Positions 1-57,150 of a DNA stretch of 57,150 nucleotides are shown here, piece after piece. The DNA is taken from positions 1-57,150 of the forward strand of contig JADGKB010000093.1 of assembly GCA_027604185.1 (NCBI GenBank). The letters run 5' to 3'. The notes beneath the pieces are model-generated. The model was not told where the DNA came from and made no database searches. It saw only the letters and a list, made by a program, of their open reading frames with translations. The DNA is from Boothiomyces macroporosus (lineage: Eukaryota > Chytridiomycota > Chytridiomycetes > Rhizophydiales > Terramycetaceae). The first letter of the stretch is position 1, and the number at the start of each line of letters is the position of its first letter. Position numbers and translations under genes: made by a program.

Positions 1-297
1 TGTGAGCCAATTTCTAGGTTCAACTAGATTGGTCGACTCATTAAAACAGATAATTCCAACTTGATCGCACTCATTGTATGAAATACACGCTGTGTATAGA
101 CACCAAAATCTGTGCATTTTACCTCTCACTCTGGAGAGAATTTTTGATTTTGAACATGCTAGTTAATCTTTATTAGAAAAACACTAGTACTGATACATTA
201 TAATATCAAGTGGTTTGAACGAAACTGCAGCTTTGAGTAGAAAGATGATGTTCTTGTTGAGTTTGGTCTCTGCTAGGTTCATTTAGTTGAGCTCCTT
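1..297. other. window edge, no gene seen
   Basis: AT-rich sequence before the first gene. I see no reading frame of useful length on either strand, no tRNA-like fold and no repeat. It probably holds the 3' flank of the LRR gene that follows, which is read leftwards, and part of a neighbour outside the window. Confidence 0.5.
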
Positions 298-1689
298 TCA
301 CCTCAGCTCAGTTCGAAACTTGTAATCTAAATGCGGATATCGGGACAGACTCTTTTTGAAAAGACGGTGCACTGACAAGTTTTCCACGTAGACAATAAAG
401 AGTTTCGTCAAATGTCTTACTATAAAGACAAATAAGGCTACCTCAATGTTATCAAGTTCATTTTTAATGCTGATTGTCAAGTCTTTCAGATGCGATTCTC
501 GAACCCCCACTGCTAGTCGTAGCAATTGATTGATACCAAAGTCGCCACTGTCCACCCGCAACTTTTTTAGATTTGTCGAGGGCAAATATCTTGCTATAAT
601 GTTCAAGTCGTAATCCTCGAAACAATAATTACCGTTGAGATTTAATTCTTGAATAGGTGATTTTCCTATTGTTGACATTAAATCTTCAAGTCCAGTTTCA
701 TAAACTTCATTACCTATGCCAAGTTTTTTGAGTTTGATCAAATGAATGTTATTCGCTATCATTGTACACCATTTGTTTGCATCACCTCCCTGCAAAGATA
801 GATCTGTTATCAATGTATGTGATATAATTTCAAAGAAATCTTTGTTCAACTCCTCTTGCACAAGTATTTTTAGGGTAATTAGATTCATATTTTGAAGATT
901 TGCCATTAGAATTGGTTGAATATCTGGGCTAACCACCAAAGTCAAAGACTGCAATTGGAATCCTGTTGGAAGAACAGGCATTGGACGCTGGTGGGGATAA
1001 CAGCATTTTAAAACTTTAGGTTTTGTGATGCTGGAAACTAAATCTGTCATTTCTGCTGTCGACAAATTGGACCAGAAAGCTAATTTTGTAATTCTCGTTT
1101 GAGGCAGAACCTTGGTCAATTTTGACACAAAGTTTAGTTTTGTTGGCCAAAAGGCAAGTTTGAGTGTATTGATATTGGTAAGCGGTAGATATTTCAATAG
1201 AGACAGAGCAGCAAAGTTGGACATATGTGAAATATTGAGATATCTTAATCGCTTCATTTCACCCAAGGTTTTAAACGGGTTCAAATGTCCTCCATCCATC
1301 CACCAGTCAACATACAAGTTAGTCACAAGATTTGCTTTGTGGAGACAAGCATATGTAAACCTGCTTTCATAACAAGACATTTTCAGAGTAAATTTTTCTG
1401 CAGTAGGTAATGTTGCTGCAAACTTTTGAAATGTACTTTCATGGATTAAAATACTCTTAAATTTCCAGTTGCATTTTAATTGATTGAATAATTTATCAGC
1501 ATATCTTTCTGGAAGATTCAAGTGTGGCCAAAAGGTGCCTATATGGCATTGTAATTGATTGTATCTAGCCGCAGGATAAAATCGTTTTCTTAATGCTCTA
1601 TTGACTTGAGAGAGTATGATCAAATCCTGTTCCTTCAAGTAATACAAGATTTGCAGCTCTAATATATCTGGGGCCAGTTCCTCAAGCAT
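298..1689 (-). CDS. F-box-like leucine-rich-repeat protein
   Basis: A protein of 463 residues if it starts at the ATG at 1689. The longer open frame up to 1740 begins with GTG and lacks an ATG. The first ~40 residues (MLEELAPDILELQILYYL, then a helix containing LSQVNRALR) have the spacing of an F-box, which would bind Skp1 in an SCF ubiquitin ligase. The rest is a series of irregular leucine-rich repeats, for example ITKLAFW, IQELNLNGN and LKKLRVDSG. The F-box is weak by eye. No intron is needed. It resembles the LRR protein at 6390-7985 in N-terminal layout (both carry a WPxLNL stretch after the box), so the two are probably paralogues flanking the ABC transporter. The substrate is unknown. 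Confidence 0.75.
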   Translation of the reverse strand: MLEELAPDILELQILYYLKEQDLIILSQVNRALRKRFYPAARYNQLQCHIGTFWPHLNLPERYADKLFNQLKCNWKFKSILIHESTFQKFAATLPTAEKFTLKMSCYESRFTYACLHKANLVTNLYVDWWMDGGHLNPFKTLGEMKRLRYLNISHMSNFAALSLLKYLPLTNINTLKLAFWPTKLNFVSKLTKVLPQTRITKLAFWSNLSTAEMTDLVSSITKPKVLKCCYPHQRPMPVLPTGFQLQSLTLVVSPDIQPILMANLQNMNLITLKILVQEELNKDFFEIISHTLITDLSLQGGDANKWCTMIANNIHLIKLKKLGIGNEVYETGLEDLMSTIGKSPIQELNLNGNYCFEDYDLNIIARYLPSTNLKKLRVDSGDFGINQLLRLAVGVRESHLKDLTISIKNELDNIEVALFVFIVRHLTKLFIVYVENLSVHRLFKKSLSRYPHLDYKFRTELR

Positions 1690-1873
1690 TATCAAAGAAA
1701 AAGGAGCAAAGCTGGAAACCAATAATGCTGTGGCTAACACCTTCCAAGTAGTTCGATCAAAGAAATGTTTCAGATTAACTCAAACAGCAATGACAGTACA
1801 TATTGTTTATCAAGATCAATAGCTGAATTTTGATAAGTAATCCTCTACTATAGAGTAAGAAAGAAATTATAAT

Positions 1874-4800
1874 TTATTTAGAATAGTAATAGTTTTTCGC
1901 GAGCTCGCGCAATAACTGCGAATTCGCTGGCCCTGATGCATCAGCCAATTCTGAAAATATAGAGCCTGGAGTATTCAACAGAATATGTGGAGCATCAAAT
2001 TCCTTTAGTACACCTTGATCTAACACCAGTACTCTGTCAAATTCAGCAATAGTGTTTAATCTATGGGCAATGCTGATAATAGTAGTTTCGGCAAAGTGTT
2101 CCTTGATTGCTTTTTGAATGAGTTCATCAGAGTCTCCATCCACACTTGAAGTTGCTTCATCCATCACCATGAATTTAGGTTTCTTCAAAATGGCCCTTGC
2201 TAGACAAATCAACTGTCTTTGTCCAACAGACAGGTTTTCTCCATTCAAGGTAACTTTGGCGTCCAATTTATCTTCAAAATCACCCACAAATGATTTCAAG
2301 CCTGCATATTCCAACACTTTCCATAATTCTTCATCGTCAAAAGTGCCAGTGTAGTCCAAATTTGATCTAAAGGTACCCTCAAACAGTATTGGCTCTTGAG
2401 GAATCATTTGCAGCCTGGAACGCAGAGTGTTGAGCCCAATCTTTGAAATGTCTTGATCATCAATCAGAATTTGTCCTTTGCTGGCTTCAATGATTCTAAA
2501 GAACGCAGATACCAGTGTAGATTTTCCACTACCAGTTCGACCAACAACACCAATCTTCTCTCCCGGTTTGACAGTAAACGACAAATTTTTGATCACTGGA
2601 TAATCAGGTCGAGCTGGATATCGAAGTTCAAGACCTGAAACTTTGAGTTCTCCTTTGGTTGGCCACTGTTCAGGCCTTGGATCTTTATCAGTAGTAAATG
2701 CGGCTTCAGAAGCAAGTTTGAATCGGTAGTGATGCAATCTTTCAACGCTATTCAACTCTGATTCAATATTTCCAACACTAGTCAAGAAAAAGTTTATACT
2801 TGCAGACATTCTGGAAGCAAATGATAAACCTAACCCAATAGAAGCAGCGAGTGAAACTGAAAAGTTTTTGCTATATCCTCCAATAATTGCAAGGATCAGT
2901 GTGATGACAGATGAAAGCATTGAGATTCTCCAGGCAAACCAAACGCCAGCAGAACGGAAAATGTAGTTACTTGCAGTGTATTTATCAGTGAGGGCTCTTT
3001 GTTTGGCGATAAAATCGCCCTGAACGTTGTAAGCGACAATTGTAGATGTCCCAGCGAGAGATTCAGTAATGTGAGAGTCTAGTGGTGAGCGTCTATTAGA
3101 ATTGATTCTCTTTAGCTCCCTGTTATTTGGTTGATAAACAGCGAAAATCAAGTAGAAAACTATAGCCATTCCCACAAAAGCAACTATTGTTAATCAAATA
3201 TTACAGATCAAGTAGTATGAAGCTTGGCAAACCATGACAACAGCAACCAATACTTGGGTAAATGACAGGAGAGTAGAGAGCAATACTGAAATAACACCAA
3301 TATCTAATGATTGAACATCAGCAGACATACGGTTGATGATTCTACCGATTGGATTTCTATCAAAAAAGTCCATTGGCGCATGATACAGAGATTCCATAGC
3401 TCCATCATGATATCTGATACTCGCGTAAATTGACATGAAAATTAACGCCCAGAATAAGGAAGCTACATTAATTATAGATTACTGTTAGCTACAGCATAGA
3501 TACCGCCAAAGATTGTGTAAATGCGCAAATAGTTATTTGTATCCCCTGTAGAATCTTGAGTCCACTTTGATAGCCATATTGGGAGAAAGATTTGGATTCC
3601 TAGAGACAGTATATAAAGAACAGCTAAAACTGAAATCATGGACAAGGACAAGTTCTTTAAATATGTCCAGTAGACTTCAAATTTGATCCCTCCGTCATTC
3701 TTTTCTTCTTCAGTGATAAACTCTTCTCCTTTTTCAATTTCTTCCTTTTTTTTCTCTTTCTCTTTTTCCTTTTCATCCTTCTTTTCCACTTCTTTGTCGA
3801 ATCTGTAAGCTTCCAGCATCTTTGACAGAATGCCGTCTTTCTTGTTGTTCAGTTCTGTAAATGTACCAAACTCGACCATGTTTCCTTGCTCTAAAACGAT
3901 AATTTCATCCACTTCTTGAAGGTAGTGTAGCTGATGAGTGGCTAATAGAACTGTTTTATCGCCCAAATACTCTTTGATGGCCTTTGAAAATACTAGTCTT
4001 CCAACTTGAGCATCCAAGGCAGCAATTGGATCATCCAAAAGGTAAATATCTGCATCAGCATATAAACTTCTAGCAAGAGAAACACGAGCTTTTTGACCAC
4101 CAGACAGATTGACACCATTTTCTCCAATTTCAGTCTTGATTCCGTCTGCAAGCATCTTCAAATCACTTTCAAGCCCACTAACAGCGACAACACGATCTAA
4201 TTTGCTTTGATTCAAAGGCAGGTTGAGCAAAATGTTCTTTTCGATGCTTCCAGTAAGAATCCATGGGATTTGAGCGCAATATGCAATCTTGCCGTTGATT
4301 GAATATTCCCCGCCAATATGAACAGATTCTCCAATCAATCCAGAAAATAGTGAGCTTTTACCACTACCGATTGAGCCAACAACACCAATTAATTTACCGC
4401 GCTTAATTTCCAAGTTGATTTCCTTCATATGGAAAGCTTCAGAGGAGGTCGTACTAGCTTCATCCGAATCCTTTTTTTCGTCGTCTTTCTTTTTGGATTC
4501 TTTCTCCCTTTCTTTATTGGCATCTTCCCATCTCCAGGTGACGTTGTTCAAGACAATGGCAGGCTTTGATAGATCAACTGTTTCTGATAATTTGGAATCT
4601 TTGGGCTCATATTCTTCAGCAATCAAGAATTCTCCAATTCTTTCAAAAGAAACTTTTCCAGTAATGACGTTAGATATCAATTCTTGGATAGTGTTGATTG
4701 GTTCCACAATACCGGAAATATAATTCAATGCCGGAAAGATGATTGCTGGAGACATGGTGTTCCCGTAACTAGCATATACAGCAAAGATGGCGACTGAAAT

Positions 4801-5790
4801 TATCGTAGGTGCAATATCAGCTAGTCCTTGAACACCTCCAAGCACTATAGCTACAAGACGGATACTCTCGATCTGGGCTTTGCGAGCATCATCAATCTTT
4901 TTTCTGAAAAAGTCTTCCATTGCTTGGAATTTGACAATCTTGATTCCATACAACATTTCTCTCAAGATTCCAATTCTTTTATCAGCTCCAGTGAACCTAA
5001 TGTAAGATTAAAATTACCATCCTGTGAATCCTTTGGCTGCAAATGGAGAAGTAGCCAAGGCAATCACTCCAATTCCAACAAAAACACCAATTCCAGACCA
5101 AATTGATTTCCCAACAAGCTCAGCCAAAAAGTAAATGGAAAGGATAATTTGCAGAGGTAGTAAAATAATGAATGGCAGGAAAAACAGCACAGTGACAACA
5201 TTACCTGCATCCTGATTCACCATATTAAGGATTTTGCCTTCATTGAATTGGATCTTTGATTTTGCAGATAATTTCAAGCTCTTTTCGTAAATAGCCCCAA
5301 TCACGATCGAATGAGCAATTTGAACAACTCTTCTAAATATAGTCTGTTGCAAGTTTCCAAACAGGGCTTCAAATGCCTGGAACCCAAATACAATAAATGC
5401 TAGTGCAATTCCGTTATCAACCCAGTACGACCCTGTAAAAGTTGGATCTACATAATTCAGCAACTGTTGAAGGGCCTTTGGGGTATAGAGACCCAAAAAT
5501 ACTGAAGCAGTAGCAGATACAGCAACACCAAGTAGTGGCCACATTAATATCGAAAGTAACGTCCAGAAAAAATTTGGTGGTTTCACAGTAGCAGGAGATT
5601 CTCGATGCTTTGTTAAATTGTCCCAAAACACTTGAAACTTTACTAATATTGCATCTGATTTATCGTAATCAGCCAGTTCATACAGATCGCCGTCTGCTAG
5701 TGGAGTTTTTCTTCCTTTCAGTAATAATGGAGTAAGCCATCCTAATGTAATATAATTCAACGGGTTAGTTTTAATTTGAACGGTAGACAT
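1874..5790 (-). CDS. ABCC/MRP-type ABC transporter
   Basis: A full ABC exporter of 1284 residues after removal of three introns at 4997-5017 (21 nt), 3463-3482 (20 nt) and 3184-3204 (21 nt). Order: short cytosolic N-terminus, TMD1, NBD1 with Walker A GSIGSGKSS, signature LSGGQ and Walker B LLDDP, a Lys/Glu-rich linker, TMD2, then NBD2 with Walker A GRTGSGKST, signature LSVGQ and VMDEATSSVD. The degenerate first Walker B (D in place of the catalytic E) is typical of the ABCC family, which exports glutathione conjugates and other organic anions from cytosol to vacuole or outside. Splicing restores the conserved family stretch DKRIGILREMLYGIK across intron 1. The TMD0 of long MRPs is absent. The exact substrate cannot be told. 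Confidence 0.93.
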
Positions 5791-6389
5791 TTAATTAAGT
5801 AGTTTGAAAAGCAGCTTTTTAACTAGGGGTCCCTGACCACCGGGAAAGTCAGGGAAACATTTTCCGAGCTTTTTCCATTTTTAAGTTGTATGTAAAGAAA
5901 GGGGAGCAAGGAGCAGCGTGCAAGTGGTAGGTTGTGACAAGCAGGAGGGTATAGTAAGCCGAGATGCTTACCACTGTTGAACTTTTCACAATGGACCAAA
6001 TAACTAATCGCAAAACCCAAATCCTTTTGCTGCTTTTGCAGAGTACAAATTGAGTCACCGAAAAAACACAAAGTTGCTGTAGAAACCAGCTTTAAAATGG
6101 GACGGTATAACATCAACTTTTCATGCTGATACCAACATCAAAGAATTCAGAGTTGTAATTCAAACTTTTCTTTGATGAATACCGCTCCATTTAACCAAGT
6201 GTGAATATCTATTTACAACAACCTGGCGATTTAAAAGCGAATCTTTTTCCCACTAGAGTTTGCCTATCTGAATGACCCCAACTTTCTGGTCCAAAAGTAT
6301 GATTAAGGATGACGTGATGCCCACTTTTTACATAACTTTCTTCATCGTGAATCTCCAAGATACTTGCAAGAATATAAAACAAATACAAT
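5791..6389. other. intergenic region, no gene supported
   Basis: Upstream of the ABC transporter and downstream of the second LRR gene, both on the minus strand. Small open frames exist but have no recognisable protein character. The only structure noticed is an 8-bp inverted repeat at 5830-5855. Confidence 0.5.
5830..5855. repeat. 8-bp perfect inverted repeat upstream of ABC transporter
   Basis: TCCCTGAC (5830-5837) is followed after 10 nt by GTCAGGGA (5848-5855). It lies about 40 bp upstream of the ABC transporter ATG. Part of it, GGTGGTCAGGGACC on the minus strand, resembles GGTGGTTCGGGACC upstream of the glyoxal-oxidase-like gene (11099-11112), so it may be a regulator-binding site. The function is inferred only. 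Confidence 0.4.
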
Positions 6390-7985
6390 TTATTCAACAA
6401 TTTTGATTTGGGGAAATTTCGATGCAATTTCTTTTTGTACATGTCTAGGACCCCATGAAACATCTACCCATCTCAATTTTGTCCGTGTGAGTAAGTTTTC
6501 AAAAGCCTGTACTCCTTCTCTTCCCAATTCAGCATTTCGCATTTTGAATTTGATCAATTGTGACTTTTGTATACTGGCGGCCAGTTTGACAAAGCCTCCA
6601 TCAGCACTGCAAGCATCCATAATCAAGCTTTTCAAATTGGTTTGAGGCAGAAACTTTGAGATCAAGTGCACCCCAAAGTTATTTATTGGGTTGTACGATA
6701 TATCCAACTCTTGTATTGATTTGTTAAGGGGCAGTTTTGCGAATAACAATTCAATCCCAAAATCAGTGATTTTAGAATTAAACAGCGATATTCTTTGTAA
6801 TGTGATTATTTCAATATTGTCTGCAATTTGCTTGCATCCAAAATTACCAATGTCAGAAGCAAATGTAAAATCAGTTAAAGGCGAGAGCGGACATGCTTTG
6901 AAAAACTGATTGAGCACTTCATTCGCTAACCCCATAGTAACTTTTTTCAATTTCGAATTGGCCAATCCAATAACAAACGCCTGTTGCTCTTCCAAACTAA
7001 TTGAATTCTTGTAGTGAAACTCTTCCAGATTAGTACTGCTTAGAATCATGAAAAATGCAGACAAGTCGTTGCGGAAAAAGCTATTGTCTTGAATATCTAA
7101 ATACTTTAGTTTTGATTTAGGAACAGCATCGGCGAGGGCATCGATACCATCTTTTCGGAGTGCATTATCAGTCAATAAAAGTGTTTCTAACGAGGAGTGT
7201 TCTAGTATTGATGCCAAAGCTATGGTTCCTTCGTCAGCGATAGAATTATGCGACAAATCCAGAAAAGTAACTTTGGAATTTCGCAATCCTTCATAGAGAA
7301 TCAACATCATGTCATCATCAATCGAGCAAGCTCTAAGAGACAACTTTGTGAGACACGAATCTGCCAGATTGGTCTTGAAAAGGATCATCTTGTTGTTCAT
7401 CTCTTCGGTTGTCATTTCCAGCTCTTTTAGATTTTCATTCTCTTTGGCAATTTGGAGGATGTTTTCTAAATCTTTGTATCCGAGTTTGACTTTGTAATTG
7501 GCAATCTTATTGACCGGTTTTTTCAAAAAGTGGTTAGTATCAACGCTATCCAGGTAAACAAGTTCCAAATGCTCGGTTTTTGGAATAACGTTTGACACTG
7601 CGGCATAGGTAACATTTGATATTTTGATTGCAGGGAATTTCCATTTCTGTAATTCCAGTTCCAAAAATCTAGAAATGTATTCTTCACCGAACGACGCCGA
7701 ATTTTTTAGATCCTTACTTGAAATAGTGGTATGCTCTTGTGCGGATATAAGGTTAAGTGTTGGCCATATATTTGTCGGATGAATTTGAAATTCTTTTACC
7801 AGCTGGTGAAACTGCCATAGACGGGCTTGTAGGGTCTTGTTTGTGCAAGAAAGCTTATAAATATCAATCCCATCTAGGTATAGAAGGATTCTGTTTTCGA
7901 GCAAATCGTTATTGAGACTTTCCATTGGTGAATCTGCTTGTAACATTTTGAGGCAAAAAGTCATCTCCCTTTTTAGCTTTGCCAT
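6390..7985 (-). CDS. F-box-like leucine-rich-repeat protein (RNase-inhibitor type)
   Basis: A protein of 531 residues, intronless. The N-terminus (LNNDLLENRILLYL followed by LSCTNKTLQARL) fits an F-box. Other in-frame ATGs at 7946 or 7925 could be the true start and would place the F-box at the very N-terminus. Residues ~200-500 hold regular LRRs of the ribonuclease-inhibitor type (LTKLSLRACSI, VTFLDLSHNSI, LETLLLTDNAL, LKYLDIQDNSF), each about 27-29 residues. Such proteins usually recruit substrates to SCF ligases. It is related to the LRR gene at 298-1689. The specific target is unknown. Confidence 0.8.
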   Translation of the reverse strand: MAKLKREMTFCLKMLQADSPMESLNNDLLENRILLYLDGIDIYKLSCTNKTLQARLWQFHQLVKEFQIHPTNIWPTLNLISAQEHTTISSKDLKNSASFGEEYISRFLELELQKWKFPAIKISNVTYAAVSNVIPKTEHLELVYLDSVDTNHFLKKPVNKIANYKVKLGYKDLENILQIAKENENLKELEMTTEEMNNKMILFKTNLADSCLTKLSLRACSIDDDMMLILYEGLRNSKVTFLDLSHNSIADEGTIALASILEHSSLETLLLTDNALRKDGIDALADAVPKSKLKYLDIQDNSFFRNDLSAFFMILSSTNLEEFHYKNSISLEEQQAFVIGLANSKLKKVTMGLANEVLNQFFKACPLSPLTDFTFASDIGNFGCKQIADNIEIITLQRISLFNSKITDFGIELLFAKLPLNKSIQELDISYNPINNFGVHLISKFLPQTNLKSLIMDACSADGGFVKLAASIQKSQLIKFKMRNAELGREGVQAFENLLTRTKLRWVDVSWGPRHVQKEIASKFPQIKIVE

Positions 7986-8383
7986 TTGGTGGCTGTTTCG
8001 AGATTCACAGCCCTATAAAGCGATTACATGAGTCATAGCCATATTATCAATGCGCAAGAGAGCGTTTATGAATCATCTGGATGAAGCGGAGCTACATTTC
8101 CTTGTAATGATCTGGGACAGTTTTAGCATATGTTTTTGGGACCTGAAAAGTATTGATCTTTATGAGTTACCAAACAGTAAAGGCCAGAGAGCTTTATTGG
8201 ACTTGTACACATCTCGTGAATAGCACTGGGAACCTATAGAAGGATATCGAGGTTAAGCAGCAAGAATGATACATCGAAACGGCAATTTCTGAATCTAGAA
8301 AGCAATCCAATAGAGGTTCAAATAGCCCATGTTAAAAGGAGCTCAAAACCACTTGAATCTCAACAAACCAAATCTTCTTTATT
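7986..8383. other. intergenic region
   Basis: Between the 5' end of the LRR gene and the 3' end of the glyoxal-oxidase-like gene. A 57-codon ATG frame at 8050-8223 on the plus strand is the only candidate and has no recognisable features. Confidence 0.4.
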
Positions 8384-11057
8384 CTAAAGTTGCGGCCATT
8401 CGATAGTGTCAGCTTTCAGTTGGATCCATTTGGCCATTTTGCATGGCTTGCCATCATCTACTACCCACAGTTGGTAATAAAGAGGAATGGCAATCTCACT
8501 GGACTTTGGTGACTGCACATCCAAAGTATAACTTGTACCATCAGCAACTACCGACACGATATTCAACACATAGTGCGAATTGCCCATGTGGTTGTTGTGA
8601 GTAATGAAACCTGGGTTGATCAAACTGACTGATAGGTTATTAGTGTTACCGGAAGGAATGCTAACGGTGAGAGAGTAAGTTGTATTGTATTCCCATTGAG
8701 TTTCGGCAGAGAGAATCTGTGGTGGAGTGCGTCCATCCAGCAAGTATGGCGGAGTAAACATTTCCAGCCTTCGTTCGTTTTCGTGGATGGTGGTCGTTGG
8801 GTCGTCGTTCGAGTCTTGGTTTGGGGTTGATCCCGATACAATGACTCTGCCATCCAACGCCAGCATGGCTTCCGAGTGGTACAGGCGCTGGATGGGCGAT
8901 TTTTGCAGAACGGTGAATCTCTGGTTCAATGGAGCGTGCGGGTTGTACAGCACTGGGTTCAGTGCCGCCTTGCTCTGCATCCCAAACCCGGCCTGTCCCA
9001 TAGTCGCTCCGTTAATCAGCAGGAGCGTCTGGTCCGGAAGAGACACCAAATCACCCAGCACCCGGGGAATCGGCATCTTTTCGACTAACCATGTAGCGTT
9101 TTCTGCTTGGGACGGAGTAGTAGTGATGCATGTGTCCAGGGCATTCACTCCGTCAGACCCTCCGCAGATCAAGATCGACACTGGCGGTACGTTGTTGTTT
9201 GCATCGGCTGCCACTGGAAGCATGGCCGATGTGCCGGAGAACGGATAGCTTCGGTATTCCTTCTTTCCAGACTGCGACGGAACATTGGCACCGCTTGCAA
9301 ATGCGACAAAGGTGTCTGGATCGTACAGACGTGACTGGTATCCTGCAAACAGCCACACAAAAGGCTTTGGCTGGAATTCGTCGGCTGGAATGTAGTACAC
9401 GAACGGATAAAAGTTGTGGCCGATAGTCTGTGCCAGGAACGGAACGTTCACTATTGGGAGCTTGCCAGGGTTTGGCAGGATTTCGACAGTCGGCTCGTTC
9501 ACGCCGTTGAGCGAAGACGGAGCACCACCGACGGCCCACACTTTTCCAGACGGGAGGAGAACAGCAGACGGATCTACAGTTAGCTAGCACTTACACCAGC
9601 GGGCCTTTTCAAGAGCCATCACTTTGGCGTTTTGTTTCCAGTCGCCATTGACCGGCAAGTAGCGCACCCCCTTCAGCGATGGATCACCAACCCACCCTCC
9701 AATATTCAGCAGAGTGCCGTCTGGCAACAGCACACCGCCGCTGCAAAAGATGTCAGAGTAGGCGTACAGCGGCTTGAGCTGGAAAGTAGCCATGTCCATA
9801 GTGTACGAGTGGTACGTGGAGTAGTAGCCCCAGGAGATTCTCTCAAGGATTACTGCATTGTTGGTGTTTGGCATTGGTGACAATCCCAGCGGAGCAACAG
9901 GCAGAGTGGTCGCAACATCGTATCTTCCAGGGTTCTTGGCAGTGACATGATACTCTACCGGCTGGTCAGAGCCAGGAGTGCCAAACCACTTGTTTTTGGT
10001 GGTTGTGTAGCAAGGGATTCCTTTTTGTCCTTTTGGTGGTGGATCCCAGCAGCATCCTTTTGAAAAGCAGGACTGGTAATCAGTTCCTTTGCAGTCGACC
10101 CGTGCGTCTGTTACAAATGGGGTAGACGGACAGCCAGCAGGCTGTGTATAGTTATTCACTAGTGGTTGTACTTGAAAGTCAGTAGACCATAATGTAGTAT
10201 TGTTGCTGTCTGCCCATATCAATTTTCCGTTTTCTTGCAAAGTAAGAGTGTATCCACTGGAGATTGTAGTGGGAACCGGATTTGATGTCCACATAGCTAC
10301 AGGAGATGCACCATCATTTCTATAGACAACTAGTTGTCCGTTAGATTGAGCAGCCATAAAACATTTATGACCGTCACCTAACCAAGTATTAGTTCCAAAC
10401 ACAGATTGGAATGTTGGATCATTCATGTAAAGCATTAGTTTACAGTCGTGCTGCATGACCAGCTTGAATTCTTGCGTTGGGGAAGCCAAGAAACAGCCCG
10501 ATCCATTGTTACAATCGCTGTTCAAAGTAGTTCCTGACTGCATCACGGTTAAAAAGTAGACTGATGGTTGAGTATAAGTATACAGAGGCTTAACAGGAAT
10601 ACTCGACCAAACAATTTTCCCAGTATCTGTTTTGTACACTAAATTTCCGTCATCTTGCAGGCTCAAAGTATAACTGTTTGCTTGAACTGCTGGGGAGCCA
10701 TTAAGCGATTGAATTTTCACAATGGTTCCGTTATTGTTTCTGTAAAACACCAATTGCCCGTCTGTTTGGGCTGCCAAAAAGCAACTATGGTCGCCTTGCC
10801 AAGTTTTCGACTTCCAAATCACACTTTTTAAATTGCCAGTGTAAATCATCATCATGCAATCGTGTTGCATGACAGCCTATTGTCAGACGTCAAATTACTA
10901 GATAATTCTTTGAAGGTGAGCTTAATTGACAACCAAATGAAGTGCAATCATTGTTTAATGTTTGGCCACTCTGAAGCTGAGAATTAAAGTTGCTGGAGGG
11001 AGAAGTTACTGTATATAGCGAAGCTGACACTGCTGTAATCAGCGCAGATATTTTCAT
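8384..11057 (-). CDS. secreted glyoxal-oxidase-like copper radical oxidase with lectin-like and trefoil modules
   Basis: 876 residues after removal of introns at 10877-10898 (22 nt) and 9574-9594 (21 nt). The ATG at 11057 starts a signal peptide (MKISALITAVSASLYTV). Next come two to three repeats resembling bulb-type lectin units (MQHDCMMMIY, DGQLVFYRN, DDGNLVY), then a P-type trefoil domain (RVDCKGTDYQSCFSKGCCWD), then a galactose-oxidase/glyoxal-oxidase domain of family AA5. Candidate copper-radical residues are all present: Cys in DIFCSGG, Tyr in RWYPSAVLL (restored by splicing), Tyr-His in RLYHSEAM and His in FITHNNHMG. The enzyme should oxidise aldehydes or alcohols outside the cell and produce hydrogen peroxide. 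A trefoil plus lectin-like front end on an AA5 enzyme suggests glycan targeting (inference). Confidence 0.9.
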
Positions 11058-11496
11058 TTGTGTTGTAAAAAAATACCATTTTTTATACCTTCCAAAGAGG
11101 TCCCGAACCACCGCGACTCTTTGATGTTTTGACTTGTAAGGCTATTCAAGAGGATGATGGACGGATTACAAATCGGAAGAGTAATTGATTCTCTATGAAA
11201 AATTTCTTAGTTGGCCAACCAATCACTTGCCTTTGCTGTTGACACCTTAAATCCATTCGGCCTTTATCGATTACTTTGTGCGACCATGCAGTGGAGATTA
11301 GCTCTTTTTTTGAAAGGAATTCAAGCAATAGGAATGGCGAAACTTTTCTCATTCAAATTAATTCAAATAATTGCAGACCGTTATTGACCAGCTATTTAAA
11401 CAACCATTCATATCGCACACGACCCAGAAAAACAAAAACCAGTGATCTGTGGGTCGAATCCAGTCGTTCGGGTCCCATCCATGGCGAGTGCATTTA
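11058..11496. other. intergenic region (promoter of the glyoxal-oxidase-like gene)
   Basis: Contains a TATA box for the leftward gene and, just upstream of it, the GGTGGTTCGGGACC motif (minus strand, 11099-11112). The part from 11120 to 11496 shows no convincing gene. A stretch around 11450 resembles a tRNA T-arm in sequence, but no tRNA fold could be built. Confidence 0.5.
11081..11087 (-). promoter_or_regulatory. TATA box of the glyoxal-oxidase-like gene
   Basis: TATAAAA on the minus strand, about 24-30 nt before the chosen ATG at 11057. It supports that start over the upstream in-frame start. Confidence 0.55.
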
Positions 11497-12513
11497 TTAC
11501 ATCGCATTCCGAATTGCTTGTTCTATATCCAATCTCTTATTCTGAATTGCAATGTGTAAAGCCGAGTGGTTTTGGGCTGAAGGGTCAACTCGCTTATCGC
11601 CCAGCAACAATTTTACTATAGATAAATGTCCTGCAGTTACAGCGGCAACAAGCGACTCATTGTTCCTCGCTGCTGGATTCACTGTAGGATTTTTCAGTAA
11701 AAGCTCAACATGGCCTGGGTTGCCCACTCTAGAAGCAATCCTAATTGCATAATTATCATCCAAAGAGGCATCCACGTTGTGGTCTACGAGCAATGATTCA
11801 AGAAACTCAGTTCCTTGCCCACTTTCAATAACGGTAAACAAAAGATCCACAAGGTTTCTCATTGTATGCTGGGAACCATTCAAAAAGACAGTTGCCAAGT
11901 TCCACCTCTTGAATTTTATCGCTACTTTGATTGCCCCGTAAGCCAAATTACTACAAGTTAAATACGTGGATCTCATTAACCAAACAATATCCACTTGATT
12001 GTCTCTAACCGCGTAAAAAAGCACTGGGATATTCCCTAGTTCGTAGCCTTTAGAAACATAGTATTTGACGCATTCGTAGTATTTCTCTTCACAAAGGCGG
12101 AAAAGGATAGGTGATTCGCCTTTAAGCAACCCCGTTTCAAGCGATTCTTTCTTGTCTACAAGATTAATCAAATAAAGTGCAAAATCCTGATTGAAATGAC
12201 TGAAGCTATCGAGTAATAAAAGCAGAGTTTCCACCTGTAAAAAATCTAATTTGATGGTAGTGATTTGCGAGTAAAGTTTGTATGAGACTAGTTTGGCGAC
12301 TGTGGCATCATTAATTGACTGGCTAGCAAGCTGCATGAAATCAACTGAATCCGTACCGCCAGCTTTTAGCTCGTCTATAGATTGAAAATAGGCAATCGAA
12401 TTTAACCGTGGGATTTTTGGCAGCCTTGATTTGCAGCTAAAACGAAAGGCATGGTATACTTGGAGAGGCAAATTCTCTGCAATAAGCAACTGGATATCCA
12501 AGGAGAGCTGCAT
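11497..12513 (-). CDS. F-box-like ankyrin-repeat protein
   Basis: 338 residues, single exon, ATG at 12513. The N-terminus (LSLDIQLLIAENLPLQVYHAF, read in two parts) fits an F-box. Ankyrin repeats fill the rest and are clearest near the C-terminus (GHVELLLKNPTVNP, GHLSIVKLLLGDKRVDP). The repeats share a D-x-R-V-[DN]-P loop with the longer protein at 21313-22780, so the two are paralogues. Probable role: substrate adaptor in an SCF ubiquitin ligase (inference from the domain pair). The fragment is shorter than its paralogue. Confidence 0.78.
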   Translation of the reverse strand: MQLSLDIQLLIAENLPLQVYHAFRFSCKSRLPKIPRLNSIAYFQSIDELKAGGTDSVDFMQLASQSINDATVAKLVSYKLYSQITTIKLDFLQVETLLLLLDSFSHFNQDFALYLINLVDKKESLETGLLKGESPILFRLCEEKYYECVKYYVSKGYELGNIPVLFYAVRDNQVDIVWLMRSTYLTCSNLAYGAIKVAIKFKRWNLATVFLNGSQHTMRNLVDLLFTVIESGQGTEFLESLLVDHNVDASLDDNYAIRIASRVGNPGHVELLLKNPTVNPAARNNESLVAAVTAGHLSIVKLLLGDKRVDPSAQNHSALHIAIQNKRLDIEQAIRNAM

Positions 12514-12616
12514 AACTACCTGGAAATAATTTGGGAACTTTTCAGGTTGGGTCCAGTGGATTGGTTAAAACTTTTTTAAGCTTTCCAAAATTAAACTTTA
12601 TTAAAAATTATTCTGT

Positions 12617-13284
12617 TTAAACATCCCAGGAGCCAAACTTTTCCGATCTGCGATCCTTGATTGCTGACCAAGATAAACTGCTGGCAGTGAATAGTAACAA
12701 ACAAGAAGCTCCTCCAAAGTACATTCCTAATCCATATCGCACATTTGAATCAGCACTAACGCTTCCTAATCTGTCATCGTAGCCACTTGCCAAATCCGTC
12801 CAGTTTCTGTAAAACAACCATGTTCCTAATCCAAAAGCGACTGCTTCTAATAAAGACCCAGCGAATGCAAACACGGTAGCTGGGAGTGGATTTCTACGTC
12901 TTAATAGAACCAAAGAAATTAAAGAAAATACCAATCCCAAAGCAAACAATCCAGAGACCATTACTTCATCCTTTGGCAACACTACGTTAGATTCTTCATA
13001 CATCTTCCAACTGGCCCAACATTCTTTAATCCAGAGTCAAACACGGTGCTACACTCTTGTTTTTGAATTTGGGCATAGTCCTTGTCAATCGAGAAAAAGT
13101 ATGGATTAATTTTATCGTTTTTGCAAGCGCCGTATATTCCAACATTTGTGGTAGAAGTAGTCAACCAAGAAAATGATTTGAATGGAGGAACGGTGGTACC
13201 GCCTCCACCAAGAGAACAAATACCTGCAAGAATTCCTATTAACAAAAAGAATCTAGACCATCCAGAAAGCACGGCGTCTCCCAT
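12617..13284 (-). CDS. four-TM membrane protein, SUR7/claudin-like topology
   Basis: 215 residues after removal of a 20-nt intron at 12982-13001, which contains TCTAACGTAG at its 3' end. One hydrophobic segment lies at residues ~9-27, followed by a ~75-residue extracytoplasmic loop (with a W-S-type patch and two cysteines), then three further segments (VMVSGLFALGLVFSLISLVL; a second around VFAFAGSLLEAVAFG; a third around GGASCLLLFTASSL). This layout is that of the PMP22/claudin/SUR7 superfamily, which in fungi includes SUR7 and PalI. I do not recognise a specific orthologue. Confidence 0.7.
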
Positions 13285-13365
13285 TTCAACTATTTAGCAA
13301 ACTTTATCGCGGTCTTTACGCGTTCTCTTTCAATGCAAAACAAACAAGTGGCCAAATACAATATA

Positions 13366-14721
13366 TTATGATTGCTCTTCTTCGTCTTCTTCTTGAATTG
13401 CATCGATTTGCTCAAGAATGTTTGGAGAACTTGCATTTTTAAATGCAAGTTTCTTTCTGTCTTCTTTGCGAAAACTCAATGAAATCTTTCTTGTTGGTTT
13501 GTAATCTTCAATGTCTTCATACTCTTCATTTTCAGTTTGCTTGTTTTCAACTATAATCTCATCATCCGGCGAACCATGAATTGTATTTATTGTTGGTGCG
13601 AAACTGGCTTTTCTGGTTGGTTTCTCTACCCTTTTCAGGTCAAAATCGCTGTCTCCTGCGTTCAATTCTAAACGTGAATTTGGAGCATTGATTGTGCCGG
13701 TTGATTGTGCGTAGCTCTGTTTTCTTAATTTTTCTACATGCTCGTCTGCTATTGTATCCGTAGTCGGGCTCTTTACCAGATTTCCCTTTTTTGAAATGCT
13801 TTGTCTATGCGTGGTTGCTATAAAACTTGTGTTATGTACAGATCGTCCATTGGATATTCTAATCGCATTCGATCCTTTTGATAGCTTGCTTGATTTGATT
13901 TTGGACAACGGATCTCTTTTGAGTTTCCTTGTTTTCGACATCGAAAAAGAAATCTTTCCGTCCTTGATGATATTAAACTCTATGTAGACCAACTGACTGT
14001 ACACGATACATAATCCAATGCTGTTGATGGTGAGGAATATAGGAAAGTCGGATGCTTTTAACGCCGTCGGAAATAATATTATCGACATGGATACTGTAAC
14101 TATCAAATCAAACAATCCAAAAGAAATCAATGAAATTCTAAGATAATTTTGGTGCTTATTTAACTTTACTGTTTCTGGTAGATACTCGTCACTCCCTTTC
14201 TGTAATTTGTTTTTCGTATGGAATATTACCCATTTTGAAGCCAGCAACCCACTGAAAAATCCGGTAATCAATGTTACACTAAATCCAACTAGCTGTGAAA
14301 TTGTATCCTAGAATTATCACTAGATTACTGATAAACTGTGGGGAATGCCATGATATTCCTTGTAATATGAATTCCCATAGCATGCCAGGTGACAAATAAT
14401 CAAACCAATCTCTGTAATGGTAATTTCGCGAGATTTTACTTTGTCTGACAGCACACTGAATATCCGTAGAAACCTGGTTGCTGTTAAAACCAATATCAAG
14501 TAATTAATTCTAAATAACCACGCTGGTATATAATTTGGAACACCTAAATCTGTGATATGGAATGCAAGGAGAAATATATTATTCAGGAGGTTGTATATTG
14601 TGTGGATAATCATAATTCGCGCTATGATTACATTGGGTAGTAAATTTCTGAATATAGCAAACAACAATAATAATATTAGCATCAAGGAGCCTAAATCCAA
14701 AGATATTAACAGATAATTCAT
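13366..14721 (-). CDS. 7TM receptor-like membrane protein
   Basis: 444 residues with one 21-nt intron (14308-14328). The ATG at 14721 is chosen because the frame further upstream opens with GTG only. Seven hydrophobic segments follow each other with short loops (e.g. SLMLILLLLFAIF, IMIIHTIYNLLNNIFLLAF, LISFGLFDLIVTVSMSIILF). The last ~180 residues are a hydrophilic, Ser/Lys/Glu-rich cytosolic tail. The topology is that of a G-protein-coupled receptor, but I see no family signature. Two other proteins in this window (15929-16791 and 24787-25966) share the 7TM layout. Confidence 0.72.
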
Positions 14722-14808
14722 TTTAGGAAAAGTGGGTTTGACGTCATACAAATATTTCTGATAATGGTTGCTTATAGTATCAGCCAAAGCATTTATTTGG
14801 AACACATA

Positions 14809-15869
14809 TTATTGGCGAGATTCTTGCCTGTCTTTTTCTTCAAATATTTTACTAAATTGAGGCCCGATATTTGCAAGAATATCACCGGTAACCATCGATC
14901 TCCCTTTCTGTTCAAATGTAGTTTGAGCGCTCTCTCTCAAGAGTCTGCTCGCAGCGTATCCACAAAAATATTCAATGTAAGAGTCATTTTCAAATGGCCC
15001 GTTTCTGGTTAACAACTATTTACATTTGGCGATATTTTATACCCCATGAAATAAATGTAGCAAGCATTCCTGTTAGTAAATCGCCCTGGCCACCACACCG
15101 TCTTGGGGTACCTTTGATGGCACTGATAATAACTTTTCAGTAATAAGCTACCTTTCTCTCCGCAAGCGATTATATCCATTTCTCCTTTTGAAATGATTGT
15201 AACTCCACCCAGTAGCTTGCTCATTATTTTAGCTGCAGCGTCTCTCTCTAATTTATCAGAGATTGACTATCATTAAAAGTGCTATACCAGTGCTTGTTTT
15301 AATCGATTGAACTCATTGAAATTTGGAGTCAAGACACAATTCTTGTATTCATCCAATAAATCTGGATTTTGCTGAACCAAATACAATCCATCTGCATCAA
15401 TAATAATTGGTTTAGATATCCTCTTTGCGCGTTTGATAATCTGTGTTGCTGTATTTAGAATCACTGAATCTCTCGACAATCCTGGTCCTGGTATTAGTGA
15501 TCAATTGCCGATAATCAGTACATCCAAGCGATCCAGCAGCTTTTCAATTTTAAAGACACATTCTTCAGTCTTGTCCCTTAGATTGCCATCAACGTCCTTT
15601 TCTGTAAACAAGTACGGGTGAACAATCAGCTCTGGCGAATAGCTTTTTATAACGGGTGCGGCATCTCTAACACAGAATACATGTGCTAAATCTGCTCCTG
15701 TTCGTAATGCGGCCCTAACTTGAGAATCATTTTACATTGCGGCGAAATACGGTGCTCCTGTATACTCGATACTACCCCCTATTACACCGATGCGACCGGC
15801 TTCGCCTTTAGTAGCTTTATACGTCTCTGAAGTAGGAATGAATCTTTTGATTTGTCTTACAAGCGGCAT
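14809..15869 (-). CDS. NAXD: ATP-dependent (S)-NAD(P)H-hydrate dehydratase
   Basis: 319 residues after removal of five introns: 15715-15735 (21 nt), 15488-15508 (21 nt, GC-AG), 15267-15287 (21 nt), 15133-15151 (19 nt) and 15005-15023 (19 nt). The enzyme repairs hydrated NADH and NADPH using ATP and works with the epimerase NAXE. Splicing restores the conserved family blocks in order: [67 protein letters not shown] and [15 protein letters not shown] with the catalytic Asp. Length and order match the ribokinase-like NAXD family. The C-terminus [13 protein letters not shown] is also conserved. Five introns in under 1.1 kb is dense. Confidence 0.95.
15488..15508 (-). other. NAXD: 21-nt GC-AG intron in NAXD
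   Basis: The intron starts GCAATT, contains ACTAAT near its 3' end and stops at CCAG. Removing it gives the strictly conserved V/I-I-G-P-G-L motif of the family. No GT donor would restore the frame here. Confidence 0.85.
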
Positions 15870-15928
15870 GTTCTGGATTGCTCAAAATATTTTTCCGAAA
15901 CTGAGCGTACTTTGACCGAGATATTTAT

Positions 15929-16791
15929 TTAAATTTCTAAATCATCAGCAGTCTCGGCTTTTACTCGCTTCACATTCTTGGCGTGTTGCTATATTAGTAA
16001 CCGCTTACCTGGTCTTCAGTTCTTTGATTCCTGTCATACCAGTTGACCATCCATAATGCATTCAAGAGAAACATGACGATTGGCAAATTTACATACACAG
16101 TGTTCAAAGCACTAAGGTAGGATTTAGGCATGACCCAGTAGCAAATTGAATAGGCAATCTCGCAGGCAAAGTATCCGCCAAATGTCATCACTTCAAAGTC
16201 AAGGAATTTGCGAACAAACTCTGCCATCTTTACCGCGCCAGTTTTGTAGTGTTCACGAATGTAGAGCGCAAACACAGCAATCAGGCTAGATTCATAAATA
16301 AGTGAAATCGCGTGTTCTTGGATAATGTATGAAGTATCCATTGTAGTAACACAGGACCCTACGTTATTGACTACCCCAGATAACGCGCCATTGATGTTTG
16401 CTTCGCTAGCAAAGAGTGAAACAATTCGGACACAGTACATGAAATATAAAAAGTAGAGCTTTGGACCTATTGCCGCTGTGATTTGGACGATTTTAAACAG
16501 TTGATGATAGTCATAGGCGATATAGTTGATGTAAATCAGCCCATAAGTAATTTTCTTACCAGCGGTGCAAAATGTTTGGTCATTGTAGGTCAATATCAAG
16601 TAGTAAGAGAGGGCAAAGCAAATCATCATCGGGAAGAGGGCAGAGAGTGCGGTATACCTAAAAGTAGGTCTGAGTTTGTTCCAATGGAAGATCATCACAA
16701 ACAAATTGGCAAGCTGAATGGCTGAAAATATCGAATACATTACTAGAATGACAATCAACAGGTTTGAAAAGGACGAGATCACTTGGGCCAT
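15929..16791 (-). CDS. 7TM receptor-like membrane protein
   Basis: 280 residues with a 20-nt intron at 15989-16008, only ~20 codons before the stop. The intron matches the local consensus (GTAAGC ... ACTAATATAG). Without splicing the frame ends nine nucleotides into the intron. Seven hydrophobic segments are visible: LLIVILVMYSIFSAIQLANL, YTALSALFPMMICFALSYYL, ITYGLIYINYIAYDY, LYFLYFMYCVRIVSLF, AISLIYESSLIAVFALYI, MTFGGYFACEIAYSICYW and LPIVMFLLNALWMVNW. The tail is short, basic and hydrophilic. The specific family is not recognised. Confidence 0.72.
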
Positions 16792-17379
16792 TTTGATGTT
16801 TTCAAAGAAATCAGCGTGCTAATAAGGTAAATGACACAATAGCTTATTGTCGTCATTATCATTCTTTCCATTGAAATGAAATCATTGTTAGGGGCAACTC
16901 TGATTCAATTTGAGTCTTTGGAGATAAAACAGATTATCAAGATGAGAAGGTATCATCAGAGATCCCCAATCAGTTGCAACTCCATTTTCATACGCCGCAA
17001 TATACCAGGCGTATATGCAATGCACCCGGATACTTGTTTAGGGATCAGTTGAGGTTGATTAATATATCCTTGCTTTATTTGCCAAGTTATAAGATGCTTT
17101 ACGCCTATACGTTTGCCGTATGATATACTTTATCCGCGAATTAATTAGAGTGCAATAGATAGAAATCAGTAGGATACGAATGGAGCTGATAGAAAGAGTA
17201 ATAAAAAGGGATTTTCAATACTCTCTGTGCTTCCAAAGATAATCAATACAGAGGCTCACAAGCTAGCAGACTTACAAGACTTGCTCCAAGTTCATTTCGA
17301 ATAGCTAACATTCGTAAAGGAGACCTGCTGCCCCACCTGTCATGGAACCGCATTGTTCACGTTTCTCCACTTTACCAAA
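16792..17379. other. divergent intergenic region
   Basis: About 590 bp between the divergently read 7TM gene and protein kinase gene, so it should hold both promoters. No gene, RNA or repeat was recognised. Confidence 0.5.
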
Positions 17380-19086
17380 ATGATAATCCCTACGTTATAT
17401 ACTCAACCCAATATCCAGCAAAACAGATTCAAACAATTAAAAGAATTGCCAAAATTACTAAAAAAAAACGAAGATGAGGGTAATGATGTCAAAATGACCG
17501 ATCTCGAACACGTCTTGGAAATTTTGTCGCCAGTAAAAACACCTGCATCTGCATTGAATGAAGATAAAGAGATTCTCTTATCCAATGGGTTTGCTATTGG
17601 AAAAGTTATCGGCGAAGGGTCGTTTAGTCTCGTTCGCGAAGGGATTCACTTGAAAACTAACCGCAGAGTAAATTCGATTAATCGACAGGTATCCATCAAA
17701 GTACTCAAAAAACAAAGCCTGATGCGAAAAGGAAATTCTCCACTGCAAGTCACCAGAGAATTAGTATTGCTTGGCCAGTTATTCCACGAAAATATATGTC
17801 CGATATTTGAAGTCGTCAATTCAGTCAACGATATTTACATTGTAATGCAGTATCAATCTGGCGGTGATTTCTACAAGTACATACTAGATAATACAAAAAT
17901 ATCTGAACCAGAATCAGTACTATTTTTCAGACAAATACTGTCGGGGATTAATTACTGCCATTCCAAGAATATTGTTCACCGAGATTTGAAACCAGAAAAC
18001 AGTAGATTTGATTTAATTTAGTATTGGTTAGTAAAGACAAGACTTTGCTGATCTGTGATTTCGGGTTTGCAAATATCATTCAGTCTGACACCTACCAAGA
18101 AGAGTTTTGCGGCAGCCCAGAATACGCTGCACCAGGTACAGTATTCTTAACGATTGAAATGATTGCCAGAAAAAAGTATGTTGGTCCAGAAGTGGATATC
18201 TGGTCTCTTGGAGTTATTCTGTTTGTAATGCTGACTGGTACAATGCCGTTCGGAGAGCAAGTGCAATCCAAGTTATTCATGTCCATCATGACGGCAAAAT
18301 ATTCAGTTCCCTCTCACGTATCGGCAGGTAAAGCTTCCTAACCCAGATGCAAAATCGTTAATATCCAATATTCTAAAACCAGACCCAACAAAGCGATTCA
18401 GCTTGGAAGATATAAAATCAGATAAATGGGTCAACCCACAATCATTGGCACCATTCGAGTTTCAATTAGCGGATTCATTCTCTTTACAACCACGAATCAG
18501 AGCAAAGTTGCTAGAGTTTGGGTATACTGAGCAAGAAATCAATGAATACGAAAATGAAAAGAGTCTATCGCCGATTAAAACTGCGCACTACCTACTTCAA
18601 GAAGCATTCACTCCAAGGACTCTTCCCAAATATAATTTAAATGTACAGCCAAGCAGGTACAGCTTTACAAGGCCGTTGAAACCCCCAAAACAAAAGCAAA
18701 CATTGTTAAATAGGATAAAACAAGAAATAGTAGAGAAAATTGAGCCCTACAACCCAGCTGGTAGACCGCCAGTTTGTGTTACGGTTGAACATGAATCCTC
18801 GCTGAAAAACACACATTCAAGGATTCTAAAAAACGTTATTCAACAAGGAGGAAAGATTATTAATTTCAATGAAGATGTAGTAAACGAAATGTCGGCTTCA
18901 ATCCCATTCAAAACAGCTGACCCTTTTGTCAAAGATGAGGAATTACCAATCGATTATATCGATATTCGTATTGTTACTAGGAGGTGCGGACTGCATTGGC
19001 AATCAACATTTTACCTCCTAAACAAGTACGACAACCAAGCGATATTTGAAGAATTCGATGATATTGTAATGACTTTGCTTCAATAA
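17380..19086 (+). CDS. serine/threonine protein kinase (CAMK/SNF1-like)
   Basis: 548 residues with introns at 18002-18021 (20 nt), 18136-18156 (21 nt, apparent GT-TG) and 18328-18346 (19 nt). The ATG at 17380 is used, as the frame further upstream starts with TTG. The kinase domain runs from about residue 70: glycine loop IGEGSFSLVREG, VSIKVLKK with the ATP-binding Lys, IVHRDLKPEN catalytic loop, ICDFGFAN (DFG), CGSPEYAAPE and DIWSLGVILFVMLTG. This pattern is that of the CAMK-like/AMPK-related group. The ~180-residue C-terminus ends in a compact block (RRCGLHWQSTFYLL) that could be a regulatory domain. The activation-loop APE motif depends on removal of the second intron. Confidence 0.88.
18136..18156 (+). 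other. candidate 21-nt GT-TG intron in protein kinase
   Basis: The segment starts GTACAG, contains CTTAAC and ends GATTG. It has intron size and a branch-like element but no AG at the end. If retained it adds seven residues in frame and splits the conserved APE motif of the kinase. If removed, the sequence reads AAPEMIARKKY as expected. No nearby AG gives an open frame. Confidence 0.6.
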
Positions 19087-19090
19087 AGCT

Positions 19091-20860
19091 TTATTTGAAC
19101 GTAGGATAAATGCGATGGTATTCAAATTCTACTGTTTGAAACCCCTTTTTCTCTAGAATTAACAGGTTAGCTATGCAGACTCTAACCATCCCCAGATTCT
19201 TCTTTTTCAGATAATAATCTTTGCACTCGTTTAATGATTGTAAAGCAGTGATATACAAAACCTGTTCGTCAGACTTGCAGAAATCCAGAAAGGTTTTTTC
19301 AAAGTGGTCATACGGCAGCACTGGTGGATAATGAAGATATCCCATCCATTTGAATCTTGTTGAATACAATTTACCTATTAGTGTAGTGGATCTGATTGCA
19401 TCTTTTCTCTATTGCTCCTATTTTGACCAGAAAGCAAACAAATTTAAACATACTTCCAACGATTTTCTCTTCAGTTCCGAGTAAACTGTGCAGGAAATGC
19501 ATGTAACAGAATATCATTGGATATTCATGCAAACTGTATAATTCGAGCTCAAACCCCATTTCCAGCCACTTTATCATTAGGTCCAACTTCAATTCGTTTA
19601 CAAAAGACGCGAAATGCTCAAATTCTGAATTAAGTCTTTGATTACGCATGATTTGCTCATATAAACTGTCGAGATTTGAAACTAAATGAACAACTTGTCT
19701 TCTTGTACGCGGTCTGTTGAAACATAGCACTTTGATACATTGACAGTATGCCTATATTAGATCGATTTACTTTTGTTAGAGCAAGTTCAATCTTGTCAGT
19801 TTGTAGATCATCCAGCGTCAATTCAGAAACCCCTTTATATGGCACCAGCAATTGTTTAACTAGTGAAATAAATGGAAATTTCCCATATAATTTCATATCA
19901 CTTGTTACAATCTTGTATAGTAAACAACGTGGTAATGCAGTCGCTTTTGAATATTTCATTCCAAATGCATTTAGTTCCGGCAGCACATCATCGATCTGTA
20001 TTAAAATGGGTTACTTTGGTGTAGTTTGTTTTCATTCTATTGATTTCAAGCAGCTGATCAAACAGTTCTCTCCATTGCTTGAACCCATCCATCATTGAAA
20101 GTTTCTGTTGATCAGGTGTAGTATTTGTAAACAGATACCTGTTAAATTTGTAATCAAAGGCATTCTGCATGTCCGCACCATCATTGAAGTCAAATTTAGA
20201 AAACGCTTTCAGCGCTTGTTCATCGATTTGCTCAGTCTGCAGGATTTCAATAAATTTCAGATGAAACTCTATTCTATCTATCAGTTGTTGCTTTGTTTGT
20301 TTGTTGGAATCAAGCTTCAAGAAATCCAGCTTTAGAGATTCAAATACACCGACCAGCACATCATACTCTGTTGCGGCAAAATCGAGTCCTTGTAAATCAG
20401 GAAAGAAATCTTCCTCAAAGAATATTTGCGATGACTTTATAATTTCCCTGGCTAATACTGCTTCAGTCAAAACAATTTGCAATAAATATTCAGCGTACTG
20501 GTTCCTCTCATTGGCTAGGAAATAAATACATGACCCAAGTGTAGTTGAAAATGGTTGGCCTTGTAAGTGATCATTTACCGTTCAGGTGATCCAAGAGGGA
20601 TACAAACAGGGCATCAACCAATCCCACCAACTGCTTTAAATCCAGATCCTTTGCGGCTTCATCCAGCGTCCATGTATCAGGCGTATATTCCATTCCAGTA
20701 TCCATGACAGGGTCCATTAACGGTATTGCAGTCATAGCAGTGAATGAATTGAACTTTTCAGAAACAACTAATTCCCCTAGTGATAATTCTAATGAGATGC
20801 GCTCTTACTGGAACAAGCCTCTTTGAAATCCTTTGTAATATCTACTGTGAATGGTTTCAT
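19091..20860 (-). CDS. NAA35: NatC N-terminal acetyltransferase auxiliary subunit
   Basis: 557 residues (MAK10 in yeast) after removal of introns at 20789-20808 (20 nt), 20561-20579, 19996-20014, 19752-19770 and 19356-19374 (19 nt each). The ATG at 20860 is followed by DITKDFKEAC, LGELVVSEKFNSF and LMDPVMDTGM, the hallmark N-terminal motif of the family (M-D-P-K-M-D-x-G in animals). The conserved EMGFELELYSLHEYPM block and the C-terminal YLHYPPVLPYDHFE block are present. NAA35 anchors the NatC catalytic subunit NAA30 to the ribosome for co-translational acetylation of Met-hydrophobic N-termini. It is shorter than the human protein. Its stop lies five bases from the end of the convergent kinase gene. 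Confidence 0.92.
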
Positions 20861-21312
20861 TTTGCTGATGCAAAAAAAACACCGCAAAATGGGATAAACT
20901 GGCAACAAGTTAACTTTCTGCAGCACGATTATTCTATTCGAATATTAGCTCAGATTCTCTTAGAATTGCTCAGATTCGCTTTAGGGTCAGGGTACGAAAT
21001 GGCATTCATTGACTAGCAGACGGTCGTTGCAAGTCAAGGGTTTAATAGATTTATTTACGCTCTGTTTCACATTGCTATATTGTCTATTCCAGTGAAATCC
21101 AACCAGTGTTTACAAAACAAACGATATCCACGACCATTGTAACTGAAACATAAAACGCTTCAAAAATCTCAACCGCAAATGAACTGGTCTGCAATATTCT
21201 TGTTTGGATTGACTCTATCTCTTCCATTGAACCGCAGAGAAGATAAGCGTCAGGATTACTCGCAATGGTATTCAAACACTGGGCGTCGAATAAATTAGAA
21301 TAAAAATGTATT
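20861..21312. other. intergenic region with weak small ORF
   Basis: Between the NAA35 start and the 3' end of an ankyrin gene, both on the minus strand. A minus-strand frame ending at 21084 could encode 47 residues from an ATG near 21228, with a hydrophobic middle. It has no recognisable family and could be 3' untranslated sequence of the ankyrin gene. Confidence 0.4.
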
Positions 21313-22780
21313 TTAGTTACCTTTGCCGAATTTTACTCTTCTGTCTGATTGCAAGAGTTTGCAGATTTTAAAGTGCTGGTTGTCGTAAGCTAATCTGCAC
21401 GCCATGTCATTCTTGTCTGATGGATCAACCCGAGGATCCTGTAACAGTGTTTCTACTATATCAATATGGCCGAATTGGCAAGCTACTCGTAAAGCAGCGT
21501 TTTCGTCATAGCTAGGATCGATCCTAATGTCTTTTAACAGTATCTGGACAATTTCCAAATGGCCGCCCTTACAAGCTATAAATAAGCTGAAATTGTTTTT
21601 TGCAGTTGGGTTTACCCGAGGATCGTTCAAGAGAATCTTTAGAATCTCTGGTCTTGCAAACTGACTAGCTGCACAAATGGCAATGTTTTCACTGGCACTT
21701 GGATTGACTCTTGGATCTTTTAATAGGATCTCAAGTATGTCTATATGACCTAAATGAGGATTACTTACCATTTCTGCTAGCTATATAGATTGAATAATTG
21801 TCATCCGCTGCTGGATCTATTCTATCGTCTCTGGTTAGGTTTGGCTACCTTGTAATAACAACTTTACTAAATCTGTATGGCCATTCAAACAAGCAAGTCT
21901 AAATACGCTGTTATTATTCATTGCTGGGTTGACTCTGGCATCTTTGAGCAGTAAATGTACCACATCCAAGTGACCATTTAGAGTAGCTATTTGAATGCAA
22001 GAGTTGTCCAACGAAGCCGGATTGACATTTGGATTAGTTAGCAATGCCTGAACTATTTTAAAATGGCCGTTGTAAGCAGCATACCTAATGGCATAGTCTT
22101 CTTTTGCCGTAGGATCAACTCTAGGATCTAAATTAGTTTTATTTACCTTGAAGCAACAGTTTAACAGTTTCCAAATGTCCATTTTGAGCAGCTATCCGAA
22201 TAGGAAATTGGTTCAAACACGTGGGATCTACTCTAGTATCCCTTAGCAAAAATGCAACAATATTTGTATGACCACTTTTAGCCGCGAATCGAAGCACCAT
22301 ATTTTCATTAAAAGATGGACAGATATAGTTTGCCAAAAGCGCTACCAGGTCATAGCATCCAAAATTCGCACCGCTTTCCATAGCAGATTCCAAATTCTTT
22401 TTTGAAATTACAGATTTCCTTTGAAGAATACACTTGATAACTTGAGTAAATAACTGCTCTTCAATCAAGTATTCGAATTGATCATTGGTGAATTCAGTGA
22501 GATCCAAGTCTATACACTCTGCGCATAGTCTGTTTTGGATTATTGATTTTCTGTAGCTGGAAAAAGTTAACACTGGTTTAGTTGAAATTTGGTATAATCT
22601 CTTGTTGATTTGGCGTAGTTTTTGGTATTCTTGAAATGTTAGATGTTTGATTATTTCATAATATAGTTCTAGTGGTAATGCGCCAAGCATCAAACCTGTC
22701 AAACTTGACGTGGATTTGATTTTAGTTTTGGACAAATTGGACCCATCAGCATAGTAGTACCCACCTGACAGGTAATACAT
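21313..22780 (-). CDS. F-box and ankyrin-repeat protein
   Basis: 469 residues after removal of three introns: 22128-22146 (19 nt), 21829-21848 (20 nt) and 21750-21768 (19 nt). A clear F-box (LPLELYYEIIKHLTFQEY then LRQINKRLYQI) lies at residues ~35-70. About ten ankyrin repeats follow, most carrying a D-P-R-V-[DN]-P loop and a GHxxIVxxLL helix. Introns sit inside the repeats, and splicing keeps the repeat period intact. A substrate-adaptor role in an SCF ligase is inferred. In the second intron an AG that would give 18 nt is skipped for one two bases later. It is paralogous to the protein at 11497-12513. Confidence 0.88.
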
Positions 22781-22896
22781 GGCTTAATTGGCTATCAATT
22801 ACGAATGAATAGTACTCTAAATTTGCTTGACAGCACATTATCGCTAAACAGAATATTAATACAAGATTAAATTACAGGATCATTTATTTTAAAAAG

Positions 22897-23489
22897 TCAA
22901 GCAGGACCACTCGACATCCACTGTAATAATTTCTCCAGTTCTTTGCCACTAGACTGCACAGCTTTCTTTACACCTTTTGGTTTGAAAAACGGCTCCAACT
23001 CCTCCTTTATATCCTCCAGCACTTCCAAAAGTTGAGTAATCACAGAATGGCGATCGTCAACTTTACTCTTGCAGTTAGAAAAAGTAAACCTCCCACGCCC
23101 GCATTGCCTGTTTCATTGCCGGGTCATCTTTCTGATAGTCTCGTTCTTTAGGATCAATCTGGGTGAATAGAATATCGTCATGCATATCTGTAACATCCGG
23201 GATGAGTTTGGTTCGTAACAACACTCTGGGAAAGAACTCTGGATCTTCCTTTATCAATAAATGTGGGAGAACAATAGTCTGCTGGTATTTGGAAGTGTGT
23301 AGATCAGTGATCAGCGATTCATATTTCGCTATTGTGGAATTGAACTGCAACAGTAAATCCGGCCTGTGTAAGCGAGTATTACCATTTCGTAACAGAGGGG
23401 TCCTGCATCAACATTAAATTTAGTGACTCGATGATATGTCCGAGTTTCATTTTGAGGGCTTCCAGTTCTTTTAACTCCAAGCCTTCCAT
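22897..23489 (-). CDS. MED8: Mediator complex subunit 8
   Basis: 183 residues with introns at 23364-23382 (19 nt) and 23068-23089 (22 nt, starting GTTTAC). The N-terminal helix (MEGLELKELEALKMKLGHII) and the following WPDLLLQFNSTIAKYESLITD block, then a proline-containing VLPHLLIKEDPEFFPRVLLR segment, match MED8, a head-module subunit of the Mediator coactivator that bridges activators and RNA polymerase II. The C-terminal ~60 residues are helical and less conserved. The call rests on length, order of helices and the VLP...LLRTKLIPDV segment. No domain search was run. Confidence 0.8.
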
Positions 23490-23903
23490 GTGTGGGAAAA
23501 ATTAAAAACTTTTTTCAAACGCGCAGTCAAATAACTAGATCAAGTAGGGGTTAGAAAGCGAGAAGCGATCAGTGCTCTTTCGTAAGGTTTATTTTTTATC
23601 AGCGATCGATTAGCTTGTTTGATCTATATTAAAATCAGTGTAACGTCAAATGCTACTCAAAGACATGTCATGTGGAACCTTTGGTAAAAAAGTATAAATA
23701 GCGATCAATCTCTGTGGTGTACATCCACCAAATGGCACTTTTCCCAAATGTCTCTTTTGGTAAATATCTGGCTCTACACCATCTCACACCTTCCGTTTCA
23801 AGTACAATCCTAAAAGCTGTTGGAAAACGGCGTTAGCATTTAACTTGGAGCGGAGAGTGGTAGTGATCGGTAGGCGCAGATCTGTTCTCACACCTTCCGT
23901 TCC
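23490..23903. other. intergenic region with TATA box and tandem duplication
   Basis: Holds a TATAAATA box at 23693-23700 on the plus strand and the first copy of a 79-bp direct repeat. A 34-codon ATG frame at 23732, about 35 nt after the TATA box, ends inside repeat copy 1 and may be a short upstream ORF. Confidence 0.5.
23693..23700 (+). promoter_or_regulatory. TATA box
   Basis: TATAAATA preceded by an A run. The same octamer precedes two secreted-protein genes in this window (26146 and 56291). It lies 211 nt before the first in-frame ATG of the FkbM-like gene, so it could start a transcript with a long leader. Confidence 0.4.
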
Positions 23904-23964
23904 ATGTACAATCCTAAAAGCTATTGTAAGATGGCGTTAGCATTTAACTTGGAGCGGAGAGTGG
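23782..23964 (+). repeat. tandem duplication, two 79-bp copies with 104-bp period
   Basis: Copy 1 (23782-23860) and copy 2 (23886-23964) both run from TCTCACACCTTCCG to GGAGCGGAGAGTGG and differ at only a few positions. Copy 2 contains the first ATG (23904) of the FkbM-like gene; copy 1 lacks it. The period is not a multiple of three, so the duplication does not extend the frame. It looks like a recent local duplication of a gene's 5' end. Confidence 0.8.
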
Positions 23965-24782
23965 CAGAATATCTCTATCCGATATCAAGAACAATAAATA
24001 TTGTTGAGCGTATATTTCTAATTTATTGTTCAAGTACGCGTTTTTGCAAACACATGCGATCAAACTCTCTTCGTATTCTAGTTTCGGTTGCAGCGTTTCT
24101 CCTTTTGATCATCATCAAGTCAAGCTACAAGGTTCATCAATATTGCTCTAACCATTTTCCAGGAAAATCCTATTCAGAGTACCTAGAAATTGGAGAGTAC
24201 TGTTCGCATTTTAAATCAGAAGCAGACCAAGACCGGTTCATTTATCAAAACTATTTCATTGATCATATTTATGCAGGAAAAGGGGTTTTCGTGGAGATTG
24301 GATACAACACTGACTCTTACACCTTGTTTTTTGAAAAAACACTTGGATGGAATGGTGTAATCATTAATAGCCAAAAAGTCAATTCAAAGAACTTTTTAAT
24401 CAATCAAAGGAAAGCAATAAAGATTGCAAAGAACCGTAAAGGAGTAAATAGCTACAAAAAGGTTGATAATATCATGTCAATCTTGAACATTAAATACGTA
24501 AACTACTTTACAATTAATGTAAATTCTGTGGGGCTATCAGAAATACGCTCTATCGGATTTACATTTTACGCTGAAATAGTAAATTTTCATTTCGTAAATG
24601 ATCCTCGGTTCAAAAGCGTTCAGAATGAACTCGACATTTTCATGCAATCCAAAAATTACACTATTTACTTTATTCTAGAGTGGCATGGTACTACATATGA
24701 TTACTTTTACATTCCGATCAATAGAAAACCGTTTTTTCCACAACACGTGCGGATGGAGTGTCGAAAAGTAGAATGCGTTTAA
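23904..24782 (+). CDS. FkbM-like type II membrane protein
   Basis: 292 residues from ATG 23904, or 242 from ATG 24054. The later start places a single signal anchor (LRILVSVAAFLLLIIIK) at the N-terminus, as is usual for Golgi-type enzymes. The lumenal part begins with a cysteine-containing stretch and EADQDRFIYQNYF, then VFVEIGYNTDSYTLFFEKTLGWNG (in two parts), the start of an FkbM-family methyltransferase fold. The usual glycine-acidic S-adenosylmethionine loop (G-A-x-D-G) reads GYNTD, so methyl-donor binding is doubtful. The 3' end is 4 bp from the convergent 7TM gene. No intron was seen. Substrate unknown. Confidence 0.68.
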   Translation: MYNPKSYCKMALAFNLERRVAEYLYPISRTINIVERIFLIYCSSTRFCKHMRSNSLRILVSVAAFLLLIIIKSSYKVHQYCSNHFPGKSYSEYLEIGEYCSHFKSEADQDRFIYQNYFIDHIYAGKGVFVEIGYNTDSYTLFFEKTLGWNGVIINSQKVNSKNFLINQRKAIKIAKNRKGVNSYKKVDNIMSILNIKYVNYFTINVNSVGLSEIRSIGFTFYAEIVNFHFVNDPRFKSVQNELDIFMQSKNYTIYFILEWHGTTYDYFYIPINRKPFFPQHVRMECRKVECV

Positions 24783-24786
24783 TACA

Positions 24787-25966
24787 TTAATTGTTTTTCC
24801 TTTCTGGTAATTTCTCCTCTTCATCATCAATTACTTGCATCATGTTGATCTATATCAGAACAAGCTACCTTTTTTTCATTGACAGTGGGTCTAAAATGCG
24901 GTATTTCTGTAACAGATTCAGTTCGGGGTTTTCCCACATCTACTATTGATTCTTTACGTAAACTGCTTGATCGAATAGTGGCGTGTTTTGGTGTAGAGCC
25001 AAAATGAGTTTGGTGAGTGTTTGGTGATGGTGTGGGAATACGATGATGTTTCTTTGAAGATTGGCTCATCTTTCGCTTTGGGATTGGATGATCAAGCTCA
25101 TTAAAGTTCTTTATAGTTGGACTATTTCCAAAGGCTACTTCAACTTTTGCGTTCTGTAACTGGTCATTAACAAGATTAGGTGCGAATTGCACGATTTGCT
25201 CACCCGAGTTGCTCTTGTTTATCCCGATATCCAGCAATAGCTTGTATACTAGTGTGATGGAAGAAGAATGAAGGCCGCATATCGACAAGGACCAGTTTGA
25301 ATGGAATAATTCAATCTGAACATTGCTGCTTTGGAAATTTAGATACAATATTGATAAATCCAGTATAATTACATAGGATATTACCAATATCAAAGCCAGC
25401 AGTCTATTTCGATTGTGCGATACAGACTCTTCATTCTTTTTTTGGTTTCTTATTCTCTGTTTGTGGTGGCTATAGATTAGAAACGACACATAAATACAAA
25501 TAGATACACTAATTACAACAAAAAAGACCACCCAGATATTATGCAACATTATTGCGACGCTGTCGTTTTGAATATTGTAGAAATTATTAATGTAGCTCTT
25601 CCACTGCAAACCAATGTGAATTGCTAGAACTATTGCTTGAGAAATTCGAACGCGAATGGGTGTCCAGCAATTTGTCAAAACATAAAACCAATTCAATAAT
25701 TCCAATTCGACCAGAATCAAAGCCAAAATGAATATTTTGCCAATCCATAGAACAGTAACAGTTCCAACATCCGAAATGCCAGTGATGATAAAGAATGTAA
25801 ATAGAGTTTGTACTATGATATTACAGATTTGAAATATTGAAAGGATGACAGTACTCTTGGATTTAAGATTCCACCTTGCAAGAATCAGATATGCAAGTGC
25901 GATACTAAGAATAGCGGAAAGTGACGCTATACTTATGGATATCGATTCGCGCAAATAGTCTGTCAT
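24787..25966 (-). CDS. 7TM receptor-like membrane protein
   Basis: 386 residues if a 19-nt intron at 24850-24868 is removed. This adds an acidic tail ending in EEEKLPERKNN. Without splicing the frame ends at 24827 with a different short tail. The intron ends CTGATATAG, as in other introns here. Seven hydrophobic segments occupy residues ~10-265 (IASLSAILSIALAYLILA, FQICNIIVQTLFTFFIIT, LWIGKIFILALILVELELL and so on). A ~120-residue Ser/Pro/His-rich cytosolic tail follows. The layout is GPCR-like. No family signature was recognised. Confidence 0.72.
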
Positions 25967-26145
25967 TAGTTTAAAAAATGCAGTGGCAAATTATCACCGC
26001 GGTTTTCACTTTTAATTCTCCGATACACTTTATTTCGGTCTGATTGTCAAGTGTTTTTTTACTTGTGTGTTTTGAAAAAGACAATTGGCTGAAACGCTAT
26101 TGTTCCATTGAAATGTAAGATCCATGGGAACAATATCCACCCACT

Positions 26146-26153
26146 TATAAATA
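26146..26153 (+). promoter_or_regulatory. TATA box of small secreted protein gene
   Basis: TATAAATA, 36 nt before the ATG at 26189. Confidence 0.6.
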
Positions 26154-26188
26154 CAAAACTTGTTTCCAATCGCTTCGAGAGATAGACA

Positions 26189-26413
26189 ATGAGGTTGGTT
26201 GCCCTATTGCTGTTCTTGAAGATTGTGTTTGCCGACAACGACAAAGATGACTGTGACGATGACAAGGATAAGAGTTTGAAGGATTTGGATTACTGTGATC
26301 AAATTGGATTTGTTGACTGCGGATGTTCAACCATCAATGGCACAGTAGTTTGTGCTTATGCTGATCCATTCCCACCTTACCAAATGAAGGGTGGATTCGA
26401 CTGCCAAAGCTAA
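26189..26413 (+). CDS. small secreted acidic cysteine-containing protein
   Basis: 74 residues. A short signal peptide (MRLVALLLFLKIVFA) is followed by a strongly acidic stretch (DNDKDDCDDDKDK) and then five more cysteines within about 45 residues. The mature protein would be about 59 residues with six cysteines, suggesting disulphide-stabilised secretion. A TATA box lies at the right distance. No family was recognised. It could be an effector-like or metal-binding secreted peptide; neither is shown. Confidence 0.65.
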   Translation: MRLVALLLFLKIVFADNDKDDCDDDKDKSLKDLDYCDQIGFVDCGCSTINGTVVCAYADPFPPYQMKGGFDCQS

Positions 26414-26574
26414 TCCAATAAAAATACCATTTTAGCGTTGTGAGTAATTTACATTTAACCAGTGGTGTTTGGTTTCATGTCGGGGCTTTTTTTTTGGCCA
26501 ATCAACGCCAAGCATGTGACTTGTGCAAAAAAAATGAAGCTCAATAATCGATAGAAAAGTTTTACATTTTAAAA

Positions 26575-26928
26575 ATGGGCAAACTTAACCTTGAAAAAAC
26601 CCCAAAATCAGGAATCGCTGCAGGTTTAAACAAAGGACACATTGTTACAGTTAAACAACCAGTTCAAAAACCAGTAAACAAGAAAGGAGCTCTCTCAAAG
26701 AGAACCAAATTCGTCCGTGACTTGGTTCGTGAAGTCGTTGGATTTGCTCCATATGAAAAGAGAGTTATGGAATTGTTGAAGAACAGCAAGGATAAGCGTG
26801 CTCGTAAATTGGCAAAGAAGAGAGTAATTATTGGTTAATTTTAGTTGGGAACTTTGAGACGTGCAAAGCGCAAGATTGAAGATTTGGGTAACGTTATTGC
26901 TGAATCTCGTCGTGCTGGTGCCCATTAA
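26575..26928 (+). CDS. RPL36: 60S ribosomal protein eL36
   Basis: 110 residues with one 21-nt intron at 26824-26844. The sequence contains the family motifs [21 protein letters not shown] (two parts), [20 protein letters not shown] and, after splicing, [20 protein letters not shown]. It is a component of the large cytosolic ribosomal subunit. Codon use is strongly biased toward AAG/CGT-type codons compared with neighbours, as expected of a highly expressed gene. Confidence 0.97.
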
Positions 26929-27136
26929 TTGTTGAAATAAAATCAATATCAATATCTTAATGGATTTGAATATTCTATTGGGATTCTCTTGACTTGGAAA
27001 GATTTATCGAGAGAGTGAGTTGAATTATCAGAGCCACTCTATGCAAGTACTCCCAAGAATCTCTCTCCCAACTGCTGACTTCATATAACTATCACGAATT
27101 GGAAATATTTTTTCCAGATATTTTTTTCACACAAAA

Positions 27137-27466
27137 ATGTCAATACAAACGATAACCGGACTGTTAAGAGGAGCTGCTAGAAAACCACTCACTTCAAAGC
27201 AAGGAAACAAAAACTTTTACAAAGGAAAGCGATCAGGAAGAATGGGACACTGGACTCGTAAGGGCCACTACATAGTTGAAGAAACACAAAAAAGAACTTT
27301 TGTTATACCGGAACTGGTAGACTTTAAATTGACTCCGTTTGTTTCGCCTAAAGCCAATGAGACGTACAGAAACAAGCATGTGGTTGCGGACTATTTTGAA
27401 GAGTATTATAACCCTGGGTTGGATGAAGATATCAGGATAAAGTGTCTTGAACTTGCAAAGAAATAA
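27137..27466 (+). CDS. mitochondrial large-subunit ribosomal protein mL41
   Basis: 109 residues, single exon. The N-terminal basic block KPLTSKQGNKNFYKGKRSG is the family hallmark seen in fungal MRPL27/mL41, followed by FVIPELVDFKLTPFVSP. The N-terminus can act as a mitochondrial targeting sequence. Length is close to that of other fungal members. It is separated from RPL36 by about 200 bp on the same strand. Confidence 0.9.
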   Translation: MSIQTITGLLRGAARKPLTSKQGNKNFYKGKRSGRMGHWTRKGHYIVEETQKRTFVIPELVDFKLTPFVSPKANETYRNKHVVADYFEEYYNPGLDEDIRIKCLELAKK

Positions 27467-27776
27467 ATTGTTACTACTATGGGTTAATTATCTTTTATAA
27501 GAATCTTTTTGCATAGTTAGCACTCTATCACAAGGAGATATAAACAGCAGTAGAGCGTTGTTCAAAAAGCAGAAATCATTCATCTTGTGTAATTCCATCA
27601 TCTTGAATGTAATAGATTATCCACCCAGAAATCATTTCCAACTGGAAATAAAAATCATGTGATGAATGAATAGAGATGATTGTATCAGTAATTCAAATTC
27701 GTACAATGCAAGAGCAGTATCGATTGCGGGGAATAAAATGCCCGAACTGCAATTAATTTTTTTTTTAATCGCGAAA
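27467..27776. other. intergenic region
   Basis: About 310 bp between mL41 and IDH1 on the same strand. No gene, RNA or repeat was recognised apart from T/A runs just before the IDH1 ATG. Confidence 0.5.
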
Positions 27777-28939
27777 ATGCTTCGTTTAAAGAGAGCTTTT
27801 GGTTCCATAGCTACAAAATCATCACTAGTACAAAGCGACCCAGTAATCACCGCTAATGTTAGTTGACTGCCTCAGGAACAGTATACGGTGGAAAGCACAC
27901 AGTTACATTGATTCCTGGTGATGGTGTTGGTTTGGAAATGGCTATTGCAGTAAAAACCATTTTCCGTGCTGCTGATGTGCCAATTGAATGGGAGCAATTT
28001 GATTTGACTGGGTATACTGAATCAAAGGATGATACTCTCTTGCGCCAAGCAATGGACTCTATCCGCAAAAACAAGGTATACTGTGTTAATATAGGTCGCT
28101 TTAAAAGGTCTATTGTACACTCCAATCAACAGACTGGGTCATGTTTCCTGGAACGGAATGGTTAGAAAAGAATTGGATGTTTATGCATCAACTACACTCA
28201 TAAAAAACTTGCCTGGAAAATGGCCAGTTCGTCATAATAACGTTGATTTTGCTATTATTAGAGAAAATACTGAAGGTGAATACAGTGGCAAAGAACACTC
28301 TCCAGTCCCTGGTGTTGTTGAAAGTTTAAAAGTATCTACCCAACAAAAAACCGAACGTATTGCTAAATACGCGTTTGATTTTGCATTAAAGAATGGCAGA
28401 AAAAAGGTTACTATTATCCACAAAGCAAACATCATGAAATTGGGTGATGGATTGTTCTTGCGTACTTGTCGTGAAGTAGGAAAGAGATATGAATCCTTTG
28501 GAATCAAGACTGATGATATGATTGTAGACAATGCATCCATGCAGGTAATTGTTATTGATATCAGTTGGTTTCCAAGCCATCACAATTCGATGTGATAGTA
28601 TGTGGTAACTTGTATGGAAACATTTTATCCAACGTTGGGGCTGCTCTTGTTGGCGGTCCAGGTTTAATTCCTGGTGCTAACATTGGTAGAGACTTTGCGG
28701 TATTTGAACCTGGATGTCGTCATGTGGGTAAAGATATCATGGGCACCAACAAAGCCAATCCTACTTCCATGTTGCTTTCTTCTATTCACTTGTTGCGTCA
28801 TATTGGATTGAATGACCATGCAAACAGAATCAGCGATGCTTTATTACAAGTTATTAAAGAAGGAACAGTTTTGACACCAGATGTAGGTGGACAACATTCT
28901 ACTACTGATTTCACTTTGGCAGTTATTGGAAAATTATAA
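27777..28939 (+). CDS. IDH1: NAD-dependent isocitrate dehydrogenase, subunit 1 (mitochondrial)
   Basis: 367 residues after removal of introns at 27843-27862 (20 nt), 28076-28094 (19 nt) and 28545-28564 (20 nt). The N-terminus (MLRLKRAFGSIATKSSL) is a typical mitochondrial presequence. The isopropylmalate/isocitrate dehydrogenase fold follows: TLIPGDGVG, ENTEGEYSG, the HKANIMKLGDG block, NLYGNILSNVGAALVGG, PGANIGRDFAVFEPG and NKANPTSMLLSS. These resemble the regulatory subunit of fungal NAD-IDH (yeast Idh1) more than the catalytic Idh2 (inference). The octamer makes 2-oxoglutarate in the TCA cycle and is activated by AMP. All three introns interrupt conserved blocks and are confirmed by continuity. 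Confidence 0.93.
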
Positions 28940-29055
28940 AAACCTTTTTACAATTTTTATTGGACTTCATATTTCTTTACATTTTTAAATTTGTTCAACT
29001 TTGAATCCCAAATCCAGCCTTCAAATCAGGGACAAAAACTCCCAGAAAAAAAAGC

Positions 29056-30537
29056 ATGAAGCAACTCTTAATACTAACAATAATATGCACCATACTATTC
29101 TTCAACACAAAAACAAATTCAAACATGATGCAGATTTACCAGAATATAGAAAAGAAAGATTACATTCTCAAATCCTTATCCCAATTAATACAATCCTCAC
29201 ACTGTCGATTCCAAATCAAAACTAGTAATCATTCAGACCCAAATACCTTTTATGAAACTGCTAGTATAACTGTAGAGTACTTGACAGACCCAATTGACTA
29301 TTACAAAGCAAATAGTAGAGTGCAGTCAACAATTTTGGTTTCGTTAATTGAAGATTATATCCATTCTTGTCCCCCAAATCCAACCATTTTTGAATTTAAT
29401 CTTATTGGAAATGCAGAAAATGTGTTTAATGATTACTTTAATTTCGATATGGATTCGAACCTTTACATTAATGAATATAATTTGGGGATTTTGAAAAAGA
29501 AATTCAAAGATAGGAAGTCGAATGTCGTGCTGATTAACATCATTATGTTTGTAATCAAACTTGGGTATTTTTACAATTGGAATTATTTCAAAGACACACT
29601 CTTGTCACTATTTCGATTAGTACTGTTGCTGGATGTTTACTTGATTATTTGCTTTATTCTAAGACCGAATAATTACTTTTTACTCGTCCTGCTAATGATA
29701 CTGATTAATTTACTGGATGAAAAAAGAGACTATGTGTTGATTGAAAAAAGAATGAAGCCGGATGGAATATACTTGTTTTTCATTCTATGTTCATATTATA
29801 TCGATGATACAATCCTATTTCTGCAGTTATTATCCTTTACTGTCAACTTTATATTGGAAATCATTCATGGGAAGATGATTCGGTCTTTAGATGAACGAGC
29901 GGATTATTTTATATATCTTTATAGGGAATATGGGCTGTATTTACAGATATTCATTAATAGTTTGTTTATTTTACAGCCAATTACAATTTCATATTATTAC
30001 AACAACGCAATCAATCTATTCTTGATTCTAGTCAACTTTGTTCCAATACTACCCAACAAGAAACTAAACAAAATCTATATACTATTGTTGCTAGTTTATT
30101 TTATACCAGAAAATCATATTATTTCACAAAAACAAGTGATTGATTATAATATGGACACCAGTATAGTAGAAATTACATTTAGCAGATTTGCGGACACTGC
30201 TCTTGTTCTAATACCGTACAAATCAAAAGAAATAGTGGAAAAGAAGTTGATACTTGAGACGGAATATGCAAAAGAATTGGAGATTGAACCAAATAGAATA
30301 ATTTTCCCTGCTTGTGCAACTAAATGTACATTTGACTTTCCGTACTATGAACACACACAATTCCACTTTCACGATCTTGGATTAAATACTGTTAATAACA
30401 CAGTCTCTATACAGATGCATGATCATGTAATTGGGTATCAGAAAGAAGGAGATGAAATTGAAATTAGAATTAGCTGCACATGTCCTCATGAAATTTTCGA
30501 TGGGGATACTATACATACAAGAAAGAATATCCTTTAG
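29056..30537 (+). CDS. polytopic membrane protein of unknown function
   Basis: 493 residues, intronless, rich in Ile, Leu, Phe, Asn and Tyr. An N-terminal signal-like segment (MKQLLILTIICTILFF) is followed by a ~150-residue lumenal part. At least six hydrophobic helices come between residues ~165 and 355 (VVLINIIMFVIKLGYF, LLSLFRLVLLLDVYLIICF, YFLLVLLMILINLL and others), then a ~130-residue soluble C-terminal domain containing several cysteines (FPACATKC, ISCTCPHE). The N-terminal lumenal plus TM core plus C-terminal domain layout suggests an ER/Golgi protein. I do not recognise the family. Confidence 0.72.
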   Translation: MKQLLILTIICTILFFNTKTNSNMMQIYQNIEKKDYILKSLSQLIQSSHCRFQIKTSNHSDPNTFYETASITVEYLTDPIDYYKANSRVQSTILVSLIEDYIHSCPPNPTIFEFNLIGNAENVFNDYFNFDMDSNLYINEYNLGILKKKFKDRKSNVVLINIIMFVIKLGYFYNWNYFKDTLLSLFRLVLLLDVYLIICFILRPNNYFLLVLLMILINLLDEKRDYVLIEKRMKPDGIYLFFILCSYYIDDTILFLQLLSFTVNFILEIIHGKMIRSLDERADYFIYLYREYGLYLQIFINSLFILQPITISYYYNNAINLFLILVNFVPILPNKKLNKIYILLLLVYFIPENHIISQKQVIDYNMDTSIVEITFSRFADTALVLIPYKSKEIVEKKLILETEYAKELEIEPNRIIFPACATKCTFDFPYYEHTQFHFHDLGLNTVNNTVSIQMHDHVIGYQKEGDEIEIRISCTCPHEIFDGDTIHTRKNIL

Positions 30538-30605
30538 AATAAAATAGATTACATAATTTGTTTTTAGTATTTCTTGCCAACAGTAGAATTAGATTATCGA
30601 GTAAA

Positions 30606-30995
30606 CTATTTATTGAGATCAAAAGGATCCCTGAATTCTATTATTTCGTTGAATTCTAATCGACTATTGATTTCATTGTACAGCTTGTAATCATTCCTTA
30701 TGATTTTTGGTTTAATCTCGGTAAATTCAAACTGTTTACTCTTGTCAATAAACGTATAATAATATTCGCTTAAATCTCCTTCTTGTTTGACAAGTGGAAT
30801 GGGAGTATTTACAGGTGGCTGGTATACGATTGGTTCTTGTTCTTTAGTAACCGTTATCTGGTTATAGTCGAACTCTGGTGACTGAAAAGATTCAAGGTCG
30901 TTTGTTCCGAGTAGCTTTTTCAATTCATTTTCTGACAGGTTCAATTTGTATCGCTGTTGAAGGAACGAAACTGCATCAGATTGATTTCCAAGCAT
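30606..30995 (-). CDS. hypothetical protein, 5' end uncertain
   Basis: 129 residues from the ATG at 30995. The same frame stays open upstream to 31043 with coding-like sequence (RLNANPSRPEYLSRM), but without an ATG, so an upstream exon is likely. One possible model starts at an ATG at 31205 and uses two more micro-introns, one of them GC-AG; I cannot confirm it. The protein is hydrophilic, with a helical N-terminal part (AVSFLQQRYKLNLSENELKKL), a proline-rich middle and an acidic end. No family was recognised. Confidence 0.6.
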   Translation of the reverse strand: MLGNQSDAVSFLQQRYKLNLSENELKKLLGTNDLESFQSPEFDYNQITVTKEQEPIVYQPPVNTPIPLVKQEGDLSEYYYTFIDKSKQFEFTEIKPKIIRNDYKLYNEINSRLEFNEIIEFRDPFDLNK

Positions 30996-31248
30996 TCTGG
31001 ACAAATATTCCGGACGACTGGGGTTTGCGTTTAGTCTGGACAAATCTATTAGGAATTACATTGCAGACAGCAGGAGGCTTCTAGAGATAAATATTCAAGC
31101 TACGTCAGATGCGGGGTTGACTACCAGACACACACACCTAATAACACAAACGCTCAGAAACCTGGATATATACTCAAGCAGTAAGATAAAAGTATTCGCA
31201 TTCATGTAGAACCTGGTTTCACAACCAAAACAAGTATTAGAACTCTAT

Positions 31249-32806
31249 TTATTCATGTAATTTCAAATGCTTTTTAGAAAAGTTTTTTCCTTGTTCTTTT
31301 CCTTTATGTACATCAATAGTGGAAAAGATGTAGATTGGAATAAAGAAAATCAGAAACAAAAAGACAAAAGCGTACCGCATGTTACCACTCCACTGGGTAA
31401 TTAACCCAACGATAAGTGGCCCGACCCAGGATGACCCTTTATCTGTGATTTCTAGATTAAAGCTTAATTACCATATAATCCAAAGAACTCTGACTCGTGG
31501 CCCCTTGGAAGCAATTCGCTAAATAATACACGGCATGTGGATTGTGTAGCACCTAGTAAAAAGCCATGATACATTCCCAATACCGGAATTTCCCATACGC
31601 TTTGTAACCCAAAGGAGCCTTTTGGAGTAAAGAATCCCAATAAACCATACAGTGGAAGTAAACTATACAAGCCAGCTTGAATTAATAGTACTTGTTTCGA
31701 GTGCATATTGAAGCGCTGTTGTATCTTGAACCAAATCACGTTTCCTACACCTGCCATCAACGGTACAATAATTGCACTAATCAAAAGAATAGTTGTAGAT
31801 GCTTTCAACTGAGTTTGACCATATAAAATAGCTACTGAACTAACAGTGCTGAAAGAATCGGAATAGATGAACCAACCAATAAGAAATTTGAATAATTCTC
31901 CAATTTTAGCAGCATCACTTAAACTGTACCACAAGTTCTTGAAAGAATAAGAGATATAGCTCTCGCCTTCCGGTAAAGGTGGTCCTAAATTTAAAATGCA
32001 AGTGTACCTGGTCTAGCTTTCAAATGCCTGTTTGTGTATGCCAGCAATATGACTAATTGCCAGATAGAGGCAAGTGCAACACCTATTTGAAGAGGATAAG
32101 CAGCTGTCAAGCCATAGTTTTCACCAGATCCCAAATACATTGCTATTCCTGCAGCAACAATCAGTTCACATACTGCAGTCACATAGGAATAAAAGAATCC
32201 TTTTCCGGAAATTTCATTACTAACCATATCCGAAATAGTGTACTTTTCTTCGTTGGTCAACTTTTCATCTTGCTCGCTGTCAATAACTTTTTGGTCAAAT
32301 CTGGTCAAGATTGGCACCCACGCATAGTAAAACACATACGCAGCTCCATAGGTAGTATTACTGAGCATATAGATGATGAATGCCAGCCACCACAAGGAGT
32401 TCTTTGTAACAAGCAGAATGCACAATCCAATAACTGAAGTTGCAACACCAAACATTATCAAAAACGTCTTTCTATGGCTACCGTGGTCAGCCAATGATCC
32501 TAGCGAAACGAATAAAAAGAATTGGCATAATACTGAAATTGAAGTTGCGTAAAATACTAGTGAGGAGGTATCATAATAATGCGATCCTATTTGTACATCA
32601 CACGGATCAGTATTTGATACATTGCACGGCTTTGTATGATCTGAATTTTGGTAAGCGTTGTATTCAGCCAACGAGTTTAGGATAAGTGGAAAGAAGACTG
32701 CTGTGGCAAGTGCACTGTAGCCTTCAGCAGCGACACCAAATGAGTACCAGCCGTTCCGTTCTTGAGTTTCAACTGGGGAGTGGTCCAATTCGTATTCTTC
32801 AGACAT
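31249..32806 (-). CDS. ATG22-like vacuolar/MFS-type transporter
   Basis: 504 residues with introns at 31985-32007 (23 nt) and 31452-31471 (20 nt). The protein has twelve or so hydrophobic helices. It contains RNGWYSFGVAAEGYS near the start, LGSLADHGSHRKTFL, a YYAWVPILTRFD stretch before a cytosolic loop, SEFFGLYEITDKGSSWVGPL and a short basic tail. These are marks of the ATG22 family, whose yeast member exports amino acids from the vacuole at the end of autophagy. The F-G-L-Y-x-[IL]-x-x-K-G-S-x-[WF]-x-G-P motif is restored only after splicing. A decayed paralogue lies directly upstream. Confidence 0.85.
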
Positions 32807-33255
32807 TGCAAGTCCCAGCTTTTTGTGAATTTAAATACTTGTCGTTTGACCAATATGAAACAAGTGTGGCTTGCAAGGAATTTCAATCCCAATGTAAACA
32901 TAAATAATATCGGATGGGGATTGTTTTATATTGATTGAGAATTTCAGTTTGCGTTGGTTGATGTTGGTTTATGGAATTCTGGTGCTCGTAACCTAACTTG
33001 CAATGCAGTAATACCACGCCCCTTAAAAACGCTTCAACGTGCAGCCTTGACAGGCAGAGCGATGACGGAAAAAAATGAATTATTTTACAAAATATTAAGA
33101 GTTAATTCGAACTGCACGTAGAATATAATTTCTATGTAATTTAAGGTGAGCGACTATGGATTTAAATTTAAATTGTTGGTTTTCTCATCCCAATTTGGAA
33201 CTGAAAAAAGGTTGCCAAATAAGATCAACTAAAAGAAGTTATGGTCTATTTTTAT

Positions 33256-33969
33256 TTAGATTGGATGAACTTTATGCGATTTTTGGAAACTGGCAGCCTG
33301 GGACTTTCCTTTGATTGGATCCACTTTGGAAAATCTATAGATTGGAATGAAAAATAGGAAAATAAAACTGTAGAGAATGTTGCCAGTTAGTCCAACTATC
33401 AAAGGACCTACCCACAAAGAACCTTTATCAGTCAACAGGAACCCAAGCATAGTAAAAGACAAAAGAAGCGCCAAAAGTAGGGTTACTTGTAATATATACC
33501 AGAAAAGCTATCCACCACAAAGAATTATGAACGACAGCGAGTAGTATTAAGCCCAAGATGGAAGTTGTAATACTAAAAAACATTAGAAACCCTTTCCGAT
33601 AGTTTCCATGATCAGCTAGCGATCCTAAAGTGATAAACAAGATAAATTGTAGCATTACTGATATGGATGTCGAGTCTAGATGAAACATAGGGTACAAAAC
33701 ACTATGGATGCAGTGTCGATGTAAAATCCCAGATCAGATGCAGTAGTGTTGCATGCAAGAGCCATATTACTAGTTTTAACAGCAGTATTATATGCAACAA
33801 TAATGGGAAAAAGACTAATCCTGAGTATGGTATAAAATCCATAGACTTCTTTCTTATTGGTGAGGTCTTGTGCATCAATTGATTCTCTATGCAACGTTAG
33901 GCTTGAGACAATGGCCAAATTAACAGCACTTTGCTTCTGCTAGATACTCTTGTTTAATATTAGATCCAT
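33256..33969 (-). pseudogene. decayed ATG22-like paralogue
   Basis: The remnant aligns with the intact gene at 31249-32806 in three blocks: an N-terminal part, LGSLADHGNYRKGF to FVFYYAWVP, and TDKGSLWVGPLIVGL to the end. Between the last two about 240 codons are missing, and the join is out of frame. Nine codons after the only plausible ATG (33969) there is an in-frame TAG. A 20-nt intron at 33676-33695, needed to read VFYSTSISV, is absent from the intact paralogue. A very short truncated product cannot be excluded, but the gene cannot make a full transporter. Confidence 0.8.
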
Positions 33970-34363
33970 ACACACAATATTTAGGTAATTTCTAGCTAAA
34001 TTCTCAATTTAGCAAATCTTGGCGTTACTACTAAGACTGCCAACGAGACGCTCTGAAAATTCCCACCTTCTTGTATTCTCGAATATAACTCAAAAGAAGC
34101 TGAGAACGTCCGACTTTCAGTTTGAAAATAACAAGTTTAATTTTAGCTCCAACAAAAAGCATGTGTTTCGTAGAGGATCTTGGATAATGACATGAAGCAA
34201 TTTAATATATGAGTAATTCTTGTTCGCATCGTTTGGTGTGTTCAAGCCAACGACTTGAAACAGACTGTGGGCCAATAAGGTAGGAGCCCGATCCATTGTG
34301 GAGGAGAGGCTTTCCACTTAAAAGCGAGCCAGTGCAGTTAATCCTTATTGTAAGATAGACAAG
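33970..34363. other. divergent intergenic region, promoter of tyrosinase 1
   Basis: About 390 bp between the ATG22 remnant and the first tyrosinase. No gene recognised. No clear TATA box was seen before the tyrosinase ATG. Confidence 0.5.
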
Positions 34364-35809
34364 ATGAAAGGTTTCCTCTTGACGTCAATTTTGACTGCAG
34401 TTAGCGTACTGGCATGTTCTCCAGGTCCGGTTAGACAGGAATGGAGACAGCTTTCTTCAGGCCAACAACAGGCATACTTGAATGCAATTAACCAATTGAA
34501 CCAAAGACAAGACGATACTAGCAACGACTCTACTGACCCAGCGACCTGGAGCTTTGCACACTTTGCAATTGTTCATGCTCGTTATCAGCAAGCCAACCAC
34601 AACCAAGGAAGTGTACAAGCACCTCCTTTCTTTGCTTGGCACAGAATCTTTTTGCACTACTATGAAAAGGCACTTCAATCCATTGATTCTTCAGTAGTTT
34701 TGCCTTACTGGGACTGGACACAAGATTCGCAAAATCCATTGTCCTCTGACGTTTATGCCCAACTAGGTGGAAACGGACAAGGAGCTAGTGGTTGCATGGA
34801 AACCAATCCTCTCAACGGATGGAGCTCCGCAGTAAATGGTGGCTGTTTAAAGCGCTGTTCCGGTGCTGGCCAGACATTGTACCCAGCCGGTGCTGTTGTT
34901 TCTTTGATGAATGGATCGCCAAACTATGCTGCTCTTAATAGACAAATCCAAGACGGGCCACATGGTGCTGTGCACAATGTAATTGGAGGGAGATGCGCAG
35001 ATGGTGGTGTTGGAGATATGTACACTATGTCTTCTGCTGGAGATCCAATCTTTTACATGCACCATGCAATGGTCGACAAGATTTGGATGATGTGGCAAGA
35101 TGCGTGCCCTTCCAAATTTGCAAATGATTACAGTGCAGCTGTGAACAGCGTTATGGCTCCATTTACCCAAACTGCTCAAGATGTTCTCAACTTTAAAGCA
35201 AGTGATGGAAACTTTTGCTATGGATATTCAAGCTCTGGCATCAATTCTGTGCAGTTAAATAAATGCGCTGGCGCTCCAGGAACACCAACTCAAAGTGGTG
35301 ACTCTGCTGCTCCTTCTGCTACTGCACCCGCTGATAGCGTTGACCAGTACTTTGCAGAATTGCGATTATTGGATCTAATTCCAAACTCTGCTGACATTTT
35401 GAAGGCTCTCTTCCCAGGGTTTTCAAACAGCAACATTAACACCATTTCTCACTTTATGCACAGCCCTGCCAGCAAAGCCAAAGCTAAGCGTGACTATCTT
35501 TCTTATGGAAACTTTACCTCTGTTCCAGATGTTATTCCAACCTACCAGCTTAACCCAGGTTACAAAATCAAAGCTCCGTGTCAAAATGATACTACCGACT
35601 TGTACAATCTTCGTCACCCAACTCCTTTGGACAAGGATTACATTAAAATGATGAATGTTGATGAAAAATCCGCTCGCCATGTCGAGTATCTCGCTAAATT
35701 GGCTGTCGATGACATGAACAACATGGAAGGCTACGTTCCATATTCTGCATTGATCAACTTTAATGCTCACAACAAACTTGGACTGTTCAAACCAAAACAA
35801 AGCAACTAA
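34364..35809 (+). CDS. secreted tyrosinase 1 of a tandem array
   Basis: 481 residues, intronless. Signal peptide MKGFLLTSILTAVSVLA. The type-3 copper domain has CuA histidines in WSFAHFAIVH, FFAWHR and IFLHYY, and CuB histidines in GPHGAVHN and IFYMHHAMVDKIWMMW. The enzyme would hydroxylate phenols and oxidise diphenols to quinones outside the cell, feeding melanin or defence chemistry. After the domain comes a short Ser/Ala/Pro linker, a conserved block (SVDQYFAELRLLDLIP), a dibasic KAKRDY site suited to Kex2-type cleavage, and a conserved C-terminal module (YNLRHPTPLDKDY ... HVEYLAKL). Sister genes start at 36176 and 38410. Confidence 0.93.
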   Translation: MKGFLLTSILTAVSVLACSPGPVRQEWRQLSSGQQQAYLNAINQLNQRQDDTSNDSTDPATWSFAHFAIVHARYQQANHNQGSVQAPPFFAWHRIFLHYYEKALQSIDSSVVLPYWDWTQDSQNPLSSDVYAQLGGNGQGASGCMETNPLNGWSSAVNGGCLKRCSGAGQTLYPAGAVVSLMNGSPNYAALNRQIQDGPHGAVHNVIGGRCADGGVGDMYTMSSAGDPIFYMHHAMVDKIWMMWQDACPSKFANDYSAAVNSVMAPFTQTAQDVLNFKASDGNFCYGYSSSGINSVQLNKCAGAPGTPTQSGDSAAPSATAPADSVDQYFAELRLLDLIPNSADILKALFPGFSNSNINTISHFMHSPASKAKAKRDYLSYGNFTSVPDVIPTYQLNPGYKIKAPCQNDTTDLYNLRHPTPLDKDYIKMMNVDEKSARHVEYLAKLAVDDMNNMEGYVPYSALINFNAHNKLGLFKPKQSN

Positions 35810-36175
35810 TAATAAAAACACATTGAATGTAAATTTCGCAAAGTCTTGGATGTCGCTGGAAACTACCAATGAAAATCTGCTTGCTCATAGAATCGCAATT
35901 TTTACTCATTTTACTTGTGTCCTTTGATTGATGTCTTTAAGTTTCAACACTGAGCCCATATTAAAAAATACAGGTTGACTATGAGAGCAAAACGTCCAAA
36001 GGAAAACACTGTCTGAGAACACGAAACTATACAAGATGCCACTCAATATGCGAATACTCACTGTGTCTCTAATTCGTTTTCACAAAGCCATTGGTCACCT
36101 TCCTTTTTGGAACGTTGCGGCGTACTTGAAATTGACGGCGTTCAATTTCTTTCACCAAATAGAAAGAAAGCAAAA
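35810..36175. other. intergenic region between tyrosinases 1 and 2
   Basis: Short 3' flank of tyrosinase 1 and the promoter of tyrosinase 2. No gene or repeat recognised. Confidence 0.5.
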
Positions 36176-37891
36176 ATGAAAGGATTCATTTTGGCCTCTG
36201 TATTATCAATTGCAAATGTATTAGCTTGTTCTCCTGGAGCCGTTCGTAAGGAATGGAGACAACTCTCTGGAGGTCAACAACAAGCATTTTTGAATGCAGT
36301 TAAACAGTTGAATCAAAGACAAGACGATACTGGCAATGATTCTAGCGACCCATCTACCTGGAGTTTTGCCCACTTTGCAGTTGTCCATGCTCGTTATCAG
36401 CAAGCCAACCACAACCAAGGTGGTCAGCAAGCTCCTCCTTTCTTTGCTTGGCACAGAATCTTTTTGCATTACTATGAAAAGGCACTTCAATCCATTGACC
36501 CTTCAGTTACTTTGCCTTACTGGGATTGGTCCCAAGACTCTCAAAATCCTTTGGGTTCTGATGTTTTGGCACAATCAGCCTTTGGAACTAGCATTGATGG
36601 CTCTGGATGTGTAACTGGTGGGCAATTCGCTGGATGGTCTTCTGCTGTTAACGGTGGATGCTTGAAGCGATGCTCGCAATCTGGCGCTCTTTATGGATCC
36701 ACATCCACTGTTCAATTGATGAACGCCTCACCAAACTATGCTTCGCTTAACAGACAAATCCAAGATGGTCCTCACGCCATTGTTCACAATGTTATTGGTG
36801 GTAGATGTGCCGACGGTGGAGTTGGTGACTTTTATACAATGTCTTCTGCTGGCGATCCAATCTTTTACATGCACCATGCTATGGTTGATAAGATTTGGAT
36901 GATGTGGCAAAACTCTTGCCCTTCCAAGTTTGCTAATGACTACAGTGGTTCCATTAACAGTGCACTGCCACCATTCAGTGAAACCGCCCAAGATGTTTTA
37001 AAATTCAGCTCTAGAACTGGAAACTTTTGCTATGACTACTCTTCTTCTGGAATCAACGGCCCTCAACTTACTTCTGGTGCCAGTTGTCCTGCTGGAGGTA
37101 ACGGAAACACTGGCGGAAATGGAAACAACAACGGAAACAACGCCAACGGTAACAATAACGGTGGTGCTGCTTCATCTGCCGGCTCTTCCCCAACCAAGAC
37201 TGGAGCATCTTCAGCTTCTGCTACAGCTGTTGCCCCAGATGGTTCAGTTGATCAATACTTTGCTGAATTGCGTTTATTGGACCTTATCCCAGGCTCTTCC
37301 CAATTACTTCAAGCTGCCTTCCCTGGCTTCTCAAATGATAAAATCAACACCATCCCTCACTTTTCCCACGCTTCTGGCTCCACTGCTGCCAGCAAGGCTT
37401 TGAGGAAAGGAAAGAGAGACTATGTTGTTCCAACCACAACTGTTGCCGCAACTACTACTGCTCCAGCTTCTACCACCACTGACCTTGCAGTTGTCCATAA
37501 CTCTACCACTACCACTGTTGCTGTCACCACCACTGCTAACACTACCACCACCGAATATGTCAGCCCTACTTACTTGCCACCTCTTCCAGAAGTTATCCCA
37601 ACTTACCGCCTCAATCCAAACTACACTGTAGTTGCTCCACCTTCCAATGATACTACTAACCTTTACAAACTCCGCCACCCAGCATCCCTTGATCAAGACT
37701 TTATGAAGTTGATGCATATCGATGAAAAGAGTGCTCGTTACCTTGAATACATTGTAAAGAAGCACATTGATGACCTAAACAACACTCCAGGCTACGTTGC
37801 GCCATCCGCTTTGATCCACTTTAACAAGTACAACAAACTTGGGGGATTCACTCCTAGTAAGAAGAAGTGTACTTCTTCATACTCTCACTGA
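36176..37891 (+). CDS. secreted tyrosinase 2 of a tandem array
   Basis: 571 residues from ATG 36176, chosen for its signal peptide (MKGFILASVLSIANVLA) and equivalence to tyrosinase 1. The frame extends upstream only through a TTG. The copper domain is complete (WSFAHFAVVH, FFAWHR, IFLHYY; GPHAIVHN, IFYMHHAMVDKIWMMW). It differs from its sisters by a Gly/Asn-rich linker (residues ~305-335) and a Thr-rich, mucin-like stretch (~420-460) that could be O-glycosylated. The dibasic KGKRDY site and the C-terminal module are conserved. It is probably a recent tandem duplicate that gained low-complexity spacers. Confidence 0.93.
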   Translation: MKGFILASVLSIANVLACSPGAVRKEWRQLSGGQQQAFLNAVKQLNQRQDDTGNDSSDPSTWSFAHFAVVHARYQQANHNQGGQQAPPFFAWHRIFLHYYEKALQSIDPSVTLPYWDWSQDSQNPLGSDVLAQSAFGTSIDGSGCVTGGQFAGWSSAVNGGCLKRCSQSGALYGSTSTVQLMNASPNYASLNRQIQDGPHAIVHNVIGGRCADGGVGDFYTMSSAGDPIFYMHHAMVDKIWMMWQNSCPSKFANDYSGSINSALPPFSETAQDVLKFSSRTGNFCYDYSSSGINGPQLTSGASCPAGGNGNTGGNGNNNGNNANGNNNGGAASSAGSSPTKTGASSASATAVAPDGSVDQYFAELRLLDLIPGSSQLLQAAFPGFSNDKINTIPHFSHASGSTAASKALRKGKRDYVVPTTTVAATTTAPASTTTDLAVVHNSTTTTVAVTTTANTTTTEYVSPTYLPPLPEVIPTYRLNPNYTVVAPPSNDTTNLYKLRHPASLDQDFMKLMHIDEKSARYLEYIVKKHIDDLNNTPGYVAPSALIHFNKYNKLGGFTPSKKKCTSSYSH

Positions 37892-37927
37892 TTGAAAAGA
37901 AAATAAAATTGTATGAATTGAATATCT

Positions 37928-38220
37928 ATGAGTCTGAGTTTCCCTTCAAAGCTGAATGAATTGTTTTGGGCTGGACTCTATGGAATATGTTAATTTACTA
38001 CTACTCCATAGACGCGTGGGAATATTGGTTCAGTTCAAAAAGTTTCAAAGACGAGTATCAGAGGAGGGCTTTGGATGACAAACCACTGAATAGACTTTAC
38101 GGAAAAGAAGGCTCTCTTGAGTACTGGTTTGAGCTTGTAATGTCCCAAGCTATGAGTAGAAATCATTCGGATCCCTTGAAAAATGACTTTATCCAAACAG
38201 CAAAGAATAGCAGCAAATAG
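37928..38220 (+). CDS. small hypothetical protein
   Basis: 89 residues when a 23-nt intron (37989-38011, starting GTTAAT, ending CCATAG) is removed. The join gives LNELFWAGLYGIYAWEYWF. It is an aromatic-rich hydrophilic protein with no clear TM segment or signal peptide. No family recognised. It lies between tyrosinases 2 and 3 on the same strand and its start is only 37 bp past the tyrosinase 2 stop. The intron and clean frame support a real gene. Confidence 0.6.
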
Positions 38221-38409
38221 GGGTTATTTGTCACCGGAATAAAAGGTTCTTTATTAGGATGCTTCCAAAGCGCTTATATTACCTTTTCCTTGACGGTTAA
38301 AGTAGAATTCATGGTCTATCGAAATGAAAGGTGCTCTGATCGTAACTCCAAGCCACATCCCAAAGTAGAAACGAGGAATGAAACTCCTTCCATAATTATA
38401 GACTTTAGA

Positions 38410-39966
38410 ATGAAGGCATCTATTTTTGCTTACCTACTAGTTGTTTCAAGTGTATTATCATGCTCACCGGGACCAGTCAGAAAAGAGTGGAGAGAGTTGA
38501 CACCAAGCCAGCAAAAAGCTTTCATTAGTGCTGTCACAAAGTTGAATCAGAGAAAGGACGATACTAGTGATGATTCAACGGACCCAGCAACATGGAGTTT
38601 TGCTCACTTTGCGGTTGTTCACAATCGCTACGAAGTTGCAAACCACAACCAAGGAAAGACTGAAGCACCACCGTTCTTTCCCTGGCATAGAATCTTTCTC
38701 CATTACTATGAAAAGGCATTAAAGTCAATCGACCCATCTGTCATTTTGCCGTACTGGGATTGGTCTCAAGACTCGCAACATCCTCTTGCCTCGACCGTTT
38801 TTGCTCAAAGTGCGTTTGGTGGTCAATTCCAGCCAAACACTGGCTGTATTGTTGGTGGATCCTTTGCTGGGTGGCAATCACCAGTTAATGGCGGATGTTT
38901 AAAGAGATGCACCAAGGCTGGTAGTGTATTATACTCTTCCTCTGCCACAGTTGGATATATGAATGCATCTCCTACTTATTCTCTGTTCAATTGGCAAATT
39001 CAAAATATCCCACACGCTGCAGTTCACTCAAACATTGGTGGTATTTGTGGTGATAACTCCCCTGCTGACCTTTACAACATGGCGTCTGCTGGCGACCCTA
39101 TATTTTACATGCATCATGCCATGGTTGATAAAATATGGATGCTGTGGCAAGACCAATGTCCTTCAAAGTTTGCAAAAGCTTATGATGGCCCACTGAATGC
39201 TCCAATGGCTCCGTTCCGCGAAACTGTTGCTGATATATTAAACTTTTCTGCCAAAGATGGAAATTTCTGCTATGGATATACAAAATCAGGCATTGATGTA
39301 CCAAAGTTAACACAAGCCTGTCCTTCAAAATCCACTACTGCCTCTGCATCTACTGCAACATCTGTTGCACAGGCAGATGGATCTGTTGAAGACTATTTTG
39401 TGGAATTGCGCGCTTTGGACCTCATTCCTGGATCAGCTCAAATTCTTCAAAAGGAATTCCCAGGATTTTCAAATAGCAAAATTAATACGATTGATCACTT
39501 TATGCACAATTCATTTGGTAAGGCCAGATCAACTCACAAACGCGACAACAATCTTAATGTCATTCTGGACACTGCCAATAGCACTACAACTCCAATTCTA
39601 TCTGCTGTCCCAACCTCTACTGTCTCTGATACTCAAGCAACACCAACAGACTACCCTGCAGCACCTGAAAATGTCACAGTACCTGTTATACCTGCTGTTC
39701 TACCAGTATACAGACTCCACCCAAATTACACTGTAGCTGCTCCTCCTGCAGATGACAAGTCCAACTTGTACAAACTTCGTCATCCATCATTAATCTCTGA
39801 TCACTATATTGAAACAATGAAGTTGCCGAAAGATCAAACTCGCTACTTTGAATTCCTGGGCAAGCAATTCACTGATGATGCCAATAACATTCCAGGATAT
39901 ATTCCACCAGCAGCATTAATCAACTTTTACAAGTACAATAACCAAAACCCTTCTTCTGGATACTAA
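38410..39966 (+). CDS. secreted tyrosinase 3 of a tandem array
   Basis: 518 residues from ATG 38410 with signal peptide MKASIFAYLLVVSSVLS; the longer frame starts at a TTG. The CuA histidines (WSFAHFAVVH, FFPWHR, IFLHYY) and CuB histidines (IPHAAVHS, IFYMHHAMVDKIWMLW) are kept, but around the CuB site it departs from its sisters: SLFNWQIQNIPHAAVHSNIGG with N-W for N-R and H-S for H-N. In bacterial and fungal tyrosinases the residue after the second CuB His and the Asn there affect monophenolase activity, so the substrate range may differ (inference). Dibasic HKRDNN site and C-terminal module present. Intronless. Confidence 0.92.
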   Translation: MKASIFAYLLVVSSVLSCSPGPVRKEWRELTPSQQKAFISAVTKLNQRKDDTSDDSTDPATWSFAHFAVVHNRYEVANHNQGKTEAPPFFPWHRIFLHYYEKALKSIDPSVILPYWDWSQDSQHPLASTVFAQSAFGGQFQPNTGCIVGGSFAGWQSPVNGGCLKRCTKAGSVLYSSSATVGYMNASPTYSLFNWQIQNIPHAAVHSNIGGICGDNSPADLYNMASAGDPIFYMHHAMVDKIWMLWQDQCPSKFAKAYDGPLNAPMAPFRETVADILNFSAKDGNFCYGYTKSGIDVPKLTQACPSKSTTASASTATSVAQADGSVEDYFVELRALDLIPGSAQILQKEFPGFSNSKINTIDHFMHNSFGKARSTHKRDNNLNVILDTANSTTTPILSAVPTSTVSDTQATPTDYPAAPENVTVPVIPAVLPVYRLHPNYTVAAPPADDKSNLYKLRHPSLISDHYIETMKLPKDQTRYFEFLGKQFTDDANNIPGYIPPAALINFYKYNNQNPSSGY

Positions 39967-40123
39967 CTGCCTTGTCTCCAATAAATTTTTTGTTTATCAT
40001 GATCCAACATTATTGAGTATGATGAGTACAATTCTCAGCCTACAATCATAAGAGCCACAGCCATATTCTTGTCGCAACAAAGTAAAAGCAAGTGGACTAT
40101 GAGATTTAAATATTTTATTACAT

Positions 40124-40892
40124 TTACTTGCTTCTTCTTGCTGTCCACTTGTAAACCGGCAACCCTTTCTTATCAACCCCAATCTTTCTACGCTGCCCTT
40201 TGCCCTAAAATCAGTAAAACTTACCATCAGTTTCTTTTGCGTTTCCATCTCCATTCGAGCAGTATTCAACTTGTCCTCTCGCTCAATTCGCTGCTCCATC
40301 TCTAAAGCCCGCTTTTCACGCTGCTTGACGATATCCTAGGATTAATGAATAGTACAGTCAAATCTTGATCAGCAATCAAGACCGATTCCAAATCCTTTTT
40401 GCGTATTCTATTAACTGTACGGTTCTTTAATGCAGGCACAGTGTCAAAATGCTCTGCTACATCGAAATTCTTGATTTCTTGCTCACTGTCAACAAATATG
40501 GTATGTTGCGGTTTTGCCGATTCGTCAATGATATGTATTCCCTCCTTTAGTTTTTCAATTTTCTTTTTGTTTATGGATTGTTGGTACTGGACATAGTTTA
40601 AATCCTGAGTTTTCATTAATTGCTGCGTTTCATGATCGAATTTTTCGTTGCGCTCCAGGATATGCTGGCCCTTGTTTGTCTTTGAATTTATCATTCCGAA
40701 ATAGAATTCGTCTGGGTTTCTGAAAGCTGCTTTCTGTTTGAGCTTTAGAAGAGCGTCTTCTTTGCGGTGGTAATCTCTGGCTCTGAGGACATAGTCTTTT
40801 TTCTTTTCTAATAGACCCAAATGCTGTCGGGCTTGTGGTTGTGAACGCTCCTTGTGTGTCCTCCTTGGTGCTGCTTTTCTCAGTGAAGACAT
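40124..40892 (-). CDS. UTP11: U3 snoRNP component UTP11
   Basis: 242 residues after removal of introns at 40336-40355 and 40205-40224 (20 nt each). The N-terminus (MSSLRKAAPRRTHKERSQPQ) and the LGLLEKKKDYVLRARDYHRK block, then FRNPDEFYFGMINSKT, are diagnostic of Utp11, an 18S rRNA processing factor of the nucleolar small-subunit processome. The spliced end (KLMGKGQRRKI ... VYKWTARRSK) matches the family C-terminus. It is divergent from tyrosinase 3 in function and not co-oriented. Confidence 0.96.
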
Positions 40893-40961
40893 TAGAAAAA
40901 AAAATAAAAAAAACCCACTTTAAAAAATTTCACTGCTGGGCAAAAGATTGCGTTTTTATTA

Positions 40962-43392
40962 TTAATCTGTTTCCATAGAATCGCTTGGCTTTTCTTTGGA
41001 TTCGGATGGAGACTTTGCTGGAGCTTCAGCTGGACGTGGTTTCATTACTGGTAGCGATAAAACTGGCTGTTTACTAAGTTGAGGCGACTGAGCTGGTGGC
41101 GGTTGTTGTTGCACTGGCTGAGCTGGCTGAAGTGGTGGTTGCTCATGTCTTTGCGGTGGTTGCTCGTGCCTTTGCGGTGGTTGCTCGTGCCTTTGTTGTG
41201 GTGGTTGGTGTATTGGTTGCGTTGGCTTTGGTGAAGAGGCTGGAGGCTGCTCTTTAACTGCTGGCCAAGACTGCACTGCACGGCTAATTCGCCAGATTCT
41301 AGCCTTATTATCTCCAGAGCCAGTTGCGATTATACCTCCATATAACCCACATGCAACGCTAATTACTATTGTCAACTAAAAATTACCAGAGTTCTTGTGG
41401 CCAGACATTGAAATTAATGGTGAAATGTTTAGATCACCTGCTTTCATATCCTTTGCATCCAAAAATAAAACATGGCGATCTTTGCCTCCAGATACAATCC
41501 AATCAATGTTGAAGCTTGGGTCTTGAATCGGCTTGCCAGTGTTATCTACTCGGCCAATGCTACTTTGTGTTCCAGGGTAACAAACAGACAAAACAAAGTC
41601 TTGGTGACCCTTGAATGACTGCCTACATTTTTTGGTGACCAATGTCTCGACTTTTCCTCCAGGTGGGGCATTCAAAATTGCCAATGTTCTAGGATCTAGA
41701 TCCCAAATCTTTAATGTTTGATCCAACGAACCAGATATGAATGATAATCCGTCAGGAGAAAATGCGACAGAGTAAACAGACTTTTCGTGGCTTTCAAATC
41801 TTTCCAGTAAATTTCCAGTTCTTAGATCCCATACACGAACATAATCATCCAGTGATCCCTTTAATTATAAAGTAAATACTGTTATAATACATTTGCAATC
41901 GTTCTGGCGAATGGCAACCGATGTTACTCCAGCTTCCTTTCCATTCTTTTCTGCACTGGTATCATCATCATTAGATAAAGTTTTCAATAATTTACCATTT
42001 TCTGCATCCCATACCTGTGTTAAGAAAAAGTACTTTAACAGTGTGATCACCACTACCACTAACTATAATTTTGTTTTCTTTTGACCAGTCAAGCGAATAA
42101 ATATCTTGTTCGTGACCGCTAAGCTTCATTTTCACAGTGCCCTTTGCGATATCCCAAATGCGAATGATGCGATCCTCACCACCGGTTGCCAAGTACACAC
42201 CATCAGGTGAAAAGCAAACAGATCGGATATACATATCTTCTTGTGGCATAGCTTCGTCAATTAAAGCCCTGAAATCAATGAAATAATTACACTAGCTTTC
42301 TTCCGCTCGCAACATCAAATATTTGCGCGTAATGCTTGCAACCGGTGGCCAAATACTTGCCATCTGGGGAAAACTTTACATAACACACTACGCTTGAATG
42401 ATCCAGACTGTGTAATAAATCCACACCTACATTGGCTTTAGAAAGCTTTGGGTGAATAACAAGAGTCAAATCATCAGATTGTTTGACAGGTTCACCATTT
42501 GAAGGTGGAGCGTAGCTTGGTGGTGGCTGTTGTTGAGGTATTTGTTGCTGAGTAGATGGTGGCATTCTTTGAGGGGTATTGTACTGTGATGGTCTGAAAT
42601 CATGAGGAGGTTGTTGACGATACTCTTCGGGTCTCTTTTGCGGTGGTTGTTGTTGCACTGGCTTCAAAGCTACATTTGGAATGGAGTCTCTGTGTCTCAT
42701 ATTTGGGTGATGTGGAGATGGAGCCATATCCCTTTGTCCAGATGGAGGATCTTGAATCTTTTGTCTCTTTTGCATATGGGCAGGGTCTTGCTTATCTATA
42801 CTTAGCAAATTCCTCTGATATATAGAGTTGCTTCTAATATTGGAAAAACACTCTAGTTTCTTACCTTGATAGTGCGGAGGAGGATAGCTGCCTTGCTGAG
42901 GAGGTAAATTTCCAAACGCTCCAATAGCAGGTTGTCTCTGAGTAGGAGGAATATTTGGAGGGATCCCGTCGGGAACCACGCTTTGTTTCCTGTACGCACG
43001 CACATCTTGAACTACAGGAGGAGGTATTGGAATACCTCTGCTCTCCAACTCCCTTCTAAGTCTCATAATCTCTTCTTCATACTGCATTTTCACTTTTTGA
43101 TGCATACGGTCTAGATCATATATAGACTGTTGAATAGCTTGCATTTCCGTAATTTGAGAGGCGACTATGATTAAACAGACTTACGCTTTGATTCTAAATC
43201 TTTGCGATGGTGTTTGGAAAAGGTGCTCTCTTCGTGAAGGATATCAACCTCATGACGAAGTGCTTCCAACAGCTCCATTATTCGTGGACTTTGATGATGT
43301 ATCTGGTGCTTTGGAGAGTGCGTTGGTGGTAGATTTCCATGCGGTGGAGCTTGTTGAGGGTGTCGTTGGTTGTAAGCGTTGTTGGACGACAT
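40962..43392 (-). CDS. TUP1: Tup1-type transcriptional corepressor
   Basis: 752 residues with introns at 43165-43184 (20), 42796-42864 (69, see separate entry), 42269-42290 (22), 42015-42033 (19), 41859-41879 (21) and 41366-41386 (21). An N-terminal tetramerisation helix ([16 protein letters not shown] ... [18 protein letters not shown]) is followed by a Pro/Gln-rich linker and seven WD40 repeats ([69 protein letters not shown]). Tup1 forms a complex with Ssn6/Cyc8 and represses many genes. Unlike usual Tup1, which ends at the last WD40 blade, this protein has a ~105-residue Pro/Gln-rich C-terminal extension with repeated QRHEQPP units. Confidence 0.94.
41136..41200 (-). repeat. TUP1: 21-nt coding repeat in TUP1 C-terminal extension
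   Basis: About three near-perfect copies of a 21-nt unit coding QRHEQPP follow each other. They show that the extension grew by tandem duplication. Confidence 0.75.
42796..42864 (-). other. TUP1: candidate 69-nt intron (or retained segment) in TUP1
   Basis: Starts GTAAGAAACT, ends TTTGCTAAGTATAG, and has no in-frame stop; 69 is a multiple of three. The 23 residues it would encode (containing [10 protein letters not shown]) are unlike the Pro/Gln-rich surroundings. It would be more than three times longer than any other intron here, so alternative splicing or retention is possible. Confidence 0.6.
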
Positions 43393-43693
43393 CTCTTTTT
43401 TTTCAAAAGGGAATTTCCCTCAATTCGTTTTTCAACGTAGCACAAGGGCTAGGGTTCTTGAAGCACAGACCGTTGGAAGCGGCAATCTAAAATTGTGTGA
43501 CATTATAAACCCATCCTTAATAGGATATTTTCAAACTTGAATTATTTGGTTACCCTATTCCCGTCTCTAGATTCAGTTGTACACTCGCTGGGGACAACTC
43601 CTTGGCTGTGCTATCTTGTGGATGGCCATGGCGAAATCAATATCACTCTACCTTTATCGTTACTATTGAAATTTTCCCCTTTTTTCACACCAA
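43393..43693. other. divergent promoter region TUP1/GST
   Basis: About 300 bp between divergent genes. No gene or clear motif recognised. Confidence 0.5.
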
Positions 43694-44332
43694 ATGCTTA
43701 TATTGTTCGCTTACACCAGCAGATCACGAGCAGAACGAGTAGTATGGGTTCTCAATGAGCTTGGACTTGAATACAAAATCATCCGCTTGAATTACGCCAA
43801 CATTACCAATAAAGAATCACCTGAATACAAACAACTCTCTCTAGTAAACCCAAATCTTAAAGTCCCCGTTCTAGTTCATGCACATGGAAACCAAGAGTTT
43901 ATTTTAACGGAATCACTAGCCATCTGTCAATACCTGTACAAACTCAAATCCAGGGATTTATTGTCAGATCCAAAGGAAGAAGCCAGGCTTTACGAACGCA
44001 TCTATTTTTGTGTTTCAGAGATTGAATCCAATTTGTGGATGCTTGACCAATCAATTCACATTAAGCGGTACGATTTAAATACGCATACTATTGATAATCT
44101 AATACAAGTAGTCCAAAACAATATCAGCACAGTTGAACGTTGGATAGAGGGGTACGCTTGTGGAAATACCTTTACTCTATTAGATGTACTGTGCTACCAC
44201 TTGCTAACGTGGGCTTCCATGTACTCTATTACCATCAACGAAAAGACTAGAGAATATCTCGCTTTATTAGAATCAAGACCATCCTGTCCTGAACTAATGA
44301 AAAGAGCTGGATCTCACACTAATATCATGTGA
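43694..44332 (+). CDS. glutathione S-transferase family protein
   Basis: 212 residues, intronless. The N-terminal thioredoxin-like domain starts LFAYTSRSRAERVVWVLNEL and contains the cis-proline motif KVPVLVH and the glutathione-contact LTESLAICQYL. The all-helical C-terminal domain contains GNTFTLLDVLCYHLL, where D is the N-capping residue of the family. It would conjugate glutathione to electrophiles in the cytosol. The class is uncertain. No targeting signal seen. Confidence 0.88.
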   Translation: MLILFAYTSRSRAERVVWVLNELGLEYKIIRLNYANITNKESPEYKQLSLVNPNLKVPVLVHAHGNQEFILTESLAICQYLYKLKSRDLLSDPKEEARLYERIYFCVSEIESNLWMLDQSIHIKRYDLNTHTIDNLIQVVQNNISTVERWIEGYACGNTFTLLDVLCYHLLTWASMYSITINEKTREYLALLESRPSCPELMKRAGSHTNIM

Positions 44333-44362
44333 CTAGAGAAAAATCTTTTTCAGAAATAAAAA

Positions 44363-44818
44363 ATGTCAAAATCCAACTTGTATTCAACTTTTCTCCAACA
44401 AGTCGGCAAAATTGCTCATTTAGGACCAGACGCACCTAAATGCTACAACCTCCATAAAATGGTTACTTCACCAGTGCAAACCAGCCCACCACAAAACCCT
44501 TTTTTACATTTGAACAAGACGAAATCCGATGCGTTTCAATACCAGGGAATCCCTATTCCTAATGTAATCAAGAGACATGTGCTTCAGCCAGTGAAATATA
44601 TGGAGAATGAGACATCGATTGGAAGAATTCAAGGGTTCTGCATTCAAGTAAAAGGTAGGAATGGAGCTAGGAGTATGAAGAGAGAGTACAGGTACGGCTC
44701 GATAGATGCGGGTAATGTAGCCAAACTAGGCGGAACAATGGTTGATTTTGGAAAGAGTAGTTTTACGACAAAGAGAGGTGTGACTGGTGTTAAAGTATGG
44801 ATCGCATACGGAAAATAA
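44363..44818 (+). CDS. nuclear-encoded mitochondrial ribosomal protein uS3m
   Basis: 151 residues, single exon, 30 bp after the GST gene on the same strand. The C-terminal half (FCIQVKGRNGARSMKREYRYG, DFGKSSFTTKRGVTGVKVWI in two parts) matches the C-terminal domain of bacterial-type S3. The N-terminal KH domain of bacterial S3 is missing; instead there is a ~90-residue presequence-like, Pro/Asn/Lys-rich region that probably includes a mitochondrial targeting signal. In most fungi rps3 is encoded in the mitochondrial genome, so a truncated nuclear copy points to gene transfer. The family call rests on the C-terminal motifs. Confidence 0.78.
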   Translation: MSKSNLYSTFLQQVGKIAHLGPDAPKCYNLHKMVTSPVQTSPPQNPFLHLNKTKSDAFQYQGIPIPNVIKRHVLQPVKYMENETSIGRIQGFCIQVKGRNGARSMKREYRYGSIDAGNVAKLGGTMVDFGKSSFTTKRGVTGVKVWIAYGK

Positions 44819-44836
44819 ACGATTGGGTATAATTTA

Positions 44837-45403
44837 TTAAAGCGTTTCAAAGGAAGCCTGGCTCTCTACTTTTGGAGTGCTAATTGAACTTGTCGAAAGC
44901 TTCTTTTTCTTCAATACTGAAATCCTCTTTACAGCTTTAGCTTTAGGTTTCAAAACTGAATGGTCCAGCCGGATAAGGTAATACCACACGCTCCTAACAA
45001 GAACCAGCACTGGCTTCAAGTTCGCATTCAACCCCCACAAACTAATCAGGAAATACAGTATCCCAAATACAGCACTCTTGTACTTTTGGTTGAAAACCAG
45101 CAAACATCCTAAAACCCCAATACCAGCATTTGCCAAATAGAACGACGAATCATCCTGTTCAACAATCCCATAAACACCGTATCCACAGTAAATAGTGGGA
45201 ATTATCCAGTAGTACTTGCTGAAATTGAATAGAAAAAACACTGATAGGAAATCAAAGATACTGAACGCGTATGTGAAATCCATCACCAGTCTGGCTTGCA
45301 AATCAAAAGTAACCACAAGAAAGAATGTGCATATAGTGTAAGAGTGTATATTGAGTATCCCAAGTAAGACTATAGTGATACTTGAAACAATGGTGGAATA
45401 CAT
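44837..45403 (-). CDS. multi-pass membrane protein of unknown function
   Basis: 188 residues, single exon. Five or so hydrophobic segments fill residues ~5-140 (TIVSSITIVLLGILNI, FDFLSVFFLFNF, YWIIPTIYCGYGVYG, AGIGVLGCLLVFN, AVFGILYFLISLWGLN), followed by a basic, Ser/Thr-rich cytosolic tail (LKPKAKAVKRISVLKKKK). No signal peptide or family recognised. It is convergent with the uS3m gene, with 18 bp between the stops. Confidence 0.65.
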   Translation of the reverse strand: MYSTIVSSITIVLLGILNIHSYTICTFFLVVTFDLQARLVMDFTYAFSIFDFLSVFFLFNFSKYYWIIPTIYCGYGVYGIVEQDDSSFYLANAGIGVLGCLLVFNQKYKSAVFGILYFLISLWGLNANLKPVLVLVRSVWYYLIRLDHSVLKPKAKAVKRISVLKKKKLSTSSISTPKVESQASFETL

Positions 45404-45431
45404 GCGCGTAAAAAACTTTTGGCATTTTTAT

Positions 45432-46230
45432 TTAATTCTCGCTGGGTGCGTAGTCAGCCCTACTCGTGTACTCTGTTTCTTTTCTTTCTATTTCAGCAAA
45501 CATTCCTCTCTTCATTAGTATCTTTTGCGCATCTTCAGATAATACGACTGAAGATGGAGAGTATACTGGTTGAACAGTACTAGGAGTGTAATCTTTTGGT
45601 GGTGGTGGATACTCTTGTCTATAAGTTGGTCTAACAGCTGATGAAGGCGGAGCTATTGTTGATGATGCTGATGTTCCTGGTGTATAGGCTAATGGCGCTA
45701 CTTGACTGATTGACCCATTGTGGCTATAATCATCACTAGATTTTAAAGCATTCAGTTCCGCTATTCGTTTACTCTCCAATCTCTTTTGATTCGAAATATA
45801 CAACACTGAACTAAGTACACCAATGAAGGCTAATAATCCCCCAAGTATTAGACCAGCTACAAGGAATTTGGTGCCAAGAGATTGCTCACCAGGTACTTTT
45901 CTCGTATCCTGTGAATTTGTAGTTGTAACTGAATCGCCAGTAGCAGGACTTGAATTTACAACTGACTGCTGTGGTGGAGCACTTGTTTGGTTGTTACCAG
46001 ACAGTATATCGTTTTGACACAAGCCGAATCCAGTTTGACATCCAACACCGCAGAAATCAATGGAATTGCCACTAAATTAATGTAAAGTACCAATAGCCAC
46101 TTCTGGAACAACATTGTCCTTGTTGGCACGCAGCAGCATTTCCAGCTGTTGCTGATTGGGATCCGCATATACCACCGGATGGTGCGATTGATAGGGCAAT
46201 GATAAAAGTTGGTAGCAGGAATAGCTTCAT
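45432..46230 (-). CDS. chitin-binding (CBM18) single-pass membrane protein
   Basis: 259 residues with a 19-nt intron at 46072-46090, which cuts through the chitin-binding domain. After splicing the module reads CGSQ ... CQQGQCCSRSGYCGNSIDFC ... GCQTG, with the aromatic and eight-cysteine pattern of CBM18/hevein domains. An N-terminal signal peptide (MKLFLLPTFIIALSIA), a Ser/Thr linker and one TM helix (FLVAGLILGGLLAFIGVLSSV) follow. The ~130-residue cytosolic tail is Pro/Ser-rich and ends ADYAPSEN. A cell-surface chitin receptor or wall-attachment protein is inferred. The start at 46230 gives the signal peptide; the frame continues upstream without ATG support. Confidence 0.85.
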
Positions 46231-46362
46231 TTGCAAAAAGTTCTTTTTCAGTCTTCGGAACTTTCGCTTCCCTTTTTCGGAGATTTCAACAGGGACCTGT
46301 AACAAAAGAAAAAGGTTCACGAATGAGTCTTTAGAATTGCAAGCTTTTAAAATTAAATGTAT

Positions 46363-47838
46363 TTATTCTTCATCCAAAATTCCATCGTATACTATAGACA
46401 ATGCACTTGGCCTTCTTTCACCAGCTGGAGCTTTGTCTGTTTCAACTGGAGGTGCTGGGGAAACTTCCTCTGCTACTGGTGGTAGCGCTTTATCCTTTTC
46501 AGCCTTTGGTTTTGGCAGTTCTTCCACTAGTAGGTTCTTTGACGACTTTCTGGCTGGTAGAATGACAGGCGCTTTAGGTTCAGCTGGTAATGTGGTAGGA
46601 GAAACTGCTTTTGGAGTTTCCTGGATTATAGGCTTTGGCACTTCAACCAAAGGGCTCTTTGGCTTTGGAGACTCTTGGATTGTTGGCTTTGGAGACTCTT
46701 GAACTGTTGGCTTTGGAGACTCTTGGATTGTTGGCTTTGGAGACTCCTGGATTGTCAGCTTTGGAGACTCTGCAGGTAAAGCTACTTCTGCAGGCTGCTG
46801 AATTTCTGGCATTTCTACTTTTTTTCCTTTCACTATTTCTGCTTCAACTTTTTCAGGTTGAGAGTTATCTGCAAGAACAGTTGGTATTTGGGAATGAGTG
46901 TTCTCTTGAGATTGCTTTTCAATAAGCTCTTGTTCAGTAAGTATTATATCATTGTAGATTGCGGAAATTGCACTTGGTCTTTCGTTTGTAGTTTCTTTAG
47001 CTGGAATTGCCTTTGGCAAAACAACTTCTTTGATTTCATTGACAGGCACCAAAGGTTCTTTTGAATCAGGCAATAATGCATTTTCAGAAGTCGCGTAATA
47101 TGATTCAGTGATAGAGTAGTATTCTTCTTCTTGCCTGTTCAAGGTGCCTCTATCCAATGTCCAGTCTTCGTATACTGCAACTGCTGGTGGATGTTCAACT
47201 GGTGCTTCCAAATCAGCTTTCAACTGCATAGTGAGCCTGTGATTATTCTTTTGTTCTTCCTGGTTTTCTCTTTCGAGCTGCATGTATCTCAAGAACGACC
47301 CAATAGCAAATAGCAAAACCAAGGACCCAACAATACCACCAATTATCCCGGCCATAGTACCAATGCTGTTTCCAGTAGTACTGGAATTTTGTGCAACTGC
47401 AGTTGTGGTAGTAGCTGCAGGAGCAACAGTTGTAGTAACATTCGCAGTTGGCTGTGGTGCTTTAACAGTTGTGGTTACAGTTATGTTTGAGTTTTGATCT
47501 CCAGTACCTTGATTGGTAGTATCTGTTCCCCCGGTTTGGGATACAATTGTACCCGTACCTTGGGTATTACCTTGGCCAGTTGTACCAGTTTGGTCAGTAG
47601 TCTGGCCAGTTGTATCAGTATTTCCTCCAGTATTTCCACCAGTGTTTGTATTGATGATTTGAACTCCATTGTTGGTTGTTGTGGTTGTGCCAGTATTTGA
47701 ATTGCTGTTTCCAAATATTCCTCCAAATAGACCATTGGAATTACCATTAGAGTTTCCCAGGGAATTTCCACGTCCATTGGAAAACTGTGCGTTAACATGC
47801 AATGCTAAGCAGAGAGAGATTGATGCAATCAACTTCAT
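46363..47838 (-). CDS. mucin-like single-pass cell-surface protein
   Basis: 491 residues, intronless. Signal peptide MKLIASISLCLALHVNA. The ~150-residue ectodomain is Asn/Gly/Thr/Gln-rich and likely O-glycosylated. One TM helix (AGIIGGIVGSLVLLFAIGSF) leads to a ~310-residue acidic, Pro/Glu/Ser-rich cytosolic tail. The tail has about five copies of an eight-residue unit (ESPKPTIQ) and two copies of a longer motif, ERPSAISAIYNDII (middle) and ERRPSALSIVYDGILDE (C-terminus), each with a tyrosine that could be phosphorylated. The layout recalls Wsc/Mid2 wall sensors, but the WSC domain is absent. Confidence 0.78.
   Translation of the reverse strand: MKLIASISLCLALHVNAQFSNGRGNSLGNSNGNSNGLFGGIFGNSNSNTGTTTTTNNGVQIINTNTGGNTGGNTDTTGQTTDQTGTTGQGNTQGTGTIVSQTGGTDTTNQGTGDQNSNITVTTTVKAPQPTANVTTTVAPAATTTTAVAQNSSTTGNSIGTMAGIIGGIVGSLVLLFAIGSFLRYMQLERENQEEQKNNHRLTMQLKADLEAPVEHPPAVAVYEDWTLDRGTLNRQEEEYYSITESYYATSENALLPDSKEPLVPVNEIKEVVLPKAIPAKETTNERPSAISAIYNDIILTEQELIEKQSQENTHSQIPTVLADNSQPEKVEAEIVKGKKVEMPEIQQPAEVALPAESPKLTIQESPKPTIQESPKPTVQESPKPTIQESPKPKSPLVEVPKPIIQETPKAVSPTTLPAEPKAPVILPARKSSKNLLVEELPKPKAEKDKALPPVAEEVSPAPPVETDKAPAGERRPSALSIVYDGILDEE
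46661..46770 (-). repeat. 24-nt coding repeat, ESPKPTIQ units
   Basis: Four to five tandem 24-nt units, nearly identical in DNA (GGCTTTGGAGACTCTTGG on the plus strand). They encode the repeated ESPKPTIQ of the surface protein's cytosolic tail and indicate recent expansion. Confidence 0.8.
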
Positions 47839-47969
47839 TACACGACGGACTTTTTTTCAAACTAAATGAACTGGAAGCTGTACGGTTTTAAGACATTGGG
47901 CTCTATGGTTTCGTCGCCTCATTTTGATACTCTTCCAAGCAACGTTTCACAATCAACAAAAGCTAATTG

Positions 47970-48176
47970 ATGAAGGGAATGGAAATAAAAACAATGGAAT
48001 CAAAGCTATCAAATGGAAGCGGTATTGATTACCCACTTGCGATCGATTTTCTGAGAGTTTGTTTTGCAGTTGACAGCCATACCGCTGAGCCCGCCAATAT
48101 TGTTTGGGCACTCAATGAATTCCCGCACACAGAAAATGATGAAACTAGGCTAAATTCGATTCAGACAATATATTAA
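47970..48176 (+). CDS. possible small hypothetical protein
   Basis: A 68-codon ATG frame between two minus-strand genes. The product is hydrophilic and slightly acidic with no signal peptide, TM helix or family. No intron or TATA box supports it. It may be chance. Confidence 0.25.
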   Translation: MKGMEIKTMESKLSNGSGIDYPLAIDFLRVCFAVDSHTAEPANIVWALNEFPHTENDETRLNSIQTIY

Positions 48177-48201
48177 AGCAACCAATTATAATTACTTGGA
48201 G

Positions 48202-48489
48202 TTAATTGCCTGTATAATCTGCTCTAGTACTCGTTTCACCATTTTGAAACGCAGCCGCTGATGCGAGGGAAATGATAGATGTAATTATGATACATTGGAT
48301 TCCCTTGTAGAGTTGACTGATGAGGGGATAGTATGAGTGTCTGCAAACAGGGGTGAGCTGGTAATATTTTTGGCGAGCAAAGAGAAGATACGTTTCGAGA
48401 GCGTAATGATAACAAGGTGAAATATAAGGCTGAAAGTGCCTAAAGAAAGTATCCAACTCAAATTGTTTAGGGCTGAGGTTAGAGTCCAC
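48202..48489 (-). CDS. ORF with hydrophobic C-terminal segment, start unresolved
   Basis: 95 codons open without any ATG; the first possible start is GTG at 48489. The sequence is aromatic/His-rich (FFRHFQPYISPCYHYALETY) with one hydrophobic segment (IIITSIISLASAAAF). It ends GETSTRADYTGN, resembling the end of the CBM18 protein (SRADYAPSEN). An upstream exon would have to overlap the gamma-tubulin start. It could be a gene fragment or a gene with a missed first exon. Confidence 0.35.
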   Translation of the reverse strand: MDSNLSPKQFELDTFFRHFQPYISPCYHYALETYLLFARQKYYQLTPVCRHSYYPLISQLYKGIQCIIITSIISLASAAAFQNGETSTRADYTGN

Positions 48490-48575
48490 TATGCAATAGG
48501 AAAAGCCACGAGTGGTATCCTAATAGATCTCGTATCAAGGAACAAGTGAAATTGCTCGTCCGAAAATTTTGAGAA

Positions 48576-50117
48576 ATGCCAAGAGAGATCATCACATTAC
48601 AAGTTGGACAGTGTGGGAATCAAAGTAATAATTGCTAATAAAAGTTGGACAAGAATTCTGGACCAGACTATGCGCTGAACATGGAATCAGACCAGATGGG
48701 ATACTGCAGGATTTCGCTACTGAGGGAGGAGACAGAAAAGATGTTTTCTTTTATCAGGTAGCTGTCGCTAATACAGGCTGATGATGCTCATTATATTCCC
48801 AGAGCGATCTTGGTGGACTTGGAACCTAGAGTCATAAATAATATCCTCCAATCTCCGTATTCCAACTTGTTCAATCCAGAAAATATTTCATTATCCAAAG
48901 ACGGAGGTGGTGCTGGTAATAACTGGGCATTTGGTTATGCTAGAGGAGAACGAATCCAGGAAGAAATTATTGAAATGATTGATCGCGAAGCGGACGGATC
49001 AGATTCACTAGAAGTAGCAATATCTTAATACAGGGATTTATGATGCTTCACTCGATTGCTGGTGGTACTGGTAGTGGTTTAGGGTCGTATTTATTGGAAG
49101 CTATAGCTGATCGCTACCCAAAGAAACTAACTCAAACGTATTCTGTGTTTCCAAACAGTATTGAAACCAGTGATGTTGTTGTGCAGCCTTACAACTCTAT
49201 TCTCACTTTGAAACGATTAACTGAAAATGCTGACTCTGTAGTAGTACTGGATAATGCTGCTTTATACAGGATTGTAACTGACTTGTTGCACATTGAAACA
49301 CCAACATTTGCACACACAAATCAGCTAGTGTCGACTGTTATGAGTGCAAGCACTACAACATTGCGATATCCAGGATATATGAACAATGATCTTGTTGGTT
49401 TAATAGCATCCCTAATCCCTACTCCAAGATGCCACTTTTTACAAACCAGCTACACTCCATTTACAGGTGAAAATATTGATCTAGTATTTTTATTTAACCT
49501 AGTCGAAAAGCGTTAGAAAAACCTCAGTATTAGACGTGATGCGAAGATTGCTCCAACCTAAAAACAAGATGGTATCTACTGCATCTTCAAACAAGAATTG
49601 CTATATTTCAATCTTGAATATTATCCAAGGGGAAGTAGATCCAACAGAAGTAAATTTAATTAACATAGGTTCACAAGTCTCTGCTAAGAATAAGGGAAAG
49701 GAGGTTGGCTCAGTTTATTCCTTGGGGACCAGCTTCTATCCAAGTGGCATTGTCAAAGAAAAGCCCATATGTGCAGACTCCACATCGCGTTTCTGGCTTG
49801 ATGTTGGCCAACAATACAAGCATATCATCGGTAATTCTCGCTAATAGCAGCTATTCAAACGAACTTGTGATCAATTTGATAAACTTCGCAAGAGAAACGC
49901 TTTCATAGAACAATATAAAAAAGAGTCAAGCAGTCTTGATGCTTTAGAAGAATTGCAGGATTCAAGAGAAGTTGTTCAAAACCTAATCAATGAATACGTT
50001 GCATGTGAGTCTCCAGACTACCTCAACTGGGTAACTATATATTGATTTTAGGGATTGTCCAACAATAACCGTCCAACAAAGAGCACATCAGTTGACTATA
50101 CTACTCGCCTTGACTAA
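48576..50117 (+). CDS. TUBG: gamma-tubulin
   Basis: 467 residues after removal of seven introns: 48625-48644 (20), 48758-48776 (19), 49014-49033 (20), 49484-49502 (19), 49650-49668 (19), 49831-49850 (20) and 50031-50051 (21). The start [21 protein letters not shown] is diagnostic of gamma-tubulin. The GTP-binding loop GGTGSGLGS, the block [29 protein letters not shown] and [14 protein letters not shown] are all restored by splicing. Gamma-tubulin nucleates microtubules at spindle poles and basal bodies. The C-terminal tail is short and basic. In the sixth intron an AG giving 17 nt is skipped for CAG at 20 nt. Confidence 0.98.
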
Positions 50118-50153
50118 TAAACGCTTATATTTGATTACAACTCAAATTCTATA

Positions 50154-51309
50154 TTAATAGTATAATTCGTCAAAAGTAACTAACTGCGGTAATACAGTTC
50201 TCATTCGTGGTTTGTCTTTTGGCTGATCAAAACCGCTCTTCCTAAACGGTCTATATTAACAAGGCGTACCTGTTATCTAAAGGAGTGTAAGGCTCATTAC
50301 AAAGCATACTGGGCATCTCTGGCCAGGCTTGGTACCTTTTATCATATACATCCAGCTTTTGTTTCACTACATTAATTGAAAAATACATCGAAGCGCAATC
50401 GCTTGTCTGATTTCCTCCTTTGTGGCTTCTTGCTCACTGTAGAAATCAGTCATCACTCTTAGCGTAGGTCGTAAAGGCCTTTTCAACACCAGATTCAACC
50501 GATATTTGGGCTAAATTAGTCAAAAGTACTAGAAAAGGGCCTTGGCATTTCTTTTCTGCTTCTTTTGGTGAGTGTGGAACGATTTCTTTAGGTTTGATCC
50601 TAATCTTTCTTGGGTTTTTGCCAATCTTTGCCAAACACTCTTGGATACCGGAATTGTCTTTTAATATTGAGGGTAAAAAGTTGTTTACTAGTGGAACTCC
50701 TGGGACATTCTTTGTGCCGAGCAAGTGGTGGTGGTTGCGAGCATACTTGTCGATTTCTTCCAGTCGTTTTTCTTCTTCAATAATATGCCGTTCTTCCATT
50801 ATCTGCCCACTTCTTTCTTGTACAAACACTCGCATCTTATCCATCTACATTAGTTTAATCTACTCTTTTCATGATTTGCTGAATGTACTCTTGTCTGTTG
50901 TAGAAATCAAATACAAACTTTCGCGAACGGTATCCTCGCCATCTGGAGTTAATATAGAGTACATTTTTTGTATTTGGATGGCATACTTGCCGAATGTAGA
51001 TTCCCGTATCTGTCTTTCTCTTTCAATTTCCATTATTTTTTGCCATTTCCGGAATAAATAGTCTCTGTATATGAACTGTATCTTGCGAGCTACCATTCTT
51101 TGTCAATAACAATTACTCTAATTTGGTCTTTCTACTTCGCACTATTGCACCCCTCCATATTCTTTGAATTTGGATTGCCGCACGGTACTCTATTTCCTTC
51201 CTGGATTCCGCTTCCCTAGGATCAGATATACAAACTTTAGTCTTTTAAAGTATTCCCCAGCGATATCTGCTTTGTAAGTGATTGCTAATCGAACAAATGA
51301 CAGTGGCAT
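50154..51309 (-). CDS. SPATA17: SPATA17-like IQ-motif ciliary protein
   Basis: 339 residues after removal of seven introns: 51216-51235 (20), 51098-51116 (19), 50943-50962 (20), 50845-50863 (19), 50511-50529 (19), 50367-50386 (20) and 50251-50269 (19). The protein has at least two IQ motifs for calmodulin (IQIQRIWRGAIVRSRK and IQIQKIWRGYRSRKF), then a helical region, YARNHHHLLGTKNVPGV and KKCQGPF, then RPTLRV. These elements occur in the same order in animal SPATA17, a ciliary/flagellar axoneme protein. This supports a flagellated stage. The gene is convergent with gamma-tubulin, 36 bp apart. Confidence 0.85.
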
Positions 51310-51373
51310 TTAGGTAAAGTGTCAATACGTCAACTTCGGAGAATAAACATACATTTATTGCAAATTATTATTA

Positions 51374-54159
51374 CTATGTTTTAACTTCAGTCTTTCGTCT
51401 TACATCCTGATATCAAGTAAATTTACCTTTGCTAGAATGGCTGCCAATAACTGGGTCGATGGCTCGTTAGAGTCAATTAGCTGATAGTCAATTTTGATGT
51501 TTGGCTTTGCTTCTTTGACTTGTTTCTCCATATGAGCAGCAACTTTCTTTGCTCTAGCATATCGCATATCCAAAGTCTTTAGCTTTTCAATATTTTCTTG
51601 CTCTGCTTCTGCAAGCTTTTTGTTTTCCTCTTGCGTTTGTTTAAGTGTCGTCTGAATCGAAGCCACTTTTGCCGTAATCAAACTTAGCATATATTTACCT
51701 CTGCCAAATGCTCTTTAAGAGTACTGTTTTCATTAATCAAGAATTTCTTTTCGTTTGTTAAACTATCGATTCGTAACCGCCAAGCATCAAAATCTGGTAG
51801 CTCTTTGACAATCTTTTCCTTCTTTTTGACAGCACTTTGACGTGTATCTGCAGTTCCACTTTGAATAGATTCTCTTGCCTGTCCCAACTTCAAAAACTGC
51901 TTTTCAATATTCTCGACCCTAGAGATTAATAATGAATACGTAGACTTTTTCTGATCAATTTTTTCTACTTTTCTTGCTTTGAGTTTAAAATCAAAGAATT
52001 TTCTTTCTGTTTCTTCTGCTCGTCTTTTCAGCGTGAACACTTCACGCTGTAAATCATATCTCTCTGATTTTAGCTTGTCAATCATTTCTTTGTAAACCTG
52101 GACATCTTTTTCAACGTGGAGAAGTGCCCTGTCGTGATCGGACTTTTCTTGACGCAAAATGCTCCTATCCTGACTAAGTCTTCTGATTTCATTGCGGAGC
52201 ATTTGCTTGGTAGTAATATTATTTTGGTTTGATTCCTCTAGTTTCAATTGAGCCTCGTGTAGCTGGTGTTCAAGTTTTTTCTATATAAATGACCAATTAC
52301 ATTTTTCTCTTGCAATTCAGCAATGACAGGTTGAATTTTTTTGAGCTCATTATAAAGCTTTGCAGCTTCAAGTTTATGTTCATTAGATTCTGTTTTGATT
52401 TCATTCAATCCTTTGTCTGTTTTGATCTTGACACATTCAGATATTCCAAGTTTTGTCATCAAGAGTTCGTTTTCGGCTTTGAGCTTCTGGTATCTTGCTT
52501 GCTCACTAACTAGTTCCTTTTGGGACTGCAGCCATAACGTTTGCACACGATCTTTTTCAATGTTGCTGCTCTTTAAATCATCTCGAAGCTCTGCAATTGC
52601 CAAATGAAAAGTTTCCTTGTAATCCTCTTCCTTTTCTGCTGCTTTTGCCCTAAAAAGATTCAAGTCATGCTCTTTTCGTTCAAGCGTGTACACCATTTGC
52701 TTTGCCTCCTCGTTGAGTTTCGAGTATTGCTCATTCAACTCTTCATGCTGTTCTTTCAATGAGTGGAACGAGTTTTCAAGAATTTTAAGCTCATCTTCTT
52801 TGGCAGTAAGTGCCATCCTCAACTTTGCATTATCATTTCTTAATTCTAGATTCTTGGCATCTTCGTTTCTTTGGATATTTTTGATTTCCTTTTGGGCATT
52901 AATCTGGACTGATTCTTCTTGTTTAAATGCTTTTTCCTATAATGAAACTATAATTACCACTGGAATATAAAAGCGAAGTTTCTCTTCAAACTCGGCATTC
53001 ATTCGGTCAATCTTGGATTTGAGAGATGCAACTGTTTCCACCCCTCTCTCTAAATCATCATCCTTCTTCTGGTCCAGTTTTTTGTAAGCCTCAAGTTCTC
53101 TATTTAGCATATCTTGAATTTGCTTTGATTGGTTTAAAGCGAGTGTAGTCTCATTGTAATTCTGATGTACTGCTTCAAGCGAAGATTGAAGATTGGCAAT
53201 TTGTCGTTTCAGCTCCTCGCATTCCTGATCTTTTTTAGCCAAGTTGGCTGATAGTTCACTAGTTTCCTTCTTGTACACTTTGTTTACATTTTGTGATTCG
53301 ATCAAGGTAGTCTTTCTCTTTTCCAAGTTATTCGCCAGCTGTTGAATCGATTTGTCTCTGTTCGACATGGCACTCATCGCTTCCTCCCATTGCTTTTCAA
53401 TTGCTTGTTTGGCAGCGTTTACCTCGCGAACTTCTTTATGTAAAATATTGATAGTGTGCTGTGCAGCAAGAACTTCTGATTGTTGCTGAGCAAATGCACC
53501 CTCTGCAGCTTTACGTGCATTAAACAAAGTTTCATTCCGCTCTCTTTCTTCAATGAGCTTGTTCTCTGTCTCTTTGTACTTTTGTTCAACAATTGACATT
53601 TCTTTTTGAAGCTTTGTTGATATTCGCTTTTGAATCTTTACCTCGGAAGTGTAATTGCTAGTGATTTCTTGCATCTGCAATAGTTTGGTTTGTGAGGCAT
53701 CCAGCTGGCGCTTCACTTCTTTGTTCTCCTGTTGCAAGTTGTAAATTTCTCTTTGATATTCTTGCAGAGTTTTTTCAGAAGACTGTATTTCATGCTTCAA
53801 TATTATTTGCTCAGCTTCACTCTTTTCTACTATAGAGCGACTAAGTTAGTAGAATATTACGATTTGGCCAGTTGTTTATTCAAGATTCCCATTTCCTTTC
53901 TACTTCTGTACAATTCAATCCCAGTATTTGCTTTTTCCTCCATAGTTCGTTTCAATAGAACTTGTGTTTCATTGAATTTAGAAGCAAATTCTTCCAGCTG
54001 GGCATCAGTAGAAGCCAAAATTGTTTCTTGAACACGGAGTAGGTGATTTTGGTACACATCCTCGTCCTCGATTGCCGGAAACGTTAAATTCTCTTCTCCT
54101 GGAATGACTGCTCCTTCCTTATGAGCAGCTGGTAGTGGTGGCAGTGAATTGTTTAGCAT
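51374..54159 (-). CDS. long coiled-coil protein, axonemal CCDC40-like
   Basis: 894 residues after removal of introns at 53841-53860 (20), 52937-52957 (21), 52281-52300 (20), 51679-51698 (20, apparent GT-TG) and 51407-51426 (20). After a ~35-residue N-terminus the whole protein is coiled coil, rich in Lys, Glu and Gln. The region GIELYRSRKEMGILNKQL and the later AIEKQWEEAMSAMSNRDKSI resemble in spacing and content two blocks of CCDC40, part of the 96-nm axonemal ruler with CCDC39. Coiled coils align easily by chance, so the family call is tentative. The last intron lies 10 codons before the stop. The neighbours gamma-tubulin and SPATA17 support an axonemal or basal-body role. Confidence 0.68.
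51679..51698 (-). other. candidate 20-nt GT-TG intron in coiled-coil gene
   Basis: Starts GTAAATATATGC, contains GCTAAG where the branch element normally lies, and ends TTTG. Removal joins HLAE to ITAKVASIQTTLKQ in frame. The upstream frame otherwise stops within the intron. A 47-nt GT-AG alternative is also in frame but lacks a branch-like element near its end. Confidence 0.6.
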
Positions 54160-54251
54160 TGCTAATTAAAAGCGGAGATTTTTTGACATTTTTGACGTGA
54201 TGTCATCTAGCATTCAAATTTAATAGTATGAACTCAATTACAGTAATATAT

Positions 54252-55959
54252 TTATGTGAAAATATTATTCAGATCTACAGTTTTGATATAGTATTCAATA
54301 TTTGCTCTGTTTGAATCGCAGTTTTCCATGAAAGACTTGCTCATCATTTCTTGAACTTTTTCTTTGAACTTTTTGATTTCTTTTCCAGTTAGAGAAGGAT
54401 AGTGCTTTTTAATCAACCCTCCGATCGAAACTTGCTCTTTCTTGTGATTCTTTTCCTCTTTGAGCCCAATAGTTTTCTTTACAACCAGTTGACCGCGCAA
54501 ATTGATTGGACTGATTTCTTTCCATTCAAATTCGGTAGGTTTTGATTCCAGGTGAGTATGTACAGTAATATGCATGTCTGGGAGTACAGTTTTTACTTTG
54601 CACGAGATGGCTTGGCTGGTCATTGAGACATGAGTTGCCTCTAGTTCAATTGGTGCTCCTTCCTCTCCAAATAAATTAATGGCTTCTAAATCAGCCTTTC
54701 CATAACATATCGTCATTCGCTCACATTTGGTGGTCCATGTTTCAGGACATTTAAATTCAGAAATGAGTTTTTGTTTTGAACTATCATCCAACACAACCGC
54801 AGTATAATGTACTTCTTCGGTAAGTTCAATCAATTTTCTAAACATACTTATACTGATTCTTCTCGGAGGAGGGCAGTCACTATTGTCGACGACACAACTG
54901 CTGCCCATTTTACTCGTCAACTTCTCTGTAGTATAGCGGCTCTTTCTAGAATTCCTGTAATCTTCGTTTACCTGACTCTTTCGATCAATTTCCCCTTCTA
55001 AAGAATCAAATCTGGTATGTCGCGTTTCTGGATTTGATTCTCCTTCAATTTTGCTGGTGCTTTCAATAGAGTCCTTACTTTCCACTGGGTCTTCTGTAGT
55101 TGTGATATCTTCTCCAAAGCTGACTTTTACTTCTTCCTTAATAGACAGGCTACTCAGGGTATTTCTACTTAGGCTTTTTTGACTTTGAGTACGCCTATAG
55201 TTGTTTATCCTGTCATTGCAAATTTGAATCAAATCGAAAACCAGCTCCTTTTCCAGATCCAAGGGCATGTGCAATTCTTCATGCTTTGGGATTATAACAT
55301 GATGAACATTATTTGGCAAGGACTGGCTATCAAGGAATAGTTTGAACTTATGGACGTGTCCTTTCCTATCGTCGTATAAATCAACAAATTCGATCTGATA
55401 GGTTGAAAAAATTGTTTTCAATACATCAAATTTGTAGTCCAGAGTTGTTGGGAATTGACAGTCGATGTTTTCTTTGAGGAAATAGAAATTAAAATGTAAT
55501 CCAACGGACTGACACAACTGAACCAGTCTATCATGAAATAAATCCTTTCGCCTCCCAGTCTACAGTCAAGTAAAGGGTACCATCATGATAACCAGGTAGT
55601 CTTTGGACTGTAGTTTTCTCTTTGCTTCTTCCACTATAGACAAATTCCACCATTCCTCGCCTGCATTAGCATTCATCAACCTGGTACAAGAGGCAAATAT
55701 GGATGGTTAAGAGTCCGTTTATCCATAAACCATTGACAGTCTGAAATTATTTTCCCTGCATTAATGACTCAAAACCTAAGAGTCTCGACGACCAGATTTC
55801 TGGATTTGGCAGTGGGGATTTGAATAGCGTTGAATCAAAGTCAAACACTGCCAATTTTTTTACATTCTTCTTGATGTAGCTTGTGATTTGCTCCCTATAA
55901 TTGGAATTCATTTCTTTTGAAATTTTTCTCAAAATTTTTAAGCACTCAACTTGAGTCAT
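54252..55959 (-). CDS. HAD + 2H-phosphoesterase-like RNA-repair ('Swiss army knife') protein
   Basis: 548 residues with introns at 55756-55775 (20), 55661-55680 (20) and 55560-55580 (21). The first two start GTT. An N-terminal HAD domain has the nucleophile motif AVFDFDSTLF, then LPNPEIW, EEWWN and LVIMMTGRRKDLF, the pattern of HAD domains annotated as Swiss-Army-Knife RNA repair. A Ser/Thr-rich linker of ~100 residues follows. The C-terminal part has two H-x-T motifs (VHYTAVVL and MHITVHT), as in 2H phosphoesterases/LigT-like domains, plus a Lys-rich helical tail. Together they suggest end-healing of RNA (phosphatase plus cyclic phosphodiesterase); this role is inferred. Confidence 0.78.
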
Positions 55960-56327
55960 CCAGCTCAGGAGATGGTGATCTAAGGTACTATATATGGCCA
56001 ATACGACAGTCGCTACCGCCGTCTCGATCCAGATGAGACTAGATTATCCGTTTACTTTATTCTTTGCTTATGAGCTTGTCATTATATTCGAGTTGTTTGA
56101 CTTTAGTGAATCTTTAGATTACAGTATGAAGTCTCGTAGAATGGGTGAATCTTACCAGGCGCCTTGTCTATTAGTTTTAAAGTTCCTTGAAAAATGACTT
56201 CACTCAAATCGGGTATGTTTCGCAAAAGGGATTTGATGTTGAGCCAGTTCCACCTCCACTTGGCTTTGCCATGTCCGGTTCCCAAAAAAGTATAAATAAT
56301 CTAGCAACTGATCAATCTTATCATCAA
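55960..56327. other. divergent intergenic region
   Basis: Promoters of the HAD/2H gene (left) and the secreted protein gene (right). Open frames crossing it lack protein character. A TATA box is present at 56291-56298. Confidence 0.5.
56291..56298 (+). promoter_or_regulatory. TATA box of secreted cysteine-rich protein gene
   Basis: TATAAATA, 30 nt before the ATG at 56328, preceded by an A run as at 23693. Confidence 0.6.
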
Positions 56328-57150
56328 ATGTTTAAATTATCTGCTTATATTCTACTTGTGCTCCCAGCTTTCACTCTTGCCCAAGCTGTCCCTCCTGGCG
56401 ATTTCCCGTTGTCTTTCTTTGACTCTCAGCCAAAAGGCACTCAGTTTACCACTGGTGCTTGCAACAAAGATTCTGATTGTCAAACTGGATGCTGCGGACA
56501 AAACAACAAGTGTCGAAACCCAGAAGCACTCGCATCCGATGCGGAATTCTGCCACAACGGTTTAACCATCGATTTTGCAGCTAGAAACGCTGGTAAAGGT
56601 ACCTTCTTGACCAAATCCCCTAAAGCTGATGCCTTCTTTGCTTCTCAAGGGAAATCAACTGCTGCTGTTAACGCTGGTGCTGCTGCTGGCGGAAATGCCA
56701 AAGCTGCGAAGGGAAAAACTGCAGCTAAAGGAAAAGGAAAGAACAAGGGCAAGGGCAAAAAGAACAAGAAGGCAAACAACGGTAAAGCTGCTGCCGCTCC
56801 TGCTGCTGCTGTCCAAAACTCTGGCCAGTGCCCAGCTGGTTCATCGTTTGCTGTCTCTCCGCAATGTAAAGACGCAAAGACTTCAACCTCTCCCCAAGGC
56901 GGACCTCAGTTTGCTCTCTTTGACAAGAGATGCAAGGAACTGGATTCACTACATCAAAGGCAGACAAGGATGAACAATGTTGCACTGGTTGCTCTGATGG
57001 TGTGCTCTGCCGTGCCCCAGACGCATTGAAGGGAATCCAAACCTGCCGCGATGGAACTGCTCCTGATTTCTCTTCTGGCTCGCTCAAATTTGTAAAGAAA
57101 GCCGTCTCTCCAGCGTCATGCGGTGCTGCCAACTTCTCCAAGCCAGAATG
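56328..57150 (+). CDS. secreted cysteine-rich two-module protein, frameshifted and cut by window end
   Basis: ATG at 56328 gives a signal peptide (MFKLSAYILLVLPAFTLAQA). Module 1 (FFDSQPKGTQFTTGACNKDSDC, CCGQNNKCRNPEALA; read in parts) is followed by an Ala/Lys/Gly-rich basic linker (AKGKGKNKGKGKKNKK) and a second module. In module 2 the frame must shift near 56935-56945: frame 1 reads PQFALFDK, and another frame continues GTGFTTSKADKDEQCC, then LCRAPDALKG to the window end. The two modules align across the shift (FFDS..KGTQFTT with LFDK..QGTGFTT), so the downstream frame is real coding sequence. No 19-23-nt intron restores it. This is a true mutation, a recoding site or a sequence error. The 3' end lies outside. 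Confidence 0.7.

Follow-up and report, generated by a model that had tools for sequence, protein, structure and literature searches.

The closest described counterparts of the introns analyzed here come from ciliates, nucleomorphs, and mikrocytids. The heterotrich ciliate Stentor coeruleus has introns of 15-16 nt, according to PMC9505925. Chlorarachniophyte nucleomorphs, with introns of 18-21 nt, cover nearly the same length range as reported below, but they are reduced endosymbiont nuclei, for which PMC10245619 gives more than 800 introns spread over about 300 genes, whereas the present introns lie in a 15.2-Mb fungal genome. The mikrocytids described in the same source likewise have uniform introns of 16-17 nt with conserved motifs, but they are parasites with 224 predicted introns and 17-19 spliceosomal proteins found (PMC10245619), compared with five here out of only six families sought. 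Although similar introns are thus already known, our searches of the open-licence literature turned up no fungus reported to have introns of ~20 nt as a rule, as the preliminary description of this DNA had supposed.

We analyzed a 57,150-nt stretch of Boothiomyces macroporosus DNA (the window) together with samples from the rest of the assembly. Nearly all introns are shorter than about 25 nt and occupy a narrow, sharply bounded length range, which places them among the genome-wide micro-introns of the Stentor, nucleomorph, and mikrocytid kind. The assignment of the host to the fungi (Chytridiomycota) is borne out by the gamma-tubulin of the window, which shares 99% identity with that of Boothiomyces sp. 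JEL0866 across 96% of its length.

Length distribution and spread across the genome

The length range was examined with a motif-free gene finder that had no length preference and no motif and allowed introns of 10-400 nt, with swapped intron end dinucleotides (GA..TG, TG..GA, and AG..GT) as controls. With GT..AG ends, 75 of 240 calls were 19-23 nt long, compared with 8/224, 6/229, and 14/213 in the respective controls; under a stricter intron penalty, the counts were 46/122 versus 1/111, 4/112, and 11/113. The peak at 19-23 nt is seen only with GT..AG ends, which were imposed on the model, and is absent in all three controls. A count of every GT..AG pair linking long open frames had shown no more than a weak peak, and the gene model took its place.

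An intermediate model with a learned motif and no length term made 184 calls in its last round. These comprised 24, 52, 24, 16, and 5 calls of 19, 20, 21, 22, and 23 nt, with sharp edges at 19 and 23 and not one call at 17, 18, or 24-30 nt; five strays measured 13 (two), 16, 31, and 38 nt. The full model adds learned lengths, and in 257 kb of coding regions (the window and 20 ten-kb contig-start samples) it placed 236 of 241 introns at 19-23 nt, a result opposite to most other introns being of ordinary length. A prior kinder to longer introns (10% weight) left 232 of 239 in that range, with one of the remainder at 16 nt. As these models use the learned motif and lengths, their counts are not independent of those terms, while the motif-free run and its motif test, given below, are. 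In-frame stops occur in 40 of 50 introns of 21 nt versus 105 of 181 introns of 19, 20, and 22 nt, an excess that we do not use as evidence because the model is blind to stop-free introns of 3n length.

The remaining 58 calls of the learned-motif run, all of 40 nt or more, could indicate that frequent micro-introns coexist with a substantial class of 40-400 nt introns hidden from the models. Two introns outside the window, both backed by homology, point the same way: one of 46 nt in the Isy1 gene, in agreement with the public protein P0121, and one of 24 nt in the SF1 gene. However, calls of 24 nt or more are not in excess in the motif-free run (151/240 with GT..AG ends versus 199/224, 206/229, and 184/213 with swapped ends). 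The longer learned-motif calls also have weaker acceptor motifs, as judged by a motif learned on short introns; in the window, 17 such calls of 38 nt or more fell to 2 once length was modeled, and in the coding regions sampled, longer calls dropped to 6/239 under the 10%-weight prior. We therefore consider such a hidden class unlikely and favor a single, narrow class of micro-introns, although the SF1 and Isy1 introns mean that the earlier statement that all introns are 19-23 nt should read nearly all.

The proposal that micro-introns are the norm throughout the genome held up in the rest of the assembly, with such introns in 20 of 20 stretches sampled outside the window (185 introns). Genes of the spliceosome carry them as well. 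They also dominate the pattern matches listed. The pattern GTAATN{1,30}CTAAYN{1,6}TAG matched 856 times genome-wide versus 432 times for the reversed pattern, and 80 of the first 100 matches listed were 19-23 nt out of 35 possible lengths. For a GTAAGT version, the total was barely above the reversed control (516 versus 451), and its support comes from the lengths of the matches listed, with 86 of the first 100 at 19-23 nt out of 33 possible lengths.

Introns of the window

In the window, the full model gives 51 introns of 19-23 nt (16, 21, 11, 2, and 1 by increasing length) in 18 of 33 gene models (Table 1), and a looser setting gives 55 introns in 22 of 42. Of the 65 introns in 24 genes counted in the preliminary description, at least 10-14 are absent here.

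Table 1. Introns modeled in the window, by gene; lengths in nt are in parentheses, and gene names marked "presumed" are our assumption
Gene	Intron positions	Strand	Basis
Presumed ABC transporter, 1874-5790	3184-3204 (21; single exact match in genome), 3463-3482 (20), 4997-5017 (21)	-	gene model
Presumed glyoxal-oxidase-like, 8384-11057	9574-9594 (21), 10877-10898 (22)	-	gene model
12617-13284	12982-13001 (20)	-	gene models
NAD(P)H-hydrate dehydratase (partial, low-scoring model)	15715-15735 (21)	-	gene model, profile match
15929-16629	15989-16008 (20)	-	gene model
Presumed protein kinase, 17380-19086	18002-18021 (20), 18328-18346 (19)	+	gene model
NAA35/Mak10, 19371-20860	19625-19645 (21), 19752-19770 (19), 19996-20014 (19), 20560-20578 (19), 20789-20808 (20)	-	gene model; Pfam Mak10, TPR_NAA35
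Presumed ankyrin-repeat, 21313-22780	21750-21768 (19), 21829-21848 (20), 22128-22146 (19)	-	gene model
Ribosomal protein eL36	26824-26844 (21)	+	gene model; gapless PDB alignment
NAD-isocitrate dehydrogenase, 27777-28939	27843-27862 (20), 28076-28094 (19), 28545-28564 (20)	+	gene model; yeast IDH1
ATG22, 31249-32806	31452-31471 (20), 31985-32007 (23)	-	gene model; Pfam ATG22
UTP11, 40124-40892	40205-40224 (20), 40336-40355 (20)	-	gene model; PDB UTP11
TUP1-like, 40962-43278	41366-41386 (21), 41859-41879 (21), 42015-42033 (19), 42269-42290 (22), 43165-43184 (20)	-	gene model
Presumed chitin-binding-like, 45432-46230	46072-46090 (19)	-	gene model
Gamma-tubulin, 48576-50117	48625-48644 (20), 48758-48776 (19), 49014-49033 (20), 49484-49502 (19), 49650-49668 (19), 49831-49850 (20), 50031-50051 (21)	+	gene model
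SPATA17-like, 50154-51309	50251-50269, 50367-50386, 50511-50529, 50845-50863, 50895-50914, 51098-51116, 51216-51235	-	gene model
Presumed coiled-coil, 51374-54159	51407-51426 (20), 52281-52300 (20), 52937-52957 (21), 53841-53860 (20)	-	gene model
Same gene, candidate intron and possible exception	51652-51698 (47)	-	gene models, including longer-intron prior
HAD_SAK_1, 54252-55676	55560-55580 (21)	-	gene model, profile match

Homology supports the predicted junctions in gamma-tubulin, isocitrate dehydrogenase, ATG22, and eL36. The first six of the seven gamma-tubulin junctions are read in the same way in the Boothiomyces JEL0866 protein P0002, the alignment with yeast IDH1, which does not extend to the first junction, runs without gaps across the other two, and spliced ATG22 places 478 residues on the 478 positions of its Pfam profile. 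The alignment of UTP11 with its PDB counterpart has small gaps adjoining the 40336 junction, and the TUP1-like protein has PDB Tup1 among its best matches as a whole protein, not junction by junction. The NAA35/Mak10 intron at 20560 was swapped for a 118-nt call under the longer-intron-friendly prior, and no fit of the 47-nt segment in the coiled-coil gene as micro-introns worked. The SPATA17-like homologue P0241 differs at several junctions. Judged from the proteins alone, public Boothiomyces and Terramyces models (P0003 and P0241) seem to have exons missing or scrambled at micro-introns, which has a bearing on genome annotation.

Intron anatomy and the splicing machinery

In 5' to 3' order, a 6-nt donor is followed by a spacer of 4-5 nt and then by the branch site YTNAY; a further 5-6 nt, ending in NAG, lead to the exon. 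The donor reads GTA-NNN, most commonly (in less than a majority) GTAATT, and often lacks G at +5. The branch A falls at intron nt 14-17 in 212/236 introns and 5-6 nt ahead of the exon in 202/236, and among the latter, with the standard branch position, the spacer is 4-5 nt in 173. This agrees with the initial view of the intron as little more than a donor plus a branch/acceptor unit. YTNAH stands at the fixed distance in 205/236 motif-model introns, and at -6/-7 in 38 of the 46 calls from one motif-free run and 62 of the 75 from the other, compared with means of 6 and 10 for shuffled interiors.

The genome holds a U1 snRNA gene scoring 68.8 bits, just below the 69.5 cut-off, with the canonical 5' end AUACUUACCUG, two U2 loci in both of which GUGUAGUA is intact (the branch site can pair with U2 GUAGUA), and U6 with canonical ACAGAGA; 14 control genomes gave no match for U1, U2, or U6 and so provide no positive controls. 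Five of the protein families sought were found: U2AF65, SF1, Cwc25, Isy1, and a METTL16-like protein, the last through Methyltransf_10, a family that alone is no proof of METTL16 because 5 of the 14 control genomes match it too. A genome search for RED, on which short introns depend in humans, found nothing, but it lacks a positive control, as the control genomes gave no match either. The Cwc25 N terminus reads MGGGDLN, the usual start of this protein. That of Isy1 is altered in this group, and a search for a hidden upstream start with the usual MARNxEKA peptide found none.

On the basis of this anatomy, the canonical pairing sequences of U1, U2, and U6, and the spliceosome genes, the introns look like ordinary U2-type introns that have shrunk. 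It is thus very probable that the introns in the nuclear genes of this Boothiomyces-like chytrid are of the U2-type spliceosomal kind, reduced to a near-minimal composite signal, and we infer that they are removed by the major spliceosome. Internal eliminated sequences are insertions of similar size with stops, and as splicing is deduced here from sequence and homology, not RNA, this resemblance could suggest that the segments are not introns but are removed from the DNA, bypassed by the ribosome, or frameshift debris of pseudogenes. That is very improbable given the GT..AG ends, the branch motif at fixed spacing, the snRNA genes, the conserved spliced proteins of essential genes, and the agreement of a public Boothiomyces protein with six of the seven joins. 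Removal by a U12-type or other special spliceosome class might be suggested by the unusually short, strict branch-to-acceptor distance and by the frequent lack of +5 G in the donor. It nevertheless seems very improbable, as neither donor nor branch motif looks like the U12 consensus, and U2-type snRNAs are present.

For the major spliceosome, such introns pose a problem of space. Human spliceosomes reportedly need about 50 nt from donor to branch site, and for one pre-mRNA tested, no assembly took place at 35 nt (PMC6692369), whereas the fungus here appears to manage with about 14 nt. Lengths near the shortest known in any organism raise the question of how the splicing machine fits. As donor and branch site almost touch, U1 and U2 could probably not occupy one intron together, unlike in humans, and we propose that the donor is more likely passed from U1 to U6 while U2 engages the branch site. 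The 4-nt spacer may represent a steric floor, and the ceiling at 23-24 nt could be a product of deletion bias or selection. The stretch downstream of the branch point is too short for a polypyrimidine tract, so U2AF65 would need another mode of action, conceivably via U2AF35 on the AG, on the U-rich spacer, or on those few introns that are longer. The altered Isy1 N terminus may help to accommodate the tight lariat. Boothiomyces strains are available from culture collections and other chytrids are transformable, so a fungal spliceosome with canonical-looking recognition RNAs could serve to address the minimal-intron question.

Comparison with known short-intron systems

Among fungi, Cryptococcus neoformans, Malassezia, and microsporidia also have introns reduced in length. 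The mean reported for M. globosa is nevertheless 79 nt (PMC4634964), although a short mode could hide under it, and microsporidia are described as having generally few introns (PMC10245619). Paramecium and Nyctotherus have very short introns (~25 nt), but they are not fungi and their introns are slightly longer; Trichomonas, also not a fungus, has introns from 23 nt upward but few of them, with a second, longer class (PMC5014332, PMC12316389).

Stentor as described in PMC9505925 offers the closest parallels: genome-wide micro-introns, mostly GU..AG, with a tight length range and 5 nt after the branch A; a most abundant intron that starts GUAAUU; the presence of U2AF, and of U2 and U6 whose recognition sequences are conserved; and a non-conserved Isy1 N terminus. 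In the same account, introns of 15 nt have their branch A at nt 10, compared with nt 14-17 here, there is no strong branch consensus, in contrast to the clear YTNAY here, and the Cwc25 N terminus is altered (PMC9505925). The Cwc25 of the present genome starts in the usual way. It can be speculated, tentatively, that a subclade of Rhizophydiales (Boothiomyces, Terramyces, Kappamyces, Gorgonomyces, and perhaps Globomyces, but not Batrachochytrium) has become micro-intron-only, with a co-evolved active site, a rebuilt Isy1 N terminus, and a spliceosome that reads the intron as one composite site of ~20 nt rather than as separate ones, in parallel to Stentor.

Intron length across the assembly

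A length class of 19-23 nt emerges from a gene model that was given neither a motif nor a length preference. The sample comprised the window (contig C93) and 20 stretches of 10 kb from the starts of different contigs, 257 kb from an assembly of 15.2 Mb and 216 contigs, and the model combined a 3-periodic coding score, ATG-to-stop reading on both strands, introns of 10-400 nt and fixed end dinucleotides. GT..AG ends yielded 240 calls, 75 of them in the 19-23 nt range; the corresponding figures were 8/224 for GA..TG, 6/229 for TG..GA and 14/213 for AG..GT. Once donor and acceptor motifs had been learned, still without a length term, the 184 calls included 24, 52, 24, 16 and 5 introns at 19, 20, 21, 22 and 23 nt and none at 17, 18 or 24-30 nt; strays were two of 13 nt and one each of 16, 31 and 38 nt. 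A further 58 calls were at least 40 nt long. Acceptor motifs were weaker in the long calls, with the caveat that the motif had been trained on short introns, and the long calls in gamma-tubulin and the TUP1-like gene engulf conserved exons, which are restored once the call is split into micro-introns.

When the distribution of lengths was learned as well, 236 of the 241 introns fell at 19-23 nt (59, 100, 50, 22 and 5 by increasing length), as did 232 of 239 when longer introns received a 10% prior. The 185 introns outside the window are spread over all 20 sampled loci. The 112 better-scoring models contain 221 introns in 165.5 kb of coding sequence, or 1.3 per kb, compared with a mean density of 3.93 for two other chytrids (PMC8476143).

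Pattern scans extend the view to the whole genome. GTAATN{1,30}CTAAYN{1,6}TAG matches 856 times, against 432 for the pattern read backwards, whereas GTAAGTN{5,35}TAAYN{1,3}TAG shows a weak excess (516 against 451). Among the first 100 listed matches of each scan (contigs C1-C5 and C1-C11, a few being repeated copies), 80 and 86, respectively, are 19-23 nt long, where the patterns permit 15-49 and 19-51 nt. Extrapolation from 236 per 257 kb suggests about 14,000 introns in the genome. Contigs C49 and C100 (stretches L032 and L033) carry the same predicted genes, and C2 has the same pattern matches in duplicate, about 42.6 kb apart, which suggests haplotigs or recent duplication.

Junctions in conserved proteins

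Homology supports predicted joins in several genes. Spliced gamma-tubulin aligns with a solved gamma-tubulin over residues 1-450 with two 2-residue gaps, one adjoining the fourth junction; that gap is absent in the Batrachochytrium and Globomyces proteins. The protein of Boothiomyces sp. JEL0866 has the same reading across six of seven junctions and runs past the last intron. The alignments join without a gap at the eL36 junction and at the two inner junctions of NAD-isocitrate dehydrogenase, the 478 residues of ATG22 cover 478 profile positions, and UTP11 matches over almost its whole length, with small gaps adjoining one junction. Among named relatives, the gamma-tubulin comes closest to that of JEL0866, with 99% identity over 96%, followed by Terramyces sp. 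JEL0728 at 88% and by Batrachochytrium and Globomyces, both at 81%. Isy1 is 98% identical to that of Boothiomyces sp. JEL0838. Boothiomyces is classified in Chytridiomycota, Rhizophydiales, Terramycetaceae. An odd 683-residue record labeled Camelus ferus (73%) tops the gamma-tubulin match list. Judged from the proteins alone, public models of JEL0728 and JEL0866 (records P0003 and P0241) appear to skip or read through places of micro-introns.

The preliminary description gave all the introns that it resolved as 19-23 nt long. We would say nearly all, because SF1 has an intron of 24 nt, whose read-through puts a stop inside a conserved domain, Isy1 has one of 46 nt, also implied by the JEL0838 protein, and the window holds a longer candidate. 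A further oddity is a pair of short intron-like units at the Isy1 start, where the reading of the JEL0838 protein would call for one gap of some 49 nt. In the window, the gene model finds 51 introns in 18 of 33 models, against 65 in 24 genes in that description.

Coordinates of features in the window and elsewhere in the assembly
Feature	Sequence	Position	Strand	Observation
Gamma-tubulin gene	Window	48576-50117	+	
Gamma-tubulin and SPATA17-like genes	Window	48576-51309		Apparent faults of public protein models, for example 49 residues of gamma-tubulin absent
Candidate intron	Window	51652-51698	-	47 nt; splitting into micro-introns fails
Tandem genes	Window	34364-39966	+	Three, intronless; we take them to resemble tyrosinases
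Isy1 start	L031 (stretch of contig C39)	about 1259-1300		Pair of 20-nt units resembling introns, with a single base between them
U2 snRNA gene	C80	60682-60874		Branch-recognition region alike in both U2 genes; diverged further 3'
U2 snRNA gene	C178	9607-9797		As for C80

Intron anatomy and the splicing machinery

The commonest donors among the 236 introns are GTAATT (38), GTATTT (16), GTACTT (15), GTAAAT (14), GTAATA (14) and GTAAGT (13), with a +5 G in about a sixth. Acceptors are TAG (171), CAG (39), AAG (23) or GAG (3). The branch pentamer is mainly TTAAT, CTAAT, CTAAC or TTAAC (148/236); the putative branch A lies at intron nucleotides 14-17 in 212 introns, and in 202 introns 5 or 6 nt separate it from the exon. 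The branch motif has these offsets in 205 introns of the 236; with shuffled interiors the average is 32, and of 7725 decoy GT..AG stretches 487 have it. Because the 236-intron model had learned the motif, the motif-free calls are the fairer test: in the two sets, made under stricter and looser intron penalties, the motif is found in 38/46 and 62/75 (6 and 10 with shuffling), and in calls of at least 24 nt in 17/67 and 25/151. For the 202 introns whose branch position is standard, the spacer from donor hexamer to branch motif measures 4 or 5 nt in 173 cases and 3 nt in just two.

Genes for U1, U2 and U6 were found with canonical recognition sequences, the U1 score being slightly below the cut-off. 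U2AF65 has RRMs and a C-terminal domain that match solved structures, SF1 has helix-hairpin, KH and zinc-knuckle domains, Cwc25 contains MGGGDLN, and several spliceosome genes themselves carry micro-introns. A RED_N profile search of the genome returned zero matches, and control genomes were equally silent. A Methyltransf_10 gene is present and, by our reading of the match, would be METTL16-like. Frequent absence of the +5 G, a +4 A and such a gene would fit dependence on U6 pairing. By their sequence, the predicted introns are shown to be near-minimal and U2-type, with canonical recognition RNAs. Human assembly requires about 50 nt from donor to branch site, according to a passage of PMC6692369, and it may therefore follow that U1 and U2 occupy the intron sequentially and not simultaneously. 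The 4-nt spacer could represent a steric floor, and the acceptor would be chosen as an AG a few nucleotides beyond the branch point.

Isy1 and comparison with known systems

The body of the Isy1 protein is normal, but residues 1-30 depart from the sequence with which Isy1 usually begins, and the upstream DNA in this genome contains no canonical start. Among 120 listed homologues of 375, 74 start MARxxEK and 36 apparently start late. The remaining 10 include the named proteins of Boothiomyces, Globomyces, Kappamyces and Gorgonomyces, one unnamed protein, and some that seem cut or misread. The N-terminus, which in other species extends to the spliceosome active site, is rebuilt in the Boothiomyces, Kappamyces and Gorgonomyces proteins, with Globomyces intermediate. 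Public Isy1 models of Batrachochytrium salamandrivorans and Geranomyces begin MLYRFREAQ, as if a canonical protein had been cut short. The altered start counts as a lead because a non-conserved Isy1 N-terminus is reported for Stentor (PMC9505925); a single protein is concerned, and the change may be unrelated.

No report of fungal introns near 20 nt as the norm was found in the open-licence literature searched. A part of the joins is already contained in public protein records of Boothiomyces, and the data have thus been in plain sight. A review calls Malassezia introns very short, in a passage that gives no number (PMC7426719). Comparable introns have been described in Stentor and some other ciliates, and also in chlorarachniophyte nucleomorphs and in mikrocytids.
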